Part shown: positions 1-64,000 of the stretch, piece by piece
Numbering within the stretch: the stretch's first letter is position 1
How the letters are laid out: each line of letters begins with the position of its first letter
DNA from: Bacteroidaceae bacterium
Lineage (GTDB): Bacteria > Bacteroidota > Bacteroidia > Bacteroidales > Bacteroidaceae
Direction: 5' to 3'
Length of the DNA stretch: 64,000 bases
Assembly: GCA_017427065.1 (NCBI GenBank)
Contig: JAFRTL010000021.1
Location: 1 to 64,000 of the forward strand
Notes under the pieces: model-generated
Databases searched by the model: none
What the model was told of the DNA's origin: nothing
Seen by the model: the letters and a program-made list of their open reading frames with translations, nothing else
Program-made: the position numbers and the translations under genes

Positions 1-1
1 A

Positions 2-412
2 GTGCATGGCCCCATGTTCGACATACATGACAATGGGCAGGTGACCATCATGAGCACTAAGGAAATGGCAGAGGGCACTACGGAACTTAGTAAGGAAGTG
101 CTGGGGCGTGCCATCAAGGAAGTGGAGAAACTGATGTGGGGTCAGAGTTCGTATGCAGTGATCTACTGCGTGCTACGCGATAAATTTGGCTATGGAGATA
201 ATGCCACATCATTTGAGAACGACATCATGACCTTCTCTTCACGACTGGGACTTCAGTATGCTTGCCCTCCTACCACCATATCCAGTGCTATCTACAACAA
301 TCCATACCTTAAGCTACACGTAGATAAATGGCAGAAACGGGGTGTAAAGCCTCGCTCGCTGCTCCTTGCCGAAGCCTTTATTCAGGCTATCGAAGACCTG
401 CAAAACGGGTAA
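2..412 (+). CDS. Hypothetical protein, probably 5'-truncated by the window edge
   Basis: This reading frame is open from the first bases of the window to a TAA at 410-412. A GTG at position 2 could be a start, but the gene may well begin upstream. The 136 visible residues show no signal peptide or membrane segment and look like a soluble, mostly helical protein with a Lys/Arg-rich C-terminal part. I do not recognise the family. It is followed by AGTTTCA repeats and an intrinsic terminator, so its transcript probably ends there, separate from the next genes. Its position ahead of a DUF3987 gene suggests it belongs to the same accessory block, which is inference from context only. Confidence 0.6.
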   Translation: MHGPMFDIHDNGQVTIMSTKEMAEGTTELSKEVLGRAIKEVEKLMWGQSSYAVIYCVLRDKFGYGDNATSFENDIMTFSSRLGLQYACPPTTISSAIYNNPYLKLHVDKWQKRGVKPRSLLLAEAFIQAIEDLQNG

Positions 413-452
413 AGTTTCATAAAAAGTTTCAGAGTTTCAGAAATAGTTTCAG
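413..452 (+). repeat. Four direct AGTTTCA repeats
   Basis: AGTTTCA occurs at 413-419, 425-431, 433-439 and 445-451, spaced 12, 8 and 12 bases. The cluster lies directly after a stop codon and ahead of a terminator. It may be a protein-binding site or a small degenerate repeat array; nothing else supports a function. Confidence 0.5.
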
Positions 453-483
453 AGCGCATCAAACTAATTGGTGCGCTTTTTTT
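453..483 (+). terminator. Intrinsic terminator
   Basis: AGCGCA (453-458) pairs with TGCGCT (472-477), the loop contains a further CAA/TTG pairing, and a run of seven T follows. It would end the transcript of the partial gene at the window start. Confidence 0.75.
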
Positions 484-499
484 GTGCCCTTACCTTTGC
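468..499 (+). promoter_or_regulatory. Bacteroidota-type promoter for the small-gene/DUF3987 block
   Basis: The -7 element TACCTTTGC is at 491-499, a perfect match to TAnnTTTGC. A weak -33 (ATTGG, 467-471) lies about 19-20 bases upstream, overlapping the terminator. Transcription would start near 506, about 55 bases before the first ATG at 560. Confidence 0.6.
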
Positions 500-559
500 A
501 CCATCACAAGTCGAAGGCGCGCCCGACTGTGTAGTATTAACAATTAAAAATGAAAAGTT

Positions 560-928
560 ATGGATATAACAATTAAGAGAAATAAGAAGGTGAACAGCCT
601 ACGCAATGCACAGGGCTTCAAGGTGAAGCGCTGCTGCCTGAGCTGCACGCACAAGTTCTATGACTCCAGAGGCCAACGCCGTTGCGACCTTTGTCTGCTC
701 CATGTTGGGACGAAGGATGGTTGTGATCGCTGGGAGATGCATGCAGTCCTTAAACAGGCAGGGCTCCGTCCTGGCAAAGTGAAACGCAAGGACTACCTGA
801 GGTTTGTTCAGAAGATTCGTTCAGAAGAAAAGGTACTCTTGGAGCAAAGCCAAATCACGCTGAAGGAATGTAAGACGGCAGAGCAGCTGAGAACGGAGTT
901 TGGTAAAAATATTTATGCAATAAATTGA
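560..928 (+). CDS. Small Cys-rich protein, possible zinc ribbon
   Basis: The protein has 122 residues. Near the N-terminus there is a CC-x2-C cluster, followed about 14 residues later by C-x2-C and a further Cys about 9 residues on. This spacing suggests a metal-binding knuckle. The C-terminal half is basic, helical and Lys/Glu-rich, which would suit nucleic-acid binding. I do not recognise a named family. It lies about 55 bases downstream of a good promoter and heads the block that leads to the DUF3987 gene. Its stop codon TGA (926-928) falls inside a 7-bp-period repeat array, so the last residues may derive from repeat sequence. Function is unknown. Confidence 0.65.
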   Translation: MDITIKRNKKVNSLRNAQGFKVKRCCLSCTHKFYDSRGQRRCDLCLLHVGTKDGCDRWEMHAVLKQAGLRPGKVKRKDYLRFVQKIRSEEKVLLEQSQITLKECKTAEQLRTEFGKNIYAIN

Positions 929-950
929 GAATTGAAAATTGAAAATTAAT
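923..950. repeat. 7-bp-period array (AATTGAR units)
   Basis: Consecutive units AATTGAG, AATTGAA, AATTGAA, AATTAAT. The stop codon of the preceding gene lies within the first unit. Confidence 0.75.
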
Positions 951-1048
951 TAACCCGAGTCGATGGATGAGTGAAGGGGAAGTATCTGGATATAATTGAG
1001 CTCAAACTACACTTTCACTTCTACCAGAACTCAAAAATCGAATCAAAA

Positions 1049-1366
1049 ATGAAGAAGTTTATTGAAGTTTCAGAAGAAACAATGGTTCGCCTTATGGAAG
1101 GCAAGTGTGTGGAAGGTTCGCTGCGTGTGGACGAGTTGAGCAACAAGCTAGTGTTCAGGGCTTACAATCGTGTGTCGCACAGACGCAAGGATCGTGTAAT
1201 AGCCTACCTGGAGCATGGCTGGATCAAGGAGAGTTCCCAGCGCTACAAGTTCTACAACTCTGTGCGTAAGGACATTGGGGTGACTAAGGTGAGCGTGGTG
1301 ATGCATCGCGAACTGGGCACTGCGATGGAGGAAGTGAAAATGGATAGAATGCTGGACATTCTGTAA
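1049..1366 (+). CDS. Hypothetical basic protein
   Basis: The frame is open from 971, but the likely start is the ATG at 1049, which gives a 105-residue protein beginning MKKFIEVSEE; the upstream stretch looks like translated intergenic sequence. The protein is basic (many Lys/Arg, including an SHRRKDR motif) and has no Cys pair, signal peptide or membrane segment. The family is not recognised. It lies between the Cys-rich protein and the DUF3987 gene on the same strand, so it is probably part of the same transcript and the same accessory unit. A repeat array begins at its TAA stop. Confidence 0.6.
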   Translation: MKKFIEVSEETMVRLMEGKCVEGSLRVDELSNKLVFRAYNRVSHRRKDRVIAYLEHGWIKESSQRYKFYNSVRKDIGVTKVSVVMHRELGTAMEEVKMDRMLDIL

Positions 1367-1431
1367 ATTGAAAATTGAAAATTGAGAATTGAAAATTAAC
1401 CATGCGGATTATAATGTTCAATGCTCAATAA
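1364..1431. repeat. Two 7-bp-period arrays separated by a GC-rich spacer
   Basis: AATTGAA-type units run from the stop codon to about 1399. A short spacer with ATGCGGAT follows, then AATGTTC/AATGCTC-type units at 1412-1431. The order (units, short core, second unit type) matches the longer composite repeats elsewhere in the window. Confidence 0.7.
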
Positions 1432-1446
1432 TAAAAAATTAAGATT

Positions 1447-3924
1447 ATGTTTAGTTATCAGAGACATTTATTTGAACCTACATTGCCAGTGGATGAAGAG
1501 ATGTTCTACGCACTGGTGAGAGATAAGGAGAGCAACGCACTGATTGACGGTTTCCGTCAATCAGGCGATGCCAAACTGAAGCGCAAACTGCCTGCATTTA
1601 TATTCCAGGCGACGTTTGATGATACCACCTCGAAGAGTGGTAAAACAGGGGCTTGGCGCAAGCAGAGTGCTACACGATTGACTGGCCTCGTAGTAATGGA
1701 TATTGACCACGTGGAGAATCCTCAGGAGATCATTGATGAATGGATGGGGAATTTCGACCTTCAGAAATGGGGCATTCTGCTTATCTATGTTACACCTAGC
1801 GGACATGGTATTAAGGTGGTGTTCAAGGCTCGCTTGGAATGGGGAAACCTTATCGACAACCAGCATCGCATGGCTGAACTTCTGGGCGTGGAAGTAGATG
1901 AGAGTTGCAAGGACGCGTCACGCATGAGTTTCATCTGTAAAGAGGAAGATATTGCGTATCTGGATAAGGATCTGTTCACCTATGAAAATAGGGAGTTTGC
2001 AGAGCGCTACGAAGAAGAGTATAGAGGTGGTCACAGCACAGCGACAACACCTATTGAGAGTTCACAAAACACAGCGCAGCCTAATTGTGAATTGTCAATT
2101 GTGAATTGTGAATTGCCTTTGTGGCGTGGCTTTGAAGTTCAACCCATCATCAACGCTCGTTATGCAAGCAAGCTGCCTTGTGCAGATGACTCAAATCGCC
2201 ACACAGAGAGTTTGAAATTGGCTACTGATCTACTTATCTTGCTCGATGGCGACAAGCAGGCTGTGCTAAGCATCGTGAAGGCTCAGCCTTGGGTACAGGA
2301 AATCATCCACGAGCGCAACGAGAATGTGGAACAGACTGTGCAGAGTGCTGCTATGCGCATTTCAGATCTGGAAAAGAAGTTCCGCACCCTGCAACCCTCG
2401 AAGGAGATGCTGAAAGCCATTGAGACAGCCACAGGCCTAAGCTACAAGCAGATAATTGACAATTCACAATTCACAATTGACAATTGCCCTGCGGATGACG
2501 CTGCGCAGCCTAATGCTCAATGTTCAATGCTCAATGTTCAATTGAATGAATGGGGCTCGCAGATTGAAGCTTTGTTCGCTCAGTTTCCCGTTCTCGCAGA
2601 CATTTGCAAAGGCCTCAAGCCCAACCAGTTCCCAGCTGCGCTGTTTGTGGCAGGCTCGTTCCTGATGACACTTATGACGCGCTGCACGTATCGCTTCTAC
2701 CATCGTCCAGAAGAGAAGCGCAGACTGAATAGCAGCACGATTATCGTGGGTGATCCAGCTTCAGGTAAAAGTTTCGCTACTCGACTTCACAAACTGCTGA
2801 TGGCTCCCATCTTCGCAGCTGATAAGGCAGGCAAGGCTGCCATCAATGCGTATCGCGAATTGATGAAAACCAAGGGGGCGAATAAGGAGAAGCCTAAGAA
2901 GCCTAAAGTAGTGGTTCGCGTACACCCTGCACGTACTTCTAACGCTCAGTTCATTCAAGACATGGTGAACGCTGTGGAGACCGTGGATGGTGAAGAAATG
3001 CAGCTGCACATGGTGACATTCGATACGGAGTTGGACAATACTTTGAGCATCCAGAAAGGTGGCTCTTGGATTGACAAGATTTCGTTGGAGTTGAAGGCCT
3101 TCCACAATGAGGAAGATGGCCAAGCATACTCGAATGTTGACAGTGTGCTTCAGGATTTCTACGTGACTTGGAACTATGTCTATACTGGTACGCCTCTCGC
3201 TTTGAAAAAGAAAGTAAATGAGCAGAACTTTGGTAGTGGTCTCGCTACGCGCCTTACCTGCATCCCTCTGCCATCAACCAATTTCGAGATGATGAGTCGC
3301 GAAAGAACGGTAGATTATGACAGTGATGCACGTCTGAAGGAATGGGCGTTCAAACTGGACAGAGTGAAGGGCGAACTGAGCGTTCAGAAGATTGTGGATG
3401 AGCTGTACGAGTGGACTGCCAGACGCATGGCTGACGCCAAGGATAATGACTCTCGTGCTGACGAGATGCTGCTGAAGCGCTGCGCGTATCATGGGCTGAA
3501 CTTCGCAGCTCCCTTTATAGTGATGCGTCACTGGGATAAGATGCAACAAGAGGGCGACTACTGGTGTGGCAGCTTCGAGACAGACGAGGTGGATTGGCAG
3601 CTCGCAGAACTGATCGTGAACATGCAATATGCTTGTCAGAAGCACTATTTTGGAGCCATGGCAGAGGCGTATTTCGATAACAAACTGCGTGATGCTTCTG
3701 TAAATGTGCAGCGCAGACAGAAGACCTTAGAGGGCTTCAGTAAGCTACCAGAGGTGTTCACTGTAAAAGACGTGATGCGCTGCTTTAACTTAGTCAGTGA
3801 AGGGACAGCACGAATGAAGATAGTTCGCCTGATAGCTGATAAACTGGTGATGAAAGCGAGTACATACACTGAAGACGGACACGCCAAGAAGATGTACAAG
3901 AAGACAGGCTCCTTTATGATCTGA
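1447..3924 (+). CDS. VirE-N/BT4734-like and DUF3987 domain protein
   Basis: The protein has 825 residues. Residues 1 to about 190 resemble the BT4734-like/VirE N-terminal domain (core around VVMDIDHVENPQEI and TPSGHGIKVVF), which is related to primase-type folds. From about residue 385 the protein resembles DUF3987, with a P-loop-like motif GDPASGKS at about 435-442. Such proteins are common in Bacteroidales accessory regions and are thought to act in replication or helicase-type functions of mobile elements; the precise role is not established. The linker at residues 213-223 and 336-367 is translated 7-bp-period repeat sequence (NCELSIVNCEL; then DNSQFTIDN and NAQCSMLNVQLN), in frame and without stops. 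Family confidence is high, function is uncertain. Confidence 0.85.
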   Translation: MFSYQRHLFEPTLPVDEEMFYALVRDKESNALIDGFRQSGDAKLKRKLPAFIFQATFDDTTSKSGKTGAWRKQSATRLTGLVVMDIDHVENPQEIIDEWMGNFDLQKWGILLIYVTPSGHGIKVVFKARLEWGNLIDNQHRMAELLGVEVDESCKDASRMSFICKEEDIAYLDKDLFTYENREFAERYEEEYRGGHSTATTPIESSQNTAQPNCELSIVNCELPLWRGFEVQPIINARYASKLPCADDSNRHTESLKLATDLLILLDGDKQAVLSIVKAQPWVQEIIHERNENVEQTVQSAAMRISDLEKKFRTLQPSKEMLKAIETATGLSYKQIIDNSQFTIDNCPADDAAQPNAQCSMLNVQLNEWGSQIEALFAQFPVLADICKGLKPNQFPAALFVAGSFLMTLMTRCTYRFYHRPEEKRRLNSSTIIVGDPASGKSFATRLHKLLMAPIFAADKAGKAAINAYRELMKTKGANKEKPKKPKVVVRVHPARTSNAQFIQDMVNAVETVDGEEMQLHMVTFDTELDNTLSIQKGGSWIDKISLELKAFHNEEDGQAYSNVDSVLQDFYVTWNYVYTGTPLALKKKVNEQNFGSGLATRLTCIPLPSTNFEMMSRERTVDYDSDARLKEWAFKLDRVKGELSVQKIVDELYEWTARRMADAKDNDSRADEMLLKRCAYHGLNFAAPFIVMRHWDKMQQEGDYWCGSFETDEVDWQLAELIVNMQYACQKHYFGAMAEAYFDNKLRDASVNVQRRQKTLEGFSKLPEVFTVKDVMRCFNLVSEGTARMKIVRLIADKLVMKASTYTEDGHAKKMYKKTGSFMI
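2083..2115. repeat. 7-bp-period array inside the DUF3987 coding sequence, copy 1
   Basis: Units AATTGTG, AATTGTC, AATTGTG, AATTGTG, AATTG, directly preceded by the core GCGCAGCCT that also flanks arrays elsewhere. Three units make 21 bases, so the translation repeats every seven residues. Confidence 0.85.
2453..2547. repeat. Composite 7-bp-period repeat inside the DUF3987 coding sequence, copy 2
   Basis: AATTGAC/AATTCAC units run from 2453 to about 2487, then a GC-rich core containing GCGGATGACGCTGCGCAGCC, then AATGCTC/AATGTTC units to about 2547. The three-part layout is the same as in the intergenic copies at 5.9 and 59.0 kb. Confidence 0.85.
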
Positions 3925-3980
3925 GCCAACGCAACACGCAACATGCAACATTCGATTTTTTAATTTTAAAATTTATAATT

Positions 3981-4430
3981 ATGAATACAATATCAAGAGG
4001 ATTGCGGAACAATAATCCGCTGAATATTCGCCACGGGCATAGCCAGTGGCAGGGAAGAACTGAGGCACAGACAGACAGAGAATTCGTGTGCTTCATGACT
4101 ATGGGAATGGGGTATCGTGCTGCATGGAAAATCTTGCAGACGTACTACGAATCGCTGCCTAAGATGGGAAAGATTTTCTGCCTGTACCAGATCATCCATC
4201 GCTGGGCACCACCTGAGGACAATAACGATACCTCTGCGTATCTGAACAGGGTGACAAAGCTTACAGGCATATCTGCGATGCAGTCACTGCCAGAGCCTCG
4301 CACTGAAGAAGGCTACAGGGTGCTTCACGACGTCATCATCGCCATGACGTGTGTAGAGAACGGCATCAAGCCTGAAGAGGTGCCTGTGTCTGCGATACTG
4401 CAAGGGTATCAGTTGGCGTTCAAGAAATAA
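3981..4430 (+). CDS. P5-like structural/lytic protein
   Basis: The protein has 149 residues. The N-terminus carries the motif RGLRNNNPLNIRHG, typical of proteins annotated 'structural protein P5' in Bacteroidales and related to phage lytic transglycosylase-like virion proteins. A peptidoglycan-directed role is therefore likely but not shown. There is no signal peptide. It lies 56 bases after the DUF3987 gene on the same strand and is the last gene of the accessory block. In Bacteroidales genomes DUF3987 genes and lysozyme/amidase-type genes are often neighbours, which supports a shared element origin. A terminator-like hairpin follows. Confidence 0.7.
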   Translation: MNTISRGLRNNNPLNIRHGHSQWQGRTEAQTDREFVCFMTMGMGYRAAWKILQTYYESLPKMGKIFCLYQIIHRWAPPEDNNDTSAYLNRVTKLTGISAMQSLPEPRTEEGYRVLHDVIIAMTCVENGIKPEEVPVSAILQGYQLAFKK

Positions 4431-4468
4431 CTAATATAATAATTATTTAAGTTAATACAATATGTGGC

Positions 4469-4501
4469 CCCCTCTTCGCTGTGAAGCGCGGAGGGTTTTT
4501 T
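4469..4501 (+). terminator. Intrinsic terminator of the accessory block
   Basis: CCCTC (4470-4474) pairs with GAGGG (4491-4495), with an inner CTTC/GAAG pairing, followed by six T. Confidence 0.65.
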
Positions 4502-4572
4502 GCAAAAATCTCAAAAAGGTGCAAGAAAGTCTGTTTTACCAAATGTAGGGGCTAAAAATATCTGCCCTTCTT

Positions 4573-5451
4573 CTATGCTTTCTTCCTGTAACTCTTTGGT
4601 GTGACACCTTGGAGGCGGGTGAAGAACTTGCTGAAGGAGGCTTGGTCGCTGAAGTGGAGGGCATCGGCAATCTCGGCAATGCTCTTCTTGGTATCAACGA
4701 GCATCCATGAGGCTTCTAGCATAAGCATCTGGTTGATGAAATCGAGCACGGTATGCGAGGAGACTTGCTTCACCACACGCGACAGGTAGGTGGGGGTGAC
4801 GTGAAGCTGGTCGGCATAGAAGCGTATGTCGTGGTGCTCCTTGAAATTGTCGGGCAGCAGACGGATGAAGTTCAGGTAGAGCTGGCGAGCCTGTTCGGAC
4901 AGTGGCTTGTCGCTTTTGCGGAGCTGATACAGGTTCATCAGGTCGAGTATCAAGACGGAGTAGAGCATCTTGAGGATGCGCCCCTTGTAGATGGAGTCTC
5001 CGTGTATGGTGCTGTGCATGAGGAGCATGATGCTTTTCATGCGTTCGGCATCCTGCGCAGAAATAGTAACTTTTGGTATGCCAATTTCCAGCAATGGGAA
5101 GAATGCGGTCTGTACCATGTATTTGCTGGCGGGTGTGTCTAACGACTGCTTCATATCTATGATCAGACAGATGCCCGTGCAGTCGGGAGATACATCTTTG
5201 ATCTTCACTAAATATCCAGGCAGATAGAAGAAGATATCGTTGCGATGAAGGGTAAGCTCTCTGTTGTTGCTTGTCAGAGTCAGATTACCGTTTGTCACCA
5301 GTGTGATGGTATAGGCTTCTAGGGTATCTGGCATTCGGTTGGTGGCCATGGTAAGTTCTGCATCTGTGAGCAGGCAGCCTATCTTGTATTCCCAGAAATC
5401 GTTGCTGGAAACCAAAGTAGATTTAGAGTATGCTTCGGGTATATTATACAT
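4573..5451 (-). CDS. AraC-family transcriptional regulator
   Basis: The C-terminal ~100 residues form an AraC-type double helix-turn-helix: first helix pair around LHVTPTYLSRVVKQ, second around SIAEIADALHFSDQASFSKF, ending with the typical GVTPKSYRK. The N-terminal ~180 residues look like a cupin-type sensor domain. The frame is open to a TTG at 5478, but that codon lies inside a -7 promoter element (5475-5483), so the ATG at 5451 (MYNIPEAYSK) is the better start, giving 292 residues. No target operon is adjacent: the gene stands alone between the accessory block and tRNA-Arg. The ligand is unknown. Family assignment is strong. Confidence 0.9.
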   Translation of the reverse strand: MYNIPEAYSKSTLVSSNDFWEYKIGCLLTDAELTMATNRMPDTLEAYTITLVTNGNLTLTSNNRELTLHRNDIFFYLPGYLVKIKDVSPDCTGICLIIDMKQSLDTPASKYMVQTAFFPLLEIGIPKVTISAQDAERMKSIMLLMHSTIHGDSIYKGRILKMLYSVLILDLMNLYQLRKSDKPLSEQARQLYLNFIRLLPDNFKEHHDIRFYADQLHVTPTYLSRVVKQVSSHTVLDFINQMLMLEASWMLVDTKKSIAEIADALHFSDQASFSKFFTRLQGVTPKSYRKKA

Positions 5452-5474
5452 GTGGCTAATTTTTAAACTCGGTG

Positions 5475-5483
5475 GCAAAAATA
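5475..5483 (-). promoter_or_regulatory. -7 element of the araC-type gene
   Basis: On the minus strand this reads TATTTTTGC. It places the transcription start near 5468 and so decides the start codon at 5451. No well-spaced -33 TTTG is visible. Confidence 0.5.
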
Positions 5484-5574
5484 ATAAAATTTTTTAAAAT
5501 GAGTTTTGTTTCAGACAAATTTTTGCAAGAATAGAATTTATCCATTTGTGTGGAATGTACTTATTTTGCACCCA

Positions 5575-5702
5575 AAAAAATAGTTAATTACTGGTGGAAG
5601 GATAATATACTATCCAAAATAATAACAACATAAAGAACTAAACAAATACAGATTGACTAAGTTTTGGAGGAGGAGAGGCCGTGAGGTTTTTTCTCCTTTT
5701 TT
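5575..5702 (+). ncRNA. Possible short transcript ending in an intrinsic terminator
   Basis: AGGAGA (5671-5676) pairs with TCTCCT (5692-5697), followed by a T run to 5702, on the plus strand, where no gene lies upstream. A -7-like TTATTTTGC at 5561-5569 could start it, but the -33 spacing is poor. A GGATA/TATCC hairpin lies near 5602-5617. This is weak evidence for a small RNA; nothing else is seen in the 5452-5730 gap. Confidence 0.3.
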
Positions 5703-5732
5703 ATTTGTTGGGGTAAGAAAACCTACCCAAAA

Positions 5733-5765
5733 TTTGGGTATTCCAAAAAGAACTCCTACCTTTGC
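5733..5765 (+). promoter_or_regulatory. Promoter of tRNA-Arg
   Basis: TTTG at 5733-5736 and TACCTTTGC at 5757-5765, spaced 20 bases. This is the full Bacteroidota -33/-7 arrangement, 14 bases ahead of the tRNA. Confidence 0.85.
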
Positions 5766-5778
5766 AGCCGATTTTAAT

Positions 5779-5852
5779 GGTTCCGTAGCTCAGCTGGATA
5801 GAGCAACAGCCTTCTAAGCTGTGGGTCGAGCGTTCGAATCGCTCCGGAATCA
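5779..5852 (+). tRNA. tRNA-Arg (anticodon TCT)
   Basis: The cloverleaf is complete: 7-bp acceptor stem GGTTCCG/CGGAATC with one G-U pair, D arm AGCTCAGCTGGATAGAGC, anticodon stem ACAGC/GCTGT with loop CTTCTAA, and T arm with GTTCGAATC. The anticodon TCT reads AGA. The gene does not encode CCA. A strong promoter precedes it and a strong terminator follows within 10 bases, so it is a single-gene transcription unit. Confidence 0.95.
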
Positions 5853-5859
5853 CGAAAGA

Positions 5860-5885
5860 GCGAAGCTGAAAAGCTTCGCTTTTTT
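5860..5885 (+). terminator. Intrinsic terminator of tRNA-Arg
   Basis: GCGAAGCT (5860-5867) and AGCTTCGC (5872-5879) form a perfect 8-bp stem with a GAAA-type loop, followed by six T. Confidence 0.9.
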
Positions 5886-6060
5886 AATTCACAATTGACA
5901 ATTCACAATTGACAATTCACTACGTTGATTATCGGCTGCACCTCAGCATAGCTCAAGCAAGCTTGGCTCTGCGTTCGGTTTGCACGATAATTCACAATTA
6001 CCATCCGGATGGGAACGGCAAAGCAGTAATTCTCAATTCTCAATGTTCAATGTTCAATAA
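5886..6060. repeat. Composite repeat: 7-bp arrays around a GC-rich core
   Basis: AATTCAC/AATTGAC units (5886-5920) are followed by a core of about 65 bases, a short AATTCAC stretch, the palindrome CATCCGGATG (about 6002-6011) with a second core, and AATTCTC/AATGTTC units to 6060. The array ends a few bases from the stop codon of the amylase gene on the other strand. The palindrome also occurs in the copy near 59.07 kb. Confidence 0.8.
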
Positions 6061-6061
6061 G

Positions 6062-7750
6062 CTAAAACGCAATCTTCAGCACCTTGCCTCCATAGGCTGG
6101 GAGTTTGGTGTTGGTGGCTCGCAACGGTGAGAGGCAGATATGTTCCTTCTTGCCCGTGAGCAGATCGGTGGCTACGATGTCGTCCACCTCGGGGAACTGC
6201 ATGTAGTTGAAGGCGTGGGCAGGCAGGTTCACTGCCACGTCGGCCTCCTGATCACTGAAGTTGGCAATGATGATAAGCAGCTCGCGGTCGTGCTTGCGCA
6301 AGAAGGCGTACTGACGGTGTTCGTCGAATCGCCAACCGCCACAGTTCACGTAGGTGAGGTCGAAGAAGAGGCCGTCACTGATGGCTTTCTCCGTGTGGCA
6401 GAGGTTGAGAATGCGGGTATAAAGGGCCAGTAACTGGTGCTCATCGGAGGTGAGTAACTTGCCGTCGAACTTATTGTTGTTTCTCCAACGACGGATCTTA
6501 TCTACCGTCCAATAGTCGAAGATGGTGGTGCGCCCATCTACACCACTGAATCCTTCGCCATCCATGCCTGATTCGCCAAGTGCTTGTCCGAAATATACCA
6601 TCATAGGGTTGGTGTTCATGAGGGCGCTGACCAGCAGGGCTGGGATGCCTCGACGGGCGTCGCCTGCAAAGAAGGTAGAGGCGATGCGCTGCTCATCGTG
6701 ATTCTCCAGGAAGTTGAGCATGTGGCTTTGTATGTCGCCTACGCTCTGCCAACAGTGCTGAATGGCAGTGGCACTTTGTTCACCACGCATCACGGCCTTG
6801 AGGGTGTCGTACAGGCCTACCTTATCGTAGAGGTAGTCGAAATGTCCGCGCCAGAGGTAGTCGCGATAGAGATTCGGGTTATAAACCTCGGCAATGAAGA
6901 GGAGTTCGGGGTACTGCTTCTTCACCTGTGGGATGACCCACTCCCAGAACTCTACGGGTACCATCTCTGCCATGTCGCAACGTAGTCCGTCGATGCCTTT
7001 CGAGGCCCAGAAGAGGAGGATTTCCAGCATCTTGTACCACGTATCAGGGATAGGGAAGAAGTGGCAGGTATGGCCGTTCTGGTAATCCACGCCATAGTTG
7101 AGCTTCACGGTCTCGTACCAGTCGTTCTGCGAAGGATAAGCGTCGAAACGGTCGTTTCCAGTGGCTTTCGCAGGGAACTCCACATAAGGACGCGCAGCGC
7201 CTTCACGCATGTCGAACTGGCATTGCAACGGCTGTTGTGGAATGTAGTAGAAGTTGTTGTAAGGACTGAAAGAGAGGTCGTGATTGTCGGACGCACCAAG
7301 TTGTGTGGTACCATCGGGCTGCTGGTCGGAGTGGTACTGACGTGCCACATGATTGGGCACAAAGTCGGTTATCACCTTCAGACCGTTGGTGTGGGAGCGC
7401 TCTATCAGTCGTTCAAACTCCTGCATGCGGAAGGGCACATCCTGTGCCAGATCGGGATCGACGTCGAAATAGTCCTTAATGGCATAAGGCGAACCTGCGC
7501 GTCCTTTCACAACGGCAGGATGGTCGGGCTTGATGCCATAGCGACGGTAGTCGGTCTGTGTGGCATGTTCGATGATGCCTGTGTACCAGATGTGTGTGGC
7601 ACCGAGTTTCTTGATTTGCTGGAGTGCTTCAGGAGTGAAGTCGGCCAGCTTTCCGCATCCATTCTGTCGCAGGGTTCCTCCTTGCACTGGATGTTCTGCC
7701 TGATTGCCAAAGAGGCGTGGCAGTACTTGGTATATGATGAGCTTTTTCAT
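6062..7750 (-). CDS. GH13 alpha-amylase family glycosidase
   Basis: The enzyme should hydrolyse or rearrange alpha-glucosidic bonds of starch- or glycogen-type glucans. All GH13 regions are visible: DFVPNH (region I), GLRCDMAEM with nucleophile Asp259, FIAEVYN with acid/base Glu288, and ENHDEQ with transition-state Asp352. A beta-sheet C-terminal domain follows. There is no signal peptide, so it is probably cytoplasmic. The frame continues upstream through 7-bp repeats (giving MSIVNCELN), but the ATG at 7750 (MKKLIIYQVLPRLFG) matches the domain start and gives 562 residues. Subfamily and product cannot be fixed from sequence alone. The patatin gene lies upstream on the same strand across a repeat array. 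Confidence 0.92.
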   Translation of the reverse strand: MKKLIIYQVLPRLFGNQAEHPVQGGTLRQNGCGKLADFTPEALQQIKKLGATHIWYTGIIEHATQTDYRRYGIKPDHPAVVKGRAGSPYAIKDYFDVDPDLAQDVPFRMQEFERLIERSHTNGLKVITDFVPNHVARQYHSDQQPDGTTQLGASDNHDLSFSPYNNFYYIPQQPLQCQFDMREGAARPYVEFPAKATGNDRFDAYPSQNDWYETVKLNYGVDYQNGHTCHFFPIPDTWYKMLEILLFWASKGIDGLRCDMAEMVPVEFWEWVIPQVKKQYPELLFIAEVYNPNLYRDYLWRGHFDYLYDKVGLYDTLKAVMRGEQSATAIQHCWQSVGDIQSHMLNFLENHDEQRIASTFFAGDARRGIPALLVSALMNTNPMMVYFGQALGESGMDGEGFSGVDGRTTIFDYWTVDKIRRWRNNNKFDGKLLTSDEHQLLALYTRILNLCHTEKAISDGLFFDLTYVNCGGWRFDEHRQYAFLRKHDRELLIIIANFSDQEADVAVNLPAHAFNYMQFPEVDDIVATDLLTGKKEHICLSPLRATNTKLPAYGGKVLKIAF

Positions 7751-7796
7751 ATTCAATTCACAATTCACAATTGACAATTCACAATTACGGCTGCGC
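7751..7796. repeat. 7-bp array with the GCGCAGCC core between the patatin and amylase genes
   Basis: AATTCAC/AATTGAC units (plus strand) run from 7753 to about 7786, followed by CGGCTGCGC. Read on the minus strand this is GCGCAGCC-G-TAATTGTGAATTG, the same junction as in the DUF3987 gene. The end of the patatin coding sequence lies inside it. Confidence 0.85.
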
Positions 7797-8579
7797 GATG
7801 TAATTCAATTTCTCTAACGTTTCGTTTGCTTCATTGTATCCGCGGAGGAAGATTTCCTCCGTCTTGTCGAGGTCGATATCACTGAATTCATAGAGGTCGG
7901 TTGGCTCAATGAGCAAGTCGGCCATCTCCCGTTGCTGAACGGTGTTGGAACGGAACATGAAGTGATAGGCACGCTCGGCAATGCTGAGGATATTCATTTT
8001 GTATTGCGGGGCCACCAGCGGACTGACATTGATGGCTACCACCTTCTTACAAATAGGGCGCAAGGTACTTACGGGCAGGTTCATCAGCACGCCGCCATCT
8101 ACATAGTGTACTCCGTCGATGGCGATAGGGTTGAAGAGGATAGGGACGGAGCAGGAGGCTACGATGAGCTCTGCCAGCGGTCCTTCACGGAAATGCACCG
8201 AACGCCCATGGTCGAAGTCAGTGGCTGTGATAATCATCGGGGTGCGGAGATTTTCCAAACGGTCAACGGTGAGGTGCTCGCGCAGAAAATCCAGCAGTTC
8301 CTTCATGTCGAAGAATCCAGAACGAGGCATTACCAAATCGGCCAGATCGCGAAACGTCAGTCCCTTGAAAAACTCCAGTACCTGATGGGGCTCATTACCA
8401 TCGGCAAAGAGCGCTCCTGCCAAAGCTCCAGCACTCACTCCCGAGAGAATGTCGGGACGGATATCGTGCTCCAACAGTGCCTGAATGGCACCCAGATGCG
8501 CGAAACCTTTGATGAACCCACCGCTTAAAGCGAAGCCCACCGCGTATTTCCTATCGAGATTTGTACCGTTATTTTCCAT
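7785..8579 (-). CDS. Patatin-like phospholipase
   Basis: This is a cytoplasmic-looking serine acyl hydrolase of the patatin family, 264 residues. The oxyanion loop GGFIKG lies near the N-terminus (about residues 20-25), the nucleophile elbow GVSAG places Ser49, and the catalytic Asp161 sits in VDGGVLMN. This Ser-Asp dyad is characteristic; the expected activity is hydrolysis of fatty acyl chains from lipids. Length and motif spacing fit short bacterial patatins (RssA/YjjU-like group). The last codons (Ala-Gln-Pro-stop) lie in a conserved repeat core, so the C-terminus is probably repeat-derived. It may be cotranscribed with the downstream amylase. Confidence 0.92.
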   Translation of the reverse strand: MENNGTNLDRKYAVGFALSGGFIKGFAHLGAIQALLEHDIRPDILSGVSAGALAGALFADGNEPHQVLEFFKGLTFRDLADLVMPRSGFFDMKELLDFLREHLTVDRLENLRTPMIITATDFDHGRSVHFREGPLAELIVASCSVPILFNPIAIDGVHYVDGGVLMNLPVSTLRPICKKVVAINVSPLVAPQYKMNILSIAERAYHFMFRSNTVQQREMADLLIEPTDLYEFSDIDLDKTEEIFLRGYNEANETLEKLNYIAQP

Positions 8580-8652
8580 CCATTACCTTGTTTTCGCTAC
8601 GAAATTAGTGAAATTCTGCGTAACAAATAACTATTCTCCCAAAAAATCTTAT

Positions 8653-8661
8653 TACCTTTGC
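8653..8661 (+). promoter_or_regulatory. -7 element of pheT
   Basis: TACCTTTGC, a perfect match. No TTTG at -33 is visible. The leader to the ATG at 8713 is about 45 bases. Confidence 0.65.
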
Positions 8662-8712
8662 GACATTAAAAATAAGAGGTGTTTTTTTTGTGATTATAAA
8701 CGAACAAATTTT

Positions 8713-11175
8713 ATGAATATTTCTTACAATTGGCTCAAGGAGTACTTGGATTTCAACCTTACCCCAGAAGAAACCTCAGTGGCACTGACTTCCATCGGAC
8801 TGGAAGTGGGCTCTGTGGAGGAAGTGCAGACCGTGAAAGGCGGACTGGAAGGACTGGTGATCGGACAGGTGCTCACGTGTGAGCCTCATCCTAATTCAGA
8901 CCACATGCACGTCACTACCGTGGACTTGGGACAGGGTGAGCCTGCACAAATCGTCTGTGGTGCCCCTAACGTGGCCGCTGGACAGAAGGTAGTGGTGGCT
9001 CCACTAGGCTGCAAGCTGTACGATGGTGAGGAGTGCTTTACCATCAAGAGAGCAAAACTGCGTGGCATTGAATCGTGTGGTATGATCTGTGCTGAAGACG
9101 AGATAGGTATCGGTACCGACCATTCGGGCATCATCGTGCTGCCTGATACTGCCGTGGTAGGCACACTGGCGAAAGATTACTATAACATCAAGAGCGACTA
9201 TGTGATAGAGGTGGACATCACACCTAACCGTGCGGATGCCTGCTCACACTACGGTGTGGCTCGCGACCTCTATGCTTACTTAGTGCAGAACAATAAGCCT
9301 GCCAAGCTGCATAAGCCATCGGTGGATGCTTTCAAGGTGGAGAACCATGACCTGGACATCCCTGTGATCGTGGAGAACGGTGAGGCTTGTCCTCGCTATG
9401 CTGGCGTGACTGTGAAGGGCGTGACCGTGAAGGAGAGTCCGGAGTGGTTGCAAGACCGTCTGCGTACCATCGGCCTGCGTCCTATCAACAATATCGTGGA
9501 TATCACCAACTATATCTGCCACGGATTCGGACATCCGATGCATTGTTTCGATGCCGATAAGATTAAGGGTGGCAAAGTGGTGGTAAAGACGATGCCTGAA
9601 GGTACGCCATTCGTCACACTCGATGGCGTGGAGCGCAAGCTCAGTGAGCGCGACCTGATGATCTGCAATGCCGAGGAGCCTATGTGTATCGGTGGTGTGT
9701 TTGGCGGACTGGAGAGTGGTACTACGGAGGAGACAAAGAACGTGTTCCTGGAGAGTGCTTACTTCCATCCAACGTGGATCAGAAAGACGGCTCGCCGTCA
9801 TGGTTTGAGCACGGATGCCAGTTTTCGTTTCGAACGTGGCATTGATCCTAACAATGCTGTCTATATCCTGAAGCTCGCTGCCTTGATGGTGAAAGAGTTG
9901 GCTGGTGGTACCATCGCTTCCGACGTGAAGGATGTGGCTGCGTCTGACTTCCCTCCATTCCGTGTGGAACTGGATTACCAGAAGGCTTATGAACTGATAG
10001 GTAAGGAAATCGGTAAGGATACCATCAAGCACATCTGCAGCAGTCTGGAGATGGAGATCGTGAACGAGACACCTGAAGTGCTCACACTGGATGTGCCTCG
10101 CTACCGTGTGGATGTGCAGCATCCTTGCGACGTGGTGGAAGATGTGCTGCGTATCTATGGATATAATAATGTGGAGATACCTACCACGCTGAAATCAAGT
10201 CTGACTGTCAAGGGGGATGCTGACCGTTCGCAGCGTATGCAGAACCTGATCAGTGAGCAACTGGTGGGCGAGGGTTTCAACGAGATCATGAACAACTCAC
10301 TGACGCGTGCGGCTTACTATGATAACCTGCAGAGCTATCCTGCTGCCAACTTGGTGCACTTGATGAATCCGTTGAGCAATGACCTCAACGTGATGCGTCA
10401 GACGTTGCTCTTCGGTGGTTTGGAGAGTGTGGCACGTAACATCAACCATAAGAGTCCAGACCTTCGTTTCTTCGAGTTTGGCAACTGCTACTATTTCCGT
10501 GAGGAGCGTCGCAATCCTGAAAAGGCATTGGCTCCTTATAGCGAGGACTATCACTTGGGCATGTGGCTCACGGGTAAGCGTGTGGCTGGCTCTTGGGCAC
10601 ATACCGATGAAGACAGCACGGTGTATGAGTTGAAGGCTTATGTGGAGAATGTGCTGAATCGTCTGGGCATTCTGGCTGGACAACTTCAGACGGCACGTGC
10701 TGAGGAGGATATCTTCTCTGCTGCCCTGAGTCTGAATCTGCGTAACGGCAAGCGTGCGGCTGTGTTTGGCATGGTGGCACGTGGTATCTTGAAGCAGATG
10801 GATATTGACCAGCCTGTGTTCTTTGCCGACTTGAACTGGAACGAACTGATGAAGTTGCAGAAGGGTTATAAGGTCAGCTTCAAGGAAATAGCCAAATATC
10901 CTGCCGTTAAGCGCGACTTGGCACTGCTTGTGGATGAATCGGTACAATTCGGCGACATTGAGAAGTTGGCCTTCGAGACCGATCGTAAGTTGCTGAAGAA
11001 GGTTACCTTGTTCGACGTGTATGAAGGCAAGACGCTGATGGCTGGTAAGAAGAGCTATGCTGTGAGCTTCACCCTTCAGGATGAGAATCAGACCTTGAAC
11101 GACAAGGCCATCGACAAGGTGATGCAGAAACTGATCTACAACTTGGAGAACAAGTTGGGTGCTAAGCTGAGATAG
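8713..11175 (+). CDS. pheT: Phenylalanine--tRNA ligase beta subunit
   Basis: The 820-residue beta chain of the alpha2-beta2 enzyme charges tRNA-Phe with phenylalanine. An N-terminal OB-fold tRNA-binding domain lies at about residues 40-155 (HPNSDHMHVTTVD, VCGAPN), the B3/B4 editing domain at about 210-390, B5 at about 410-480 (VDVQHPCDVVEDVLRIYGY), a catalytic-like core follows, and the FDX-ACB anticodon-binding domain occupies the last ~95 residues (YPAVKRDLALLVD). The open frame begins at 8485, but the ATG at 8713 (MNISYNWLKEYLDF) matches the family start and follows the promoter. pheS is not in the window. Its TAG stop is the first triplet of a 7-bp-period array. Confidence 0.97.
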   Translation: MNISYNWLKEYLDFNLTPEETSVALTSIGLEVGSVEEVQTVKGGLEGLVIGQVLTCEPHPNSDHMHVTTVDLGQGEPAQIVCGAPNVAAGQKVVVAPLGCKLYDGEECFTIKRAKLRGIESCGMICAEDEIGIGTDHSGIIVLPDTAVVGTLAKDYYNIKSDYVIEVDITPNRADACSHYGVARDLYAYLVQNNKPAKLHKPSVDAFKVENHDLDIPVIVENGEACPRYAGVTVKGVTVKESPEWLQDRLRTIGLRPINNIVDITNYICHGFGHPMHCFDADKIKGGKVVVKTMPEGTPFVTLDGVERKLSERDLMICNAEEPMCIGGVFGGLESGTTEETKNVFLESAYFHPTWIRKTARRHGLSTDASFRFERGIDPNNAVYILKLAALMVKELAGGTIASDVKDVAASDFPPFRVELDYQKAYELIGKEIGKDTIKHICSSLEMEIVNETPEVLTLDVPRYRVDVQHPCDVVEDVLRIYGYNNVEIPTTLKSSLTVKGDADRSQRMQNLISEQLVGEGFNEIMNNSLTRAAYYDNLQSYPAANLVHLMNPLSNDLNVMRQTLLFGGLESVARNINHKSPDLRFFEFGNCYYFREERRNPEKALAPYSEDYHLGMWLTGKRVAGSWAHTDEDSTVYELKAYVENVLNRLGILAGQLQTARAEEDIFSAALSLNLRNGKRAAVFGMVARGILKQMDIDQPVFFADLNWNELMKLQKGYKVSFKEIAKYPAVKRDLALLVDESVQFGDIEKLAFETDRKLLKKVTLFDVYEGKTLMAGKKSYAVSFTLQDENQTLNDKAIDKVMQKLIYNLENKLGAKLR

Positions 11176-11240
11176 GGCTTAGGGCTTAGAGTTTAGAGTT
11201 TAGAGTTAAGAGTTAAGAGTTAAGAGTTTAGGGTTAAGAG
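11173..11240. repeat. 7-bp-period array (TAGAGTT type) after pheT
   Basis: Nine full units in register: TAGGGCT x2, TAGAGTT x3, AAGAGTT x3, TAGGGTT, then AAGAG. The first unit begins with the pheT stop codon. This is the longest regular array in the window. Confidence 0.9.
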
Positions 11241-11272
11241 AATTAAAATAATAATATAAAAAGTTTTTACCA

Positions 11273-12001
11273 ATGGGAAGAGCGTTTGAATATAGAAAAG
11301 CAACTAAGCTGAAGAGATGGGGCCACATGGCCAAGACTTTCACCCGTCTGGGCAAGCAGATTGCCATTGCCGTTAAGGCAGGCGGACCAGAACCTGAGAA
11401 CAATCCTGCACTGCGTTCTGTGATCGCAGTCTGCAAGCGTGAGAACATGCCTAAGGACAACATCGATCGCGCCATCAAGAACGCGATGGGTAAGGATCAG
11501 AGCGAATATAAGAGCATGACTTATGAGGGATACGGTCCTCATGGAGTGGCTATCTTCGTAGATACACTGACTGATAATCCTACCCGTACGGTAGCTGATG
11601 TGCGCTCAGTGTTCAACAAGTTCAGTGGTACATTGGGAACCATGGGTTCTCTGGCTTTCCTTTTCGACCACAAGGCTGTGTTTACCTTCAAGAAGAAGGA
11701 TGGTCTGGATATGGACGAGTTCATCCTGGAGATGATCGACTATGATGTGGACGAGGACTTCGATATCGACGAGGAAGAGGGTACCATTACCATCTATGGT
11801 GATCCTAAGAGCTATGCAGCCATCCAGAAGCATCTGGAGGAGCAGGGCTTCGAGGATGTGGGTGGTGAGTTCACTTACATTCCTAACGATTTGAAGGACG
11901 TGGCTCCTGAACATCGTGAAACCATCAACAAGATGGTGGAGAAGTTGGAAGAGTTCGACGATGTGCAGAACGTATTCACCAACATGAAACCTGAAGAGTA
12001 A
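11273..12001 (+). CDS. YebC/PmpR family protein
   Basis: The 242-residue protein carries the family's N-terminal signature (RWGHMAKTFTRLGKQI, NMPKDNIDRAIK) and the acidic middle domain (TLTDNPTRTVADVR, GSLAFLFDHKAVF). Some members are described as transcription regulators, and others have been reported to help translation of difficult stretches; which applies here is unknown. The protein is cytoplasmic. It lies downstream of pheT in the same direction, separated by the repeat array, so readthrough from pheT is possible. Length is normal for the family, and the acidic insert (VDEDFDIDEEEG) is typical of Bacteroidota members. Confidence 0.93.
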   Translation: MGRAFEYRKATKLKRWGHMAKTFTRLGKQIAIAVKAGGPEPENNPALRSVIAVCKRENMPKDNIDRAIKNAMGKDQSEYKSMTYEGYGPHGVAIFVDTLTDNPTRTVADVRSVFNKFSGTLGTMGSLAFLFDHKAVFTFKKKDGLDMDEFILEMIDYDVDEDFDIDEEEGTITIYGDPKSYAAIQKHLEEQGFEDVGGEFTYIPNDLKDVAPEHRETINKMVEKLEEFDDVQNVFTNMKPEE

Positions 12002-12009
12002 ATCTGGAG

Positions 12010-12042
12010 TTCCCTCGCCTAGATAGGAGAGGGGCAGGGTGA
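12010..12042. repeat. Short imperfect palindrome, REP-like
   Basis: CTCGCCTA and TAGGAGAG form an imperfect hairpin, followed by GGGCAGGGTGA. Similar C/G-rich palindromes are scattered in many bacterial genomes; only one copy is seen here. Confidence 0.3.
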
Positions 12043-12059
12043 AATATGATAACAAAGAA

Positions 12060-12084
12060 GGGCGTACAAACTGTACGCCCTTTT
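12060..12084. terminator. Bidirectional terminator between yebC and the RNase G gene
   Basis: GGGCGTACA (12060-12068) and TGTACGCCC (12072-12080) form a perfect 9-bp stem with TTTTC after it on the plus strand. It lies between convergent genes. Confidence 0.85.
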
Positions 12085-12108
12085 CTTTTTAACTTTACCT
12101 TGAAATGC

Positions 12109-13680
12109 TTACTTGGCATCGGTCTTCTCTTTCATGTCTATCTCCTGCTTGTCCTTCCCGAAGAACGCATACTGCAGGAAAGCATAGCTCTGGTTAGGAA
12201 TGACCCTCATGCCGAATCCGTACTTCATCTGCCAACGACGTTTCAAGGATACCAATCCCTGATTGATGAAAGCAGCTACATACGGATGAACGTGTAGTGA
12301 GAATTTCTTAATCTTCAACTTGTTGACGATGTAGTCGATCTTACTCTCTAACTGATCTGTGAACAGGATGCTCGATTTGATTTTACCAGTACCGAAACAA
12401 GTGGGACATTCCTCCGACGTATCCACATCCATGGCTGGACGTACACGCTGACGGGTAATCTGCATCAGACCGAACTTGCTCAGTGGCAAGATGTTGTGGC
12501 GTGCACGGTCTTTCTTCATGTTCTCGCACATGCGCTCATACAGCTTCTGACGGTCTTCTGCCACGTTCATGTCGATGAAATCCACCACGATGATGCCGCC
12601 CATATCGCGCAGTCGCAATTGGCGTGCCAATTCATCAGCAGCCCCGAGGTTCACTTCAAGAGCATTGTCCTCCTGGTTGGTCTTCTTGGAGCGGTTTCCG
12701 CTGTTCACATCCACCACGTGCAGTGCTTCTGTGTGCTCGATGATGAGGTAGGCACCGTTCTTATAGGAGATGGTGCGTCCGAAGAGCGACTTGATCTGCT
12801 TCGTGATGGCAAAATTGTCGAAGATGGGGAGCTCGCCTTTGTACAGCTTCACTATTCCTGCCCTATCAGGGGCAATGATTGATACGTAATCCTTAATCTC
12901 ATTGAATTCGGCCTCATCATTCACATAGATGTGCTCGAAAGAAGGATTGAACAAGTCGCGCAACATACCTACGGCACGACTGGTTTCTTCGTAAATCAGC
13001 GTCGGAAGTTTGGTGGCTTTCTGTACCCTAGCCATAGCATCTTCCCATCGTTTCACCAAAACCTTCAGTTCGCCATCGAGTTCTGCCACACGCTTGCCTT
13101 CTGCCACGGTGCGTACGATAACACCGAAGTTCTTTGGCTTGATGCTCATGAGCAATTGCTTCAGTCGTGCACGCTCAGCGCTCGATTTAATCTTTGAGGA
13201 AACATTTACCTTATCATTGAAAGGGATGAGCACCAGATAGCGCCCTGCGAATGAGAGCTCAGAGGTGAGTCGTGGTCCCTTCGTGTTGATAGGTTCCTTC
13301 ACAATTTGCACCACCACCTCCTGACCTTGCTGCAGGGTTGTAGCCACGGTGCCGTCTTTCTCCAGATCGGGCATGATGCTGGCTTTGGTGATGGAGTAAG
13401 TCTTTTTCTTGTCACTGATGGTTTGGCGCAGGAACTTGTTCAGAGAGTTGAATTGTGGACCTAAGTCTTGATAGTGAAGAAAAGCATCTTTCTCGAAACC
13501 CACGTCAACGAAGCAAGCATTCAGGCCCGGCATCAGTTTCCTGACGCGTCCCAAATACATGTTGCCTACAGCAAAGGCGGTGTTGTTGCCCTCCTTCTGT
13601 AGTTCCACCAGGCTTCCTTCTTCCGTCAAGGCGATGGAGACTTCCTGGGGCTTTACGTCAACTACGAGTTCACTTGTCAC
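12109..13680 (-). CDS. rng: Ribonuclease E/G family protein
   Basis: This endoribonuclease processes rRNA and degrades mRNA, cleaving single-stranded AU-rich RNA. The 523-residue, RNase G-length protein has an N-terminal S1-type RNA-binding domain (NMYLGRVRKLMPGLNACFVD), the DNase I-like catalytic region with metal-ligand Asp residues in VVDVNSG and VVDFIDM, and the zinc-link CPTCFGTG. It has no long disordered degradosome scaffold, which distinguishes it from E. coli RNase E. The minus-strand gene begins just downstream of the terminator that ends the HU transcript. The C-terminus is Lys-rich and normal for the phylum. Confidence 0.95.
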   Translation of the reverse strand: MTSELVVDVKPQEVSIALTEEGSLVELQKEGNNTAFAVGNMYLGRVRKLMPGLNACFVDVGFEKDAFLHYQDLGPQFNSLNKFLRQTISDKKKTYSITKASIMPDLEKDGTVATTLQQGQEVVVQIVKEPINTKGPRLTSELSFAGRYLVLIPFNDKVNVSSKIKSSAERARLKQLLMSIKPKNFGVIVRTVAEGKRVAELDGELKVLVKRWEDAMARVQKATKLPTLIYEETSRAVGMLRDLFNPSFEHIYVNDEAEFNEIKDYVSIIAPDRAGIVKLYKGELPIFDNFAITKQIKSLFGRTISYKNGAYLIIEHTEALHVVDVNSGNRSKKTNQEDNALEVNLGAADELARQLRLRDMGGIIVVDFIDMNVAEDRQKLYERMCENMKKDRARHNILPLSKFGLMQITRQRVRPAMDVDTSEECPTCFGTGKIKSSILFTDQLESKIDYIVNKLKIKKFSLHVHPYVAAFINQGLVSLKRRWQMKYGFGMRVIPNQSYAFLQYAFFGKDKQEIDMKEKTDAK

Positions 13681-13711
13681 AATTAACTACTTTTGAGTTA
13701 CTACTAAAAAC

Positions 13712-13760
13712 AAAGAACAAACTTATGCAAGTTTTTTCTGTTATCATAAGTTTGTTCTTT
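13712..13760 (-). terminator. Strong intrinsic terminator after the HU/small-protein unit
   Basis: AAAGAACAAACTTATG (13712-13727) and CATAAGTTTGTTCTTT (13745-13760) are a perfect 16-bp inverted repeat. Read on the minus strand the stem is followed by TTTTTAG. It separates the HU unit from the RNase G gene, whose promoter must lie close by. Confidence 0.85.
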
Positions 13761-13788
13761 CATTTCCTTAAATATTAAAGGCTAAGAA

Positions 13789-13881
13789 TTACTTCTTGCT
13801 CTTATGTCTGTTCTTTCTTAGTCTTTTTTTACGCTTATGCGTTGACATTTTATGTCTTTTTTTCTTCTTACCGCTTGGCAT
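13789..13881 (-). CDS. 30-residue highly basic protein, mS38/AURKAIP1-COX24-like
   Basis: The minus strand encodes a complete 30-residue protein starting MPSGKKKKRHKMSTHKRKKR and ending with Lys-Lys and TAA. Two thirds of it is Lys, Arg or His. Short proteins of this composition, with the KMxTHKRKKRLRKNRHK core, are conserved in Bacteroidota and annotated as AURKAIP1/COX24-domain proteins, related to mitochondrial ribosomal protein mS38. A role on the small ribosomal subunit is therefore likely (family knowledge plus inference). It lies 34 bases after the HU gene and ahead of a strong terminator, so the two are probably one transcript. Its small size means automated annotation can miss it. 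Confidence 0.85.
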   Translation of the reverse strand: MPSGKKKKRHKMSTHKRKKRLRKNRHKSKK

Positions 13882-13915
13882 AATACTTATATATTAATGG
13901 TTAAACTATAATTTA

Positions 13916-14194
13916 TTACTTTTTCTGCATTGCATTGATGAAAGTCTTTGCTGGCTTGAAAGAAGGAATGTTGTGCTCCGGAATAATGATAGTAGTATTC
14001 TTGGAGATGTTGCGTGCAGTCTTCTGAGCGCGCTTCTTAACATTGAAGCTACCGAAGCCACGGAGATAAACGTTTTCACCTGCGGCCAGAGAGTCCATTA
14101 CTGAAGTCATAAATGCTTCTACAGCTGCTGTGGCTGTCTTTCTGTCAATACCAGTGTTCTTTACGATCTGGCTAACGATTTCTGCTTTAGTCAT
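13916..14194 (-). CDS. HU family DNA-binding protein
   Basis: A 92-residue histone-like protein that binds and bends DNA in the nucleoid. The fold elements are clear: N-terminal helices (TKAEIVSQIVKNTGIDRKTA), the conserved VYLRGFGSFNVKKR strand pair, and the DNA-binding arm with IPEHNIPSFKPAK ending in a short helix. Arm and length match HU rather than IHF, though several HU paralogues are usual in Bacteroidales. It is transcribed from a Bacteroidota-type promoter at 14244-14274 and probably shares a transcript with the 30-residue basic protein that follows. Confidence 0.95.
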   Translation of the reverse strand: MTKAEIVSQIVKNTGIDRKTATAAVEAFMTSVMDSLAAGENVYLRGFGSFNVKKRAQKTARNISKNTTIIIPEHNIPSFKPAKTFINAMQKK

Positions 14195-14243
14195 TTTAGT
14201 ATGATTATTTTGTTGTTAATATTCTTCGTTCATTTTTCGGACT

Positions 14244-14274
14244 GCAAATATACGGTTTTTTGTTTTCTTACAAA
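14244..14274 (-). promoter_or_regulatory. Promoter of the HU gene
   Basis: On the minus strand TTTG (14274-14271) and TATATTTGC (14252-14244) are spaced 18 bases. The 5' leader is about 40 bases. Confidence 0.75.
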
Positions 14275-14376
14275 AATATTATGCACACAATTTTATAATT
14301 TTCACGATTTTAGCTTTAAAATCCATCTTTCATGTGCATCAAAAGGCGTTCCGTATATTCGCTGATTGATTTTCAT

Positions 14377-14438
14377 AACCCCTAAACCCTACACTCTAAA
14401 CTCTAAACTCTAAACCCTAAACACTAAACTCTAAACCA
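14377..14438. repeat. 7-bp-period array (CTCTAAA/CCCTAAA type)
   Basis: About eight units such as CTCTAAA, CCCTAAA and CACTAAA. This is the reverse-complement form of the TAGAGTT array after pheT. It lies between divergent genes, upstream of the mutY promoter. Confidence 0.85.
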
Positions 14439-14477
14439 AAAACCAGATTATATGGGAGAAAGATAAAAGAATAGTCG

Positions 14478-14486
14478 TATCTTTGC
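14478..14486 (+). promoter_or_regulatory. -7 element of mutY, almost touching the start codon
   Basis: TATCTTTGC ends six bases before the ATG at 14492. By the usual spacing the transcript would start at or within a few bases of the ATG, so the mRNA may be leaderless. Confidence 0.65.
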
Positions 14487-14491
14487 ATTCG

Positions 14492-15544
14492 ATGAATGAG
14501 TTTACAAAGATCATAGAGAGTTGGTACGCGGAGCATCGGAGGGATTTGCCGTGGCGCGATACGACGGACCCATACTTGATTTGGGTGTCGGAGATTATTC
14601 TCCAACAGACTCAAGTGAAGCAAGGGTATGATTACTACTTGAGGTTTGTGCAACGGTTTCCGAATGTCCAATCACTGGCAGATGCCGAGGAGGATGAGGT
14701 GCTGAACTATTGGCAGGGATTAGGTTACTATTCGCGTGCCAGAAACATGCATGCTGCCGCGAAGAGCATGAACGGAAAGTTCCCACAGACTTACGAAGCT
14801 GTGAGGGCACTGAAGGGAGTCGGTGATTATACGGCGGCTGCCATCTGCTCCTTTGCTTATGGAATGCCTGTGGCGGTGGTAGATGGCAATGTGTATCGGG
14901 TATTGGCGAGGTATGTAGGCATCGATACGCCCATAGATTCTACAAAGGGTGTGAAACTGTTCAGACAGTTGGCGGAGGACTATTTAGACAAGCGCCATCC
15001 GTCAACTTACAATCAGGCCATTATGGATTTCGGAGCTTTGCAGTGTACCCCTTCACATCCGCATTGTGAAGCGTGTCCGTTGCAAGAAACGTGTGTGGCT
15101 TTCCGTGAGGGAAGGGTAGAGGATCTTCCTGTGAAGCAACATAAGACGAAGCAGACGCTCCGCTATTTCAATTACCTTTTTATCCGACAAGGAGACTATA
15201 CCTATATTAATAAAAGGACGGAGAAAGATATTTGGAAAAACCTCTATCAATTCCCGCTTTTGGAAACAGATTCTGAGATGACGGATAATCCCGCAGCTTT
15301 TTTTTCTCAGTTAGAAAAATTTTTTTTCCTAACTACGGAGATGGAATTCCGTCTTTTGAAGCATGGTGTGAAGCACGTGCTCAGTCATCGGATTATCATG
15401 GCCGATTTCTATGAAGTAAAAGTACCTGAAGAGACAGAGTTGGCACTGTCGCCAGCATTCATCAAGGTGCCTGTCTCGAACTTAGACGATTATGCCTTCC
15501 CCGTATTGATTTCCAATTTTTTAAAGGAAATACTTGACAAATAG
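14492..15544 (+). CDS. mutY: A/G-specific adenine glycosylase MutY
   Basis: MutY removes adenine mispaired with 8-oxoguanine, the last guard of the GO repair system. The 350-residue protein has catalytic Glu34 in SEIILQQTQV, the helix-hairpin-helix LKGVGDYTAAAI, catalytic Asp131 in VDGNVYRVL, and the 4Fe-4S loop C-x6-C-x2-C-x5-C at Cys185, 192, 195 and 201. The C-terminal ~120 residues are a NUDIX-like domain for 8-oxoG recognition. A TTG at 14483 lies inside the promoter, so the ATG at 14492 (MNEFTKIIESWYAEH) is the start. ssb follows with its own promoter. Confidence 0.96.
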   Translation: MNEFTKIIESWYAEHRRDLPWRDTTDPYLIWVSEIILQQTQVKQGYDYYLRFVQRFPNVQSLADAEEDEVLNYWQGLGYYSRARNMHAAAKSMNGKFPQTYEAVRALKGVGDYTAAAICSFAYGMPVAVVDGNVYRVLARYVGIDTPIDSTKGVKLFRQLAEDYLDKRHPSTYNQAIMDFGALQCTPSHPHCEACPLQETCVAFREGRVEDLPVKQHKTKQTLRYFNYLFIRQGDYTYINKRTEKDIWKNLYQFPLLETDSEMTDNPAAFFSQLEKFFFLTTEMEFRLLKHGVKHVLSHRIIMADFYEVKVPEETELALSPAFIKVPVSNLDDYAFPVLISNFLKEILDK

Positions 15545-15567
15545 TTGCACGGTTTATGATTTATATG

Positions 15568-15575
15568 TAATTTTG
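15568..15575 (+). promoter_or_regulatory. Promoter of ssb
   Basis: TAATTTTG at 15568-15575, with GTTG (15544-15547) 20 bases upstream as a weak -33. The leader is about 30 bases. Confidence 0.55.
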
Positions 15576-15610
15576 TAACCTAATTTTAGTAACGACAAAA
15601 AATTAAGAAA

Positions 15611-16024
15611 ATGAACAAAGCTATTTTAATTGGAAATGTGGGCGCAGACCCCAAAGTGACTTATTTTGAAGGTGGACGCGGTGTGGCTCAAGTACGTCTG
15701 GCCACTACAGAGCGTGGATATACATTGCAGAACGGTACACAGGTGCCCGACCGCACTGAATGGCATAATCTGGTATTCAGAGGCAAGATTGCTGAAACTG
15801 TAGAAAAGTTCATCCACAAAGGCGACAAGCTCTATGTGGAAGGTAAGATATTTACACGTAGCTATGACGATCAGGCTGGTGTGAAGCGTTACGTTACAGA
15901 GATCTATGTGGACAATATGGAAATGCTTACTCCTAAGTCCCAGAATGTGTCTCCTGCACCTGCACCAGTAGCTCCAGCGCCTGAAATGCCTCAAACGGAT
16001 GATAAAGGCGACCTGCCGTTTTAA
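15611..16024 (+). CDS. ssb: Single-stranded DNA-binding protein
   Basis: A 137-residue SSB that coats single-stranded DNA during replication, recombination and repair. The OB fold covers residues 1 to about 108 (MNKAILIGNVGADPKVTYF, VPDRTEWHNLVFRGK, GDKLYVEGKIFTRSY). A short Pro/Ala-rich linker leads to the acidic tip DDKGDLPF, the docking site for SSB partner proteins. The same tip closes the DUF3127 protein at 44 kb. ssb follows mutY, has its own promoter, and is probably cotranscribed with gldE 22 bases downstream. Confidence 0.97.
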   Translation: MNKAILIGNVGADPKVTYFEGGRGVAQVRLATTERGYTLQNGTQVPDRTEWHNLVFRGKIAETVEKFIHKGDKLYVEGKIFTRSYDDQAGVKRYVTEIYVDNMEMLTPKSQNVSPAPAPVAPAPEMPQTDDKGDLPF

Positions 16025-16046
16025 GTCTAACTAAACGCGAGGGATT

Positions 16047-17399
16047 TTGGATACAGAAGCTTTTATATGCCTTTCGGCATTCTTGTTCGACGGTTTTACT
16101 ATTAACGCTCCCACGTGGCCGGCTATCGTCTCCATCGTGTGTGCAGTGTTGCTCCTCTTTGCCTCGGGCTTTGCCTCTGGCTCTGAAATTGCCTACTTCT
16201 CTCTTTCTCCATCCGATCTTAGTGAGATAGAGGAAGAGAAATATCCTGCGGATAAGAAAATACAGACATTATTGGAGGATAAGGAACGGCTGTTGGCTAC
16301 CATCTTGATATCCAACAATGCGGTGAACGTGACCATCATCTTGCTGTGCAACTATTTCTTTATGAAGGTGTTTGAGTTTCTCTCACCTTTGGCGGAGTTT
16401 GTGATTATCACGGTCATCCTTACCTTCTTGCTGTTGCTTTTTGGAGAGATATTGCCTAAGATATTTGCTGCGCAGAAGACATTGAGTTTCTGTCGCTTCT
16501 CTGCTTCAGGTATCTTGTTTTTGGAGAAGTTGTTCCATCCGTTGGCATCACTGTTGGTAAACTCCACGTCGTTCCTCAATAAGTATTTTGAACCGAAAGT
16601 GCATAATATTTCTGTGGACGAACTGTCGCATGCGTTGGAACTGACAGACAAAAAGGAGATTAAGGAAGAGAGCAGCATATTGAAGGGTATTATCCGTTTT
16701 GGTGGTGAAACTGCCAAGGAGGTAATGACTCCTCGTCTGGACATGGTGACGCTTGATAACCGTACGTCTTTCAAGGACGTGCTGAAGTGCATTGTAGAGA
16801 ATGCTTATTCCCGAATCCCTGTATACCAGGGTACGGCCGACAATATCAAGGGTATCCTTTATATCAAGGACTTGTTGCCTCATCTGAATAAGGGTGACAA
16901 TTTCCGTTGGCAATCGTTGGTACGTCCGGCTTATTTTGTGCCTGAGACGAAGATGATAGACGACTTGTTGCATGATTTCCAGCAGAACCGTGTGCACATT
17001 GCCATAGTGGTGGATGAGTTTGGCGGTACTTCAGGACTGGTGACTATGGAGGATATCATCGAAGAGATTGTGGGCGAGATTCGCGATGAGTATGATGATG
17101 AGGAACGCACGTATTGGCAGATTGACGACCATACATGGGTATTTGAAGCCAAGACGTTGCTGACCGACTTCTACAAGGTGACCAAGCTCGATGAAGAGAT
17201 CTTCGCAGAGGTGGAAGGAGAGGCGGATACAATCGGTGGCTTGTTGCTTGAAATCAAGGGCGACTTCCCCGTGCGTCACGAGAAAGTGAGCTTCCAGAAT
17301 TATGTCTTTGAGGTGCTGGCAGTGGATCAGCGACGTATCTTGAAGGTGAAGTTTACCATCGCTCCCACGGATGACAAAGTCAGTGGGCAGATAGGATAA
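16047..17399 (+). CDS. gldE: Gliding motility-associated protein GldE (CNNM/CorC-type)
   Basis: A 450-residue membrane protein: N-terminal DUF21/CNNM region with about four membrane segments (IVSIVCAVLLLFASGFASG; VIITVILTFLLLLFGEI), a CBS-domain pair (EVMTPRLDMVTLD; VHIAIVVDEFGGTSGLVTMED) and a C-terminal CorC/HlyC domain. It is widespread in Bacteroidota; in gliding species GldE supports GldD, but non-gliding Bacteroidales keep it, and an ion-transport-like role is plausible. The start is a TTG at 16047; no ATG lies near enough, and the residues after TTG match the family N-terminus. It sits between ssb and hisG, 25 bases from hisG. Confidence 0.9.
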   Translation: MDTEAFICLSAFLFDGFTINAPTWPAIVSIVCAVLLLFASGFASGSEIAYFSLSPSDLSEIEEEKYPADKKIQTLLEDKERLLATILISNNAVNVTIILLCNYFFMKVFEFLSPLAEFVIITVILTFLLLLFGEILPKIFAAQKTLSFCRFSASGILFLEKLFHPLASLLVNSTSFLNKYFEPKVHNISVDELSHALELTDKKEIKEESSILKGIIRFGGETAKEVMTPRLDMVTLDNRTSFKDVLKCIVENAYSRIPVYQGTADNIKGILYIKDLLPHLNKGDNFRWQSLVRPAYFVPETKMIDDLLHDFQQNRVHIAIVVDEFGGTSGLVTMEDIIEEIVGEIRDEYDDEERTYWQIDDHTWVFEAKTLLTDFYKVTKLDEEIFAEVEGEADTIGGLLLEIKGDFPVRHEKVSFQNYVFEVLAVDQRRILKVKFTIAPTDDKVSGQIG

Positions 17400-17424
17400 T
17401 TATTATAATAGGTATTATTTTTTT

Positions 17425-18279
17425 ATGTTACGCATTGCTGTACAATCAAAAGGTCGTCTATACGATGAGACTATGTCCTTCCTTTCGGAGTCGGACATCA
17501 AACTTAGTGCTACCAAACAACGCGCTTTACTGGTAGAATCAACGAATTTCCCTTTGGAGGTGCTTTATCTCCGTGATGATGATATTCCTCAAACCGTGGC
17601 CTCTGGCGTGGCTGATATCGGTATTGTCGGTGAGAATGAGTTTGTTGAACGTGGAGAAGATGCAGACATCATCAAGCGTTTGGGATTCAGCAAATGCCGT
17701 CTGTCATTGGCTATTCCTAAGGATGTGGAATATACAGGCGTACAATGGTTTAATGGAAAGAAAATAGCAACCAGTTATCCACATATTTTGGAAAAATTCT
17801 TGGCAGAGAATGGCGTGAATGCTTCGATCCATGTGATCAATGGCTCTGTGGAGATTTCTCCGGGAATAGGACTCGCTGATGCGATCTTCGATATCGTGAG
17901 TTCGGGCTCTACACTGGTAAGCAACCGTCTGCGTGAAGTGGAAGTGGTGATGAAATCGGAGGCCTTGCTTATAGGAAACAAGTCAATCAGCGAAGAGAAG
18001 AAAGAGGTGCTTGAAGAACTGCTTTTCCGTATGAATGCCGTTAAAGCTGCCGAGGATAAGAAATATGTACTGATGAATGCTCCAAAGGACAAGGTGAATG
18101 AGATAGTGGCAGCATTGCCAGGAATCAAGAGTCCGACGGTGATGCCATTGGCTCAAGAAGGATGGTGCTCTGTACATACGGTACTTGATCAGAAACGATT
18201 CTGGGAAATCATCGGGAAACTGAAGGCGCTTGGAGCACAGGGAATCCTGGTTCTCCCCATAGAGAAAATGATAGTATAA
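17425..18279 (+). CDS. hisG: ATP phosphoribosyltransferase, long form
   Basis: HisG condenses ATP and PRPP, the first committed step of histidine synthesis. The 284-residue length and the C-terminal ~75-residue ACT-like regulatory domain identify the long, homo-hexameric form, which does not need HisZ and is feedback-inhibited by histidine through that domain. Conserved features are LQSKGRL-like (VQSKGRLYDETMSFL) at the N-terminus, the GIVGENEF motif and the phosphate-binding region DIVSSGSTL. It starts the first his block and lies 25 bases after gldE, so it may be read from the ssb promoter. The stop lies at the start of a short 7-bp array. Confidence 0.97.
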   Translation: MLRIAVQSKGRLYDETMSFLSESDIKLSATKQRALLVESTNFPLEVLYLRDDDIPQTVASGVADIGIVGENEFVERGEDADIIKRLGFSKCRLSLAIPKDVEYTGVQWFNGKKIATSYPHILEKFLAENGVNASIHVINGSVEISPGIGLADAIFDIVSSGSTLVSNRLREVEVVMKSEALLIGNKSISEEKKEVLEELLFRMNAVKAAEDKKYVLMNAPKDKVNEIVAALPGIKSPTVMPLAQEGWCSVHTVLDQKRFWEIIGKLKALGAQGILVLPIEKMIV

Positions 18280-18297
18280 TTGAACATTGAGGATTGA
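18277..18297. repeat. Short 7-bp-period array at the hisG stop codon
   Basis: Units AATTGAA, CATTGAG, GATTGAA begin inside the TAA stop of hisG. Confidence 0.55.
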
Positions 18298-18322
18298 AAC
18301 TCAGTGAGATAGAATAACAATT

Positions 18323-20665
18323 ATGATAGAAACAAAGTATCCTGACAAGTCGTTGTGGAGCGAGTTGCTGAAGCGTCCGTTGATAGCTTCGGAGCCGCTT
18401 TTCGATACCGTTCGCCAACTGATAACGAAGGTGAAGGACGGAGGTGACAAGGCTGTGCTGGAACTTGAGGAGACGTTCGATAAGGTGCAACTGTCTTCTT
18501 TAGCGGTCAGTCCAGAGGAGATACACGAAGCAGAAAATCTTGTTTCTGAGGAATTGAAACAAGCCATCCTACTGGCAAAGAACAATATAGCTGCCTTCCA
18601 TGCTTCACAGAAATTTCCTGGCATACAGGTAGAAACCACATCTGGTGTGAGTTGTTGGCAAAAATCTGTTCCCATCGAGAAAGTGGGATTATATATTCCA
18701 GGTGGTACGGCTCCACTTTTCTCTACCGTCTTGATGTTGGCTGTACCTGCACAAATCGCTGGTTGTAAGGAAATTGTTCTCTGTACACCTCCCGCAAAGA
18801 ATGGAAAGGTGCATCCTGCTGTACTCTATGCAGCAAAGGTTGCTGGAGTGAATAAGTTTTTCAAGATTGGTGGCGTACAAGCCATTGCTTCGATGGCTTA
18901 TGGTACAGAGTCGGTTCCAAAGGTCTACAAGATATTCGGACCAGGTAATCAGTATGTGACTGCGGCCAAGCAGTTGGTTGGATTGCATGACGTGGCTATC
19001 GATATGCCTGCGGGTCCTTCGGAAGTGGAAGTGCTGGCAGATGAAACAGCCAATCCGGTATTCGTGGCAGCTGATTTATTGAGTCAGGCTGAACACGGTG
19101 CGGACAGTCAGGCAATGCTAATTACAACCTCAGAAGCATTGTTGGAATCTGTTAAAGAGGAAGTGGAAAGACAGTTGGCTGTCCTTCCACGTAAGGAGAT
19201 TGCAGCTAAGGCACTACAGAACAGTAAGCTGATCTTGGTGAACAACATCGAGGAAGCTGTGGAGATGACTAATGAATATGCTCCAGAACATCTGATTATC
19301 CAAACGGAAAACTATTTGGATTTATCCAAGAGGATTGTCAATGCCGGATCAATATTCTTAGGAATGTATGCATGTGAAAGCGCAGGTGACTATGCTTCTG
19401 GAACGAATCACACCTTGCCTACCAATGGCTATGCAAAAGCATACAACGGCGTGAACTTGGATAGTTTCAGCCGTAAACTGACCTATCAAGAACTCACAGC
19501 ACAAGGTATTCAACAAATTGGTCCTGCCATTGAGATGATGGCAGCTAATGAGTGTTTGGATGGTCATAAGAATGCGGTGACTGTGCGATTGAAGTCATTA
19601 GAGCAAACTGTCAGCACACCTGCATCTTTCGATTTGAAGCGTCTTACACGTCCGAACATTTGGAATCTCCAACCTTATTCCTCTGCTCGTGATGAATACA
19701 AAGGTGTGGAAGCCAGCGTGTTCTTGGATGCCAACGAGAATCCTTATAACAATCCGTTGAATCGCTATCCCGATCCCCTTCAGTTGAAAGTGAAGGAAAA
19801 GTTGGCGAAGGTGAAAGGCGTGGCAGTGGAAAACATTTTCCTCGGCAATGGCAGTGATGAGGCCATAGATTTGCCTTACCGTTGCTTTACCCGTCCGGGA
19901 ATAGACAATGTGGTAGCTATGGAGCCTACTTATGGTATGTATAAGGTGTGTGCCGACATCAATGATGTGGAGTATCGCAAGGTATTTCTTGATGAGGATT
20001 TCCAGATTACTGCCGACAGATTATTGGCTGCTTGTGATGAGAATACGAAGATCATTTGGATTTGCTCCCCGAACAATCCGACAGGAAATAACATCAATCC
20101 ACAGGAGGTTTTGAAAGTGATTGAGCAGTTCCGTGGCATTGTGATAGTGGATGAAGCCTATTCTGATTTCTCAGATCAGCAACCTTGGAGACTGACACTG
20201 AATGCCCATCCGAATCTCATCGTGTTGAATACTTTCAGTAAGGCATGGGGAAGGGCTGCCATGCGATTGGGAATGGCTTTTGCAAGTGCAGAAATCATCG
20301 CCATGTTCAATAAGGTAAAGTATCCTTATAATGTCAACCAACTCACACAGTGTGAGGCTTTAGCTGCATTGGAAGAAGCTGAGAAGGTGAAGGTATGGGT
20401 ACAAGATATATTGAAAGAACGGGTGGTTTTAATGGAGCAGTTTGAGAAGTTGGCTATCTGCGAAAAAGTATATCCTACTGATGCCAATTTCTTCTTGGCT
20501 CGTGTGAAAGATGCCAACAAAATCTATAAATACTTGGTGAACGAAGGCATCATCGTGCGCAACCGCCATAAGGTTTCGCTCTGTGGAAATTGCTTACGTA
20601 TCACTATCGGTACACCAAAGGAAAACGAAACGCTTATCTGTGCCTTACAGAAATGTAATTTATAA
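18323..20665 (+). CDS. hisDC: Fused histidinol dehydrogenase / histidinol-phosphate aminotransferase
   Basis: One uninterrupted 780-residue frame encodes two enzymes. Residues 1 to about 428 are HisD, which oxidises histidinol to histidine: [29 protein letters not shown], and zinc/catalytic residues in [10 protein letters not shown] and YAPEHLI. A short linker (QTVSTPAS) follows. Residues about 436-780 are HisC, the PLP aminotransferase: [36 protein letters not shown], and the PLP lysine in [15 protein letters not shown]. There is no start codon near the junction that would give a separate HisC, so this looks like a true fusion; in related genomes the two are usually separate adjacent genes. 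It lies between hisG and hisB. Confidence 0.93.
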
Positions 20666-20674
20666 TTCATAGTT

Positions 20675-21823
20675 ATGAAAAAAGTTCTTTTTATCGACCG
20701 TGACGGAACCATTGTTATAGAACCGCCTATCGACTATCAGGTAGATAGCTTCGAAAAATTGGAATTTTACCCAGGTGTGATGAGGAACTTGGGATTCATA
20801 CGCTCCAAATTGGATTTTGAGTTTGCGATGGTCAGCAATCAAGATGGATTGGGAAAGCCAACTTATCCATTGTCTGTCTTCGGGGCTATCCAGCATCTTA
20901 TCATGCAGACACTGCAAGGCGAAGGCATCACGTTCGATGAAATATTTATTGATCCTAGTACACCAGAGGAAAACTCACCCAATAGAAAACCTCGTACGGG
21001 CATGTTAGGAAAATATATCAATAACCCCGACTATGATTTGGCAGGCAGTTTCGTGATAGGCGATCGTTATACGGATGTAGAAATGGCCTATAATCTAGGA
21101 TGTAAGGCCATCTTGCTTCAGCCAGATAAAAGTTCTTTGCGCCTGAAAAGCGAGGGAGGAGAGACGGAAGTGGCAGGACTGGAAGATGTCTGCGTTTTGG
21201 CAACTACCGATTGGGATAAGGTAACGGAATTCCTGTTTGCTGGAGAACGTACGGCTGAAGTACATCGGGTAACTAATGAAACAGATGTTTACGTTTGGCT
21301 TAATTTGGATGGAACAGGTAATTGTGAGGTGCAAACAGGTTTGGGATTCTTTGATCACATGTTGGAGCAAATCGGTCGACATGGTGGCATGGACTTGACT
21401 ATACATGTGAAAGGCGACTTACAGGTTGATGAACATCACACTATAGAAGATACGGCCATTGCCTTGGGCGAATGTCTGTATCAGGCCTTAGGTAGCAAGC
21501 GTGGTATTGAACGTTATGGATTCAGTCTGCCGATGGACGATTGCCTATGTCAGGTTTGTCTGGATTTTGGTGGTCGCCCATGGTTGGTTTGGGATGCAGA
21601 ATTTCATCGCGAAAAGATTGGAGAAATGCCTACAGAGATGTTTCTCCATTTCTTCAAATCGCTCAGTGACAATGCACGCATGAATCTGAATATCAAAGCA
21701 GAAGGTGAGAATGAACACCATAAGATTGAAGGTATTTTTAAAGCATTGGCACGGGCATTAAAGATGGCAGTGAAACGGGATATCTACCACTACCAACTGC
21801 CTAGCTCTAAAGGTGTTTTATAA
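20675..21823 (+). CDS. hisB: Bifunctional histidinol-phosphatase / imidazoleglycerol-phosphate dehydratase
   Basis: The 382-residue protein joins two domains. Residues 1 to about 165 are a HAD phosphatase (nucleophile motif FIDRDGTIV, with [10 protein letters not shown] later) that makes histidinol. Residues about 195-382 are the dehydratase, with its metal-binding His clusters [25 protein letters not shown] and ENEHHKIEG. The fusion is common in Bacteroidota and Gammaproteobacteria. Ten bases separate it from the hisD-hisC fusion, so translation is probably coupled. With the second his block it completes the pathway. Confidence 0.97.
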
Positions 21824-21844
21824 ATTTGTAATTTTCGAAGACTT

Positions 21845-23830
21845 ATGAATTATAGAAAACTAAAAAAAGAAGAGATCACAGTTCTCCTTAACCAAGGTTG
21901 TTCGGCTGTAGATTGGAACGATGTAGAAGTGAAGGAAGATTTCACTCCTGAGAATGTCAAACATGCTCATTTTAGCGGTAAGGTGCAACTTGGTCTGTTT
22001 CAAACATCGTTTACTCTTCAGGGTGGGGTGGAGATGCATAGTGGTTTGCTCCATGTGGCTCTTCATAATGTGACGATAGGCGACAACTGTTTTATTGGCA
22101 ACATCCATGATTATGTGGCCAACTATGAGATTGGCGACAATACTTATATTAATAATGTAGATATCATCGTTACAGATGGCGTGTCAAAGTTCGGTAATGG
22201 GGTAGATGCTTCAGTGCTTAATGAGACAGGTGGTCGAGAAGTGATGATCAATGACAAGCTTTCGGCACACATGGCCTATATCATGGCACTTTACCGTCAT
22301 CGTCCGCTGCTTTCTGCCAAACTTCGTGAGATAGCTGAACGTTATGCTGATAAATATGCCTCTAATAAAGGTACAATCGGCAGTCATGTGAGTATCATGA
22401 ACGTTGGTCGTATAGAAAATGTTAGAATTGGGGACTACAGCGATATCAAGGGAGTAAGTCGTTTGCGTAACGGTAGTATCAATAGTAATGAGTATGCGCC
22501 TGTACATTTGGGACACAATGTGATTTGTGATGATTTCATCATCTCCTCTGGTACTGTCATCGATGATGGAGCCATGCTGGAACGATGCTTTGTGGGACAA
22601 GCTTGTCTGTTGGGGCATGGTTATTCTGCAAGTGACTCTTTGTTCTTCAGCAACTGCCAAGGAGAAAATGGGGAAGCTTGCGCTATCTTTGCAGGACCAT
22701 ATACCGTGACCCATCATAAGAGTACATTGCTTATAGCAGGTATGTTCAGTTTTATGAATGCAGGCTCTGGATCAAATCAAAGCAACCACATGTATAAGTT
22801 GGGCCCTATCCATCAAGGTACCTTGGAACGTGGAGCGAAGACTACTTCTGATTCCTATATCTTATGGCCATCACGCGTGGGTGCTTTTTCTCTGGTTATG
22901 GGAAGGCATGTGAACCATTCGGATACGAGTAATCTTCCTTTCTCATATCTGATCGAGAAGAACAATACTACTTATCTAGTGCCAGGCGTTAATCTCCGAA
23001 GCGTAGGTACTATCCGTGATGCACAGAAGTGGCCGAAGCGTGATAAGCGTAAGGATCCTAATAGATTGGATTTCATCAATTATAACTTATTGAGTCCGTT
23101 TACTATTCAGAAGATGTTCAAGGGACTTAAGACTCTGAGGCAATTGCAAGCTGCTTCTGGTGAACTTTCTGATGAGTATTCTTTCCATAGTGCCAAGATT
23201 AAGAACGGCTCTCTGAAGAAGGGTATTCAGTTCTATGAAATAGCCATTCATAAATTCTTAGGAAATTCTCTTATCAAACGTCTGGAAGTGACAGAGTTCA
23301 AGAGCGATGAAGAAATCCGACGTCGTCTAAAACCGGATACCGAAATCGGTCATGGCGAATGGGTAGACATCAGTGGATTGATAGCTCCAAAACATGAGAT
23401 AGATTCCTTGTTGGATAAGATTGAAACTGGAGAAATCGATAAACTGCGTGAAATCAATGCTGAATTCCAGCGTTTGCATGAGAATTATTATACCTATGAA
23501 TGGACATGGGCTTATGATATGCTGAAAGAGTTTTACGGCATAGATCCTCAGCAGATGACAGCAGCGCAGGTTATTAAAATTGTAGAGCAATGGAAAGATG
23601 CTGTTGTAGGACTGGATCAAATGGTGTATGATGACGCTAAAAAAGAATTCTCCTTGAGCGCAATGACGGGCTTTGGAGCCGATGGTACCAAAGTGGAAAA
23701 GGAGCAGGATTTCGAACAAGTTCGTGGTGACTTTGACAACAACAGTTTCGTACAAATGGTATTGGAACATATTGAAAAGAAATCTGCTCTTGGAAATGAA
23801 CTGATAGAACGTATGAAGCGGGTAAAGTGA
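21845..23830 (+). CDS. DUF4954 family protein
   Basis: A 661-residue protein of the DUF4954 family, common in Bacteroidota. Much of residues 60-400 has the hexapeptide-like pattern of a left-handed beta helix (for example VALHNVTIGDNCFIGNIHDY, and NVGRIENVRIGDYSDIKG), as in sugar acyltransferases and nucleotidylyltransferase tails. The C-terminal ~200 residues are helical and charged. Substrate and reaction are not known. It follows hisB by 21 bases and overlaps the tcdA start by one base (TGATG), so it belongs to the same operon, though nothing ties it to histidine. Confidence 0.85.
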   Translation: MNYRKLKKEEITVLLNQGCSAVDWNDVEVKEDFTPENVKHAHFSGKVQLGLFQTSFTLQGGVEMHSGLLHVALHNVTIGDNCFIGNIHDYVANYEIGDNTYINNVDIIVTDGVSKFGNGVDASVLNETGGREVMINDKLSAHMAYIMALYRHRPLLSAKLREIAERYADKYASNKGTIGSHVSIMNVGRIENVRIGDYSDIKGVSRLRNGSINSNEYAPVHLGHNVICDDFIISSGTVIDDGAMLERCFVGQACLLGHGYSASDSLFFSNCQGENGEACAIFAGPYTVTHHKSTLLIAGMFSFMNAGSGSNQSNHMYKLGPIHQGTLERGAKTTSDSYILWPSRVGAFSLVMGRHVNHSDTSNLPFSYLIEKNNTTYLVPGVNLRSVGTIRDAQKWPKRDKRKDPNRLDFINYNLLSPFTIQKMFKGLKTLRQLQAASGELSDEYSFHSAKIKNGSLKKGIQFYEIAIHKFLGNSLIKRLEVTEFKSDEEIRRRLKPDTEIGHGEWVDISGLIAPKHEIDSLLDKIETGEIDKLREINAEFQRLHENYYTYEWTWAYDMLKEFYGIDPQQMTAAQVIKIVEQWKDAVVGLDQMVYDDAKKEFSLSAMTGFGADGTKVEKEQDFEQVRGDFDNNSFVQMVLEHIEKKSALGNELIERMKRVK

Positions 23831-24573
23831 TGAAGTTATTCGGACGTACGGAGTTGCTTATAGGCACTGAAACCATGAGACAGCTGGCACAAAAGCGAGT
23901 AATCGTCTTTGGTGTTGGTGGGGTTGGCAGTTGGTGCGTTGAGAGTTTAGTACGTACAGGTATTGGTCATATCACCATCGTGGATGCCGACCTTGTCTGT
24001 GAGTCGAATATCAATAGACAATTGATGGCAACTACTGTGACGGTAGGGCAGTCGAAAGTGGAGGCCATGAAGAAGCGTCTATTGGAAATAAACCCTGAAC
24101 TTGACATCCTTGCTCTGCAGAGGATATATACGGAAGAAAGCGCAGAAGATTTTCATTTGGAGACATACGATTATATCATTGATGCTATCGATAGCTTAAA
24201 AGACAAGGCTTCGCTGATTTTACGTGCTACCCGTACTGATGCCGTTTTCTTTTCCTCAATGGGAGCTGCATTGAAGAGCGATCCAACAAAGATAAAAGTG
24301 GCGGAGTTCTGGAAAGTGAAAGGGGATCCTTTAGCACGAGCTTTGCGTCAGCGATTTAAGAAGCAGCAGACGTTCCCACAGCATAAGTTCCGCTGTGTTT
24401 TCAGTGAGGAAGTGATGCATAATCGTGGAGAGGGAGTCGTAGAGTCGAATAACAGTTTATTACCTGCAAAAGCACAAGTAAATGGTACCTTAGCACACAT
24501 CACTGCCATCTTTGGTTTCATGTTGGCAGGATTGGTTGTGGAAGACATATTGAAGATGAACGAGAAATCATGA
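23830..24573 (+). CDS. tcdA: tRNA threonylcarbamoyladenosine dehydratase-type ThiF/MoeB family protein
   Basis: A 247-residue E1-like enzyme. The nucleotide-binding motif FGVGGVGSWCVESLVRTGIG and the adenylation residues in DADLVCESNINRQ are intact. Length and the RxEVMHNRGEG-type region fit TcdA/CsdL, which cyclises t6A37 of tRNA using ATP. The frame also has a GTG at 23827, but the ATG at 23830, overlapping the DUF4954 stop, gives the expected N-terminus (MKLFGRTELLIG). Its own stop overlaps the next gene by four bases (ATGA), so coupled translation is likely. Confidence 0.88.
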   Translation: MKLFGRTELLIGTETMRQLAQKRVIVFGVGGVGSWCVESLVRTGIGHITIVDADLVCESNINRQLMATTVTVGQSKVEAMKKRLLEINPELDILALQRIYTEESAEDFHLETYDYIIDAIDSLKDKASLILRATRTDAVFFSSMGAALKSDPTKIKVAEFWKVKGDPLARALRQRFKKQQTFPQHKFRCVFSEEVMHNRGEGVVESNNSLLPAKAQVNGTLAHITAIFGFMLAGLVVEDILKMNEKS

Positions 24574-25616
24574 AAGTGAAATTGTTGCACAACTGGAAGT
24601 GGGTGATGACAGTGCTTATGGGCATTGTCATATTCCTTTTATGTCTTTTTCCTTTCAGGGCCTTACTGAACTATCATGAAGAAACACATCTATTTCGATG
24701 GACTTCCTATTATTTCAAAGAACAGGTGACCTCTTTTCATGGGTTTTGGGAGTATGTGGTATCTTTTGTTGTACAGTTTTTCTATGTAGCTGCCTTAGGA
24801 AGTCTTATCGTAGCAGTGTTGTTCATGATTTGCCAAAGAATCGTTTGGTGGTTTCTGAAAAGAATAAAGAAGTGGGATGTGGCACTTTATGTAATCAGTT
24901 TTATTCCAGTCATACTTCTCTTCTTCTTCCTTTTTATCCCTAGCGAATATCGAAAGGATGATAGATTTCGTGAAATCATCCATTACGATTATCTAGAACG
25001 TACGCATCAATGGCAGTCAATTTTAGACAAGACAAAGGCAGAACGCCCACTGACGGAATGTGGTATCTGGTGTACGAATTATGCTTTGGGAATGCTAGGA
25101 CAGTTGGATCGTATGGAGTCTTATCCTCAATGTGGTCCTGATGGTTTGCTGAATGATGCCTTACAGAAACCTTCTGTTGTTTTATACTCCATGAGTGATA
25201 TTTACTTTCAGTTGGGTGCTGTGAATGAAGCAGAACGCATCGCTTTTAATGCCAAACAGTATCTTCCAAATGAACGTAAAAGCGGACGTTTATATAGACG
25301 TTTAGCAGAAGCAAATTTAGTCAATGGACATTATGAGATTGCAGAAAAGTATCTGCATTATTTGGAGTCGACTCTTTTCTATCGCAGTTTTGCCAATCGT
25401 TGGCTAGCAGACCTTGGTGATGAAACGAAGATTGAGGAAACGTATGCTCGTGTGCGACAATTCCGTCAGAAAGAGAATCGTTGGCTCACTTCCAATGCAA
25501 AGGAACTGATGCTGATGCAACTGGTAAATGAGAATGAAGAGAACAAATTGGCATTCTATTATTTGGTAGCTTATCGCTTACTGCAACTTGGATATATTCA
25601 AAACGGAGAAGAATGA
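24570..25616 (+). CDS. DUF6057-type membrane protein with TPR-like region
   Basis: A 348-residue protein. Three strongly hydrophobic segments lie at about residues 12-32, 62-85 and 103-122 (the last VISFIPVILLFFFLFIPS). The rest is a soluble helical domain with TPR-like pairs (LGAVNEAERIAFNAKQYLP, LVNGHYEIAEKYLHYLE). It resembles the DUF6057 family of Bacteroidales, whose function is not known. The start overlaps tcdA by four bases and the stop overlaps the CxxCH lipoprotein by four bases, a tight arrangement that suggests the latter two work together. Family assignment is moderate. Confidence 0.65.
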   Translation: MKVKLLHNWKWVMTVLMGIVIFLLCLFPFRALLNYHEETHLFRWTSYYFKEQVTSFHGFWEYVVSFVVQFFYVAALGSLIVAVLFMICQRIVWWFLKRIKKWDVALYVISFIPVILLFFFLFIPSEYRKDDRFREIIHYDYLERTHQWQSILDKTKAERPLTECGIWCTNYALGMLGQLDRMESYPQCGPDGLLNDALQKPSVVLYSMSDIYFQLGAVNEAERIAFNAKQYLPNERKSGRLYRRLAEANLVNGHYEIAEKYLHYLESTLFYRSFANRWLADLGDETKIEETYARVRQFRQKENRWLTSNAKELMLMQLVNENEENKLAFYYLVAYRLLQLGYIQNGEE

Positions 25617-27094
25617 TGAAAAAGTTCCTATATATATGTCTGAGCCTTTGCTTCTTGATAGGTTGTTCCTCATTGCCAGAGAATCCTACCATCAGTGATG
25701 ACTATCCTCCTATCTTTCCTGATTATGTTGGAGTGACCATACCTGATGGGATTGCTCCCCTCAATTTTGACGTGAAGGGTAGGAAAGCTGCTGATGTGAT
25801 GGATGTGGTGGTAAAAGGTCATAAAGAAGGGGAGATTCATATAAATGGAAAGTATGCTCGATTTGACATAGATGCTTGGCATACACTTTTGCATCAGAAT
25901 GTAGGAGATAGCATACAATTGATTGTAAGTATTCGCCAAGGGGGGCAGTGGACTCAATACAAGCCGTTTTATATATATATAAGTGAGGATGAACTTCCAG
26001 AATGGGGACTGACTTACCGTCGGATTCCTCCCGGTTATGATGCTTATGGGTCGATGGGTTTATACCAGCGTGATTTGAGCAGTTTTGAAGAAACAGCTTT
26101 GGTGCAGAATGACGCCATTGATCAGAATTGTGTGAATTGCCATACATCGAATAGAGGAAATGCGGAAGAGTTTACATTTCATGTCAGAGGGGATCATGGA
26201 GCTACGATTGTTGGTAATGAAGGGTTGGTAGATGTCCTGGCACCTCGGAATCCGGATTTAGGAGGCGGACTGGTTTATCCTTATTGGCATCCTTCTGGAA
26301 AATACATTGCCTATTCTACTAATGATACTCATCAGAATTTCCATCAATTAAGGGATTTGAGGGTAGAGGTATATGATAGTAAATCTGACATCGTTATCTA
26401 TAATCCAAAAACTCATGAGATTCTCTTGGACAGTATCCTGGCTAATCCTGATGTGTTGGAAAATTATCCGGCTTTTTCTCCTGATGGCGAATGGTTGTAT
26501 TTTACTTCAGCACAACGCATTGATACTATCTGGAAGAATTATCAAGAGATCAAATATGATATTTGTCGTGTTCGTTTCGATGCTGCGACTGGACAGATGG
26601 GCGACAGTATAGAAACCATTGTGGATGCCCGAAACATTGGGAAAAGTGCCAATATGCCACGCATCTCTTTTGATGGAAAGTACCTGTTGTATACGCTTAC
26701 AGATTATGGCTGTTTCCCTATTTGGCATCCTGAAGCTGACTTATGGATTAAGAACCTGGAATCAGGAGAGTCTTATCCTTTGGAAGGAGCGAATAGTGAA
26801 GATTCTGAAAGTTTTCACAATTGGAGCCTGAATTCAAGATGGATTGTTTTCACTACTCGAAGAGATGATGGATTATATACTAACTTATACTTGGCACATG
26901 TGGATGATCAGGGAAGGGTGTCAAAGGCATTTTGCTTGCCTCAGAAAAACCCTAAGGAATATTATGCGGAAACCATCTATTCGTTCAATACGCCTGACTT
27001 CATTCAACAAAAAATCCATCGTAATGAAGAGAGGATATATAAGCATTTGCTTGAGAGTGATCGTGTGCCTACCATATTGAAAAAGATAGAATAG
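25613..27094 (+). CDS. TolB/PD40-like lipoprotein with a CxxCH haem-binding motif
   Basis: A 493-residue exported protein. The N-terminus is a lipoprotein signal (hydrophobic stretch ending CFLIGC, Cys at about residue 18), so it is predicted to be anchored in a membrane facing the periplasm or surface. The middle and C-terminal parts have WD40/TolB-type repeats (WHPSGKYIAYSTND, FSPDGEWLYFTSAQ, ISFDGKYLLYTLTD, WSLNSRWIVFTTRR), i.e. a beta-propeller. Between about residues 170 and 180 lies QNCVNCHTSN, a CxxCH motif for covalent haem. Similar PD40 proteins in Bacteroidales are annotated as cytochrome-biogenesis related. The start overlaps the preceding membrane-protein gene. Confidence 0.85.
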   Translation: MMKKFLYICLSLCFLIGCSSLPENPTISDDYPPIFPDYVGVTIPDGIAPLNFDVKGRKAADVMDVVVKGHKEGEIHINGKYARFDIDAWHTLLHQNVGDSIQLIVSIRQGGQWTQYKPFYIYISEDELPEWGLTYRRIPPGYDAYGSMGLYQRDLSSFEETALVQNDAIDQNCVNCHTSNRGNAEEFTFHVRGDHGATIVGNEGLVDVLAPRNPDLGGGLVYPYWHPSGKYIAYSTNDTHQNFHQLRDLRVEVYDSKSDIVIYNPKTHEILLDSILANPDVLENYPAFSPDGEWLYFTSAQRIDTIWKNYQEIKYDICRVRFDAATGQMGDSIETIVDARNIGKSANMPRISFDGKYLLYTLTDYGCFPIWHPEADLWIKNLESGESYPLEGANSEDSESFHNWSLNSRWIVFTTRRDDGLYTNLYLAHVDDQGRVSKAFCLPQKNPKEYYAETIYSFNTPDFIQQKIHRNEERIYKHLLESDRVPTILKKIE

Positions 27095-27117
27095 CTCTAG
27101 GATTCGGAAATTATTAT

Positions 27118-27126
27118 TACTTTTGC
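27118..27126 (+). promoter_or_regulatory. -7 element of the DUF4738 lipoprotein gene
   Basis: TACTTTTGC, a perfect TAnnTTTGC match, 13 bases ahead of the ATG at 27140. The transcript leader would be very short. Confidence 0.65.
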
Positions 27127-27139
27127 AAAAAAATGAGAG

Positions 27140-27706
27140 ATGAATATTAGATTATACCTTATAATATTGTTTGTGTTTGCTATGCTTTCTTCGTGTGGAG
27201 GAAGCCTTTCCAAGAATGACTCTCCAACATCCGAGATTCAGCCAGCAGAAGAAGTTGTTCTGAAAGCTCCCCAATTTATGCAGGATTCAGATATCACTGT
27301 ACCTGTGAAAGTGGGGGAGAGGGAATTTCAGTCAAATGTCGTTCGTCGTCCTGATAATAACTTGCCTATGGTCAGCAACGAACAAGGTCAGAAGTATGTA
27401 GACAATCGCATTACACTTACATTACGCGAAGGTGGTAGGTTGGTGGTCAGTAAGGAGTTTACAAAAAACGACTTTCTAAGTTTCCTAGATGCAGGATTCC
27501 AGCGCCATGCCATCCTTGAAGGCTTGGTATTTGACAAAGTAGAAGGAAGAAACATTCTTTATGCAGCTAGTGTGGCATATCCGGAGAGTGATCTCTATGT
27601 ACCCTTCCAAATCACGGTCACTCCTGCTGGTAATATCAGCATCGAGAAGAGTGATGTGATGGATGAGTATGAAGCAACTCCAGATAGCCTTACTAATCAA
27701 CAATAG
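27140..27706 (+). CDS. DUF4738 domain lipoprotein
   Basis: A 188-residue protein. It begins with a lipoprotein signal (MNIRLYLIILFVFAMLSSC, lipid-modified Cys19), then a Ser/Pro/Glu linker and a compact domain of about 130 residues (QSNVVRRPDNNLPMV, FLDAGFQRHAILEGLVFDK) that fits DUF4738, a family known mainly from Prevotella and Bacteroides. The function is unknown. It has its own promoter and is the last gene before the tRNA-Ser/tRNA-Asp pair. Confidence 0.8.
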   Translation: MNIRLYLIILFVFAMLSSCGGSLSKNDSPTSEIQPAEEVVLKAPQFMQDSDITVPVKVGEREFQSNVVRRPDNNLPMVSNEQGQKYVDNRITLTLREGGRLVVSKEFTKNDFLSFLDAGFQRHAILEGLVFDKVEGRNILYAASVAYPESDLYVPFQITVTPAGNISIEKSDVMDEYEATPDSLTNQQ

Positions 27707-27734
27707 ATATTTTTTCAAAAAAACGAGCTAAAAG

Positions 27735-27766
27735 TTTGGCAAATAAAAAAAGAGTTGTACCTTTGC
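27735..27766 (+). promoter_or_regulatory. Promoter of the tRNA-Ser/tRNA-Asp unit
   Basis: TTTG (27735-27738) and TACCTTTGC (27758-27766) with a 19-base spacer, an exact fit to the Bacteroidota consensus. Confidence 0.85.
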
Positions 27767-27802
27767 AACGCTTTTGAGAAAGCAATGCATTTTCTGATGC
27801 AT

Positions 27803-27888
<86 letters not shown>

Positions 27889-27914
27889 AACATATTGAGA
27901 CATTCTATTTCAAT

Positions 27915-27965
27915 CGAAGAGAGAGGGATGGACGAGCGAAGCGAGTCAATCCTTGTTATTCTTCG
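27915..27965. repeat. Long imperfect hairpin in the tRNA spacer
   Basis: CGAAGA (27915-27920) pairs with TCTTCG (27960-27965); inside, GGAT-GAC and GTC-ATCC arms surround GAGCGAAGCGA. It lies between two tRNAs in one transcript, so it may be a processing signal or a partial terminator. Confidence 0.5.
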
Positions 27966-27987
27966 AAACATTGAGAAGAATAATTTT

Positions 27988-28061
27988 GGTGCGTTAGTTC
28001 AGTTGGTTAGAATACATGCCTGTCACGCATGGGGTCACGAGTTCGAGTCTCGTACGCACCG
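27988..28061 (+). tRNA. tRNA-Asp (anticodon GTC)
   Basis: 74 bases, standard cloverleaf: acceptor GGTGCGT/ACGCACC with discriminator G, D arm AGTTCAGTTGGTTAGAAT, anticodon stem CATGC/GCATG with loop CTGTCAC (GTC), and T arm with GTTCGAGTC. CCA is not encoded. It shares the upstream promoter with tRNA-Ser. Confidence 0.95.
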
Positions 28062-28071
28062 CTAACCTAAT

Positions 28072-28103
28072 AAGCTCTGAGGTAATTCCTTGGGGCTTTT
28101 TTA
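28072..28103 (+). terminator. Terminator of the tRNA unit
   Basis: AAGCTCTGAGG and CCTTGGGGCTT form an 11-bp stem with G-U pairs and a TAATT loop, followed by six T. Confidence 0.8.
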
Positions 28104-28166
28104 TTTATAATTTGAGAATAGTCCTTCATGTCTAATTCTCATTTTTCAATTCTCAAATAAATTAAA

Positions 28167-29132
28167 ATGGAACAGCGAATTATTGCCAATCGTTTGGATT
28201 GGATGGATTGGGCCAAGGCTATTGCCATCACTATCGTAGTGTTCGGACATCTCCGCAGTCCGCTAATGACGTGGGTCTTCAGTTTTCACATGCCTTTCTT
28301 CATTATGCTCTCGGGTTTCTTGCAGAAGAAACGCCCACTTCGTGAGGAGGTGGTGAAGAGTGCTAAATCGCTGCTTCTTCCATACGTTATCTATAATCTG
28401 TTCTTGCTGGTTTACAGCCTTTGTACGGGTGAGTATCAAGCCAATTATCCACTGAGTATGCTGGTTGGCTTGCAGTGGAACCTCTCTATGGCGTGTCGCC
28501 CTCTATGGTTCCTCTTGGCATTGTTCTGGATGCGTGTGGCCTACGCAGCATTACCACAGGATGGCAGGAAGGGCAGCTATGTGTTGGCATTGCTTTGCAT
28601 CCTCTTCGTTTGGGTATATGCAGGTGAAGAGCCCATGAAACCAGAACACAATTACTTCCAGATTTTTGAGGCCATCATTTGCTTCCCATTCTTTATTATA
28701 GGTACGCTGCTGCATCAATATAAGGGCGAAAAGTTGCTTGATGGTTTTCCTGTGCCTTTGCGTTTCCTACTTATTGCTATGGGTTTGGTTGTAGGGTTCT
28801 ACATTGTTGGTCAGAATGGCTTTGTGAATATCTTCCGCCTTACTCCTGGTAATGAAGTGCCTTTGTTCTACATCAGTGCTGCGATAATAAGCATCTGTCA
28901 TATTTGGCTTATATATCAGTCACTTCGAGTGCGCAGTCGTTATATAGAGTTGGTATCCGAAGGCACACTGCTGATTTTTGCCGTGCATCAAGCCATCTTC
29001 TGGCCGCTACGCGAAGTGCTTCCTGGTGGTTTCTGGGGCTCATTGGCTGTGGCATTGGTTACAGTTGCTGTGCTTTCAGGTTTTGCATGGCTCGCCAGGA
29101 AGTATTGTCCGGTGCTTATAGGGAAGATGTAA
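28167..29132 (+). CDS. Acyltransferase 3 family membrane protein
   Basis: A 321-residue polytopic membrane protein of the acyltransferase 3 family, which O-acylates sugars or other exposed groups. The N-terminus has the typical WAKAIAITIVVFGH followed by FSFHMPFFIMLSGF; the two His residues belong to the family's conserved active-site motifs. About nine to ten membrane segments follow. The substrate cannot be told from sequence, and no polysaccharide cluster lies nearby. It starts 64 bases after the tRNA terminator; no strong promoter is seen. The next gene converges on it. Confidence 0.88.
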   Translation: MEQRIIANRLDWMDWAKAIAITIVVFGHLRSPLMTWVFSFHMPFFIMLSGFLQKKRPLREEVVKSAKSLLLPYVIYNLFLLVYSLCTGEYQANYPLSMLVGLQWNLSMACRPLWFLLALFWMRVAYAALPQDGRKGSYVLALLCILFVWVYAGEEPMKPEHNYFQIFEAIICFPFFIIGTLLHQYKGEKLLDGFPVPLRFLLIAMGLVVGFYIVGQNGFVNIFRLTPGNEVPLFYISAAIISICHIWLIYQSLRVRSRYIELVSEGTLLIFAVHQAIFWPLREVLPGGFWGSLAVALVTVAVLSGFAWLARKYCPVLIGKM

Positions 29133-29156
29133 CAGTACTACCTCTAGAGTTATTAC

Positions 29157-29867
29157 TTAATCCTCTTTCACGATAGGATAAAGTTCAATAAACTCTCCTT
29201 GATGGCTATTGCCATCATTAATAAGATCTGCCATTTTCTTACCGACTGTATCAATGTCGTGAAACCCAGGAAGAGCCATATTCCCATTCAAGTCTGTAGT
29301 GGTGGGTCCTGGATGTACGGAGAAAATTTCCAATGGCGTCTTTTTTTGCTGAAATTCCATTGCCATAACACCCATCATGGCATTCTGAGCCGCTTTACTT
29401 GTCACGTAGGCCAAAGGATGCCAATAAGGACTGATTTCTGATGGTACCGTAACATTGACAATTCTTCCGTTGTTTTTCTTTAGTAAAGGCATCAGCGACT
29501 TTGTGAGAGCAAAGGTACCGATGAAATTGACGTTAAGAGTGTCTTTGATGTCACTCAACTCTGTGTGCTGACCATCCACACTCATGTCTCCAGGGATACC
29601 GGCATTGTTCACTAACAGCGAAAGCTCTGGGTATTTTTCGTTTATTTCTTTAGATGCTTCAGATATACTAGATAGGTCTGCTAATTCGATATGTATCCAA
29701 CCAAGCACTTGAATGTTCAGTGACTTCAATTCGTGGATTGCTGTTTCTGCACGTTGTTGATGGCGAGCACCAACAATAATATTCCAACCACTAAGTCCTA
29801 AATGTTTTGCAATTCCGAAACCAATACCTTTATTGGCTCCAGTTACTAATACTGTCTTTTCTTTCAT
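29157..29867 (-). CDS. SDR family NAD(P)-dependent oxidoreductase
   Basis: A 236-residue short-chain dehydrogenase/reductase. The cofactor motif TGANKGIGFGIAK, the NNAG motif and the catalytic YVTSK (Tyr and Lys) are intact, and a Ser lies in the NVTVPSEIS stretch. Arg or Lys-rich positions after the glycine motif suggest NADPH but do not settle it. The substrate is unknown; close relatives are generic carbonyl-reductase-like enzymes. It has a -7 element (29912-29919) and stands alone, convergent with the acyltransferase. Confidence 0.92.
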   Translation of the reverse strand: MKEKTVLVTGANKGIGFGIAKHLGLSGWNIIVGARHQQRAETAIHELKSLNIQVLGWIHIELADLSSISEASKEINEKYPELSLLVNNAGIPGDMSVDGQHTELSDIKDTLNVNFIGTFALTKSLMPLLKKNNGRIVNVTVPSEISPYWHPLAYVTSKAAQNAMMGVMAMEFQQKKTPLEIFSVHPGPTTTDLNGNMALPGFHDIDTVGKKMADLINDGNSHQGEFIELYPIVKED

Positions 29868-29911
29868 ATAACTACTTTCTGTAATAAAATGGTTTTCACA
29901 ATTTCTGGGAA

Positions 29912-29919
29912 CAAAGATA
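29912..29919 (-). promoter_or_regulatory. -7 element of the SDR gene
   Basis: TATCTTTG on the minus strand, about 45 bases upstream of the ATG. No -33 TTTG is apparent. Confidence 0.5.
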
Positions 29920-29994
29920 TATAAAAAATAACTTTCTTAGTTAAGAATTCTTTTTTTTGTTAGTTAGCAAAAAAAAAGTAAGATGAAATAGGGA

Positions 29995-30184
29995 AGAGGT
30001 GCAGTCGTCGGGGCAGTTAGCTAAATGGTTGTGAATCGTGCCATGTGAATCATGCGCCGTGGAGTCGTGAAGAACTTGCTCCATGAGTCGGCAGATGCCA
30101 TGTCGGTCGTTCCGTACCGACGCCCTAAAGTGAATCCCGAAGGATTCGGTTTTTAGCTCACCCTGTCCGTTAGGCCGCACCTCT
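29995..30184 (-). ncRNA. Candidate structured RNA or small inverted-repeat element
   Basis: The 190-bp stretch is closed by an 8-bp inverted repeat, AGAGGTGC (29995-30002) and GCACCTCT (30177-30184). Inside are separate stems: GGAG/CTCC (30061-30082), GTCGGT/ACCGAC (30102-30121) and GAATCC/GGATTC (30132-30147). It begins six bases after the DIP1984 stop on the same strand, and a long T run (29969-29977 read on minus) follows. It is GC-richer than the flanking spacers. An apparent 79-residue frame over it has no recognisable protein character. It could be a structured 3' RNA or a decayed MITE-like element. Confidence 0.45.
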
Positions 30185-30189
30185 AGATA

Positions 30190-30642
30190 TTATATCATTT
30201 CAGTGATGAAATTCAACGCCTGAATTTCAATGTCCAATTTACGCAGTTGCTGTGAGAACTTGTCTATCTGTTTGCGCAATGCGGGCACATCGATGGTGGT
30301 GACGTACTTTATCTCATTGCGTCCATAGCGGTCTGCCTGCTGTGAAGCCCTGTCGAACACCTCGCGCAGCACCTGTACGCGTTTTCCAAGAACCTCTCGT
30401 TCTGCCATCATTTCAGTGAGCGTCTTACCATCCTTCACCGTATGCATGTTGGTGGCATTGATACGATACATCACCTCTTGCAACTGTTTCAGGCAACTAT
30501 CCAGCTCCTTCATCAACTCTGTGGGTTGTTCGGAAGGTTGGTCGCCCTCCTGTACTTTTGTATTGTTCAGCAATCGAGCCTTCAGTTGCTCGATGCGTGT
30601 CTGTAGATCCTTACGGATGCTCAGTCCTTCTGCTAATTTCAT
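30190..30642 (-). CDS. DIP1984 family protein (septicolysin-like)
   Basis: A 150-residue, highly charged helical protein. The pattern MKLAEGLSIRKDLQTRIEQL, then KVQEGD, ELDSCLKQLQEVMYRIN, and RYGRNEIKYVTTIDV fits the DIP1984 family (once called septicolysin). The function is unknown; long heptad-like helices suggest coiled coil. An in-frame ATG at 30666 would add eight residues, but a -7 element (TAACTTTG, minus strand, 30678-30671) puts the transcript start near 30664, so the ATG at 30642 is preferred. A structured element follows directly. Confidence 0.85.
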   Translation of the reverse strand: MKLAEGLSIRKDLQTRIEQLKARLLNNTKVQEGDQPSEQPTELMKELDSCLKQLQEVMYRINATNMHTVKDGKTLTEMMAEREVLGKRVQVLREVFDRASQQADRYGRNEIKYVTTIDVPALRKQIDKFSQQLRKLDIEIQALNFITEMI

Positions 30643-30947
30643 AGTAGTATGCTTTTTGGGTTTCATGCTTCAAAGTTATGAACAATTAAGCAAAAAGCCA
30701 AGTATGCTTGAGCTTTTCCTATTGACTCTCCTTACTTTTGTCTCGAGTCTTCAAACCTTTTGCCTACTAACACTTAGATTCCTGAATAAATGAGTGGAAT
30801 TGCTTTGAACATGCAAAATGTTTTTATCCTTATAGATATTTGTGGATATGGAAACTAATAGCTATTTTTGCTGCAGATAGTTGCAGATAATTGTTTATAA
30901 GAATTAGTTGTTGAAAAAGACTTTATAATAATTATTAATAAACCATT
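30643..30947. other. Intergenic region between divergent genes
   Basis: It holds the -7 element of the DIP1984 gene (30671-30678, minus) and the promoter of the GH35-type gene (see next entry). CAGATAgttgCAGATA is a short direct repeat around 30874-30890. Nothing else is seen. Confidence 0.6.
30839..30871 (+). promoter_or_regulatory. Promoter of the GH35-type hydrolase gene
   Basis: TTTG (30839-30842) and TATTTTTGC (30863-30871), spacer 20 bases. The leader is about 70 bases. Confidence 0.75.
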
Positions 30948-32675
30948 ATGAAAAAATTGCGTTATTTCTTATTATTGACTTTTGCGTTTTTCTTTACGGT
31001 TGCTCAAGCGCAGCCTACTTTGGTGAAGAAGAACGGAAGCACTCATTTTGAAATAGACGGAAAGCCATTCGTCATGTTTACGGGCGAGCTTCATAATTCT
31101 ACCAGTACCAGTGAAAGTTATATGAAAGAAATAGGTGTTTGGCAGAAAATGAAAGATGCCAACTTCAACACCGTGATTGCTTCTTGCTCATGGGATGTAA
31201 TAGAACGTGAACCAGGAAAGTATGATTTTACATCCGTGGATCACGTCATTCGTAGTGCTCGTGAATATGGTCTTAAAGTGGTGATGATATGGTTTGCCAG
31301 CTGGAAGAATGGAAACTCTACCTATGCGCCAAGTTATATCAAGAGAAATCCTGCGAAGTATCCGTTAGTGAAGAATGAGAACGGTCAGACTCTGAATGTC
31401 CTTTCTGCATTCAACGAGGATTCTAAGAATGCGGATAAGAATGCCTTTGCAGCGCTGATGCGCCATATCCGCGAGATAGATAAAGACCATACTGTCATCA
31501 TGATGCAGGTGGAAAACGAAATGGGCATTTTGGGTTCTAAAAGAGATTTCTCTGCTGCTGCTGAAAAGGCTTGGAAAGGTCAGGTTCCAGCAGATCTCAT
31601 GAACTACCTCTCAGCTCACAAGGGTAAACTTTTCCCAGAGTTGGAGAAAGTTTGGAAAGCCAATGGCTATAAGACCAAAGGCACATGGGAAGAGGTATTT
31701 GGCAAGAGCCACTCTAACACAGAAGACTGGAAAGAGTATCCATTCTATACTGAGGAGATTTTCCAGGCCTATTATTATGGTAAATATGTGGGCGAGATTG
31801 CTGCAGCAGGTAGGGCAGAGCATAATATCCCGATGTATGTGAACAACTGGCTTAAGCAGCCAGGCATGGGAGCTCCAGGAGGATTCCCCTCAGGTAGTCC
31901 GCTGCCAGAAGTGATTGATGTGTGGAGAGCTGCTGCTCCTGCCATAGATTTCACAGCACCTGATATTTACATCAATGAGTTTGAATGGGTTCTGAGCCAG
32001 TTCTCTCTGAGTGAGAATCCGATCTTTATTCCAGAATGTAGAACAGACATCGCTAAAGCACTCTATGCTTATGGTGAATATGACGCCATGGGCTTCGCAC
32101 CATTTGGCTTCGATGGTCCTCAGGGGCAAGGAGCTGGTGGCGCTTCTGATGAGGAGTTTGCCAATCTTGGCAAGTGCTATGGTCTCCTTTCAGGCATGGG
32201 AAACATGCTTATAGACAATTACAACTCTGACAAGATGCGTGGATTGATGGTGACAGCAGATAATCCAAACCCAAGCGTTGAAATGGGTGATTATGTCATC
32301 ACTTTAACCTCAACTCAGAGAATGCGTGCCTTCGATTATGGGCAGGGTGAAGAGCAACTCGCTGCAGAGAATGCTGCACTTGCAGCCAGAAATCAGCGTC
32401 AGAACCAGTCTGGTGCCCTCATCATTCAGACAGGAGCAGATGAGTTCTATGTAGTGGCCATCAACGCCATGCTCAATTTTACTCCAAAAGATTCTAAAGC
32501 CAAGGGTAGAGTGCTATGGGATACACTGGAAGAAGGAACGTTCAAAGATGGTAAATGGGTGCCTGGACGAAATCTGAACGGAGACGAGAATCGTCCAAAC
32601 ATTTCAGGTGTTGGTGCCATGAGAATCGTGGTTTACCAATCTTCCGTTGATGCTCCTGCAGGCCGTTTTGGTTAA
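30948..32675 (+). CDS. GH35-type beta-galactosidase with DUF5597 domain
   Basis: A 575-residue exported glycoside hydrolase. A signal peptide (MKKLRYFLLLTFAFFFTVAQA) precedes a (beta/alpha)8 domain starting with LVKKNGSTHFEIDGKPFVMF and FTGELHN. The acid/base Glu191 lies in QVENEMG and the nucleophile Glu363 in FIPECRTD, both as in GH35. The C-terminal ~130 residues fit DUF5597, found in Xanthomonas Xac1772-type beta-galactosidases. It probably trims beta-galactosyl residues from plant or host glycans in the periplasm. No SusC/SusD pair is adjacent, so it is not in a classical PUL. mutS2 follows within 10 bases. Confidence 0.88.
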   Translation: MKKLRYFLLLTFAFFFTVAQAQPTLVKKNGSTHFEIDGKPFVMFTGELHNSTSTSESYMKEIGVWQKMKDANFNTVIASCSWDVIEREPGKYDFTSVDHVIRSAREYGLKVVMIWFASWKNGNSTYAPSYIKRNPAKYPLVKNENGQTLNVLSAFNEDSKNADKNAFAALMRHIREIDKDHTVIMMQVENEMGILGSKRDFSAAAEKAWKGQVPADLMNYLSAHKGKLFPELEKVWKANGYKTKGTWEEVFGKSHSNTEDWKEYPFYTEEIFQAYYYGKYVGEIAAAGRAEHNIPMYVNNWLKQPGMGAPGGFPSGSPLPEVIDVWRAAAPAIDFTAPDIYINEFEWVLSQFSLSENPIFIPECRTDIAKALYAYGEYDAMGFAPFGFDGPQGQGAGGASDEEFANLGKCYGLLSGMGNMLIDNYNSDKMRGLMVTADNPNPSVEMGDYVITLTSTQRMRAFDYGQGEEQLAAENAALAARNQRQNQSGALIIQTGADEFYVVAINAMLNFTPKDSKAKGRVLWDTLEEGTFKDGKWVPGRNLNGDENRPNISGVGAMRIVVYQSSVDAPAGRFG

Positions 32676-32684
32676 TTAGTATTT

Positions 32685-35222
32685 ATGATTTATCCAGACA
32701 ATTTTGAAGAGAAAATAGGGTTCGTACAGGTGAGGCATTTGCTCAAAGAGAAGTGCCTCAGTACCCTTGGCTCTGAACGCGTGGATCAAATGGCGTTCAG
32801 AGAGCAGTATGATGACATCATCGTGCAGCTGGAGCAGACGGCGGAGTTTGTCAAGATTTTGGAGGCAGAGGAGAATTTCCCTTCTTCCTTCTACTTTGAT
32901 GTCCGCTCTTCTTTGAAACGCATTCGTGTGGAAGGAACATACCTTGATGAACAGGAACTATTTGACTTGAAGCGGTCGTTGGAAACCATCCAAAGTATCG
33001 TGAACTTCTTGCGTAAAAAACGTGAAGATGACGAAGATGACAAAGAAGAAGCTACAGTTCGTTATCCACGTTTGACAGCATTGACGAGCGACTTGGAGAT
33101 GTTTCCACAGTTTATCCGTCGTATAGACGTCATCTTGGGGCCATACGGAAAGATAAAGGATAGTGCAACGATGGTGCTTGCAGGGATTCGCCACGAAATG
33201 GCAAGTACCGTAGGGAGTATTTCTCGCATTCTCAATAACATTCTGCGTAATGCACAAAGCGAAGGGGTAGTGGAGAAAGATGTCGCTCCTACGATGCGTG
33301 ATGGGCGATTGGTAATTCCTGTGGCTCCTGCATTGAAACGTCGCATCAAAGGCATTGTGCACGATGAGAGTGCCAGCGGCCGAACCGTGTTCATTGAGCC
33401 TGCAGAAGTGGTGGAAGCCAACAACCGTATCCGCGAATTGGAGGCGGAAGAACGAAGGGAGATTTTGCGCATTCTGACTGATTTCAGTACTTATCTCCGT
33501 CCATCAGTTGACACAGTGTTGCAAAGCTATGAGTTTCTTGCAGAGATTGATTTCATTCGTGCCAAAGCACTATGGGCGAAACAAACGAATAGCACGTTGC
33601 CTTTAGTGGAAGATAAGCGCTTGATAGATTGGGTAATGGCCGTACATCCATTGCTGCAGATTTCTCTGCAGAAACATGGGAAAAAAGTGGTTCCTCTGGA
33701 TATCATACTAAACAAGAAACAGCGCATCTTGATTATCTCAGGCCCTAATGCAGGTGGTAAGTCCGTTTGTTTGAAAACAGTGGGAATGCTTCAATATATG
33801 TTGCAATGCGGCATGTTGGTTCCTATGCGTGAAAACAGTCATGTGGGACTCTTCAGCAACATCTTCATTGACATTGGAGACGAGCAGAGCATCGAGGATG
33901 ATCTTAGTACCTATAGCAGTCATTTGCTAAATATGAAGCAGATGATGAAACGTTGTAACAGCAAGAGTCTGATTCTTATTGACGAGTTTGGAAGCGGCAC
34001 GGAACCTAACATTGGAGGAGCCATTGCAGAGGCCGTACTGAAACGCTTCAATGAAAAAGGCACTTATGGTGTGATAACCACCCACTATCAGAATCTGAAG
34101 CACTTTGCTGAGGATCATGAAGGTGTGGTGAATGGAGCCATGCTTTACGATCGCCATCTGATGCAGGCACTTTATCAACTTCAAATAGGTAATCCTGGAA
34201 GTTCGTTTGCTGTTGAGATTGCTCGTAAGATAGGATTTCCTGAAGAGGTCATTAAAGATGCCAGTGACATAGTGGGTAGCGACTATATCAATGCGGATAA
34301 GTATTTGCAAGACATCGTGCGCGATAAGCGTTATTGGGAAAGCAAACGGCAGAATATTCATCAACGTGAACGTCAAGTAGAAGAAACCATACATAGGTAT
34401 GAAGGAGAACTCACGGATCTTTTGAAACAGCGAAAGGAGCTGATACAAAAGGCACGCGAAGAGGCTGCACAGTTAGTCAGGGATGCCAATGCGAAGATTG
34501 AAAACACGATCCGTGAGATTAAAGAACAACAGGCGGAACGAGAGCAGACACGTAAGGTTCGTCAGGAGTTGGATGATTTCAAACGCGAATTGGAAGAGCG
34601 TGCTCGTGAAGAAGCAGAAGAGAAACTCAATAAAAAGATAGAACAGTTGCGACTTAGACAACAACGCAAGCAAGAGAAGAAAGAGAAACGCGAGAAACAG
34701 TCAACGTCTGCAACAGATCAGAAAGCTCGTCAAGTGGCAGAGCGCATTTATGGGATAGAGGTTGGCAGTCATGTGCGACTGAAAGGGCAGACTGCTGTTG
34801 GACAGGTTCTAGAGTTAAAAGACCAACAGGCAGTTGTGGCTTTTGGCAGTATAAAAACCTCTGTGAAAATTAATCGTCTAGAACCAGCTAAAGTCGCTCC
34901 AAAGCAAGATGAATTGTCTACTAAGAGTACTTATATCAGTGAAGGCACTTTGGACACCATGCATGATTGTCGATTGAATTTCCGTCAAGACTTGGATGTT
35001 CGTGGCATGCGTGGTGATGAGGCTTTGCAGGCAGTGACCTATTTTATAGATGATGCTATTTTGATAGGCGCTCCACGCGTGCGCATCTTGCATGGTACAG
35101 GAAACGGCATTTTGCGCTCCCTTATTCGACAATACTTGGCTACTGTCCCAAACGTGATTAAATACCACGATGAGCATGTGCAATTTGGTGGTGCAGGATT
35201 GACAGTGGTGGAGTTGGAGTAA
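32685..35222 (+). CDS. mutS2: Endonuclease MutS2 / ribosome-rescue ATPase
   Basis: An 845-residue MutS-like ATPase without the mismatch-recognition domain. The core lies at about residues 10-330. The ATPase has Walker A GPNAGGKS at about 353-360 and Walker B LILIDEFGSGTEP at about 431. A long Lys/Glu/Arg-rich coiled coil covers about 535-690, and a C-terminal Smr nuclease domain ends the protein (LDVRGMRGDEALQ, RILHGTGNGILR). The family suppresses recombination in some species and rescues collided ribosomes in others. It shares direction and close spacing with the upstream hydrolase, though no functional link is evident. Confidence 0.96.
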   Translation: MIYPDNFEEKIGFVQVRHLLKEKCLSTLGSERVDQMAFREQYDDIIVQLEQTAEFVKILEAEENFPSSFYFDVRSSLKRIRVEGTYLDEQELFDLKRSLETIQSIVNFLRKKREDDEDDKEEATVRYPRLTALTSDLEMFPQFIRRIDVILGPYGKIKDSATMVLAGIRHEMASTVGSISRILNNILRNAQSEGVVEKDVAPTMRDGRLVIPVAPALKRRIKGIVHDESASGRTVFIEPAEVVEANNRIRELEAEERREILRILTDFSTYLRPSVDTVLQSYEFLAEIDFIRAKALWAKQTNSTLPLVEDKRLIDWVMAVHPLLQISLQKHGKKVVPLDIILNKKQRILIISGPNAGGKSVCLKTVGMLQYMLQCGMLVPMRENSHVGLFSNIFIDIGDEQSIEDDLSTYSSHLLNMKQMMKRCNSKSLILIDEFGSGTEPNIGGAIAEAVLKRFNEKGTYGVITTHYQNLKHFAEDHEGVVNGAMLYDRHLMQALYQLQIGNPGSSFAVEIARKIGFPEEVIKDASDIVGSDYINADKYLQDIVRDKRYWESKRQNIHQRERQVEETIHRYEGELTDLLKQRKELIQKAREEAAQLVRDANAKIENTIREIKEQQAEREQTRKVRQELDDFKRELEERAREEAEEKLNKKIEQLRLRQQRKQEKKEKREKQSTSATDQKARQVAERIYGIEVGSHVRLKGQTAVGQVLELKDQQAVVAFGSIKTSVKINRLEPAKVAPKQDELSTKSTYISEGTLDTMHDCRLNFRQDLDVRGMRGDEALQAVTYFIDDAILIGAPRVRILHGTGNGILRSLIRQYLATVPNVIKYHDEHVQFGGAGLTVVELE

Positions 35223-35264
35223 TAAAAGTTTGGATTTGTTGTTTGACGCTACCGAATTGTTATA

Positions 35265-35296
35265 ATTTTCAATTTTCAGTTCTTAATTCACAATTA
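35265..35296. repeat. Short degenerate 7-bp array upstream of hisH
   Basis: Units such as AATTTTC and AATTCAC in a short run, overlapping the likely -33 region of the second his promoter. Confidence 0.4.
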
Positions 35297-35302
35297 TTTT
35301 CG

Positions 35303-35311
35303 TATTTTTGC
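35303..35311 (+). promoter_or_regulatory. -7 element of the second histidine block
   Basis: TATTTTTGC, about 20 bases before the hisH ATG. No well-placed TTTG; no attenuator or leader peptide is visible. Confidence 0.6.
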
Positions 35312-35331
35312 ACCCTGTAAAATTACAAAAG

Positions 35332-35922
35332 ATGAAAGTTGCCATCATTGACTATAATGCAGGGAATATCCGTTCTGTAGAGAATGCACTCCGCAGGCTT
35401 GGGGTTGAGCCTTTACTTACTGCCGATCATGATATTATTCGTCGAGCGGATAAAGTGGTTTTTCCAGGACAAGGAGAAGCTAGCAGTACGATGGGTTTCT
35501 TAAGGGAAAAAGGGCTGGATGAGGTCATCAGAAACTTAAGACAACCGACTTTGGGTATCTGCATAGGCATGCAGTTGATGTGTCGTCATTCCGAGGAAGG
35601 AGATACAGATTGCTTGGGGATATTTGATGTGGACGTTAAGCGTTTCCAGAATCAACGTCATGAGGATAAGATCCCTCAGATGGGATGGAATACCATCATG
35701 AATACGAAGGGAGCGCTTTATGAGGGTTTCATTAAAGAGGAGTATGTGTATTTTGTACACAGCTATTACGTACCTTTGTGTCCTTGGACAGCTGCAGAGA
35801 CGGATTATATCCAACCGTATTCTGCTTCCATCTGCAAGGATAATTTCTTCGCCACTCAGTTCCATCCTGAAAAGAGTGGAAAGGTCGGTGAGCGCATCTT
35901 GCAAAACTTCTTAAACCTCTGA
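35332..35922 (+). CDS. hisH: Imidazole glycerol phosphate synthase subunit HisH
   Basis: HisH is the glutaminase that feeds ammonia to HisF. The 196-residue class I amidotransferase has the nucleophile Cys77 in GICIGMQLM and the His178/Glu180 pair in FHPEKSG. The frame is open from 35308, but that would precede the expected transcript start, so the ATG at 35332 ([15 protein letters not shown]) is used. It heads the second his block, followed by hisA after four bases. Confidence 0.97.
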
Positions 35923-35926
35923 GCTT

Positions 35927-36652
35927 ATGAAGATTGAACTGATACCAGCCATTGACATCATCGACGGAAAGTGCGTGCGTCTTTCTCAAGGTGATTATGG
36001 AAGGAGAAAAGAATACAATGAACGTCCGTTAGAGGTGGCAAAGCGATTGGAAGGTGCTGGCATTCGAAGACTCCATGTCGTAGATCTCGATGGTGCAGTA
36101 AGCAGTCATATTGTGAATTATCGATCGTTGGAGGTAATTGCAAGTCATACGAGCCTTATAGTTGATTTTGGTGGAGGTCTGAAGACAGACGATGACCTCC
36201 GCATTGCTTTTGAATGTGGGGCTTCCATGATAACGGGTGGTAGCATTGCTGTGAAAGATCCTGAAACCTTCTGTCGTTGGCTGCAAACATATGGGACAGA
36301 ACGCATCATCCTTGGTGCTGATGCAAAGGAAAAAAAGGTGGCAGTCAGTGGTTGGAAAGAGAACAGCGACCTGGAGTTACTGCCTTTCATCTCAGATTAT
36401 GTGGAGAAAGGTATCAGTAAGGTGATATGTACAGACATCAGTAAGGATGGAATGCTTCAAGGACCAGCAGTAGAGTTGTATCAAGAGATATTGGAACAGC
36501 ATCCGACACTCCATCTGATAGGCAGTGGAGGTGTGGGAAACTCAGATGATATACGACGCTTGCAGGACGCTGGCGTTCCTGCCGTTATTTTTGGTAAAGC
36601 CATGTATGAAGGACATATTACCCTCGAAGAATTGGAAATGTTTAATGTATAA
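35927..36652 (+). CDS. hisA: ProFAR isomerase HisA
   Basis: HisA performs the Amadori-type isomerisation of ProFAR to PRFAR. The 241-residue (beta/alpha)8 barrel has its first catalytic Asp in [14 protein letters not shown] (Asp10) and the second-half motif [12 protein letters not shown]. Half-barrel phosphate sites (GGGLKT; GSGGVGN) are clear. The gene lies four bases after hisH and ten bases before hisF, so the three are almost surely cotranscribed and probably translated together. Confidence 0.97.
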
Positions 36653-36662
36653 ATTAGTGTAA

Positions 36663-37418
36663 ATGCTAGCTAAGCGAATCATATCTTGCCTTGACATCAA
36701 AGACGGACAAACGGTTAAGGGTACCAACTTCCTGAATCTCAGGCAAGCAGGTGATCCTGTGGAACTGGCCTGTGCTTATAGTGACCAAGGTGTGGATGAA
36801 CTGGTGTTCTTGGATATTACAGCCAGTTTTGAAGGTAGAAAAACGTTCACTGAATTGGTAAAGCGCATAGCTGAGAATATAAATATCCCTTTCACTGTAG
36901 GAGGTGGCATTCATGAACTTAGTGATGTGGATCGCTTACTTAGTGCAGGTGCAGATAAGATTTCTGTGAATTCTGCAGCTATTCGTCATCCTGAACTGAT
37001 TGATGAAATTTCACGTAATTTTGGAAGTCAGGTATGTGTGTTGGCTGTGGATGCCAAACAAACACCTCAAGGCTGGAAATGCTATCTGAATGGTGGACGT
37101 GTGGAGACTGAACGTGAACTTTTCTCTTGGGTCCTTGAAGGTCAGGAGCGTGGAGCTGGGGAGGTCCTTTTCACAAGTATGGATCATGATGGCGTGCGCC
37201 AAGGGTATGCTAATGAAGCATTGAGTCGGATGGCCGATTTGCTCTCCATCCCAGTCATTGCCAGTGGTGGTGCGGGTACTATGGAGCATTTCAGAGATGC
37301 TTTTCTGATAGGAAAAGCAGATGCTGCATTAGCTGCTGGTGTTTTTCACTTCGGAGATATCAAAATTCCCGAATTAAAATCTTATCTTTGCACCCAAGGA
37401 ATAGCTATTAGAGTATAA
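36663..37418 (+). CDS. hisF: Imidazole glycerol phosphate synthase subunit HisF
   Basis: HisF is the cyclase that turns PRFAR and ammonia into IGP and AICAR. The 251-residue barrel starts with [16 protein letters not shown] (catalytic Asp in CLDI) and carries the second Asp in [12 protein letters not shown]. Phosphate loops GGGIHE and SGGAGTM are intact. Partner HisH lies two genes upstream. It is followed by hisIE after 12 bases. Confidence 0.97.
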
Positions 37419-37430
37419 ATAGATAAAAAG

Positions 37431-38039
37431 ATGCTTGATTTTGACAAAATGAACGGCTTGGTTCCTGCGATTATTCAGGATGCAGACACCCGTAAGGTGC
37501 TGATGCTGGGATTTATGAACCAAGAGGCTTATGAGAAAACGTTAGAAACAGGACTAGTGACATTTTATAGTCGTACGCGTCAGAAACTATGGACAAAAGG
37601 GGAGGAGAGTGGTCATGTCCTTCACTTAGTTTCTATAGCAGAAGATTGTGACCACGATACACTCTTGGTGCAGGTCCATCCAGAAGGACCAACATGTCAC
37701 TTAGGAACAGATACTTGCTGGGCAGAAAAGAATGAGGAACCTGTGATGTTCCTTAAGGAATTGCAGGCCTTTATTACTCGTCGCTTTGAGGAAATGCCCG
37801 AAGGATCCTATACAACCAGCCTTTTCCAAAGCGGCGTGAATAAAATAGCACAGAAGGTTGGAGAAGAGGCTGTAGAAACCGTGATAGAAGCATGTAACGG
37901 TACAGATGATCGCTTGATATACGAAGGAGCTGACTTGCTTTATCACCTCATTGTATTGCTTACGAGCAAAGGATATGGTATAGAAGATTTGGCCAATGAA
38001 CTTCAAGAACGTCATAAGCCAAATTGGAAAAAACATTAA
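37431..38039 (+). CDS. hisI: Bifunctional PR-AMP cyclohydrolase / PR-ATP pyrophosphatase
   Basis: This 202-residue HisIE fusion carries out steps 2 and 3 of the pathway. The N-terminal cyclohydrolase domain (about residues 1-105) has WTKGEESGH, the metal site DCDHDTLL and Cys residues in CHLGTDTCW. The C-terminal pyrophosphohydrolase (about 115-202) has KVGEEAVETVIEA, the MazG-like metal site. The fusion is the normal arrangement in Bacteroidota. It is the last his gene; the ABC ATPase gene starts ten bases later. Confidence 0.97.
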   Translation: MLDFDKMNGLVPAIIQDADTRKVLMLGFMNQEAYEKTLETGLVTFYSRTRQKLWTKGEESGHVLHLVSIAEDCDHDTLLVQVHPEGPTCHLGTDTCWAEKNEEPVMFLKELQAFITRRFEEMPEGSYTTSLFQSGVNKIAQKVGEEAVETVIEACNGTDDRLIYEGADLLYHLIVLLTSKGYGIEDLANELQERHKPNWKKH

Positions 38040-38048
38040 GCTTAGAGA

Positions 38049-38732
38049 TTGGAGCCGTTATTGAAATATAGTGATGTCCGCATTTCTCAGCAGGAGGTAG
38101 ATGTCCTTGAGGAAGTGAATCTTGAACTCTCGGGTGGAGAGTTTGTGTACCTTATCGGTAAGGTGGGTTCGGGCAAATCTACTTTCTTGAAGACCATTTA
38201 TGGAGAAGTTCCTGTGGCTGATGGCAGGGCAGAAGTGTTGGGGTTTAATCTCAGAAGGCTAAAACAGCGGGAGATACCAAAGTTGCGAAGGAAACTTGGC
38301 ATCGTCTTTCAGGATTTCCGTTTGCTGATTGATCGTTCTGCGCACGATAATTTAGAGTTTGTGCTTCGTGCTACAGGATGGAGAAATAAAAGGGAAATAG
38401 AGCAACGTATCAATGAGGTACTGACTCTAGTTGGAATGCAACATAAGGGCTATAAGTTACCCAATGAGCTTTCCGGAGGAGAACAGCAGCGTGTTGTGAT
38501 TGCGCGTGCGGTACTGAATCATCCGAAAATCATCTTGGCAGATGAGCCTACGGGTAACCTTGATGTTGAAACAGGTTTCCAGATTGCTGATTTGTTACAT
38601 CGTATCTGTAGAGAACAAGGAACTCTGGTTATTATGTCCACTCACAATATGCAATTGCTTCAGGAGTATCCAGGAAAGGTGTTGAGGGTGGAAAACCACC
38701 ATATGAATGAAGAAAAATTGAATGAAATATAA
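38049..38732 (+). CDS. ftsE: FtsE-like ABC transporter ATP-binding protein
   Basis: A 227-residue ABC ATPase. Walker A GKVGSGKST, signature LSGGEQQRVVIARA, Walker B IILADEPTGNLD and the H-loop STHN are all present. Sequence and size fit FtsE, which with membrane partner FtsX regulates cell-wall hydrolases at the septum. FtsX is not adjacent, as is usual in Bacteroidota. The start is a TTG at 38049 (Met-Glu-Pro-Leu-Leu); no ATG gives a full Walker A domain. It follows hisI by ten bases and precedes lysC. Confidence 0.85.
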   Translation: MEPLLKYSDVRISQQEVDVLEEVNLELSGGEFVYLIGKVGSGKSTFLKTIYGEVPVADGRAEVLGFNLRRLKQREIPKLRRKLGIVFQDFRLLIDRSAHDNLEFVLRATGWRNKREIEQRINEVLTLVGMQHKGYKLPNELSGGEQQRVVIARAVLNHPKIILADEPTGNLDVETGFQIADLLHRICREQGTLVIMSTHNMQLLQEYPGKVLRVENHHMNEEKLNEI

Positions 38733-38753
38733 ACTATTAAATACATTAGACAA

Positions 38754-40073
38754 ATGAAGGTATTAAAGTTTGGCGGTACTTCAGTAGGTTCTGCCAGTCG
38801 AATGAAAGACGTGGCAAAGTTGATTACCGATGGTGAGAAGAAAATCGTGGTGCTATCAGCCATGTCTGGCACTACCAATACATTGGTAGAGATATCCGAC
38901 TATCTTTACAAGAAGAATCCGGAAGGAGCCAATGAAGTGATTAACAGGTTGGAACATAAATATCGCCAACACATCAATGAACTCTATTCATCTGCTGAGT
39001 TTAAAGCTAAAGGGAAAGAGCTTATTAAAAGCCATTTCGATTATATCCGTTCTTTTACAAAAGATCTTTTCACCCTTTTTGAGGAGAAAGTCATTTTAGC
39101 TCAAGGGGAATTGATTTCAACAGGAATGATGAATTACTACTTGCAGGAGCAAGGCGTTAAATCTGTACTACTTCCTGCTTTAGAGTTCATGCGCACTGAT
39201 AAGAACGCAGAACCAGATCCTGTTTATATCAAGGAGAAGCTTCTGACGCAATTGGAATTGCATCCAGATGCTGACTTGTATATCACTCAGGGCTTTATCT
39301 GCCGTAATGCTTATGGGGAGGTGGATAATTTGCAGCGTGGTGGTAGCGATTACACTGCTTCGCTGATCGGTGCTGCCATTGGAGCAGATGAGATTCAGAT
39401 TTGGACAGATATTGATGGTATGCACAATAACGATCCGCGTGTTGTGGATAAGACTGAGGCTGTTAGAAGCTTGCATTTTGAGGAAGCTGCAGAGTTGGCA
39501 TATTTCGGAGCTAAGATCCTGCATCCAACCTGTGTGCAACCTGCTAAGTATGCTAATATTCCTGTGCGTTTACTCAATACGATGGATCCAACGGCACCAG
39601 GAACTTTGATTTCTAATGATACTGAGAAAGATAAGATTAAAGCAGTCGCAGCAAAAGATAATATCACAGCCATCAAGATTAAGAGTGGTCGAATGCTCTT
39701 GGCTTATGGTTTCTTACGTAAAGTGTTTGAGATCTTTGAGAGTTACCAGACAAGTATCGATATGATTTGTACGTCGGAAGTTGGCGTATCAGTAACGGTA
39801 GATAATACCAAACATCTCAATGAGATTTTGGACGACTTGAAGAAGTATGGTACGGTAACCGTTGATAAGGATATGTGTATCATCTGTATCGTAGGTGATT
39901 TGGAATGGGAAAATATCGGCTTCGAACAGCTGGCTCTTGATGCCCTTCATGATATTCCTGTGCGCATGATCTCCTATGGTGGAAGTAATTATAATATCTC
40001 ATTCTTAATTAAGGCCGAAGATAAAAAACGTGCACTACAACAGCTTAGTGACAAACTATTTAACGGGAAATAA
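38754..40073 (+). CDS. lysC: Aspartate kinase
   Basis: A 439-residue monofunctional aspartokinase, phosphorylating aspartate at the entry to lysine, threonine and methionine synthesis. The kinase motif KFGGTSVGSASRMKD starts the protein; the substrate region includes LQRGGSDYTASLIGAA. Two ACT domains cover about the last 140 residues (TAIKIKSGRMLLAYGFLRK; MCIICIVGDLEW), so it should be feedback-regulated, most likely by lysine given the lysA neighbour (inference). lysA follows after 24 bases. Confidence 0.95.
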   Translation: MKVLKFGGTSVGSASRMKDVAKLITDGEKKIVVLSAMSGTTNTLVEISDYLYKKNPEGANEVINRLEHKYRQHINELYSSAEFKAKGKELIKSHFDYIRSFTKDLFTLFEEKVILAQGELISTGMMNYYLQEQGVKSVLLPALEFMRTDKNAEPDPVYIKEKLLTQLELHPDADLYITQGFICRNAYGEVDNLQRGGSDYTASLIGAAIGADEIQIWTDIDGMHNNDPRVVDKTEAVRSLHFEEAAELAYFGAKILHPTCVQPAKYANIPVRLLNTMDPTAPGTLISNDTEKDKIKAVAAKDNITAIKIKSGRMLLAYGFLRKVFEIFESYQTSIDMICTSEVGVSVTVDNTKHLNEILDDLKKYGTVTVDKDMCIICIVGDLEWENIGFEQLALDALHDIPVRMISYGGSNYNISFLIKAEDKKRALQQLSDKLFNGK

Positions 40074-40097
40074 TATTATAAACTGCAATACAAAGCA

Positions 40098-41261
40098 ATG
40101 AAAACTACTTTTCCTCTAGAACGGTTTAAGCAATTACGTACTCCGTTTTATTATTATGATACACAGGTACTTCGTGAAACATTGAAAGTCGTCAATGAAG
40201 AGATGCATGCTTTAGGTAATTGCGAAGTACATTATGCCATTAAGGCAAATGCCAATCCGAAGTTATTATCTATCATCAGTGGCTATGGATTGGGTGCTGA
40301 CTGTGTGAGTGGTGGGGAGATAGAAGTTGCTTTGAAGTCGGGTTTCCCTGCAGATAAAATTGTATTTGCTGGTGTAGGAAAAGCAGATTGGGAAATCAAC
40401 TTGGCATTAGACAATGATATCTTTTGTTTTAATGTTGAGTCGGTTCCTGAATTAGAGATTATCAATGAACTGGCTGCAGCTAAGGGAAAGAGGGCGTCAG
40501 TGGCTTTCCGAATCAATCCTGATGTCGGCGCACATACGCATGCAAATATTACGACAGGATTGGCGGAGAACAAGTTCGGCATCAATATGGATGATATGGA
40601 AGGCATCATCGCTCGTGCGATGGCGTTGGATCATGTTCATTTTGTTGGTTTACATTTTCATATAGGTTCGCAAATACTCGACCTAGATGCAGATTTTCTG
40701 CCCTTGTGTGATCGTATTAATGCTTTGCAAGATCAGCTGGAGAGTCAAGGTATTCGTGTAGAAAATATCAATGTAGGTGGCGGATTGGGTGTTGATTATG
40801 ATTATCCGGAACAACATCTTATACCTGATTTTAAAACATATATGGGTATGTTTGCTACGCATTTGCAGCTACGTCCTTGGCAGACTCTTCATTTTGAGCC
40901 TGGGCGTTCGATCGTTGCACAATGTGGTTCACTCATTAGTCGTGTGCTTTATGTGAAGCAGAGTGCAAATAGAAAGTTTGCCATTATCGATGCAGGAATG
41001 ACAGAACTAATTCGCCCAGCTTTGTATCAAGCTCACCATTTTATTGAGAATCTGACAAGTAATGAAGAAACAGAAATATATGACGTTGTTGGGCCTATCT
41101 GTGAGTCGAGCGACTTGTTTGGTAAAGATGAGCGTTTGCCTCGGATGCGGAGAGGAGACCTAATAGCCTTGCGCTCTGCTGGAGCCTATGGCGAAACGAT
41201 GGCTTCTACCTACAATTGTCGTGCTTTACCAAAAGGCTATATTTTGGAGGATTTGATTTGA
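40098..41261 (+). CDS. lysA: Diaminopimelate decarboxylase
   Basis: A 387-residue fold-III PLP enzyme that decarboxylates meso-diaminopimelate to lysine. The PLP lysine is Lys49 in HYAIKANANPK. The glycine-rich phosphate site (NVGGGLGVDYDY), the FEPGRSIVAQCG motif and the active-site Cys-Glu in GPICESSD from the partner subunit are intact. Length is slightly short for the family but complete. With lysC it brackets the lysine pathway. Its TGA overlaps the TTG start of the next gene. Confidence 0.96.
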   Translation: MKTTFPLERFKQLRTPFYYYDTQVLRETLKVVNEEMHALGNCEVHYAIKANANPKLLSIISGYGLGADCVSGGEIEVALKSGFPADKIVFAGVGKADWEINLALDNDIFCFNVESVPELEIINELAAAKGKRASVAFRINPDVGAHTHANITTGLAENKFGINMDDMEGIIARAMALDHVHFVGLHFHIGSQILDLDADFLPLCDRINALQDQLESQGIRVENINVGGGLGVDYDYPEQHLIPDFKTYMGMFATHLQLRPWQTLHFEPGRSIVAQCGSLISRVLYVKQSANRKFAIIDAGMTELIRPALYQAHHFIENLTSNEETEIYDVVGPICESSDLFGKDERLPRMRRGDLIALRSAGAYGETMASTYNCRALPKGYILEDLI

Positions 41262-42112
41262 AAAGACATTGGCTTTGGATGACAATGCTTATCTCTGCCG
41301 TGTGGTTGGCAGGATGTAGCGGTCGTGTAAAGAAAATTGAAGAAACGTTTGAGCGATTGGCCGACGAGTTCACTGAAGAGCCTGAAGCAGAAGAACCCGA
41401 AGAAATTGTGGAAGAAGAGCCTGAACCTGTAGAAAAGGATGCTTATTTCGATGATTTCCTCTATTCCTTTGCTTCTGATCAGTCCTTTCGTCTCAGGCGT
41501 ACTATACTGCCATTGCCTTGTTATAAATACGACGAATCTTTGAGACTTGATGAAAATGAGTGGAGTGAGAACAATTTATTTGATGAAGAAAATACCTTTA
41601 CTCAGATTTATGATCAAGAAGCAGATCTGGAATTGGAATCTGATACTACTCTTAATTCTATTCAATTTGAATGGATCACTCTTTCTTCTATGGAGGTGGA
41701 GAAATACTATTTCCAACGTCTGAATGGTATTTGGAAGCTTGAAGCCGTGAATATTAGAGGGTTGGATGAAAACGACAATTACGATTTTGTGCATTTTTAC
41801 CAACAGTTTGCTAATGATTCTACGTTCCAACAACAGCATGTACATGATCCTTTAACTTACATTACTGTGGATCCCGATAATGAGTTTACTATTGTCGAAT
41901 CATTCATTGACGCTGATCAATGGTTGGCTTTCCGTCCCGATATCCCAACGTTACGTTTGTCAAATATATATTATGGACAACAGAATTCGAATACTTCTGT
42001 AAGAAAGATACTTAGAATTACCAATGTGGTAGATGGATATTCAAGTGTGCTTTATTTCCGTAAAGTACGTGATGATTGGGAACTTTATAAATTTGAAGAT
42101 ACCAGTGTTTAG
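41258..42112 (+). CDS. DUF4348-type lipoprotein
   Basis: Starting from the TTG at 41258, which overlaps the lysA stop, the 284-residue protein begins with a lipoprotein signal ([20 protein letters not shown]). A very acidic linker follows ([20 protein letters not shown]), then a domain of about 220 residues ([41 protein letters not shown]) that fits DUF4348 of Bacteroidales. A frame start at 41216 would add an unlikely N-terminus. The function is unknown; the domain looks like a small cystatin/NTF2-type fold, which is a guess. murB follows after two bases. Confidence 0.75.
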
Positions 42113-42114
42113 CT

Positions 42115-43116
42115 ATGAAAAACTATAATCTGAAATTGCATAATACCTTCGGTATTGAGGCTGTAGCTGATGAGTTTCTGGAATACCATAGTGAAGATGA
42201 ATTGTTGCAGTTCATTGAGGAAGGGCGACTAAAAGGCCGGTTGCTTCATATAGGTGCTGGCAGTAATCTATTATTCGTAAATCCTATTATTCATGGTACC
42301 GTGCTTCATTCCCTCATAAAAGGTATAGAGATTATTAGAGAGGATGAAGAGCATGTTTGGGTAAGAGTCGGTGCTGGTGAAGTATGGGATGATTTCGTGG
42401 CATACTGCGTCGAGCATCAATGGTATGGAGCAGAAAACCTTTCTCTGGTTCCAGGTGAGGTAGGGGCTGCTGCCGTTCAAAATATAGGTGCTTATGGTGT
42501 GGAAGTGAAAGATCTGATAACAATTGTTGAGACTCTTGGCATGGATGGAGTGCATCGCGATTTTCAAGTATCAGAATGTGAATATGCTTATCGTGATAGC
42601 ACTTTCAAACGTCCTGATATGAAGCATCTTTTCGTTACACATGTTCAGTTTTGTCTTAGTAAGAAAGAACAATATCATACAGAATATGGCTCAATCAAGA
42701 ATGAAATTGAAAAGTTAAAAGAACTGAATATTAGAGAATTGCGTAATATAATTATAGCTATACGTCAGAGTAAACTTCCCGATCCTTTAGTGTTAGGAAA
42801 TGCTGGAAGTTTCTTCAAGAATCCTGTAGTGAGCCGTTCAAAGTTTGAGGAGTTGAACCATCAATATGAGCGTATGCCATATTACGAGATAGACGAAGCA
42901 CATGTAAAGATTCCTGCTGGTTGGCTGATAGAACAAACCGGATGGAAAGGGCAATCACTAGGACCAGCTGCCGTACACGATAAGCAAGCGTTGGTCTTGG
43001 TAAACCGTGGTGGTGCTACCGGAGCTGATATTGTAGCTTTGAGCGATACGGTTCGTCGTGCAGTGTTCGATAAATTTGGAATTGAAATTTCACCAGAAGT
43101 GAACTTTATCTCATGA
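42115..43116 (+). CDS. murB: UDP-N-acetylmuramate dehydrogenase
   Basis: MurB reduces UDP-GlcNAc-enolpyruvate to UDP-MurNAc in peptidoglycan synthesis. The 333-residue FAD enzyme has the FAD site GAGSNLLF, the loop [21 protein letters not shown]-like region, the proton donor Ser in [11 protein letters not shown] and the C-terminal Glu in SPEVNFI. Length and loops match the E. coli-type (type I) enzyme. It overlaps the downstream metallo-hydrolase gene by four bases. Confidence 0.96.
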
Positions 43117-43880
43117 AACTAACTTTCTTAGGAACCGGAACTTCTACAGGGGTACCTGTCATTGGATGTACCTGTCCAGTGTGTACTTCCAATAATCCAC
43201 GCGACAAGCGTCTAAGGACTTCTGCATTGCTACATACCGATGACGATAGGAACATCCTCATTGACTGTGGCCCTGATTTTCGTGAACAAGCACTTCGTCT
43301 TCCTGCCTTTGAACAGATTCATGGTGTGCTGCTCACACACGAGCATTATGATCATGTAGGAGGTATAGACGATTTGCGCCCCTACGGACGTTTCGGAGAT
43401 ATCCCATTATTCTGTCAGTCTGATGTGGCCGAGGCCCTTAGAGTACGCATGCCCTATGCGTTGGTAAGTCATGTCTATCCTGGTCGTCCACGTATTTATT
43501 TGGAAGAGGTAGAGGTGGGGCATCCCTTTTTGATAGGTGAAAATGAAATAAAGCCAATACGTGTCATGCATGGTTCTCTTCCCATATTAGGTTTCGTGAT
43601 CGGAGGTAGGTTAGGATATGTCACTGATCTTTTGACTATGCCAGAAGCGTCGTTTGAGGCATTGCGTGGGGTAGATGTTCTCGTAATAAATGCGTTGCGC
43701 CCTCTAGAGCATCCTACTCATCAATCTGTCGCTCAAGCGATAGAAACTGCTCGTAAGATAGGGGCACAACGCACTTACTTTGTACACATGAGTCATAGTA
43801 TAGGCCTGCATGATGAAGCATGTTCTAAATTGCCTGAGGGCATGAGCTTCGCATACGACGGCCTAGAAGTGTATTTTTAG
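43113..43880 (+). CDS. MBL-fold metallo-hydrolase, PhnP-like
   Basis: A 255-residue metallo-beta-lactamase-fold hydrolase. The N-terminus [15 protein letters not shown] is followed by CTCPVC, a Cys cluster typical of PhnP-type proteins, and the metal motif [17 protein letters not shown] further His lies in MHGSLP and an Asp in YVTDLL. PhnP hydrolyses phosphoribosyl cyclic phosphate, but no phosphonate genes lie nearby, so the substrate is uncertain. Its end overlaps the convergent DUF3127 gene by four bases. Confidence 0.88.
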
Positions 43881-44269
43881 AACGGAAGGTCATCCTTCTC
43901 GTCGCCTTGTACAAATTGGGCACTGGCAATTTGGTCTGCTGGTGGGAAAGGAACGTCTGCACTAGGTGCTGGTTGTGGGTTTGTTGCTTGTTGTGCATTT
44001 ACTCTGTCAACTTTCCATGCGCGGATGGAGTTGAACCAACGATCTTGCCACTGTCGTGCATCTATGTCGAATGAAACAGTCAACTCTTCTCCTAATTGAA
44101 TGGCGAATTGACTGATGCGGTCTGCTCCAAATACCTCAAAACACATTTTCTTGGGAAATTGACTGTGGTCTTCAATTACATATTCTTGAACCTTCCATTC
44201 GTTGCCTGTAGTTTTGCTTACACCACCACGTTCTTGTCCTACGTGGATAATCTTTCCTGTAAATTCCAT
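43877..44269 (-). CDS. DUF3127 protein with an SSB-like acidic tip
   Basis: A 130-residue protein of the DUF3127 family, which is largely confined to Bacteroidota and predicted to adopt an OB fold. Conserved stretches are MEFTGKIIHVGQERGGVSK, NEWKVQEYVIEDHSQFPK and WFNSIRAWKVDRV. A Pro/Ala-rich linker leads to a C-terminus EKDDLPF, almost identical to the SSB tip at 16.0 kb (DKGDLPF). This suggests a single-stranded-DNA or partner-recruiting role (inference). It is divergent from dnaN. The gene product is not an SSB paralogue by sequence but shares its architecture. Confidence 0.88.
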   Translation of the reverse strand: MEFTGKIIHVGQERGGVSKTTGNEWKVQEYVIEDHSQFPKKMCFEVFGADRISQFAIQLGEELTVSFDIDARQWQDRWFNSIRAWKVDRVNAQQATNPQPAPSADVPFPPADQIASAQFVQGDEKDDLPF

Positions 44270-44347
44270 AGTCTGTATTATTAATTATAAAACTGACGCG
44301 AAGTTACATCTTTTTATGAAAATACAATGTATTTTCGCACAAATTAT

Positions 44348-44378
44348 TTTGGAGTAGACAATAGTTTTTGTAATTTTG
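44348..44378 (+). promoter_or_regulatory. Promoter of dnaN
   Basis: TTTG (44348-44351) and TAATTTTG (44371-44378), spacer 19 bases; leader about 35 bases. A minus-strand TAACTTCGC at 44298-44306 may serve the divergent DUF3127 gene. Confidence 0.8.
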
Positions 44379-44418
44379 TTGTTTGTAAAAGAAAATAACA
44401 ATTTAAAATAAAATACCT

Positions 44419-45543
44419 ATGAAATTCGTAGTATCAAGTACCGCTTTATCATCCCATTTGCAGGCTATCAGCCGAGTGATTAACAGTAAGAATGCTATCC
44501 CTATCTTCGATTGCTTTCTTTTTAGCGTAAAGTCTGATAAGCTTTATGTTACTGCTTCTGATAGTGAAACCACACTGACCACTTCGATGGATATTCTTGA
44601 GAACGATGTGGAAGGTGATTTCGCTATTTTGGCTCGTACGTTGCTGGAAGCATTGCGTGTGGGCTCTGACCAGCCATTGACTTTCGATGTGAATATGGAA
44701 ACACTGAGCATCACTGTAAGTTATCAGAACGGTAGCTATAGTCTGATGGGACAGGCAGCAGATATCTACCCGACAACTCCTAAGTTGGGAGACAATGCTG
44801 TAAAAGTGACGATGGAAAGTGATGTGCTGATAAACGGAATCGGCTGTACACTTTTTGCAACAGCAAATGATGAACTGCGTCCAGTCATGAATGGCGTATT
44901 TTTCGACATGACTACCGAAGATGTTACTTTTGTTGCTAGTGATGGCCATAAGTTGGTGCGTTGCCGTACTACTAAAGCAAAGGGTGACCAGAATGCATCC
45001 TTTATCTTGCCAAAGAAACCTGCAGGCTTGTTGAAAAATCTGGCTCCAAAAGAGACCTGTATGATAACTATAGCTTTCGATAATCGCAATGCTGTGATAG
45101 AACTGGATGAGTATAGAATGGTATGCCGCCTGATTGAAGGACGCTTCCCAAATTATGGTTCTGTCATTCCTCAAAACAACCCCTATAAATTGACTATAGA
45201 TCGCGTCTCTCTGCTCAATGCTTTGCGTCGTGTTTCTATTTTCTCTTCACAGGCTAGCAATCTGATTAAGCTGAATCTGACCTATAATGAATTGCTTATT
45301 TCTGCTCAAGACATTGATTTTTCTACTTCTGCAAAAGAAACAATGGCTTGCCAATATGAGGGTGATGAGATGAGCATTGGTTTCAAGTCAGTATTCTTGA
45401 TCGATATATTGAATAACATCACTGCTGATGAGATCTCCATTGAATTGGCAGATCCTTCAAGAGCTGGAGTCATTGTTCCTGTTCTTCAGGAAGAGGGAGA
45501 GGATCTTCTGATGTTGCTCATGCCTATGATGCTTAATGACTGA
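44419..45543 (+). CDS. dnaN: DNA polymerase III subunit beta (sliding clamp)
   Basis: The ring-shaped clamp tethers DNA polymerase to template. The 374-residue protein has the three repeated clamp folds: N-terminal MKFVVSSTALSSHLQAISRVI, middle NDELRPVMNGVFFDM and C-terminal region ending LLMLLMPMMLND. Length is normal. dnaA and recF are not adjacent, so the common oriC arrangement is absent here. The exonuclease gene follows after six bases and recN after another six, so the three form an operon for replication and repair. Confidence 0.97.
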   Translation: MKFVVSSTALSSHLQAISRVINSKNAIPIFDCFLFSVKSDKLYVTASDSETTLTTSMDILENDVEGDFAILARTLLEALRVGSDQPLTFDVNMETLSITVSYQNGSYSLMGQAADIYPTTPKLGDNAVKVTMESDVLINGIGCTLFATANDELRPVMNGVFFDMTTEDVTFVASDGHKLVRCRTTKAKGDQNASFILPKKPAGLLKNLAPKETCMITIAFDNRNAVIELDEYRMVCRLIEGRFPNYGSVIPQNNPYKLTIDRVSLLNALRRVSIFSSQASNLIKLNLTYNELLISAQDIDFSTSAKETMACQYEGDEMSIGFKSVFLIDILNNITADEISIELADPSRAGVIVPVLQEEGEDLLMLLMPMMLND

Positions 45544-45549
45544 TAAGAC

Positions 45550-46329
45550 ATGGAACTGAAACTCAAAAAGCCTTTAGTCTTTTTCGATCTAGAGACTACA
45601 GGTACAGACATTGTTCATGATAGAATAGTGGAAATCTGTATTTTGAAGGTTTGGCCTAATGGAAACGAGGATGCTAAAACTATTCGAATTAATCCGGAAA
45701 TGCACATTCCTGAAGTAGCTTCTGCAGTGCACCATATTACAGATGAGGACGTAAAGGACTGTAAAACATTTAAGCAATGTGCTTCTGATATTGCAGACAT
45801 GCTGCAAGGTTCAGATTTGGCGGGATTTAATTCTAACCGATTTGACATCCCTCTTTTGGCAGAAGAATTCCTACGTGCTGGTGTAGACATTGACTTGAAG
45901 AATCGTAAGTTTGTTGATGTGCAGGTGATTTTCCACAAGAAGGAGCAACGCACGTTGTCAGCGGCTTATAGATTCTATTGTGACAAAGATTTGGGCGATG
46001 TGGCTCACTCTGCTTTGGGAGACACCAGGGCTACTTATGAAGTGTTGAAAGCACAGTTGGATAGATATGCCGATGACCCTGATATAGAGAATGACGTCGA
46101 GAAATTGTCAAAGTATAGTAGCTTCACTCGGAATGTGGACTTTGCTGGTCGCATCGTTTATAACGATAGTGGAGTAGAGGTATTCAACTTCGGTAAATAC
46201 AAAGGGATACCAGTAGCTGATGTATTCAAACGTGATCCTGGTTATTATAGTTGGATAGAGAGTAGTGACTTTTCTTTGGATACGAAAGCAACGCTTACCA
46301 AACTGCGATTGCGTGAAATGACGAAATAA
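45550..46329 (+). CDS. DnaQ-like 3'-5' exonuclease
   Basis: A 259-residue DEDDh exonuclease. Exo I is FFDLETTGTD (Asp13, Glu15), Exo II lies in NSNRFDIPLL, and Exo III is HSALGDTRATYE with catalytic His and Asp. The domain covers about residues 8-175. The C-terminal ~80 residues carry FNFGKYKGIPVADVFKRDP, a small DUF3820-like motif seen on DnaQ proteins of Bacteroidota. It may proofread for the replicative polymerase, as its place after dnaN suggests, or act in repair. Confidence 0.92.
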   Translation: MELKLKKPLVFFDLETTGTDIVHDRIVEICILKVWPNGNEDAKTIRINPEMHIPEVASAVHHITDEDVKDCKTFKQCASDIADMLQGSDLAGFNSNRFDIPLLAEEFLRAGVDIDLKNRKFVDVQVIFHKKEQRTLSAAYRFYCDKDLGDVAHSALGDTRATYEVLKAQLDRYADDPDIENDVEKLSKYSSFTRNVDFAGRIVYNDSGVEVFNFGKYKGIPVADVFKRDPGYYSWIESSDFSLDTKATLTKLRLREMTK

Positions 46330-46335
46330 AGGGGA

Positions 46336-48003
46336 ATGCTGCAATCTCTCTACATAAAAGATTATGCTCTTATTCATCAGTTGCAGATAAGCTTTGAAAA
46401 AGGCTTTTCTGTCATTACTGGTGAGACGGGTGCTGGTAAATCTATCATGTTGGGCGCCATTGGCTTGCTATTAGGTCAACGAGCCGATGTGAAGACAATT
46501 CGTAAGGGGGCTTCCAAATGTATTATCGAGGCCCGATTCTTGTTGGAGGAAGGACGATTGGATTCTTTTTTCGACGAGAATGAATTGGAGTATGATCCAG
46601 AGTGCATTCTTCGACGTGAAGTATCTATCACGGGCAAAAGTCGTGCTTTCATTAATGATACGCCAGTCTCTTTGTCGTTGATGAAAGAACTTGGTGATCA
46701 ACTCATAGATATTCATTCCCAACATCAGAATCTTTTGCTTGGAAGAGAAGACTTCCAACTAGAGGTATTGGATATTGTCGCTGCTGATACCGAACAATTG
46801 TCTGCTTATCGTGAGAAATACAAACAGTGGAAACACAAAGAACGAGAACTGAAAGAACTTAAGGAACAGATTGCTCGAGATAAGCAAGACGAAGATTATG
46901 TGCAGTATCAATTGGACCAACTGGAAGAAGCTGCACTGAAGGATGGGGAACTGGAAGAATTGGAGCTGGAAGCTCAAACGTTAAACCATGCAGAAGAAAT
47001 AAAGTCTGGACTTTTCAGAGCTGAGCAATTACTGATTTCTGATGAAGATGGATTGCTTAATGACTTACGCAATTGTCGCAATAGTCTGCAAAACATTCTA
47101 GATGTTTATCCAGCGATAACAGAGCTTTATGAGCGTTTAGATAGTTCATATATTGAGCTGGAAGACATTGCTCAGGAAATAGAAAGACAAGAGGAACGAT
47201 TGGAGTTTAATCCACAAAGATTAGAGCAAGTAACCAATCGTTTAAACTTAATATATTCCTTACAACAGAAACATCACGTACAAAGCGTTGCTGAGCTTCT
47301 TGAGTTGCAAGCTTCTTTCCGTCAAAGATTGAATGCTCTTAATCATTCCGAAACAGATATTGAAGCGTTGGAAAAGGAGTGTAGCATGCTTTATAAAGAA
47401 CTTATAAAACAAGCATCTGATTTAACAAAACGAAGGAATAAATCTGCTGAACAATTTGAAAAACAGATGGTTGGTATTCTTATGCCTCAAGGCCTCCCTC
47501 ATGCACGTTTTAAGGTTTTGATAAGTGAACGAAAAGAGTTGACTGAAACGGGAGCTGATTCTGTCTGTTTCTTGTTTAGTGCTAATAAGAATGGAATGCT
47601 CCAACCTATTTCTCAAGTAGCATCAGGAGGTGAGATCTCTCGTGTCATGCTATCCGTCAAAGCATTGATCTCTGGTGCGGTATCGTTACCTACCATTATT
47701 TTTGATGAGATTGATACGGGTGTTTCTGGAAGTATAGCAGATCGGATGGCTATGATTATGCAAGAGATGGGTGCCAAAGGAAGGCAGGTTATCAGCATCA
47801 CTCATCTACCTCAGATTGCTGCTCGTGGAAAGGTACATTATAAAGTTTATAAACAGGATACAGAGACAGAAACCATCAGCCATATCACTCGTTTAGATCA
47901 TGACGGGAGAGTGGAGGAGATTGCTCATATGCTCAGTGGAACTTCAATCACTTCAGAAGCATTGGAAAATGCTCGTGTGCTGTTGGAAGGAAATGTATCA
48001 TAA
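46336..48003 (+). CDS. recN: DNA repair protein RecN
   Basis: An SMC-like ATPase that acts early in double-strand break repair. The 555-residue protein has Walker A GETGAGKS near the N-terminus (about residue 31), a central coiled coil at about 150-375 broken by a short hinge, the ABC signature ASGGEISRVML, and Walker B PTIIFDEIDTGVSG. It is the third gene of the dnaN unit, six bases after the exonuclease gene. The coupling of clamp, exonuclease and RecN in one transcript is typical of the phylum. Confidence 0.96.
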   Translation: MLQSLYIKDYALIHQLQISFEKGFSVITGETGAGKSIMLGAIGLLLGQRADVKTIRKGASKCIIEARFLLEEGRLDSFFDENELEYDPECILRREVSITGKSRAFINDTPVSLSLMKELGDQLIDIHSQHQNLLLGREDFQLEVLDIVAADTEQLSAYREKYKQWKHKERELKELKEQIARDKQDEDYVQYQLDQLEEAALKDGELEELELEAQTLNHAEEIKSGLFRAEQLLISDEDGLLNDLRNCRNSLQNILDVYPAITELYERLDSSYIELEDIAQEIERQEERLEFNPQRLEQVTNRLNLIYSLQQKHHVQSVAELLELQASFRQRLNALNHSETDIEALEKECSMLYKELIKQASDLTKRRNKSAEQFEKQMVGILMPQGLPHARFKVLISERKELTETGADSVCFLFSANKNGMLQPISQVASGGEISRVMLSVKALISGAVSLPTIIFDEIDTGVSGSIADRMAMIMQEMGAKGRQVISITHLPQIAARGKVHYKVYKQDTETETISHITRLDHDGRVEEIAHMLSGTSITSEALENARVLLEGNVS

Positions 48004-48014
48004 TACCCTTTAAT

Positions 48015-49715
48015 ATGAAACATAAGTTTTTGCTACTTTTATTATTAAGCGTAGTTACCCTACATAGTTGGGGACAAGCTCCCAAGTGGTTAGATAAGAC
48101 TCGGAGTGCCGTCTTTTCACTGATAGCTTATGATGCAGACGGAAAGATGTTGCACTCGGGTAATGGATTCTTTATTGGTGAAGATGGGACTGCCATAGCC
48201 GACTATTCTGTGTTTGAAGGTGCTCAGCGTGCTGTCGTTGTTGATGCGCAGGGGAAACAGATGGAGGTGGAAATGATCTTAGGAGCCAACGAGATGTATG
48301 ATGTAACGAAGTTCCTTGTAAATACAGGTGGTAAAAAAGTGACTGCCCTTTCTGTGGCACAAGTGGCTCCTGCTAATAATACAACTGTCTTTCTCCTTCC
48401 TTATTCTACGCAAAAAGGTGGTGATTATGCCATTGGAAATGTCCAACGTGTAGATAGGGTAGAAGGATCCTATAGCTATTATACATTGGCGCTGGCATTG
48501 AAAGACAAGATGGTGAGTTGCCCGTTGGTGAATAACGACGGACAAGTCTTTGCTCTGGCTCAAAAATCTTCTGGGGCCGATTCTACAACTGTTTGCTATG
48601 GAATGGATGTGAAGTTTGCCAACAATCTGCAAGTGTCATCGCTTTCTTTCAATGACAATAGCCTTACTAAAATAGGCATCAAGAAAGCTCTTCCTGATAC
48701 AGAGGAAGATGCCTTGGGCCTTCTGTATATGGTCTCTATGCGTCTTTCACTGCCTGATTACTTGCAGTTGCTGAATGACTTTCTAGAAAAGTTCCCCAAT
48801 AGTGCCGATGGTTATCTGCGTAGAGCCAATGTACAGTTGGCTATCGATCAGTCGGATGATTCCATGCGAAAGGTGGAGGCCGACTTGGATAATGCCTTGA
48901 AGTCGTCTTCCAGCAAGGCTGAAGTATACTATAACAAGGCCAACATAATCTATAGCTATCTGGGAACCAATCCCCAATCGCCCTATAAGAACTGGAATGT
49001 GGACAGTGCGGTATCCGAAGTGAATAAGGCTATCCAGGAGAGTCCGCTCCCCATGTATTATCAGTTGAAGGGTGATATACTTTTTTCTAAAGCCGATTAT
49101 GCTGGCGCTTATGAGGCTTATGATGCAGTGAATCATAGTTCACTGGTTTCTGCTGCTTCTTTATATAGCGCTGCTAAGACGAAAGAACTCATGCAAGATA
49201 GTGAAGCTGCTTTAGCATTGATGGATAGTTGCATCGCCAAGTTCGCTCCTCCATATACCACAGAGGCAGCTCCCTATTTGTTGGAGCGTGGACGTATGCG
49301 CGATGAGGCTGGTCAATCCCGTCAGGCTTTATTGGATTACGATGAGTATTATCGTGCTGTAAGTACGCAAGTGAACGATGTATTTTATTATCTACGTGGC
49401 CAAGTGGCTTTCCGTGCAAGGGTTTACCAACGCGCTTTGGATGACTTTGTCGAGGCCATCGAAATGAATCCACAGGAATTGACCTATCGTGCAGAATTGG
49501 CGGTGGTCAACATGCGTGTGGGAAGAAATGAGGAAGCCCTGAATGTCTTGGCAGAAGCTGAGAAGATAGATCCTTCTTATTCAGAAATCTATCGTTTGAA
49601 AGGTTTGACACTTGTTCAGATGAAGCGGAACAATGAAGCCTGTGAGTATTTCAATAAGGCTAAAGAACTGGGAAATACAGAGGCTCAGGCATTGATAGAT
49701 AGGTATTGTAATTAG
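48015..49715 (+). CDS. Exported trypsin-like-fold protein with TPR repeats, catalytic residues apparently lost
   Basis: A 566-residue protein. A signal peptide (MKHKFLLLLLLSVVTLHSWG) is followed by a trypsin/HtrA-like domain at about residues 30-220 (SGNGFFIGEDGTAIADYSVF). HtrA proteins have a His in the NxHV position; here it reads DYSV. The GNSGGPLVN motif is replaced by DKMVSCPLVNNDG, so the catalytic Ser also seems lost. Residues about 225-566 are TPR-type helical repeats (PNSADGYLRRANVQLAI; EAEKIDPSYSEIYRLKG). It is likely a scaffold or sensor in the periplasm. It follows recN by 11 bases; its end runs into a short repeat. Confidence 0.82.
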   Translation: MKHKFLLLLLLSVVTLHSWGQAPKWLDKTRSAVFSLIAYDADGKMLHSGNGFFIGEDGTAIADYSVFEGAQRAVVVDAQGKQMEVEMILGANEMYDVTKFLVNTGGKKVTALSVAQVAPANNTTVFLLPYSTQKGGDYAIGNVQRVDRVEGSYSYYTLALALKDKMVSCPLVNNDGQVFALAQKSSGADSTTVCYGMDVKFANNLQVSSLSFNDNSLTKIGIKKALPDTEEDALGLLYMVSMRLSLPDYLQLLNDFLEKFPNSADGYLRRANVQLAIDQSDDSMRKVEADLDNALKSSSSKAEVYYNKANIIYSYLGTNPQSPYKNWNVDSAVSEVNKAIQESPLPMYYQLKGDILFSKADYAGAYEAYDAVNHSSLVSAASLYSAAKTKELMQDSEAALALMDSCIAKFAPPYTTEAAPYLLERGRMRDEAGQSRQALLDYDEYYRAVSTQVNDVFYYLRGQVAFRARVYQRALDDFVEAIEMNPQELTYRAELAVVNMRVGRNEEALNVLAEAEKIDPSYSEIYRLKGLTLVQMKRNNEACEYFNKAKELGNTEAQALIDRYCN

Positions 49716-49731
49716 TTTAGAGTTTAAGGTT
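49713..49731. repeat. Short TTAGAGT-type repeat at a stop codon
   Basis: TTAGTTTAGAGTTTAAG begins at the TAG stop of the preceding gene. It is a short form of the 7-bp arrays at 11.2 and 14.4 kb. Confidence 0.5.
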
Positions 49732-49747
49732 TTTTATATAAGTGATT

Positions 49748-50122
49748 ATGAAAGAGGTTATCAGCAGTAAGAAAGCTCCAGGGGCTATAGGTCCATATAG
49801 TCAAGGAATCAAGGCCGGTGGATTGGTGTTCGTTTCTGGGCAGTTGCCCATCGATGCTGCTACAGGCATCATGGCAGAGGGTATTGAACAGCAGACAAGG
49901 CAATCTCTGACTAATATCCAACACATTTTAGCGGAGGCTGGCCTTACGATGAATGATGTCGTAAAGACGACGGTTTTTCTGGCAGATATGTCTCTGTTCG
50001 GTGATATGAACAAAGTGTATGCCACTTTCTTCGAGAATGATTGTCCAGCACGCTCTGCGGTTGCTGTAAAGGCATTACCGAAGGATGCGCTTGTCGAGAT
50101 TGAGTGCATCGCCTCCTGCTAA
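49748..50122 (+). CDS. ridA: RidA family enamine/imine deaminase
   Basis: RidA hydrolyses reactive enamines and imines, such as 2-aminoacrylate, released by PLP enzymes. The 124-residue protein has the family core GAIGPYSQGIKAGGLVFVSGQLP, the conserved Arg in CPARSAVAV and Glu in VEIECIA. The ATG at 49748 gives the normal N-terminus; an in-frame GTG six bases upstream is less likely. Its last 48 bases overlap the 3' end of folC on the other strand. Confidence 0.94.
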   Translation: MKEVISSKKAPGAIGPYSQGIKAGGLVFVSGQLPIDAATGIMAEGIEQQTRQSLTNIQHILAEAGLTMNDVVKTTVFLADMSLFGDMNKVYATFFENDCPARSAVAVKALPKDALVEIECIASC

Positions 50123-51343
50123 GAGATCGGCAACGATGAAGTTACTGCCTCCTACGAAGATAAAATCTTCTGGGAGGCTGTTTTTTTGTGCAGCCTTTAC
50201 GGCACTGACCACATCTGGATATACCTCTCCGTGTAAGCCCACTTCTTCGGCGACTGATTGTAGCTCCCTTTCGTTTAGAGCACGCTTAACACTGGCTTTG
50301 GTGAAATAATATACAGCCTCTTGAGGCAAGAGTGCCAGCATACCTTTCACGTCTTTGTCGCTCACTACCCCGATAACGATGTGCAGTTTACGGCAGTGTT
50401 GTGCTTTCAGCTGGGCTGCGATGTACTGATAACCACCCACATTATGTCCAGTATCACACACCAATGTAGGAGATTGGCCTAATGTCTGCCAGCGTCCCAT
50501 CAATCCTGTCAGTTCTGTGACATGAGCAAAACCTTGACGAACCATCGGACCATCGAATCGATAGCCTAGATCTCGTAAAATAGTTAGCGCAGTGACGATG
50601 GTTCGCGTGTTCTTTTGTTGGTAGTTGCCTTGCAACTCTGGAGAAATGCCCTCAAAGTCCGCTCTTCCATTTTCCTCAGCGAAATAGATAGGTGCTTTCA
50701 TCGCCTGAGCTTTCTGTAGGAATACCGGTTTTGTTTCAGGAGTAGTTTCTCCGATCACCACAGGCACCCCTTGTTTGATGATGCCCGCCTTCTCACCCGC
50801 TATCTTTGCCAACGTGTTCCCAAGAAATTGGGTATGTTCCAAACTGATGTTTGTGATGATGCTTAGGTCTGGAGTAATGATATTGGTGCAATCCAAACGT
50901 CCACCAAGTCCCACTTCAATGATGGCCACATCCACCTTTTGTTCGGCGAAATAGTTGAATGCCATTGCAGTGGTCAGTTCAAAGAAAGAAGGATACAGAG
51001 GTTCGAAGAAGGCTTTCTCTTGCTTCACAAAGTCGATGACGTATTGCTCTGTAATCTTTTCTCCATTGATACGGATACGTTCACGGAAATCAAGTAAATG
51101 AGGGGAAGTGAAGAGGCCAACCTTATAACCAGCCGTTTGTAGGATAGCAGCCAATGTGTGCGACACAGAGCCTTTACCGTTGGTTCCTGCCACATGGATG
51201 GTGTGAAACTTTTTGTGTGGATGACCGAAATGCACATCTAGCGCATACGTATTATCCAATCCTGGTTTATACGCAGAAGAACCCACGCGTTGGAACATAG
51301 GCACACTGTCGTAAAGGTATTGTATAGTCTCTTGGTAGTTCAT
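50075..51343 (-). CDS. folC: Bifunctional folylpolyglutamate synthase / dihydrofolate synthase
   Basis: A 422-residue Mur-ligase-like enzyme that adds glutamate to dihydropteroate and to folates. The P-loop region VAGTNGKGSVSHTLAAILQ, the loop FTSPHLLDFRERI and the central EVGLGGRLDCTN motif are intact; the C-terminal domain has CDTGHNVGGY. The last 15 codons overlap the 3' end of ridA (convergent). It is transcribed after the YggS-type gene, whose stop lies one base upstream of its start region, so the two are probably coupled. Confidence 0.95.
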   Translation of the reverse strand: MNYQETIQYLYDSVPMFQRVGSSAYKPGLDNTYALDVHFGHPHKKFHTIHVAGTNGKGSVSHTLAAILQTAGYKVGLFTSPHLLDFRERIRINGEKITEQYVIDFVKQEKAFFEPLYPSFFELTTAMAFNYFAEQKVDVAIIEVGLGGRLDCTNIITPDLSIITNISLEHTQFLGNTLAKIAGEKAGIIKQGVPVVIGETTPETKPVFLQKAQAMKAPIYFAEENGRADFEGISPELQGNYQQKNTRTIVTALTILRDLGYRFDGPMVRQGFAHVTELTGLMGRWQTLGQSPTLVCDTGHNVGGYQYIAAQLKAQHCRKLHIVIGVVSDKDVKGMLALLPQEAVYYFTKASVKRALNERELQSVAEEVGLHGEVYPDVVSAVKAAQKNSLPEDFIFVGGSNFIVADLLAGGDALNLDKRILR

Positions 51344-51344
51344 C

Positions 51345-52019
51345 TTATTTCTTGCTGTAATCCCGTTCTCCGAAAATCTTTGTTCCCACCCTGATTAGCG
51401 TACTGCCTTCCTCAATGGCGATGGGGTAGTCATCGCTCATGCCCATGGATAGTTCCTTGAAAGTTGGGGCATCCTTGAAATACGACTCTTTCAGTTCCTC
51501 GAAGAGGGAATGCAGCGTGTGGAACTCCTCCCTGATTTGGGCTTCATCATTCGTGTTGGTCGCCATACCCATCAGACCACAAATCTGCACATGTTGTAGT
51601 TCGGAGATGATGCCCGACGAAAGCATTTCCAGACATTCTTCCCTACTGAAGCCAAACTTCGTTTCTTCGGTAGCAATGTGTATTTGGAGCAGGCAAGGAA
51701 TCACGCGTCCTACTTTCGCTCCTTCTTTGTCCACCACCTTCAGTAGCTTTGGCGTATCTATCCCATGAATCAGTGAGACAAAGGGGGCAATATATTTTAC
51801 CTTATTGGTTTGCAGATGCCCGATAAAATGCCATTTTATGTCACTAGGAAGGCTTTCATGCTTCGCAGTGAGCTCTTGGACATGATTCTCCCCGAAAAGG
51901 CGCTGGCCGGCCTTGTAGGCCTCTAAAATGGCCTCGTTGGGGTGGAATTTAGACACCGCAATCAGTCTGACGCCTTCAGGCAAACTTCCTTGGATGTATT
52001 TTATCTGCTCACTTATCAT
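51345..52019 (-). CDS. YggS/PLPBP family PLP-binding protein
   Basis: A 224-residue alanine-racemase-like barrel that binds pyridoxal phosphate and helps control its supply and amino-acid pools. The PLP lysine is in RLIAVSKFHP, followed by FGENHVQEL, WHFIGHLQTNKVK and the C-terminal LSMGMSDDYPIAIEEGSTLIRVG. It has no separate substrate-binding domain, as expected. It lies between DUF4494 (11 bases upstream) and folC on the minus strand, forming a likely operon. Confidence 0.94.
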   Translation of the reverse strand: MISEQIKYIQGSLPEGVRLIAVSKFHPNEAILEAYKAGQRLFGENHVQELTAKHESLPSDIKWHFIGHLQTNKVKYIAPFVSLIHGIDTPKLLKVVDKEGAKVGRVIPCLLQIHIATEETKFGFSREECLEMLSSGIISELQHVQICGLMGMATNTNDEAQIREEFHTLHSLFEELKESYFKDAPTFKELSMGMSDDYPIAIEEGSTLIRVGTKIFGERDYSKK

Positions 52020-52030
52020 GTTTACACTTA

Positions 52031-52480
52031 CTATTTCGGTAGTTCTTTGTAGAAGTACACGTCCACAATGGCGGTTTCTGCTACTTGAGTCACTTCGAAA
52101 TCGGCCAACGAACCTTTCATTCCTTCATCCAATTTCTTGATGGCATCTTTGAGGTTGGCAGCTTGAACCAACTTCCATGTGGTGACCTTCTTTTCCACTT
52201 GCTTCTTTTCATCGATGATGACGGTAGCCAATTTTATCTTATACCAACGGTCGGCAGTCTCTTCCTCACAAGGGAAAAGCTCTGAGAAATTGGCACGCTT
52301 GATGTCAGCCACACTCCATTCTCCACTCATAAACGGACTCATTTCCTTAATGATACGCGCCTCTGCTTCCGTAAAGCTCATCGCATCTACCAAATAAGGT
52401 TCCGTTACTTTCTTTATTGTTCCGTTTTCTAATGTTTTATCGTATCGAACTTTACATTCGAACCAGTATCCCATTGCCAT
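52031..52480 (-). CDS. DUF4494 domain protein
   Basis: A 149-residue protein of the DUF4494 family, typical of Bacteroidota. It begins MAMGYWFECKVRYDKTLENG and contains VDAMSFTEAEARIIKEM and WYKIKLATVIIDEKK, a pattern conserved in the family. No catalytic motif, signal peptide or membrane segment is visible. It is the first gene of a likely operon with the YggS-type gene and folC. The function is unknown. Confidence 0.88.
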   Translation of the reverse strand: MAMGYWFECKVRYDKTLENGTIKKVTEPYLVDAMSFTEAEARIIKEMSPFMSGEWSVADIKRANFSELFPCEEETADRWYKIKLATVIIDEKKQVEKKVTTWKLVQAANLKDAIKKLDEGMKGSLADFEVTQVAETAIVDVYFYKELPK

Positions 52481-52494
52481 AGTATATATATTTT

Positions 52495-52600
52495 AATTCA
52501 CAATTAAAGCTTCGCTTTGATTTTGCTCATTCTCGGCAAAGCTGATGCAAGCATCGCTTTGCTCTCGCTTAATCGCAAAATTCTCAATTTCTTTTAGTTC
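52495..52600. repeat. Degenerate composite repeat at the dedA 3' end
   Basis: TTAATTCACAATTA at one side and AAAATTCTCAATTTC at the other flank a core with AGCTTCGCTTTG and related CGCTTTGCTCTCGC blocks. The dedA stop codon lies within an AATTGAG unit when read on the minus strand (52584-52590). Confidence 0.6.
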
Positions 52601-53222
52601 CCTTATATATCAAATACCCCACAATCAAGACACCTATGGCTAAAAAGCAATAGCCTATTTCGTGGCTGTATTTCGTTACTTGTTGTAATAATTGCTCTTC
52701 CGTCTCTATGCCTGGAACCTTGGACAAATAGTAACCAAGAAAAGCCAGAATGGTATTCCAGAGTCCAGATCCAAGGGTTGTATAGAGAATGAACTTCCCC
52801 AGATTCATCTGTGCCAATCCAGCAGGGATGGAGATCAACTGGCGCACTGCAGGGATTAGTCTGCCAATAAAGGTGGACATGGCACCGTGTGCGTCGAAAT
52901 ATTCCTCTGCATGACGTACCTTCTCCTCCGTAATGAGGCACACATGGCCGATGCGACTGTTGGCAAATCGATAGATGATCGGACGACCCAGCCACTTCGC
53001 CAGAAAATAATTGATCAGTGCTCCAATATTGGCGCCTAAGGTGGCAAAGAAAACCACCAGCACCACGTTCATCTCACTGCTTGAAGCAGCTTTCCATGCT
53101 GCAGGCGGTACCACCACCTCAGAAGGGAAGGGGATAAACGAACTTTCTATGGCCATCAGCAGAGTGATGGTCCAGTAGTTCAGATTGTCCAGACACCATT
53201 GGATAAAGGCTACAGATTCCAT
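52584..53222 (-). CDS. DedA family membrane protein
   Basis: A 212-residue protein of the DedA/VTT superfamily, with about four to five hydrophobic segments. The conserved loop with R in FIGRLIPAVRQLISIPAGLAQM and the upstream FPSEVVVPPAAW are typical. Members are linked to membrane lipid flipping and to proton-driven transport; the substrate is not known here. The C-terminal stop lies in a repeat unit. It follows the TPR gene by 14 bases on the minus strand. Confidence 0.92.
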   Translation of the reverse strand: MESVAFIQWCLDNLNYWTITLLMAIESSFIPFPSEVVVPPAAWKAASSSEMNVVLVVFFATLGANIGALINYFLAKWLGRPIIYRFANSRIGHVCLITEEKVRHAEEYFDAHGAMSTFIGRLIPAVRQLISIPAGLAQMNLGKFILYTTLGSGLWNTILAFLGYYLSKVPGIETEEQLLQQVTKYSHEIGYCFLAIGVLIVGYLIYKGTKRN

Positions 53223-53236
53223 GTCATTACCTTAGT

Positions 53237-54658
53237 TTATTCGTCCTTATCAACGTTTTCTTTCAATATGTTCGTGAAAGCTTCCGTCAGTTGTTCATCA
53301 CTTACTCTCGACAAAATCTTCTTATACTCCCTGGCTTGTTGCTCAGAAAGTGGATGATTGCAGACTCTGTTATACTGATGGAATTTCTCGTCATTCCCTA
53401 AGACTAGGTTCAGAAGCGCCAAGATCAAGTCCACTTGCTTGTCTTCTGGCCTGATCATCTTCACTTTCTCGAAGCAAAGCTCCATATAGTCGAATCGTTG
53501 AAGTGCCAGACACTGGTTGGCGATATGCTCCCAAGTCGTATCAAAAGGCTCCAGTCTCAGAGCTTTCTTCCACTTGTCTACAGCTGTCATCTCGTCGCCT
53601 TTCTCAAAAAAGAGTCGTCCTTGCAACACATAGGCGCTGGCATTCTTCTCATCCAATTCGATGGATTTTTCCAACCAGTCCATGGCTTCATCATTTTCTC
53701 CCATATAGGTCAGACACAGGGCATACTGAATCATGGCCTCTGCGCGGTATGCATCGGCTTTGGAGAAGTCGTTCACCTCACTAGAGAGGATGAATGCCGC
53801 TTCTTCCCATCGGCTTTCGTTCATCAGGTCTTCCAGATTGAAGACTTTCATGAAATCCTCACTCAATGCTTTCAGTTGAAGTGCTTTCTGATAGTTCTCA
53901 CGCGCTTTTTCGCGATTGCCTAAATGCTGGAACAGATCCCCTCTCAAGGCATAGGCATTGCCGAATTCCTCATCACTCACAATCGCATAGTCCACCGCAT
54001 CCATCGCCTTGTCGAAATGCTCCTGCTGATAATAGCACATCGCCAGTCCGTACCAGTAATGAGCGGAGTAGGGGTCTAGGTCTATCAGCTTATTCACAAT
54101 GACGATGGCCTCGTCATACCTCTTCAGCGCCTGTAGGCAGTCGCCAAGGGCAGCCAGGTAAGATTCGTCTTTCGTTTCTTTCTCCATCTTGCCCTTCCGA
54201 AGCCATACCATCGCCTCTTCAGGGAGGTTGGTTTCTAGGTACATATAAGCCACTCCAACGATGTCAATCTCTCGCTCGTTGAGTTGAAGTAATTCTCTAG
54301 CTTCCTCCTTCTGTCCTTTCATTACCAGCAACTTAGACCTTAGAATAATAGCCTCCATATCGTCGGTCTCAAGGATACAGTCAGAGATGCGTGAAGCTTC
54401 TTCTATCTCGTTGGTTTCCAGCAGCAGGTTGGCTTTTTCCACCAGCAATACGGTATTGTCCGGATGCATCAGCAGACCATGATCCAGTACTTCCCATGCC
54501 TCATCAGGTTGATGATTCGTGAAATACCAGTCGGCCAGGTCGGCCAATTCATCGGCATCGAAATAGAGGTCCTCACCATTCAACAACGACAGTTCATACT
54601 TGCGAGCCAAGTTGTTTATTTCCTGTTCATGAACGGAATAAGGATTTTTTTTGCTCAT
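53237..54658 (-). CDS. TPR repeat protein
   Basis: A 473-residue protein made almost entirely of tetratricopeptide repeats, about ten to eleven (examples PDEAWEVLDHGLLMHPDNT, YDEAIVIVNKLIDLDPYS, FDKAMDAVDYAIVSDEEF, DEAMDWLEKSIELDEKN). No signal peptide is seen, so it is probably cytoplasmic. TPR arrays bind partner proteins; the partner is unknown. It is placed 14 bases after glnS on the same strand, and dedA follows, so the three may share a transcript. Confidence 0.88.
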   Translation of the reverse strand: MSKKNPYSVHEQEINNLARKYELSLLNGEDLYFDADELADLADWYFTNHQPDEAWEVLDHGLLMHPDNTVLLVEKANLLLETNEIEEASRISDCILETDDMEAIILRSKLLVMKGQKEEARELLQLNEREIDIVGVAYMYLETNLPEEAMVWLRKGKMEKETKDESYLAALGDCLQALKRYDEAIVIVNKLIDLDPYSAHYWYGLAMCYYQQEHFDKAMDAVDYAIVSDEEFGNAYALRGDLFQHLGNREKARENYQKALQLKALSEDFMKVFNLEDLMNESRWEEAAFILSSEVNDFSKADAYRAEAMIQYALCLTYMGENDEAMDWLEKSIELDEKNASAYVLQGRLFFEKGDEMTAVDKWKKALRLEPFDTTWEHIANQCLALQRFDYMELCFEKVKMIRPEDKQVDLILALLNLVLGNDEKFHQYNRVCNHPLSEQQAREYKKILSRVSDEQLTEAFTNILKENVDKDE

Positions 54659-54672
54659 GTACTTTTAGTGGC

Positions 54673-56412
54673 TTATTTGTTGATTTTTCCCCACGTGTCC
54701 TTCAGACCTACGGTACGGTTGAAGACCATCTTCTCAGGGGTAGAGTCCTTGTCCACATTGAAATAGCCGATGCGCTGGAATTGCAGATAAGTCAGTGGCT
54801 TCATGCCCGCGGTGAACTTCTCCACATAGCAGTGCTCCAGGATGTTCAGTGAGTCAGGATTGATCATTTCCTTCATGGCCGTCAGTGAGTCGCACTGCTT
54901 GGCTTCTTTGATGGCCTCCAGCGCATCGCGTGGGTTCTCTTCCTTCCACAGACGGTCGTAGAGGCGCACTTCGCACTCCATACAGTCGTGCGTGCTCAGC
55001 CAGTGGATGGTACCCTTCACCTTACGGTTAGCCCCAGGCATACCGCTCTTTGACTCAGGATCATACTCACAGTACACCTCCAGCACGTTGCCCTGCTCAT
55101 CTTTCTTACAGCCAGTGCATTTCACGATGTAGGCATTCTTTAGGCGCACCTCCTGTCCAGGTGTCATACGGAAATATTTCTTAGGCGCATCCTCCATGAA
55201 GTCGTCTTGCTCTATCCAAAGTTCGCGACTGAATTCTATCTGGTGGGTGCCCTCTTCGGGATGCTCCGGATTGTTGATCGCTTCCATCTGCTCTATTTGA
55301 CCTTCAGGGTAGTTGGTGATGACCAACTTCACGGGATGCAGCACTGCAGAGACGCGTGTAGAGCGGTCGTTCAGATCTTCTCGCACGGCACTCTCCAGCA
55401 AGGCGAAATCGTTCAGTGCATCGTAGGTGGTATAGCCTATCTTATCCACGAACTTGCGGATAGATTCAGGCGAATAGCCACGACGGCGGAAACCGCACAG
55501 AGTCGGCATACGTGGATCGTCCCAACCATTCACCAAGCCCTCTTTCACCAGAATCAGCAGGTTGCGCTTACTCAGCAGCACGTAGTTCAGATTCAGCTTG
55601 TTGAACTCATACTGGTGTGGGCGATTGTCGTCCAGATCCTTGCCCTCTTTCACCCAGTCCACAAAGAGATCGTAGAGTGGGCGGTGAGGCACGAACTCCA
55701 GTGTACACAGCGAGTGCGTTACCCCCTCGAAATAATCACTCTGTCCGTGCGCAAAGTCGTACATCGGATAAGCTTTCCATTTCGTACCCGTATGCGGATG
55801 TGGATGATTCACCACACGGTAGATGATCGGATCGCGGAAGTGCATGTTAGGACTGGCCATATCTATCTTGGCACGCAGTACCATGGCGCCTTCAGGAATC
55901 TCGCCCGTATTCATCTTCTGGAACAGTGCCAGACTCTCTTCCATCGGACGGTTGCGGTAAGGGCTCTCCACACCCGGTTGGGTAGGGGTTCCCTTCTGTT
56001 GGGCTATCTGCTCGCTGGTCTGTTCGTCTATATAAGCTTTCCCCTCCTTAATAAGATTAATAGCAAAGTCCCAGAGTTGCTGGAAGTAGTCAGAGGCATT
56101 ATACACATTGGCCCACTTGAAGCCCAGCCATTGGATATCCTCCTTGATGGCGTCTATGTATTCCATATCCTCCTTGGTGGGGTTCGTATCATCAAATCTA
56201 AGGTTGCACACACCTCCATACTTGGCGGCGATGCCAAAGTCCATGCAGATGGCCTTCGCATGACCGATGTGCAGGTACCCATTAGGCTCGGGTGGGAAGC
56301 GCGTCTGTACTCTACCACCGTTCTTACCCTCTGCCAAGTCTTTCTCAACTATTTGTTCAATGAAGTTCAGGCTTTTCTTCTCGGCCAGTTCTTCGTTCTT
56401 AATCTCTGCCAT
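54673..56412 (-). CDS. glnS: Glutamine--tRNA ligase
   Basis: A 579-residue class I synthetase that charges tRNA-Gln. The HIGH motif appears as PEPNGYLHIGHAK, and the KMSKS-like motif as LLSKRNLL. The N-terminal Rossmann domain runs to about residue 265, then the anticodon-binding beta barrels (HPVKLVITNYPEG; RMTPGQEVRLKNAYIVKC) fill the rest. The enzyme group is GlnRS rather than GluRS by length and by the DGVTHSLCTLEF-like region (EGVTHSLCTLEF). A -7 element lies at 56440-56447. Confidence 0.96.
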   Translation of the reverse strand: MAEIKNEELAEKKSLNFIEQIVEKDLAEGKNGGRVQTRFPPEPNGYLHIGHAKAICMDFGIAAKYGGVCNLRFDDTNPTKEDMEYIDAIKEDIQWLGFKWANVYNASDYFQQLWDFAINLIKEGKAYIDEQTSEQIAQQKGTPTQPGVESPYRNRPMEESLALFQKMNTGEIPEGAMVLRAKIDMASPNMHFRDPIIYRVVNHPHPHTGTKWKAYPMYDFAHGQSDYFEGVTHSLCTLEFVPHRPLYDLFVDWVKEGKDLDDNRPHQYEFNKLNLNYVLLSKRNLLILVKEGLVNGWDDPRMPTLCGFRRRGYSPESIRKFVDKIGYTTYDALNDFALLESAVREDLNDRSTRVSAVLHPVKLVITNYPEGQIEQMEAINNPEHPEEGTHQIEFSRELWIEQDDFMEDAPKKYFRMTPGQEVRLKNAYIVKCTGCKKDEQGNVLEVYCEYDPESKSGMPGANRKVKGTIHWLSTHDCMECEVRLYDRLWKEENPRDALEAIKEAKQCDSLTAMKEMINPDSLNILEHCYVEKFTAGMKPLTYLQFQRIGYFNVDKDSTPEKMVFNRTVGLKDTWGKINK

Positions 56413-56439
56413 AATGCTTAAAAGGTTAAAATGAGGTTA

Positions 56440-56447
56440 CAAAAATA
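56440..56447 (-). promoter_or_regulatory. -7 element of glnS
   Basis: TATTTTTG on the minus strand, 28 bases before the ATG. No -33 TTTG is visible. Confidence 0.5.
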
Positions 56448-56622
56448 CGCAATTTCTATCACCTAAAGAAATTTTCTGAACTTCTTATGAAAAAAAAAGC
56501 GTAGTCTCTCAAAAAAATGCTTATCTTTGAAAAGTTTATGGAAATGGCCGTAAGTAAGAAACAATTTTTTGCATCTTTTTTTGAAAAAAGTTGAAAATAT
56601 GTTATATGACATACTTTTATAT

Positions 56623-56654
56623 TTTGCTGTCCATAAAAAAAACCTTTACTTTGC
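56623..56654 (+). promoter_or_regulatory. Promoter of a short transcript
   Basis: TTTG (56623-56626), a 19-base spacer and TTACTTTGC (56646-56654), one mismatch to TAnnTTTGC. The transcript would start near 56661. Confidence 0.6.
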
Positions 56655-56660
56655 AGCGTT

Positions 56661-56745
56661 ATCCTGAAAACAATCTTTTTACCTTAAAAACTAATACCTA
56701 TTGAAAAATGAAAAAAGGGGCTTTGTGAAAAGCTCCTTTTTTTGT
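56661..56745 (+). ncRNA. Candidate small RNA of about 85 nt
   Basis: Between the promoter at 56623 and a terminator (AGGGGCTTT/AAAGCTCC stem, then seven T, 56714-56745) lies no gene. A six-codon frame (MKKGAL, 56708-56728) overlaps the terminator stem and may be chance or a leader peptide. No gene follows before 57569. Confidence 0.5.
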
Positions 56746-56848
56746 GTATATAAATGACCTTGAAAGGCCGATTCAGAGGGCGTTTCCGTCGTTTTTCGGA
56801 CTAAAATTGGACTAACTATCACTTTTTTCTAAAAAAATGCCCTAAATA

Positions 56849-56880
56849 TTTGTGATTTCTAAAATCGCTTTCTATTTTTG
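56849..56880 (+). promoter_or_regulatory. Promoter of the 56.9-kb noncoding transcript
   Basis: TTTG (56849-56852) and TATTTTTG (56873-56880) with a 20-base spacer, a full consensus match on the plus strand. Confidence 0.7.
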
Positions 56881-56886
56881 TGGTAA

Positions 56887-57156
56887 ATCACAAGTTTATG
56901 TATCACATAATATAACCAATTAATAATTAAGGAAAGGGGCATTAATACTAAAAAAAGGGAATCGGCTATTAGGAGATGGAGGTTCTTGTGATTTTCTCCA
57001 CGCTGGCAAAAGGCCAGTTACAAGGGGTACTGATAAGTACGTCTTGAATCACTATAAATTAAAATTTTATTAACTCTGCTTTATTAGTTATAATAAGGTG
57101 GGTCTATAAAATAAGGGTTATAAAAAGGTACAGATTTCGGTCTGTGCCTTTTTCTT
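56887..57156 (+). ncRNA. Candidate structured noncoding RNA of about 270 nt
   Basis: It runs from a consensus promoter to an intrinsic terminator (AGGTACAGA/TCTGTGCCT stem, loop TTTCGG, 57126-57150, then TTTTTC). No frame longer than a few codons is open near the 5' end. Inside, GTGATT (56988-56993) can pair with AATCAC (57047-57052), enclosing CTGGC-AAAA-GCCAG and GTACT-GATA-AGTAC hairpins: a possible three-way junction. It does not match RNase P, tmRNA, SRP or 6S features that I can recognise. Confidence 0.5.
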
Positions 57157-57568
57157 TAGTAAAAAAAATAAAAAAAAATAGGGTAGAAGTGATACAACAT
57201 TCAAACATAATCTCTATATTAGCACTCGATATAGTCATGACGGGGTATTCCGTTCGCGAGAATCGTATGCCCAAAAGTTAGTAATGGTTTATTTATGAGA
57301 TTTTGCATTTCATAGTTTTGAAATGAACTTCGCAGCTGTCATCGTGATGAAGGCAGCTGTTTTCATATTATACCCTTCGAAAAGTTAAAATCTGTCATTC
57401 CGATACATCTTTCATTATTTTGTCGTAGATTTGTAGTGTAGAAAAAACTTTGCATGCCGATGCAGTATTTTAAAGATTCTGCATTCTACTTATAGAAAAG
57501 GTATAGAAAAAGATTTTCTATTGCAAATTAAACGTATTGGTAAACCTCAATTAAATAAAAGAACGAGT
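57157..57568. other. Intergenic region upstream of the aromatic-rich exported protein
   Basis: A hairpin AGCTG-CATC/GATG-CAGCT at 57333-57358 followed by GTTTTC could be a weak terminator of a third short plus-strand transcript. TAGATTTG (57426-57433) is a possible -7 for the gene at 57569. Nothing else is seen. Confidence 0.4.
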
Positions 57569-58981
57569 ATGAAAAAGATTGTTTTGTTGACGCTAATGGC
57601 GCTGGGCATTCCGCTGGTGCTGAGTGCTCAAAATGTAAATGACGACCTTTATTACGTTCCTTCAAGCAAGAAAGAGGTAAAAACTCAGGAAAAGAAAGAA
57701 GTGTTGGTAAAGGACAAGAATAGTGTTCCATCTTCCATCATCGTGAAGTCTTCTACGCCCGAAGTGAGCAATGAGGCTGCAGTGATCGACGAGACGGAAT
57801 ACCGCACCGATGAAGTGACTGCTGTGGCTCCTATCGATGACATCGACGCATACAACCGTCGTTCGTCCACCTATGGGAACGCAGAAAGCACTAAGAACAA
57901 GAGTGTGGCCACCACCACTACTACCCGTAAGAAGGTAGTTGATGATGACCTGGACGGCGAGTGGATCGGCGGTTTCAATGGTACAGTGAGCGACTATGAG
58001 TATGCTACCCGTATCATCCGCTTCCGCAATCCTCGCTTTGCCATCAGCATCAGCAGCCCGCTTTACTGGGATGTAGTCTATGGCCTGACTTCTTGGGACT
58101 GGAATGTGTATGTTGACGGGCTCTACGCCTATGCTTTCCCAACCTTCTCCAACCGTCTGTGGTGGGATTGGCGCTGGAACAGCATCGGTCTGGGCTGGGG
58201 CTACGGCTGGCCTTACTACGGTTTCAATTGGGGCTGGGGCTGGTACGGAAGCTACTATCCTTGGTATAATTCTTGGTATTATCCTTGGCACTACAGCTCT
58301 TGGGGTTGGTATGGCCCATACTACTCTTGGGGCTGGCACTCTGGCTGGGGCTGGGGTGGTGGATACTATACCTATGGTCATCATCACTACGGTGGCTACT
58401 GGGGTGCACCTTACTCCTACAACTATCGCAGAAACGACCTGGGTGTAGGTACAGCAGGACGCAGCGTGTTCGGACGCAGTACGCGCACTGTGACTACTGG
58501 TACTCGCGATAACAACGGACGCACTGGCGGACGTGTTGTAAGCAGCAGCGGCAATGGTGTGAATACCCGTACCTCTAGCACCGCCTCCTCACGCGTAGCT
58601 CGTCGTGCCGACACCGGCACGGTAGGTGGCGCAAGCGGCAGCACTGGTACCACTATCAATACACGCAGTGCAACGACCCGTCGTTCTACGGGTACCAGCT
58701 CTGCATCTCGCAGTAGCAGCAGCACGGGCGTGAATCGCACCTACAGCACTTCTTCTTCACGTATGAACAGTCGTACGGGCAGCAGCAGCTCTTCTGTAGG
58801 TACTCGCGGCACCACTACCACGACGCGTAGCTATGGAGGCACTAGCACTCGCAGTTATAGCAGCGGTGGCGGCGGTTTCAGCGGAGGCGGTAGCGTAAGC
58901 TCTGGCGGTGGCGCATCAACTCGCAGCTCTGGCGGTGGCGTAAGCTCTGGCGGTGGTGGCGGTGGCGCACGCAGAAGATGA
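57569..58981 (+). CDS. Exported low-complexity protein, Trp/Tyr/Gly-rich then Ser/Arg/Gly-rich
   Basis: The open frame starts at 57521, but the ATG at 57569 begins a clear signal peptide (MKKIVLLTLMALGIPLVLSA), giving 470 residues. Residues 20 to about 125 are a charged, Val/Lys/Thr-rich linker. Residues about 130-195 contain a compact stretch (DGEWIGGFNGTVSDYEYATR). Residues about 197-287 are extremely rich in Trp, Tyr and Gly (WWDWRWNSIGLGWGYGW). Residues about 290-470 are Ser/Thr/Arg/Gly-rich and end in GGG and SGG runs. I do not recognise the family; similar low-complexity exported proteins occur in Bacteroidales. It may be surface-located or an assembly-prone protein (inference). Confidence 0.8.
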   Translation: MKKIVLLTLMALGIPLVLSAQNVNDDLYYVPSSKKEVKTQEKKEVLVKDKNSVPSSIIVKSSTPEVSNEAAVIDETEYRTDEVTAVAPIDDIDAYNRRSSTYGNAESTKNKSVATTTTTRKKVVDDDLDGEWIGGFNGTVSDYEYATRIIRFRNPRFAISISSPLYWDVVYGLTSWDWNVYVDGLYAYAFPTFSNRLWWDWRWNSIGLGWGYGWPYYGFNWGWGWYGSYYPWYNSWYYPWHYSSWGWYGPYYSWGWHSGWGWGGGYYTYGHHHYGGYWGAPYSYNYRRNDLGVGTAGRSVFGRSTRTVTTGTRDNNGRTGGRVVSSSGNGVNTRTSSTASSRVARRADTGTVGGASGSTGTTINTRSATTRRSTGTSSASRSSSSTGVNRTYSTSSSRMNSRTGSSSSSVGTRGTTTTTRSYGGTSTRSYSSGGGGFSGGGSVSSGGGASTRSSGGGVSSGGGGGGARRR

Positions 58982-58989
58982 TAGCATAT

Positions 58990-59097
58990 TGAGAATTGAA
59001 CATTGAACATTGAGCATTAGGGCTGCGCCATGAATTTCAGCAGCGCAGCTTTAGCCCATCCGGATGGAAATGTTCAATGCTCAATGTTCAATTATAA
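58990..59097. repeat. Composite repeat: 7-bp arrays around GC-rich core
   Basis: AATTGAA/CATTGAA/CATTGAG units (58990-59018), then core GGGCTGCGCC ... AGCGCAGC with the palindrome CATCCGGATG (59058-59067), then AATGTTC/AATGCTC units to about 59095. The reverse complement contains GCGCAGCCCTAATGCTCAAT, the same junction as inside the DUF3987 gene. Confidence 0.8.
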
Positions 59098-59123
59098 CAT
59101 AACCTTTTTATAAAGTTACGACG

Positions 59124-60680
59124 ATGAAGATCAAATTCTTTGGGGCTTTGGCTTGCTTCACCCTGATCAGCGCAGGCGCAATGGCCCAGACTCAATATGA
59201 GACTGCACGTCTCACGGGTTCTGAACTCAACGGAACTGCACGTTTTGTAGGCATGGGTGGAGCCATGGGTGCCCTGGGTGCCGATATCTCAACCATGAAC
59301 ACTAACCCTGCAGGTGTGGGACTCTATCGCAGTAGCGAGATTTCCACCTCCTTCGGGTTCAACAACACGCAGACCAAGAGCGGGACTTACGATAGCGACC
59401 GTACACGTTGGTCGTGGGATCAGTTGGGCTTTGTCTATTCCTATAAGATTGGCAACCAGACCGACCTGCGCTATGTGAACTTCGGTTTCAACTATCATAA
59501 GTCAAAGAACTTCAACCGCGCCTTTGCGGCTGAACAGGGACTGAACGGCCTGTCGCAGACACAGCAGATGGCCAACATGGTGAACCATCTCACTGCAGCC
59601 GAGATAGACGATGTCTATAACTACGGTGATGTCGAGGGACTCAACAATCCTTACAATGTCTATAACTACCCTTATCTGGGTGTGATGGGTATCCGTACCG
59701 AATTGGTAGGTATTGATGCCAACGACCGTCCTATCGGCTGGTTTGGCGATACCAACGGCTATATGGGCCGTGAGATTGGCGGACTGGAGTCTTACGACAT
59801 GAACCTGGCGTTCAACATTAAAGACCGTGTTTACCTCGGCCTCACACTGGGTATCAACAATGTGAATTATAAGCAGAGTACCTATTATACCGAGGATATT
59901 TACGACGGTCCTCACGGTGGCTACTATGAGTTGGAGAACTACTACAAGCTGCAAGGCGCAGGCGTGGACCTCAAGTTGGGTGCTATTTTCCGCCCCATAG
60001 AGGATTCTCCTTTCCGCATTGGTGCAGCCATCCATACACCGATGTGGTACACCCTCACCGAGAAGTACACTGCACAGATCACCTCCGAGCTGGACTATGA
60101 CGACGGTGCTGAGCACTTCTCAGCTGTAGAGGCTGTGGAAGACTATGTCGATGGCCTTACCTTGCGTGACTATGAGATGATTACCCCTTGGAAGCTCAAC
60201 CTAAGCGTTGGTACCACCATTGCCAATATGGTGGCCATCGGAGCCGAGTATGAGTTCCAGGACTATAGCACCGCCAAGTTGCGTTACGATGACGGCGCCA
60301 AGAACCGCGAGCAGACGCTCAACGTGAAGGAAGACCTCAAGAGTGTGCATACCTTCCGCGTGGGTATGGAAGCCCGTCTGGCACCACAGTTCAGCGTACG
60401 TGCCGGCTATAACTATACCTCCGCACCGTTCCGTAACACTGCCTACAAGGCATTGGACTACAACGATATGCGCACCGATGTAGATTATACCAACAACCTG
60501 CAGCGTCACACCGTTTCTTGTGGCTTAGGCTATAGTGGTGAAGTCTTCTTCGCAGACCTGGCCTATAAGTACGACACCTACAAGAGCGACTTCTACGCCT
60601 TCAGTGCCGATGCCCTGCATCCAGTGAAGACCGACACCAATCGCCATCAGGTGCTCCTCACCATGGGGGTACGTTTCTGA
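59124..60680 (+). CDS. FadL/OmpP1-type outer-membrane transport protein
   Basis: A 518-residue outer-membrane protein. A signal peptide (MKIKFFGALACFTLISAGAMA) precedes an N-terminal plug-like stretch (GSELNGTARFVGMGGAMGALGADISTMNTNPAGVGLYRSS) typical of the OmpP1/FadL/TodX family. Alternating aromatic strands follow (YVNFGFNYHKSKNF, VYLGLTLGINNVNY, FSVRAGYNYTSAPF), ending in the beta-signal-like MGVRF. The family forms 14-strand barrels that import hydrophobic molecules; the substrate is unknown. A strong terminator follows. Confidence 0.88.
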   Translation: MKIKFFGALACFTLISAGAMAQTQYETARLTGSELNGTARFVGMGGAMGALGADISTMNTNPAGVGLYRSSEISTSFGFNNTQTKSGTYDSDRTRWSWDQLGFVYSYKIGNQTDLRYVNFGFNYHKSKNFNRAFAAEQGLNGLSQTQQMANMVNHLTAAEIDDVYNYGDVEGLNNPYNVYNYPYLGVMGIRTELVGIDANDRPIGWFGDTNGYMGREIGGLESYDMNLAFNIKDRVYLGLTLGINNVNYKQSTYYTEDIYDGPHGGYYELENYYKLQGAGVDLKLGAIFRPIEDSPFRIGAAIHTPMWYTLTEKYTAQITSELDYDDGAEHFSAVEAVEDYVDGLTLRDYEMITPWKLNLSVGTTIANMVAIGAEYEFQDYSTAKLRYDDGAKNREQTLNVKEDLKSVHTFRVGMEARLAPQFSVRAGYNYTSAPFRNTAYKALDYNDMRTDVDYTNNLQRHTVSCGLGYSGEVFFADLAYKYDTYKSDFYAFSADALHPVKTDTNRHQVLLTMGVRF

Positions 60681-60700
60681 TAGATTTGTTTTTTAATGAT

Positions 60701-60736
60701 AATAAAGGCTGTTCTTCGGAGCAGCCTTTATTGTTT
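60701..60736 (+). terminator. Intrinsic terminator of the FadL-type gene
   Basis: AATAAAGGCTG (60701-60711) and CAGCCTTTATT (60722-60732), a perfect 11-bp stem with a TTCTTCGG-type loop, followed by GTTTT. Confidence 0.9.
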
Positions 60737-60743
60737 TACCTAA

Positions 60744-60845
60744 TTATTTGATTAGCAACTCGTGGAGGCGTGTAGTGGCTTTCTGTAACTGAGCATCTAC
60801 AGTGTTCTCGCTGATGTTCAGCCTCTCTGCGACTTCAGCCTGCTG
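60744..60845 (-). pseudogene. C-terminal remnant of an ECF sigma factor
   Basis: Read on the minus strand, 60845-60744 encodes QQAEVAERLNISENTVDAQL and continues QKATTRLHELLIK to a stop. This is the region 4 helix-turn-helix of an extracytoplasmic-function sigma-70 factor. Immediately upstream the frame meets TAA, and no region 2 sequence is visible in the next several hundred bases. So only about 33 residues of a roughly 180-residue protein survive. No anti-sigma or SusCD genes are adjacent. Confidence 0.8.
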
Positions 60846-60890
60846 TTATAGAAGAGTCGTCCCTCAATTTCTGCTCAATTTTCAAAATAC

Positions 60891-60923
60891 AATAAGGCAG
60901 AGCGAAAGCTCTGCCTTATTTTT
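60891..60923. terminator. Strong intrinsic terminator
   Basis: AATAAGGCAGAGC (60891-60903) and GCTCTGCCTTATT (60908-60920) with a GAAA loop and TTT after it: a 13-bp perfect stem. No intact gene ends here, so it is probably a leftover of deleted sequence. Confidence 0.8.
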
Positions 60924-60961
60924 CCCCTCCGCGCTTCATTTAGTAAACTACAATTATTTTT

Positions 60962-61252
60962 AGTCTTCACACTTCACATGAAATTCGAAAACGTATGAAT
61001 ATTAACTAGTTAAGACAGAATTTCTGCTAAAGAGACTTCACAAGACTTCACATAGACTTCACGCTTATTTTGATGGAATAAACTGATAATCATAAGTTAT
61101 TATACTTCAAAATAGATATTTGATTGATTAATAGATTTCACCTTTTCAGGTGTGAAGTCTGTGTGAAGTCTTGTGAAGTCTCAATTTTGGATTTGCTTTA
61201 GAAATGCCATACGGAACATGTACTTTTATTATCAGCGTGAAGTGTGAAGTCT
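60962..61252. repeat. Nested inverted-repeat module 1 (GTGAAGTCT type)
   Basis: The outer arms are 60962-60977 and 61237-61252 (15 of 16 pair; core GTGAAGTGTGAAG). The inner arms are 61032-61064 and 61150-61182: 31 of 33 bases are complementary, and the two exceptions become G-U pairs in a plus-strand RNA. Each arm holds three GTGAAGTCT copies. The 85-base loop is AT-rich. No protein-coding frame is evident. Confidence 0.85.
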
Positions 61253-61275
61253 ATTTTTAAAAATGAATTTTCAAG

Positions 61276-61493
61276 AAAACACCTCACACCTCACCTTTGG
61301 CATTTAAAATGTTGAATATCAATGCAATGTAGCGGTGAGGTGTTTAGAGCACTCCTCACCACACCTCACCTTCATGAAGATCTTTCAATAATAATAAGGG
61401 TGATGTGTGGTGAGATGTCATTTCAACACCTCACCCTTGAGAATGTATGTAGATTATTAGTTAATTCGAAAAAGGTGAGGTGTGAGGTGTTTT
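61276..61493. repeat. Nested inverted-repeat module 2 (GTGAGGTGT type)
   Basis: Outer arms 61276-61298 and 61471-61493 are a perfect 23-bp inverted repeat containing GGTGAGGTGTGAGGTGT. Middle arms 61334-61344 and 61425-61435 pair perfectly over 11 bp, and inner arms 61355-61364 and 61405-61414 over 10 bp. It is a triple-nested structure 23 bases after module 1. GATCTTTCAATAAT occurs at 61379-61392 and again at 61519-61532. Confidence 0.85.
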
Positions 61494-61565
61494 TGGCATA
61501 TTTCGTTTGAAGAATAGGGATCTTTCAATAATTAGTATTAATACCTTCATACTCAGTCACACTGA

Positions 61566-61640
61566 TGACTGAGCTAAGTCCTGCCGTTGACTGAGCTAAA
61601 TCCTAACGATGACTGAGCTAAATCCCACCGTTGACTGAGC
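61566..61640. repeat. 22-bp tandem repeats, 3.4 copies
   Basis: Units start at 61566, 61588, 61610 and 61632, each with TGACTGAGCTAARTCC followed by a variable CG-containing tail. CTCAGTCA at 61552-61559 is an inverted partial copy. A 22-bp period is two helical turns, so the copies face the same side of DNA. Confidence 0.9.
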
Positions 61641-61886
61641 AGAGAGATAACGTATCAATAGGCAACTTCTTCTAGAAACATCAAAGTAATGCTTGGTATT
61701 ACTACGGAAATGTCCAGTGTTATCACAAAAATGCTTCAATAATACTTACTATAATGCTGGATTTTTCCGCGACAACTCCTTGCATTTCTGAAAAGTCCAT
61801 TTACTTTTGGTAAAATATAAGATAGTCTCACTGCCATTGGCACAAATCTTGGAGTGACTTCTTGTATGAGTATGCTGTGAAAAGAA
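61641..61886. other. AT-rich noncoding stretch
   Basis: No gene is seen. AGTAAT and ATTACT (about 61685-61703) form a small inverted repeat. TACTTTTG (61802-61809) could be a plus-strand -7 element, but no gene follows. Confidence 0.4.
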
Positions 61887-61921
61887 CTCCCGCTGCAAGA
61901 TTGTAAATCATGTAGCGGGAG
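61887..61921 (-). terminator. Terminator-like hairpin after the metallophosphoesterase gene
   Basis: CTCCCGCT (61887-61894) and AGCGGGAG (61914-61921) form an 8-bp stem with a CA/TG extension. Read on the minus strand it is followed by TTCTTTTC. Confidence 0.65.
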
Positions 61922-61952
61922 GCTTAATATATTTATCTTTGTGAAAAATAAA

Positions 61953-62912
61953 TCAGATGAAAATCACCTCACGGGCATGGAACAGGAAGCTACCGCCCAC
62001 CACGTATTCACGGCAGGTAGCAGAGAACTGATCTTCTACAGTGATGTGCAAGTGTCCTGCCAGAATGCACTTCAGCAGAGGCTGTCGCTTCAGGTAGGTG
62101 ATGAAGTCGCGCGTCACAGAGTCTTCCAACTGTGCTTTATAGTCGCCCGTAGGCTCAGCCAGTCCGTCGCCCTGAATCTTACCCTTATCTACCCAGAAAC
62201 GTGTATCGGCCCGCCAGATATTGTCTGTGAAGAACGGCACGTGCATGCAGAGCACCATAGGGAGGCGTCGGGATGCCTCTTCTTTGAAACGGCGTACTTG
62301 CTCCTCAGTGACTGTGCCATAGACATTGTCCAGCGTTATGAAATTGACGCCATTTACTACCTGGGCTTGGAAACGGGTGTCGAAGGGATAGGCTTCTTCC
62401 AACAAGGCACGGGTGCGTTCCTTGAAGGCCTCGGTACGATCCTCAGGAGGGTCACTAAGCCACATTTCAGGAGTGAATTCGTGGTTGCCCATACTTCCCA
62501 TCATTCCCGCGCCGAAGTACTTCCGCACCAAGTCGAAATTAGCTTCGCTCTGCCAGTCGATGAGGTCGCCCGTATGTAGCACATAGTCCACATGCTGCTT
62601 GGCATAGTCCAACGCATCGCGTAATGCTTCTTCCTGCCTGCCTCCGAAGGTCACCGTACGTCTGCGGTTCAGTTCCTGTTTCTTCTCATTCTCATTCGCA
62701 TAGGCAGCGGTGAGGTGCGAGTCGGATATGTGTAGTATGGAGAATGGCTTTTCCAGTCCTATCTCTACGGTGGCATAGCTCAGTGAGAGGCGCTCGGTGC
62801 CGCCACGCTCGGGGAATACCTCTGGGCGGTCTTGGCTCCAGGAAGGGAGCTGTGAGGTGGCGATGAGCACTCCTGTGCCTGCCAACCGCTTCATAAAGTT
62901 TCTTCTATCCAT
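61953..62912 (-). CDS. Exported metallophosphoesterase
   Basis: A 319-residue calcineurin-like phosphoesterase. The N-terminus MDRRNFMKRLAGTGVLIATS resembles a twin-arginine signal (RRNFMK), so export folded and metallated is likely. Metal motifs are in order: HISDSHL, HTGDLID, GSMGNHE, a His in LCMHVPFF and AGHLH. Two metal ions and hydrolysis of phosphate esters are expected; the substrate is unknown. It has a full promoter (62947-62978) and a terminator-like hairpin, so it is a single-gene unit. Confidence 0.92.
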   Translation of the reverse strand: MDRRNFMKRLAGTGVLIATSQLPSWSQDRPEVFPERGGTERLSLSYATVEIGLEKPFSILHISDSHLTAAYANENEKKQELNRRRTVTFGGRQEEALRDALDYAKQHVDYVLHTGDLIDWQSEANFDLVRKYFGAGMMGSMGNHEFTPEMWLSDPPEDRTEAFKERTRALLEEAYPFDTRFQAQVVNGVNFITLDNVYGTVTEEQVRRFKEEASRRLPMVLCMHVPFFTDNIWRADTRFWVDKGKIQGDGLAEPTGDYKAQLEDSVTRDFITYLKRQPLLKCILAGHLHITVEDQFSATCREYVVGGSFLFHAREVIFI

Positions 62913-62946
62913 AGCCCTGTGTTTTTAGTTTCTATTCTACTAACAA

Positions 62947-62978
62947 CAAAGTTACAACGTTTTTTGTAGGTTTGCAAA
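62947..62978 (-). promoter_or_regulatory. Promoter of the metallophosphoesterase gene
   Basis: On the minus strand TTTG (62978-62975) and TAACTTTG (62954-62947), spacer 20 bases. Confidence 0.75.
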
Positions 62979-62998
62979 TGGGTGGCTAGAAAAGGTGA

Positions 62999-63020
62999 GG
63001 GCTGCCCTTATGGACAGCCC
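62999..63020 (-). terminator. Possible terminator of the rubrerythrin gene
   Basis: GGGCTG (62999-63004) and CAGCCC (63015-63020) form a 6-bp stem. The minus-strand T run after it is weak (CCTTTTC). Confidence 0.45.
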
Positions 63021-63080
63021 TTGTTAACCTTAAAACACTTTTTGGAACCTTTTCAACTATCTTTAGGACTATCGAAAAGT

Positions 63081-63638
63081 CTATTTCTTAAAGTAGCGGT
63101 TCCAGAGTCCCTCGAAGCCCTTGCCGTGGCGAGCCTCGTCCTTGCACATCTCATGCACGGTGTCATGGATGGCATCGAGGTTCAGCTTCTTTGCCAGCAC
63201 TGCCAGGTCTTTCTTGCCCTGAGTAGCACCGTGCTCAGCGAGCATACGCTTATAGACGTTGGTCTTGGTGTCCCAAACCACTTCGCCCAATAGCTCTGCA
63301 AACTTGGCTGCGTGCTCTGCCTCTTCCCATGCATAGCGCTTGAATGCCTCTGCCACTTCTGGATAGCCCTCACGGTCGGCCTGACGACTCATGGCCAGAT
63401 ACATACCTACCTCGGTGCACTCACCAGCGAAGTTCTCCTGCAAGCCCTTGATCACTTCTGGATCCACACCCTTGGCGATGCCAATCACATGCTCATCGGC
63501 AAACTGCAGTGGTCCATCGGCGTCGGTCTCAACGATCTCTACGAATTTCTCTCTTGGAACTTTGCACTGTGGACAACGTTCGGGGGCCTCATCTCCTTCG
63601 TGGATGTAGCCGCATACTGTACATCTGAATTTTTTCAT
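63081..63638 (-). CDS. Rubrerythrin, rubredoxin domain first
   Basis: A 185-residue peroxide-reducing protein. The rubredoxin-like iron site comes first ([10 protein letters not shown] and CPQCKVPRE, residues about 6-26), then the ferritin-like diiron domain with [23 protein letters not shown] and [10 protein letters not shown]. This is the 'reverse rubrerythrin' order, opposite to classical rubrerythrin. It reduces hydrogen peroxide in anaerobes, with electrons from NADH or ferredoxin partners not seen here. A good promoter lies at 63688-63717. It fits an obligate anaerobe. Confidence 0.94.
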
Positions 63639-63687
63639 TATTGTAAGAATTTTTAGTTAGTTATTCAAAATAATTACTGCTAGTTGA

Positions 63688-63717
63688 CAAAGATAACAAT
63701 TTTTACTTTCATTCAAA
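63688..63717 (-). promoter_or_regulatory. Promoter of the rubrerythrin gene
   Basis: On the minus strand TTTG (63717-63714) and TATCTTTG (63695-63688), spacer 18 bases. No PerR- or OxyR-type operator is recognisable. Confidence 0.7.
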
Positions 63718-63776
63718 ATATTTTCGAGGACAATTTTTTGTAAAATAAGATTTCTTCACAATTGAGGGAGACTTCC

Positions 63777-64000
63777 TTATTTCTGAGTGCTCAGGAAGGC
63801 ATGGGTGTTGCGATAGGCGGTCTCTAAGTCGCTGCGCATCTGACGGGAGCCGAAGATCTCCACAGTGTACCATCCGTCATAATCTGCATCCTCCATCTTC
63901 TGCAGCACCGTCTGAATCTTAGAGCATCCTGTACCTGCAGGCACGGGCGTCATATCGTCAAGGCTGGCACGGTCTTTCAGGTGCACGTGGCGCACACGGT
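63777..64000 (-). CDS. Sugar phosphate isomerase/epimerase family protein, truncated by the window edge
   Basis: Only the C-terminal ~74 residues are inside the window; the frame runs off at 64000. HVHLKDRASLDDMTPVPAGTG, then DYDGWYTVEIFGSRQM, match the C-terminal part of xylose-isomerase-like TIM barrels (AP endonuclease family 2 fold), where the His and Glu are metal ligands. The substrate cannot be judged from this fragment. Confidence 0.75.
   Translation of the reverse strand, partial: RVRHVHLKDRASLDDMTPVPAGTGCSKIQTVLQKMEDADYDGWYTVEIFGSRQMRSDLETAYRNTHAFLSTQK

What the first reader, a model, noticed from the sequence alone, without database searches (positions are those of the whole stretch)
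923..59095. 7-bp-period arrays that repeatedly begin at or inside stop codons
Degenerate arrays with a strict 7-bp period (AATTGAR, AATGYTC, TAGAGTT and complements) recur across the window. In at least six cases the array starts at or within the stop codon of the preceding gene: the Cys-rich protein (926), the next small gene (1364), pheT (11173, TAG is the first triplet of a unit), hisG (18277), the TPR protein (49713) and dedA (52590, minus). The patatin stop also lies in one, and the amylase and aromatic-rich protein genes end within about 4-10 bases of one. They resemble in form the short tandem heptamer repeats (STRR) known in cyanobacteria. The preference for gene ends suggests a 3' UTR role, a strand-slippage origin at stop codons, or targeted insertion.
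Basis: partly seen in the sequence, partly recalled or inferred. Interest (0 to 1): 0.72.

Follow-up and report, generated by a model that had tools for sequence, protein, structure and literature searches.

The report
Seven-base repeat cassettes at gene ends
Short blocks of seven-base repeats, most often about 30 bases long, are scattered through this Bacteroides-like bacterium and sit mostly right after genes; near-identical gene copies carry different blocks of nearly the same length at the same spot, so whole blocks seem to be exchanged and not only stretched by copying slips.

Summary
The period-7 arrays are real: 77 in 864 kb of this genome, against a mean of 3.7 for six other periods and none in one intergenic Markov null. 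Of the nine gene ends named, six carry a clear array, hisG and the TPR gene about 2.7 degenerate copies, dedA none. The host is Bacteroides-like, not a cyanobacterium. The gene-end preference is genuine: 43 of 66 arrays lie within 10 bp of a stop or overlap it, null 23.4 (sd 3.1), and a second species agrees. Stops are mostly native. Part of the pattern is automatic: NATTGAR and TTTAGRG carry stop codons, and period 7 shows them in every frame. Many arrays are arms of roughly 100-bp palindromic dispersed elements. Lengths peak at 31-33 bp in this genome and at 29-34 bp in a relative with mostly other units. Homologous genes carry arrays of different families at the same in-frame sites, aligned without gaps. 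Best reading: small non-autonomous palindromic elements with heptamer arms, moved and exchanged as blocks and sorted by selection. How they move is unknown; plain slippage is not excluded.

The parts
923..947 (+). NATTGAR array; holds the TGA stop (926-928) of the ORF at 560-928
1362..1397 (+). NATTGAR array overlapping the TAA stop (1364-1366) of the ORF at 971-1366
1413..1430 (-). short inverted partner of array 1362-1397; weak hairpin, z -2.8
2083..2115 (+). in-frame AATTGTS array (33 bp) in the BT4734-like gene, site P1; other families in homologues
2451..2486 (+). in-frame AATTSAC array, site P2; same in paralogue C23, missing in paralogue C4
2512..2542 (+). in-frame AATGYTC array, site P3; C23 has AATTCTC/AATCCTC and C4 AATTGTS there
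3929..3950 (+). AYGCAAC array, 4 bp after the stop of the BT4734-like gene
5886..5920 (-). AATTSAC array, gene-sense AATTGTS
5884..6000 (.). dispersed element; pieces of 55-109 bp match 14 listed places in relative G136 at 79-95% identity (only 40 of 175 candidates were scored)
6028..6058 (-). NATTGAR array in gene sense, 3 bp after the amylase stop
7754..7786 (-). AATTGTS array (gene sense) filling nearly all of a 34-bp spacer and overlapping the patatin stop
11173..11238 (+). TTTAGRG-family array starting at the TAG stop of pheT
14376..14445 (-). CTCTAAA-family array upstream of the HhH-GPD/NUDIX (mutY-like) gene
18279..18297 (+). degenerate NATTGAR array (about 2.7 copies) at the hisG stop
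35264..35295 (+). weak AATTTTC array
49714..49732 (+). degenerate TTTAGAG array (about 2.7 copies) at the TPR gene stop
58988..59018 (+). NATTGAR left arm, 6 bp after the stop of the ORF at 57521-58981
59019..59068 (.). core with GGCTGCGC/GCGCAGC hairpin and CCATCCGGATGG palindrome
59069..59092 (-). inverted right arm; 58988-59092 folds at -46.1 kcal/mol, z -6.7

Best explanation
The arrays belong to a family of small, non-autonomous, dispersed palindromic elements. The typical form is a left arm of 4-5 heptamers, a core of about 14-94 bp, often with a GGCTGCGC/GCGCAGCC or CCATCCGGATGG motif, and an inverted right arm; lone arms are also common. Shown: the arms recur genome-wide in a few unit families, differ between related species at the same spacer, and differ as whole blocks between homologous genes. 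Inferred: blocks move and are exchanged by ectopic recombination or copying between dispersed copies, with slippage inside arrays secondary. Also inferred: selection sorts them. Divergent, promoter-bearing spacers are avoided; inside genes the stop-free strand survives; at gene ends the stop-bearing strand faces the gene and costs little, so arrays end up at or just after the native stop. In RNA, paired elements form long hairpins downstream of the gene that may end or protect mRNA; that is not shown.
For: Dispersal: own-genome inverted pairs, 35 and 96 forward matches for two spacer ranges (overlapping registers counted), reversed-pattern control 0; 116 arrays in 1.264 Mb fall in 19 canonical units, the top four holding 72. 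Exchange: at in-gene site P1 the window has AATTGTG, paralogues C23 and C4 AATTCTC/AATCCTC, relative G136 ACTCTAA, each next to the same GCGCAGCC; at P3 the three paralogues have AATGYTC, AATTCTC/AATCCTC and AATTGTS. By the array finder these six blocks are 31-33 bp, and the paralogues align there without internal gaps. Length: 31-33 bp in 41 of 116 own arrays; 29-34 bp in 38 of 66 G031 arrays, mostly of other units. Insertion: the Glf loop array is in own and G136 and absent in 10 of 10 other relatives aligned (12 of 30 loci cut were aligned). Sorting: 2 of 68 spacer arrays lie in divergent spacers, which hold 23% of spacer bases; 8 of 11 in-gene arrays sit on the strand that has no stop in any frame. 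Native stops: tail difference 0 in 7 of 13 gene pairs with an array in one species only, and in 62 of 110 pairs without.
Against: No mobilising enzyme found: PF01797 has 0 matches in this 83%-complete genome; other transposase families were not searched. 38 of 80 NATTGAR and 24 of 27 TTTAGRG clusters lack a partner arm within 220 bp. A recognised core motif lies directly before only 25 of 71 right arms, one a loose match. Target-site duplications were not looked for. Some arrays are plain expansions (275 bp at C14:166956). Exchange rests on one gene family plus one Glf insertion; a 3-nt indel adjoins P1. That in-gene arrays are open in frame is true by definition of an ORF, and 5 of the 11 come from two BT4734-like paralogues. 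Short runs of 14-16 bp are also frequent at a looser threshold (27 of 174 own). Selection on frames does not predict that lone, strictly downstream stop-bearing arrays are 15 sense to 2 antisense.
Confidence: 0.47

Rival explanations
1. Ordinary heptanucleotide simple-sequence repeats born in place by polymerase slippage and tolerated in dispensable DNA between a stop and the next promoter.
For: Period 7 dominates in own genome and G031 while units differ by species. Heptamers were reported as the commonest long simple repeats in most genomes, with a 7-nt polymerase contact proposed (Mrazek 2007, as summarised in the introduction of PMC4679880). Near pheT, 29 of 108 loci have a period-7 run of score 9 or more, usually of another unit.
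Against: The same few units at dozens of unlinked loci; a length peak at 31-33 bp; family changes without gaps inside reading frames, where single-unit slips shift frame; inverted pairing.
Confidence: 0.28
2. Selected elements downstream of genes: sense arrays act as stop signals in all three frames or as RNA-protein binding sites, and paired arms as mRNA-end hairpins or terminators.
For: Near stops NATTGAR 41 sense to 1 antisense, TTTAGRG 18 to 0; lone, strictly downstream 15 to 2 (p 0.002); three paired elements fold with z -5.9 to -9.1; some G031 cores look, by eye, like terminators with T-runs.
Against: Stop overlap is automatic; palindromic geometry puts NATTGAR first from either side; high turnover between species; arrays also lie inside genes; the pheT array (z -0.6) and 5960-6060 (z 0.9) have no special fold. 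The stop-free AATTGTS class is 4 sense to 0 antisense but 4 to 3 with the wider limits, so it gives no clear contrast.
Confidence: 0.17
3. An insertion machinery that targets stop codons.
For: Array edge at or before the stop in 19 of 40 (own) and 17 of 31 (G031) tandem elements, insertion-point null 3.4 and 3.6.
Against: That null cannot produce overlaps, so it is too low at 0 bp; within 10 bp the counts are 30 against 19.1 and 24 against 15.5. At 5' ends own has 8 at 0 or less, also above the null, G031 has 1. In-gene insertions exist. No shared target beyond the stop was found or systematically sought.
Confidence: 0.06

Closest known systems
TAACTGA heptamer direct repeats of Beggiatoaceae, cyanobacteria and five Bacteroidetes (MacGregor 2015, PMC4679880; introduction and passages read)
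   Same: Intergenic heptamer arrays; forward units give stops in all frames; 13 sets overlap a stop codon there.
   Different: One unit, mostly just upstream of start codons; here several unit families, gene 3' ends, inverted arms with a core, a length peak and in-gene exchange. The word Bacteroides does not occur in its text.
Heptanucleotide long simple sequence repeats (Mrazek et al. 2007; known only through PMC4679880)
   Same: Period 7, intergenic.
   Different: The slippage model does not cover shared families, length peak or in-gene family changes.
Cyanobacterial STRR heptamers (recalled, nothing read)
   Same: Degenerate heptamer families dispersed in a genome.
   Different: Host is Bacteroides-like; unit sequences were not compared.
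REP/BIME elements with RAYT transposases (starts of the abstracts of PMC3733652 and PMC6006769 seen in the listing; rest recalled)
   Same: Small palindromic extragenic repeats.
   Different: Arms are heptamer arrays; no PF01797 gene found in this genome.
Rickettsia palindromic elements (recalled; PMC10969869 seen only in the listing)
   Same: Palindromic repeats inserted in frame in genes.
   Different: Those are whole elements of about 100-150 bp (recalled); here in-gene blocks of 31-36 bp, and most copies are intergenic.

Membership tests
Heptanucleotide simple sequence repeats | tandem 7-nt units beyond chance | tested here: met
   77 arrays against a mean of 3.7 for periods 5, 6, 8, 10, 11, 13; periods 9 and 12, left out of that mean, gave 16 and 13
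Heptanucleotide simple sequence repeats | copy number varies freely by slippage | tested here: inconclusive
   length peak at 31-33 bp, but some long arrays; no strain series
Cyanobacterial STRR | cyanobacterial host | tested here: not met
   nearest named relatives by PheT are Bacteroides and other Bacteroidaceae
REP/RAYT system | Y1 (RAYT) transposase in the genome | tested here: not met
   PF01797 0 matches in own genome, 83% complete
REP/RAYT system | conserved tetranucleotide at the hairpin foot (recalled feature) | not tested
   not examined
MITE | short, inverted terminal repeats, no coding capacity | tested here: met
   inverted heptamer arms around cores of 14-94 bp; lone arms also occur
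MITE | target-site duplication and a matching autonomous transposon | not tested
   no close empty site held; not searched
Intrinsic terminators | GC hairpin followed by a T-run | tested here: inconclusive
   a few cores look so by eye; no count made

The most novel reading that the evidence does not exclude
Heptamer arrays are size-limited cassettes (about 31-33 bp, some 4.5 units whatever the unit sequence) that an unknown copying activity writes next to short GC anchors such as GCGCAGCC, swapping whole unit families at one site without changing the reading frame.
Probability: 0.13. Interest if true: 0.85.

Novelty: new variant of a known kind. Interest (0 to 1): 0.58.

Why it matters
Simple repeats are usually explained by slippage. 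Here a Bacteroides-like lineage shows arrays that behave like exchangeable blocks with a preferred size, between genes and inside them. If true, the question 'why seven?' could be tested in culturable Bacteroides. It also shows how apparent targeting of stop codons can arise in good part from the sequence of the repeat itself.

Tried and rejected
Truncation of genes by arrays: not supported; C-termini match orthologues about as well as those of array-free genes. General period-7 texture of all spacers: not supported in own genome; the lag-7 signal (z 8.4) falls to 0.6 in the 313 spacers without a called array. RAYT link: no PF01797 gene in own genome, and by eye no tracking with the array counts (no statistic computed). 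Rfam at gathering threshold: only three tRNAs in the window. RbpB link: passages of PMC11697453 show no matching motif, and the term UUAG does not occur in its text. Earlier reports in Bacteroides: I saw none in the listings (titles and starts of abstracts only; the library lacks most subscription journals).

Against a special role of seven everywhere: in the Prevotella-like loci lag 8 (z 8.9) is as strong as lag 7 (8.7), with 28 arrays of period 7 against a mean of 6.5 for other periods.

Limits: genes were called by my own script, so starts are rough and small genes are missed; it missed the ORF at 560-928, so array 923 counts as 510 bp from a stop. One search gives the sense label priority where both fit. 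The stop tally counted the array at C14:166956 seven times and that at C3:36162 twice; I removed the repeats by hand. Only one genome per species is held, so there is no strain series.
Full report
What was checked. The window has 13 period-7 arrays of score 12 or more, one of score 10 and weaker runs. In 864 kb of the same genome there are 77 at the working threshold of 11, a mean of 3.7 for periods 5, 6, 8, 10, 11 and 13, and none in one second-order Markov version of the intergenic sequence. Periods 9 and 12, outside that mean, gave 16 and 13; period 14, a multiple of 7, gave 54.

Which organism. PheT's nearest named relatives are Bacteroides and other Bacteroidaceae, up to 76% identical. 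The AATTGAR x3 pattern with one mismatch is found in 28 of 61 genomes searched, 25 of them among 37 of the genus, with counts from 0 to 126. It is not a cyanobacterium.

Where the arrays lie. Of 77 arrays, 68 were assigned to spacers (56 tandem, 10 convergent, 2 divergent) and 9 were inside genes or unassigned; divergent spacers hold 23% of spacer bases. Of the 66 with an adjoining 3' end, 43 lie within 10 bp of the stop or overlap it; sliding each array at random in its spacer gives 23.4, sd 3.1, at most 34 in 2000 trials. At 5' ends, 19 seen and 18.7 expected. Taking all arrays of a spacer as one element, 40 tandem elements of own (spacers up to 400 bp) have median gaps of 1 bp to the stop and 14.5 to the next start (Wilcoxon p 0.03; sign test 24 to 16, p 0.27, not significant). 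In G031, 1.2 Mb of a relative, 31 elements give -1 and 14 (Wilcoxon p 0.003; 25 to 6, sign test p 0.0009). Against an insertion-point null, within 10 bp of the stop: 30 against 19.1 (at most 28) in own, 24 against 15.5 (at most 21) in G031. Own also has 8 elements touching the next start, above the null of 3.4; G031 has 1.

Native stops. PheT ends within 2 residues of the same place in the 108 of 110 loci that could be read, one of them the window itself and a few near-duplicates; 29 of 108 have a period-7 run of score 9 or more near the stop, usually of a different unit. Among 163 reciprocal best pairs with G031, 39 below 45% identity were dropped and one had arrays in both. Of 13 with an array in one only, C-terminal tails differ by 0 in 7 and by at most 2 in 10, against 62 and 86 of 110 without arrays; two of the 13 are 6 and 8 residues longer on the array side and one is 4 shorter. 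So arrays mostly sit at the original stop.

What is automatic. NATTGAR holds TGA and TTTAGRG holds TAG; since 7 leaves 1 on division by 3, three units show the stop in every frame. MacGregor 2015 made this point for TAACTGA (PMC4679880, passages). Genes ending in the TTTAGRG class use TAG in 12 of 20 distinct cases, against 123 of 971 genome-wide. Inside genes, 11 arrays lie at least 30 bp from either end; being in ORFs they are open in frame by definition, but 8 of the 11 sit on the YTCAATN strand, which has no stop in any frame. They are not independent: five come from two BT4734-like paralogues and two from one gene. Palindromic geometry also puts NATTGAR first seen from either flank. Not explained by this: lone, strictly downstream arrays are 15 sense to 2 antisense (p 0.002), and the TTTAGRG class is rarely paired (3 of 27).

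What the arrays are. Inverted pairs ATTGARNATT..AATNYTCAAT give 35 and 96 forward matches for two spacer ranges in the whole genome, overlapping registers counted, and 0 for the reversed control. Cores often carry GGCTGCGC/GCGCAGCC or CCATCCGGATGG. Directly before right arms a recognised motif was found in 25 of 71, one of them loosely matched; GCRCAGC on either strand is in 36 of 9425 background 20-mers. Of six sequences folded, three paired elements are strong (z -6.7, -5.9, -9.1), one pair is weak (-2.8), and 5960-6060 and the pheT array are not special (0.9, -0.6).

Blocks, not just slippage. In 1.264 Mb, 116 arrays fall in 19 canonical units, the top four holding 72; G031's 66 arrays have mostly other units. 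Lengths: 41 of 116 own arrays are 31-33 bp, with a lesser peak of 15 at 24-25 bp; 38 of 66 in G031 are 29-34 bp. At a looser threshold short runs of 14-16 bp are also common, 27 of 174 and 21 of 135. The BT4734-like gene of the window (Pfam PF08800) has two long paralogues in this genome. At site P1 the window has AATTGTS, both paralogues AATTCTC/AATCCTC, and relative G136 ACTCTAA; at P3 the window has AATGYTC, C23 AATTCTC/AATCCTC, C4 AATTGTS, and G136 AATTCTC with a further element nested in it; P2 is missing in C4, and P0 is absent from the window. The finder gives 31-33 bp for the six P1 and P3 blocks of the three paralogues, which align there without internal gaps; a 3-nt indel follows P1. 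Single-unit slips would break the frame. A Glf loop carries an in-frame array in own and G136 but not in the 10 other relatives aligned, 12 of 30 loci cut having been aligned. Syntenic spacers differ: G136 has a TTAATGT array of about nine units directly before hisC where the window has only a score-7 run, a short NATTGAR run of about 2.5 units (below threshold) after the hisC stop, and about 425 bp with nested hairpins between hisG and hisD, 43 bp in the window.

Verdict. I read these as heptamer-armed, non-autonomous palindromic elements and their lone arms, spread and exchanged as blocks and sorted by selection (confidence 0.47). The step that moves them is unknown: PF01797 has no match in this incomplete genome, and no other transposase family was searched. 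Plain slippage repeats (0.28) and a selected function downstream of genes (0.17) remain open, and the three are not fully exclusive. As a kind it is a new variant of heptanucleotide repeats and small palindromic repeats.

Noticed in passing
G000:C14:166956-167230 (L099 6956-7230): 275-bp array of about 39 GTTTAGG/GTTTAGA-like units right after a stop; the unit equals the plant-type telomere heptamer (recalled resemblance, probably chance).
   Followed up: no
window 61033-61181 and 61566-61652: Other repeats: a 10-11 bp tandem repeat (AGACTTCACAT) with a nearly inverted copy, and a 22-bp tandem repeat of 3.4 copies.
   Followed up: no
L303 about 2360-2785: The hisG-hisD spacer of relative G136 is a nest of hairpins with ACGGC..GCCGT cores, against 43 bp in the window.
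   Followed up: partly
L009, L020, L039, downstream of pheT: By eye, spacers after pheT in some relatives hold tandem-like runs that my period-7 scan did not flag.
   Followed up: no
L301 2812-2919: In G136 a further dispersed element appears to be nested inside the in-frame P3 array of the BT4734-like gene while the frame stays open.
   Followed up: partly
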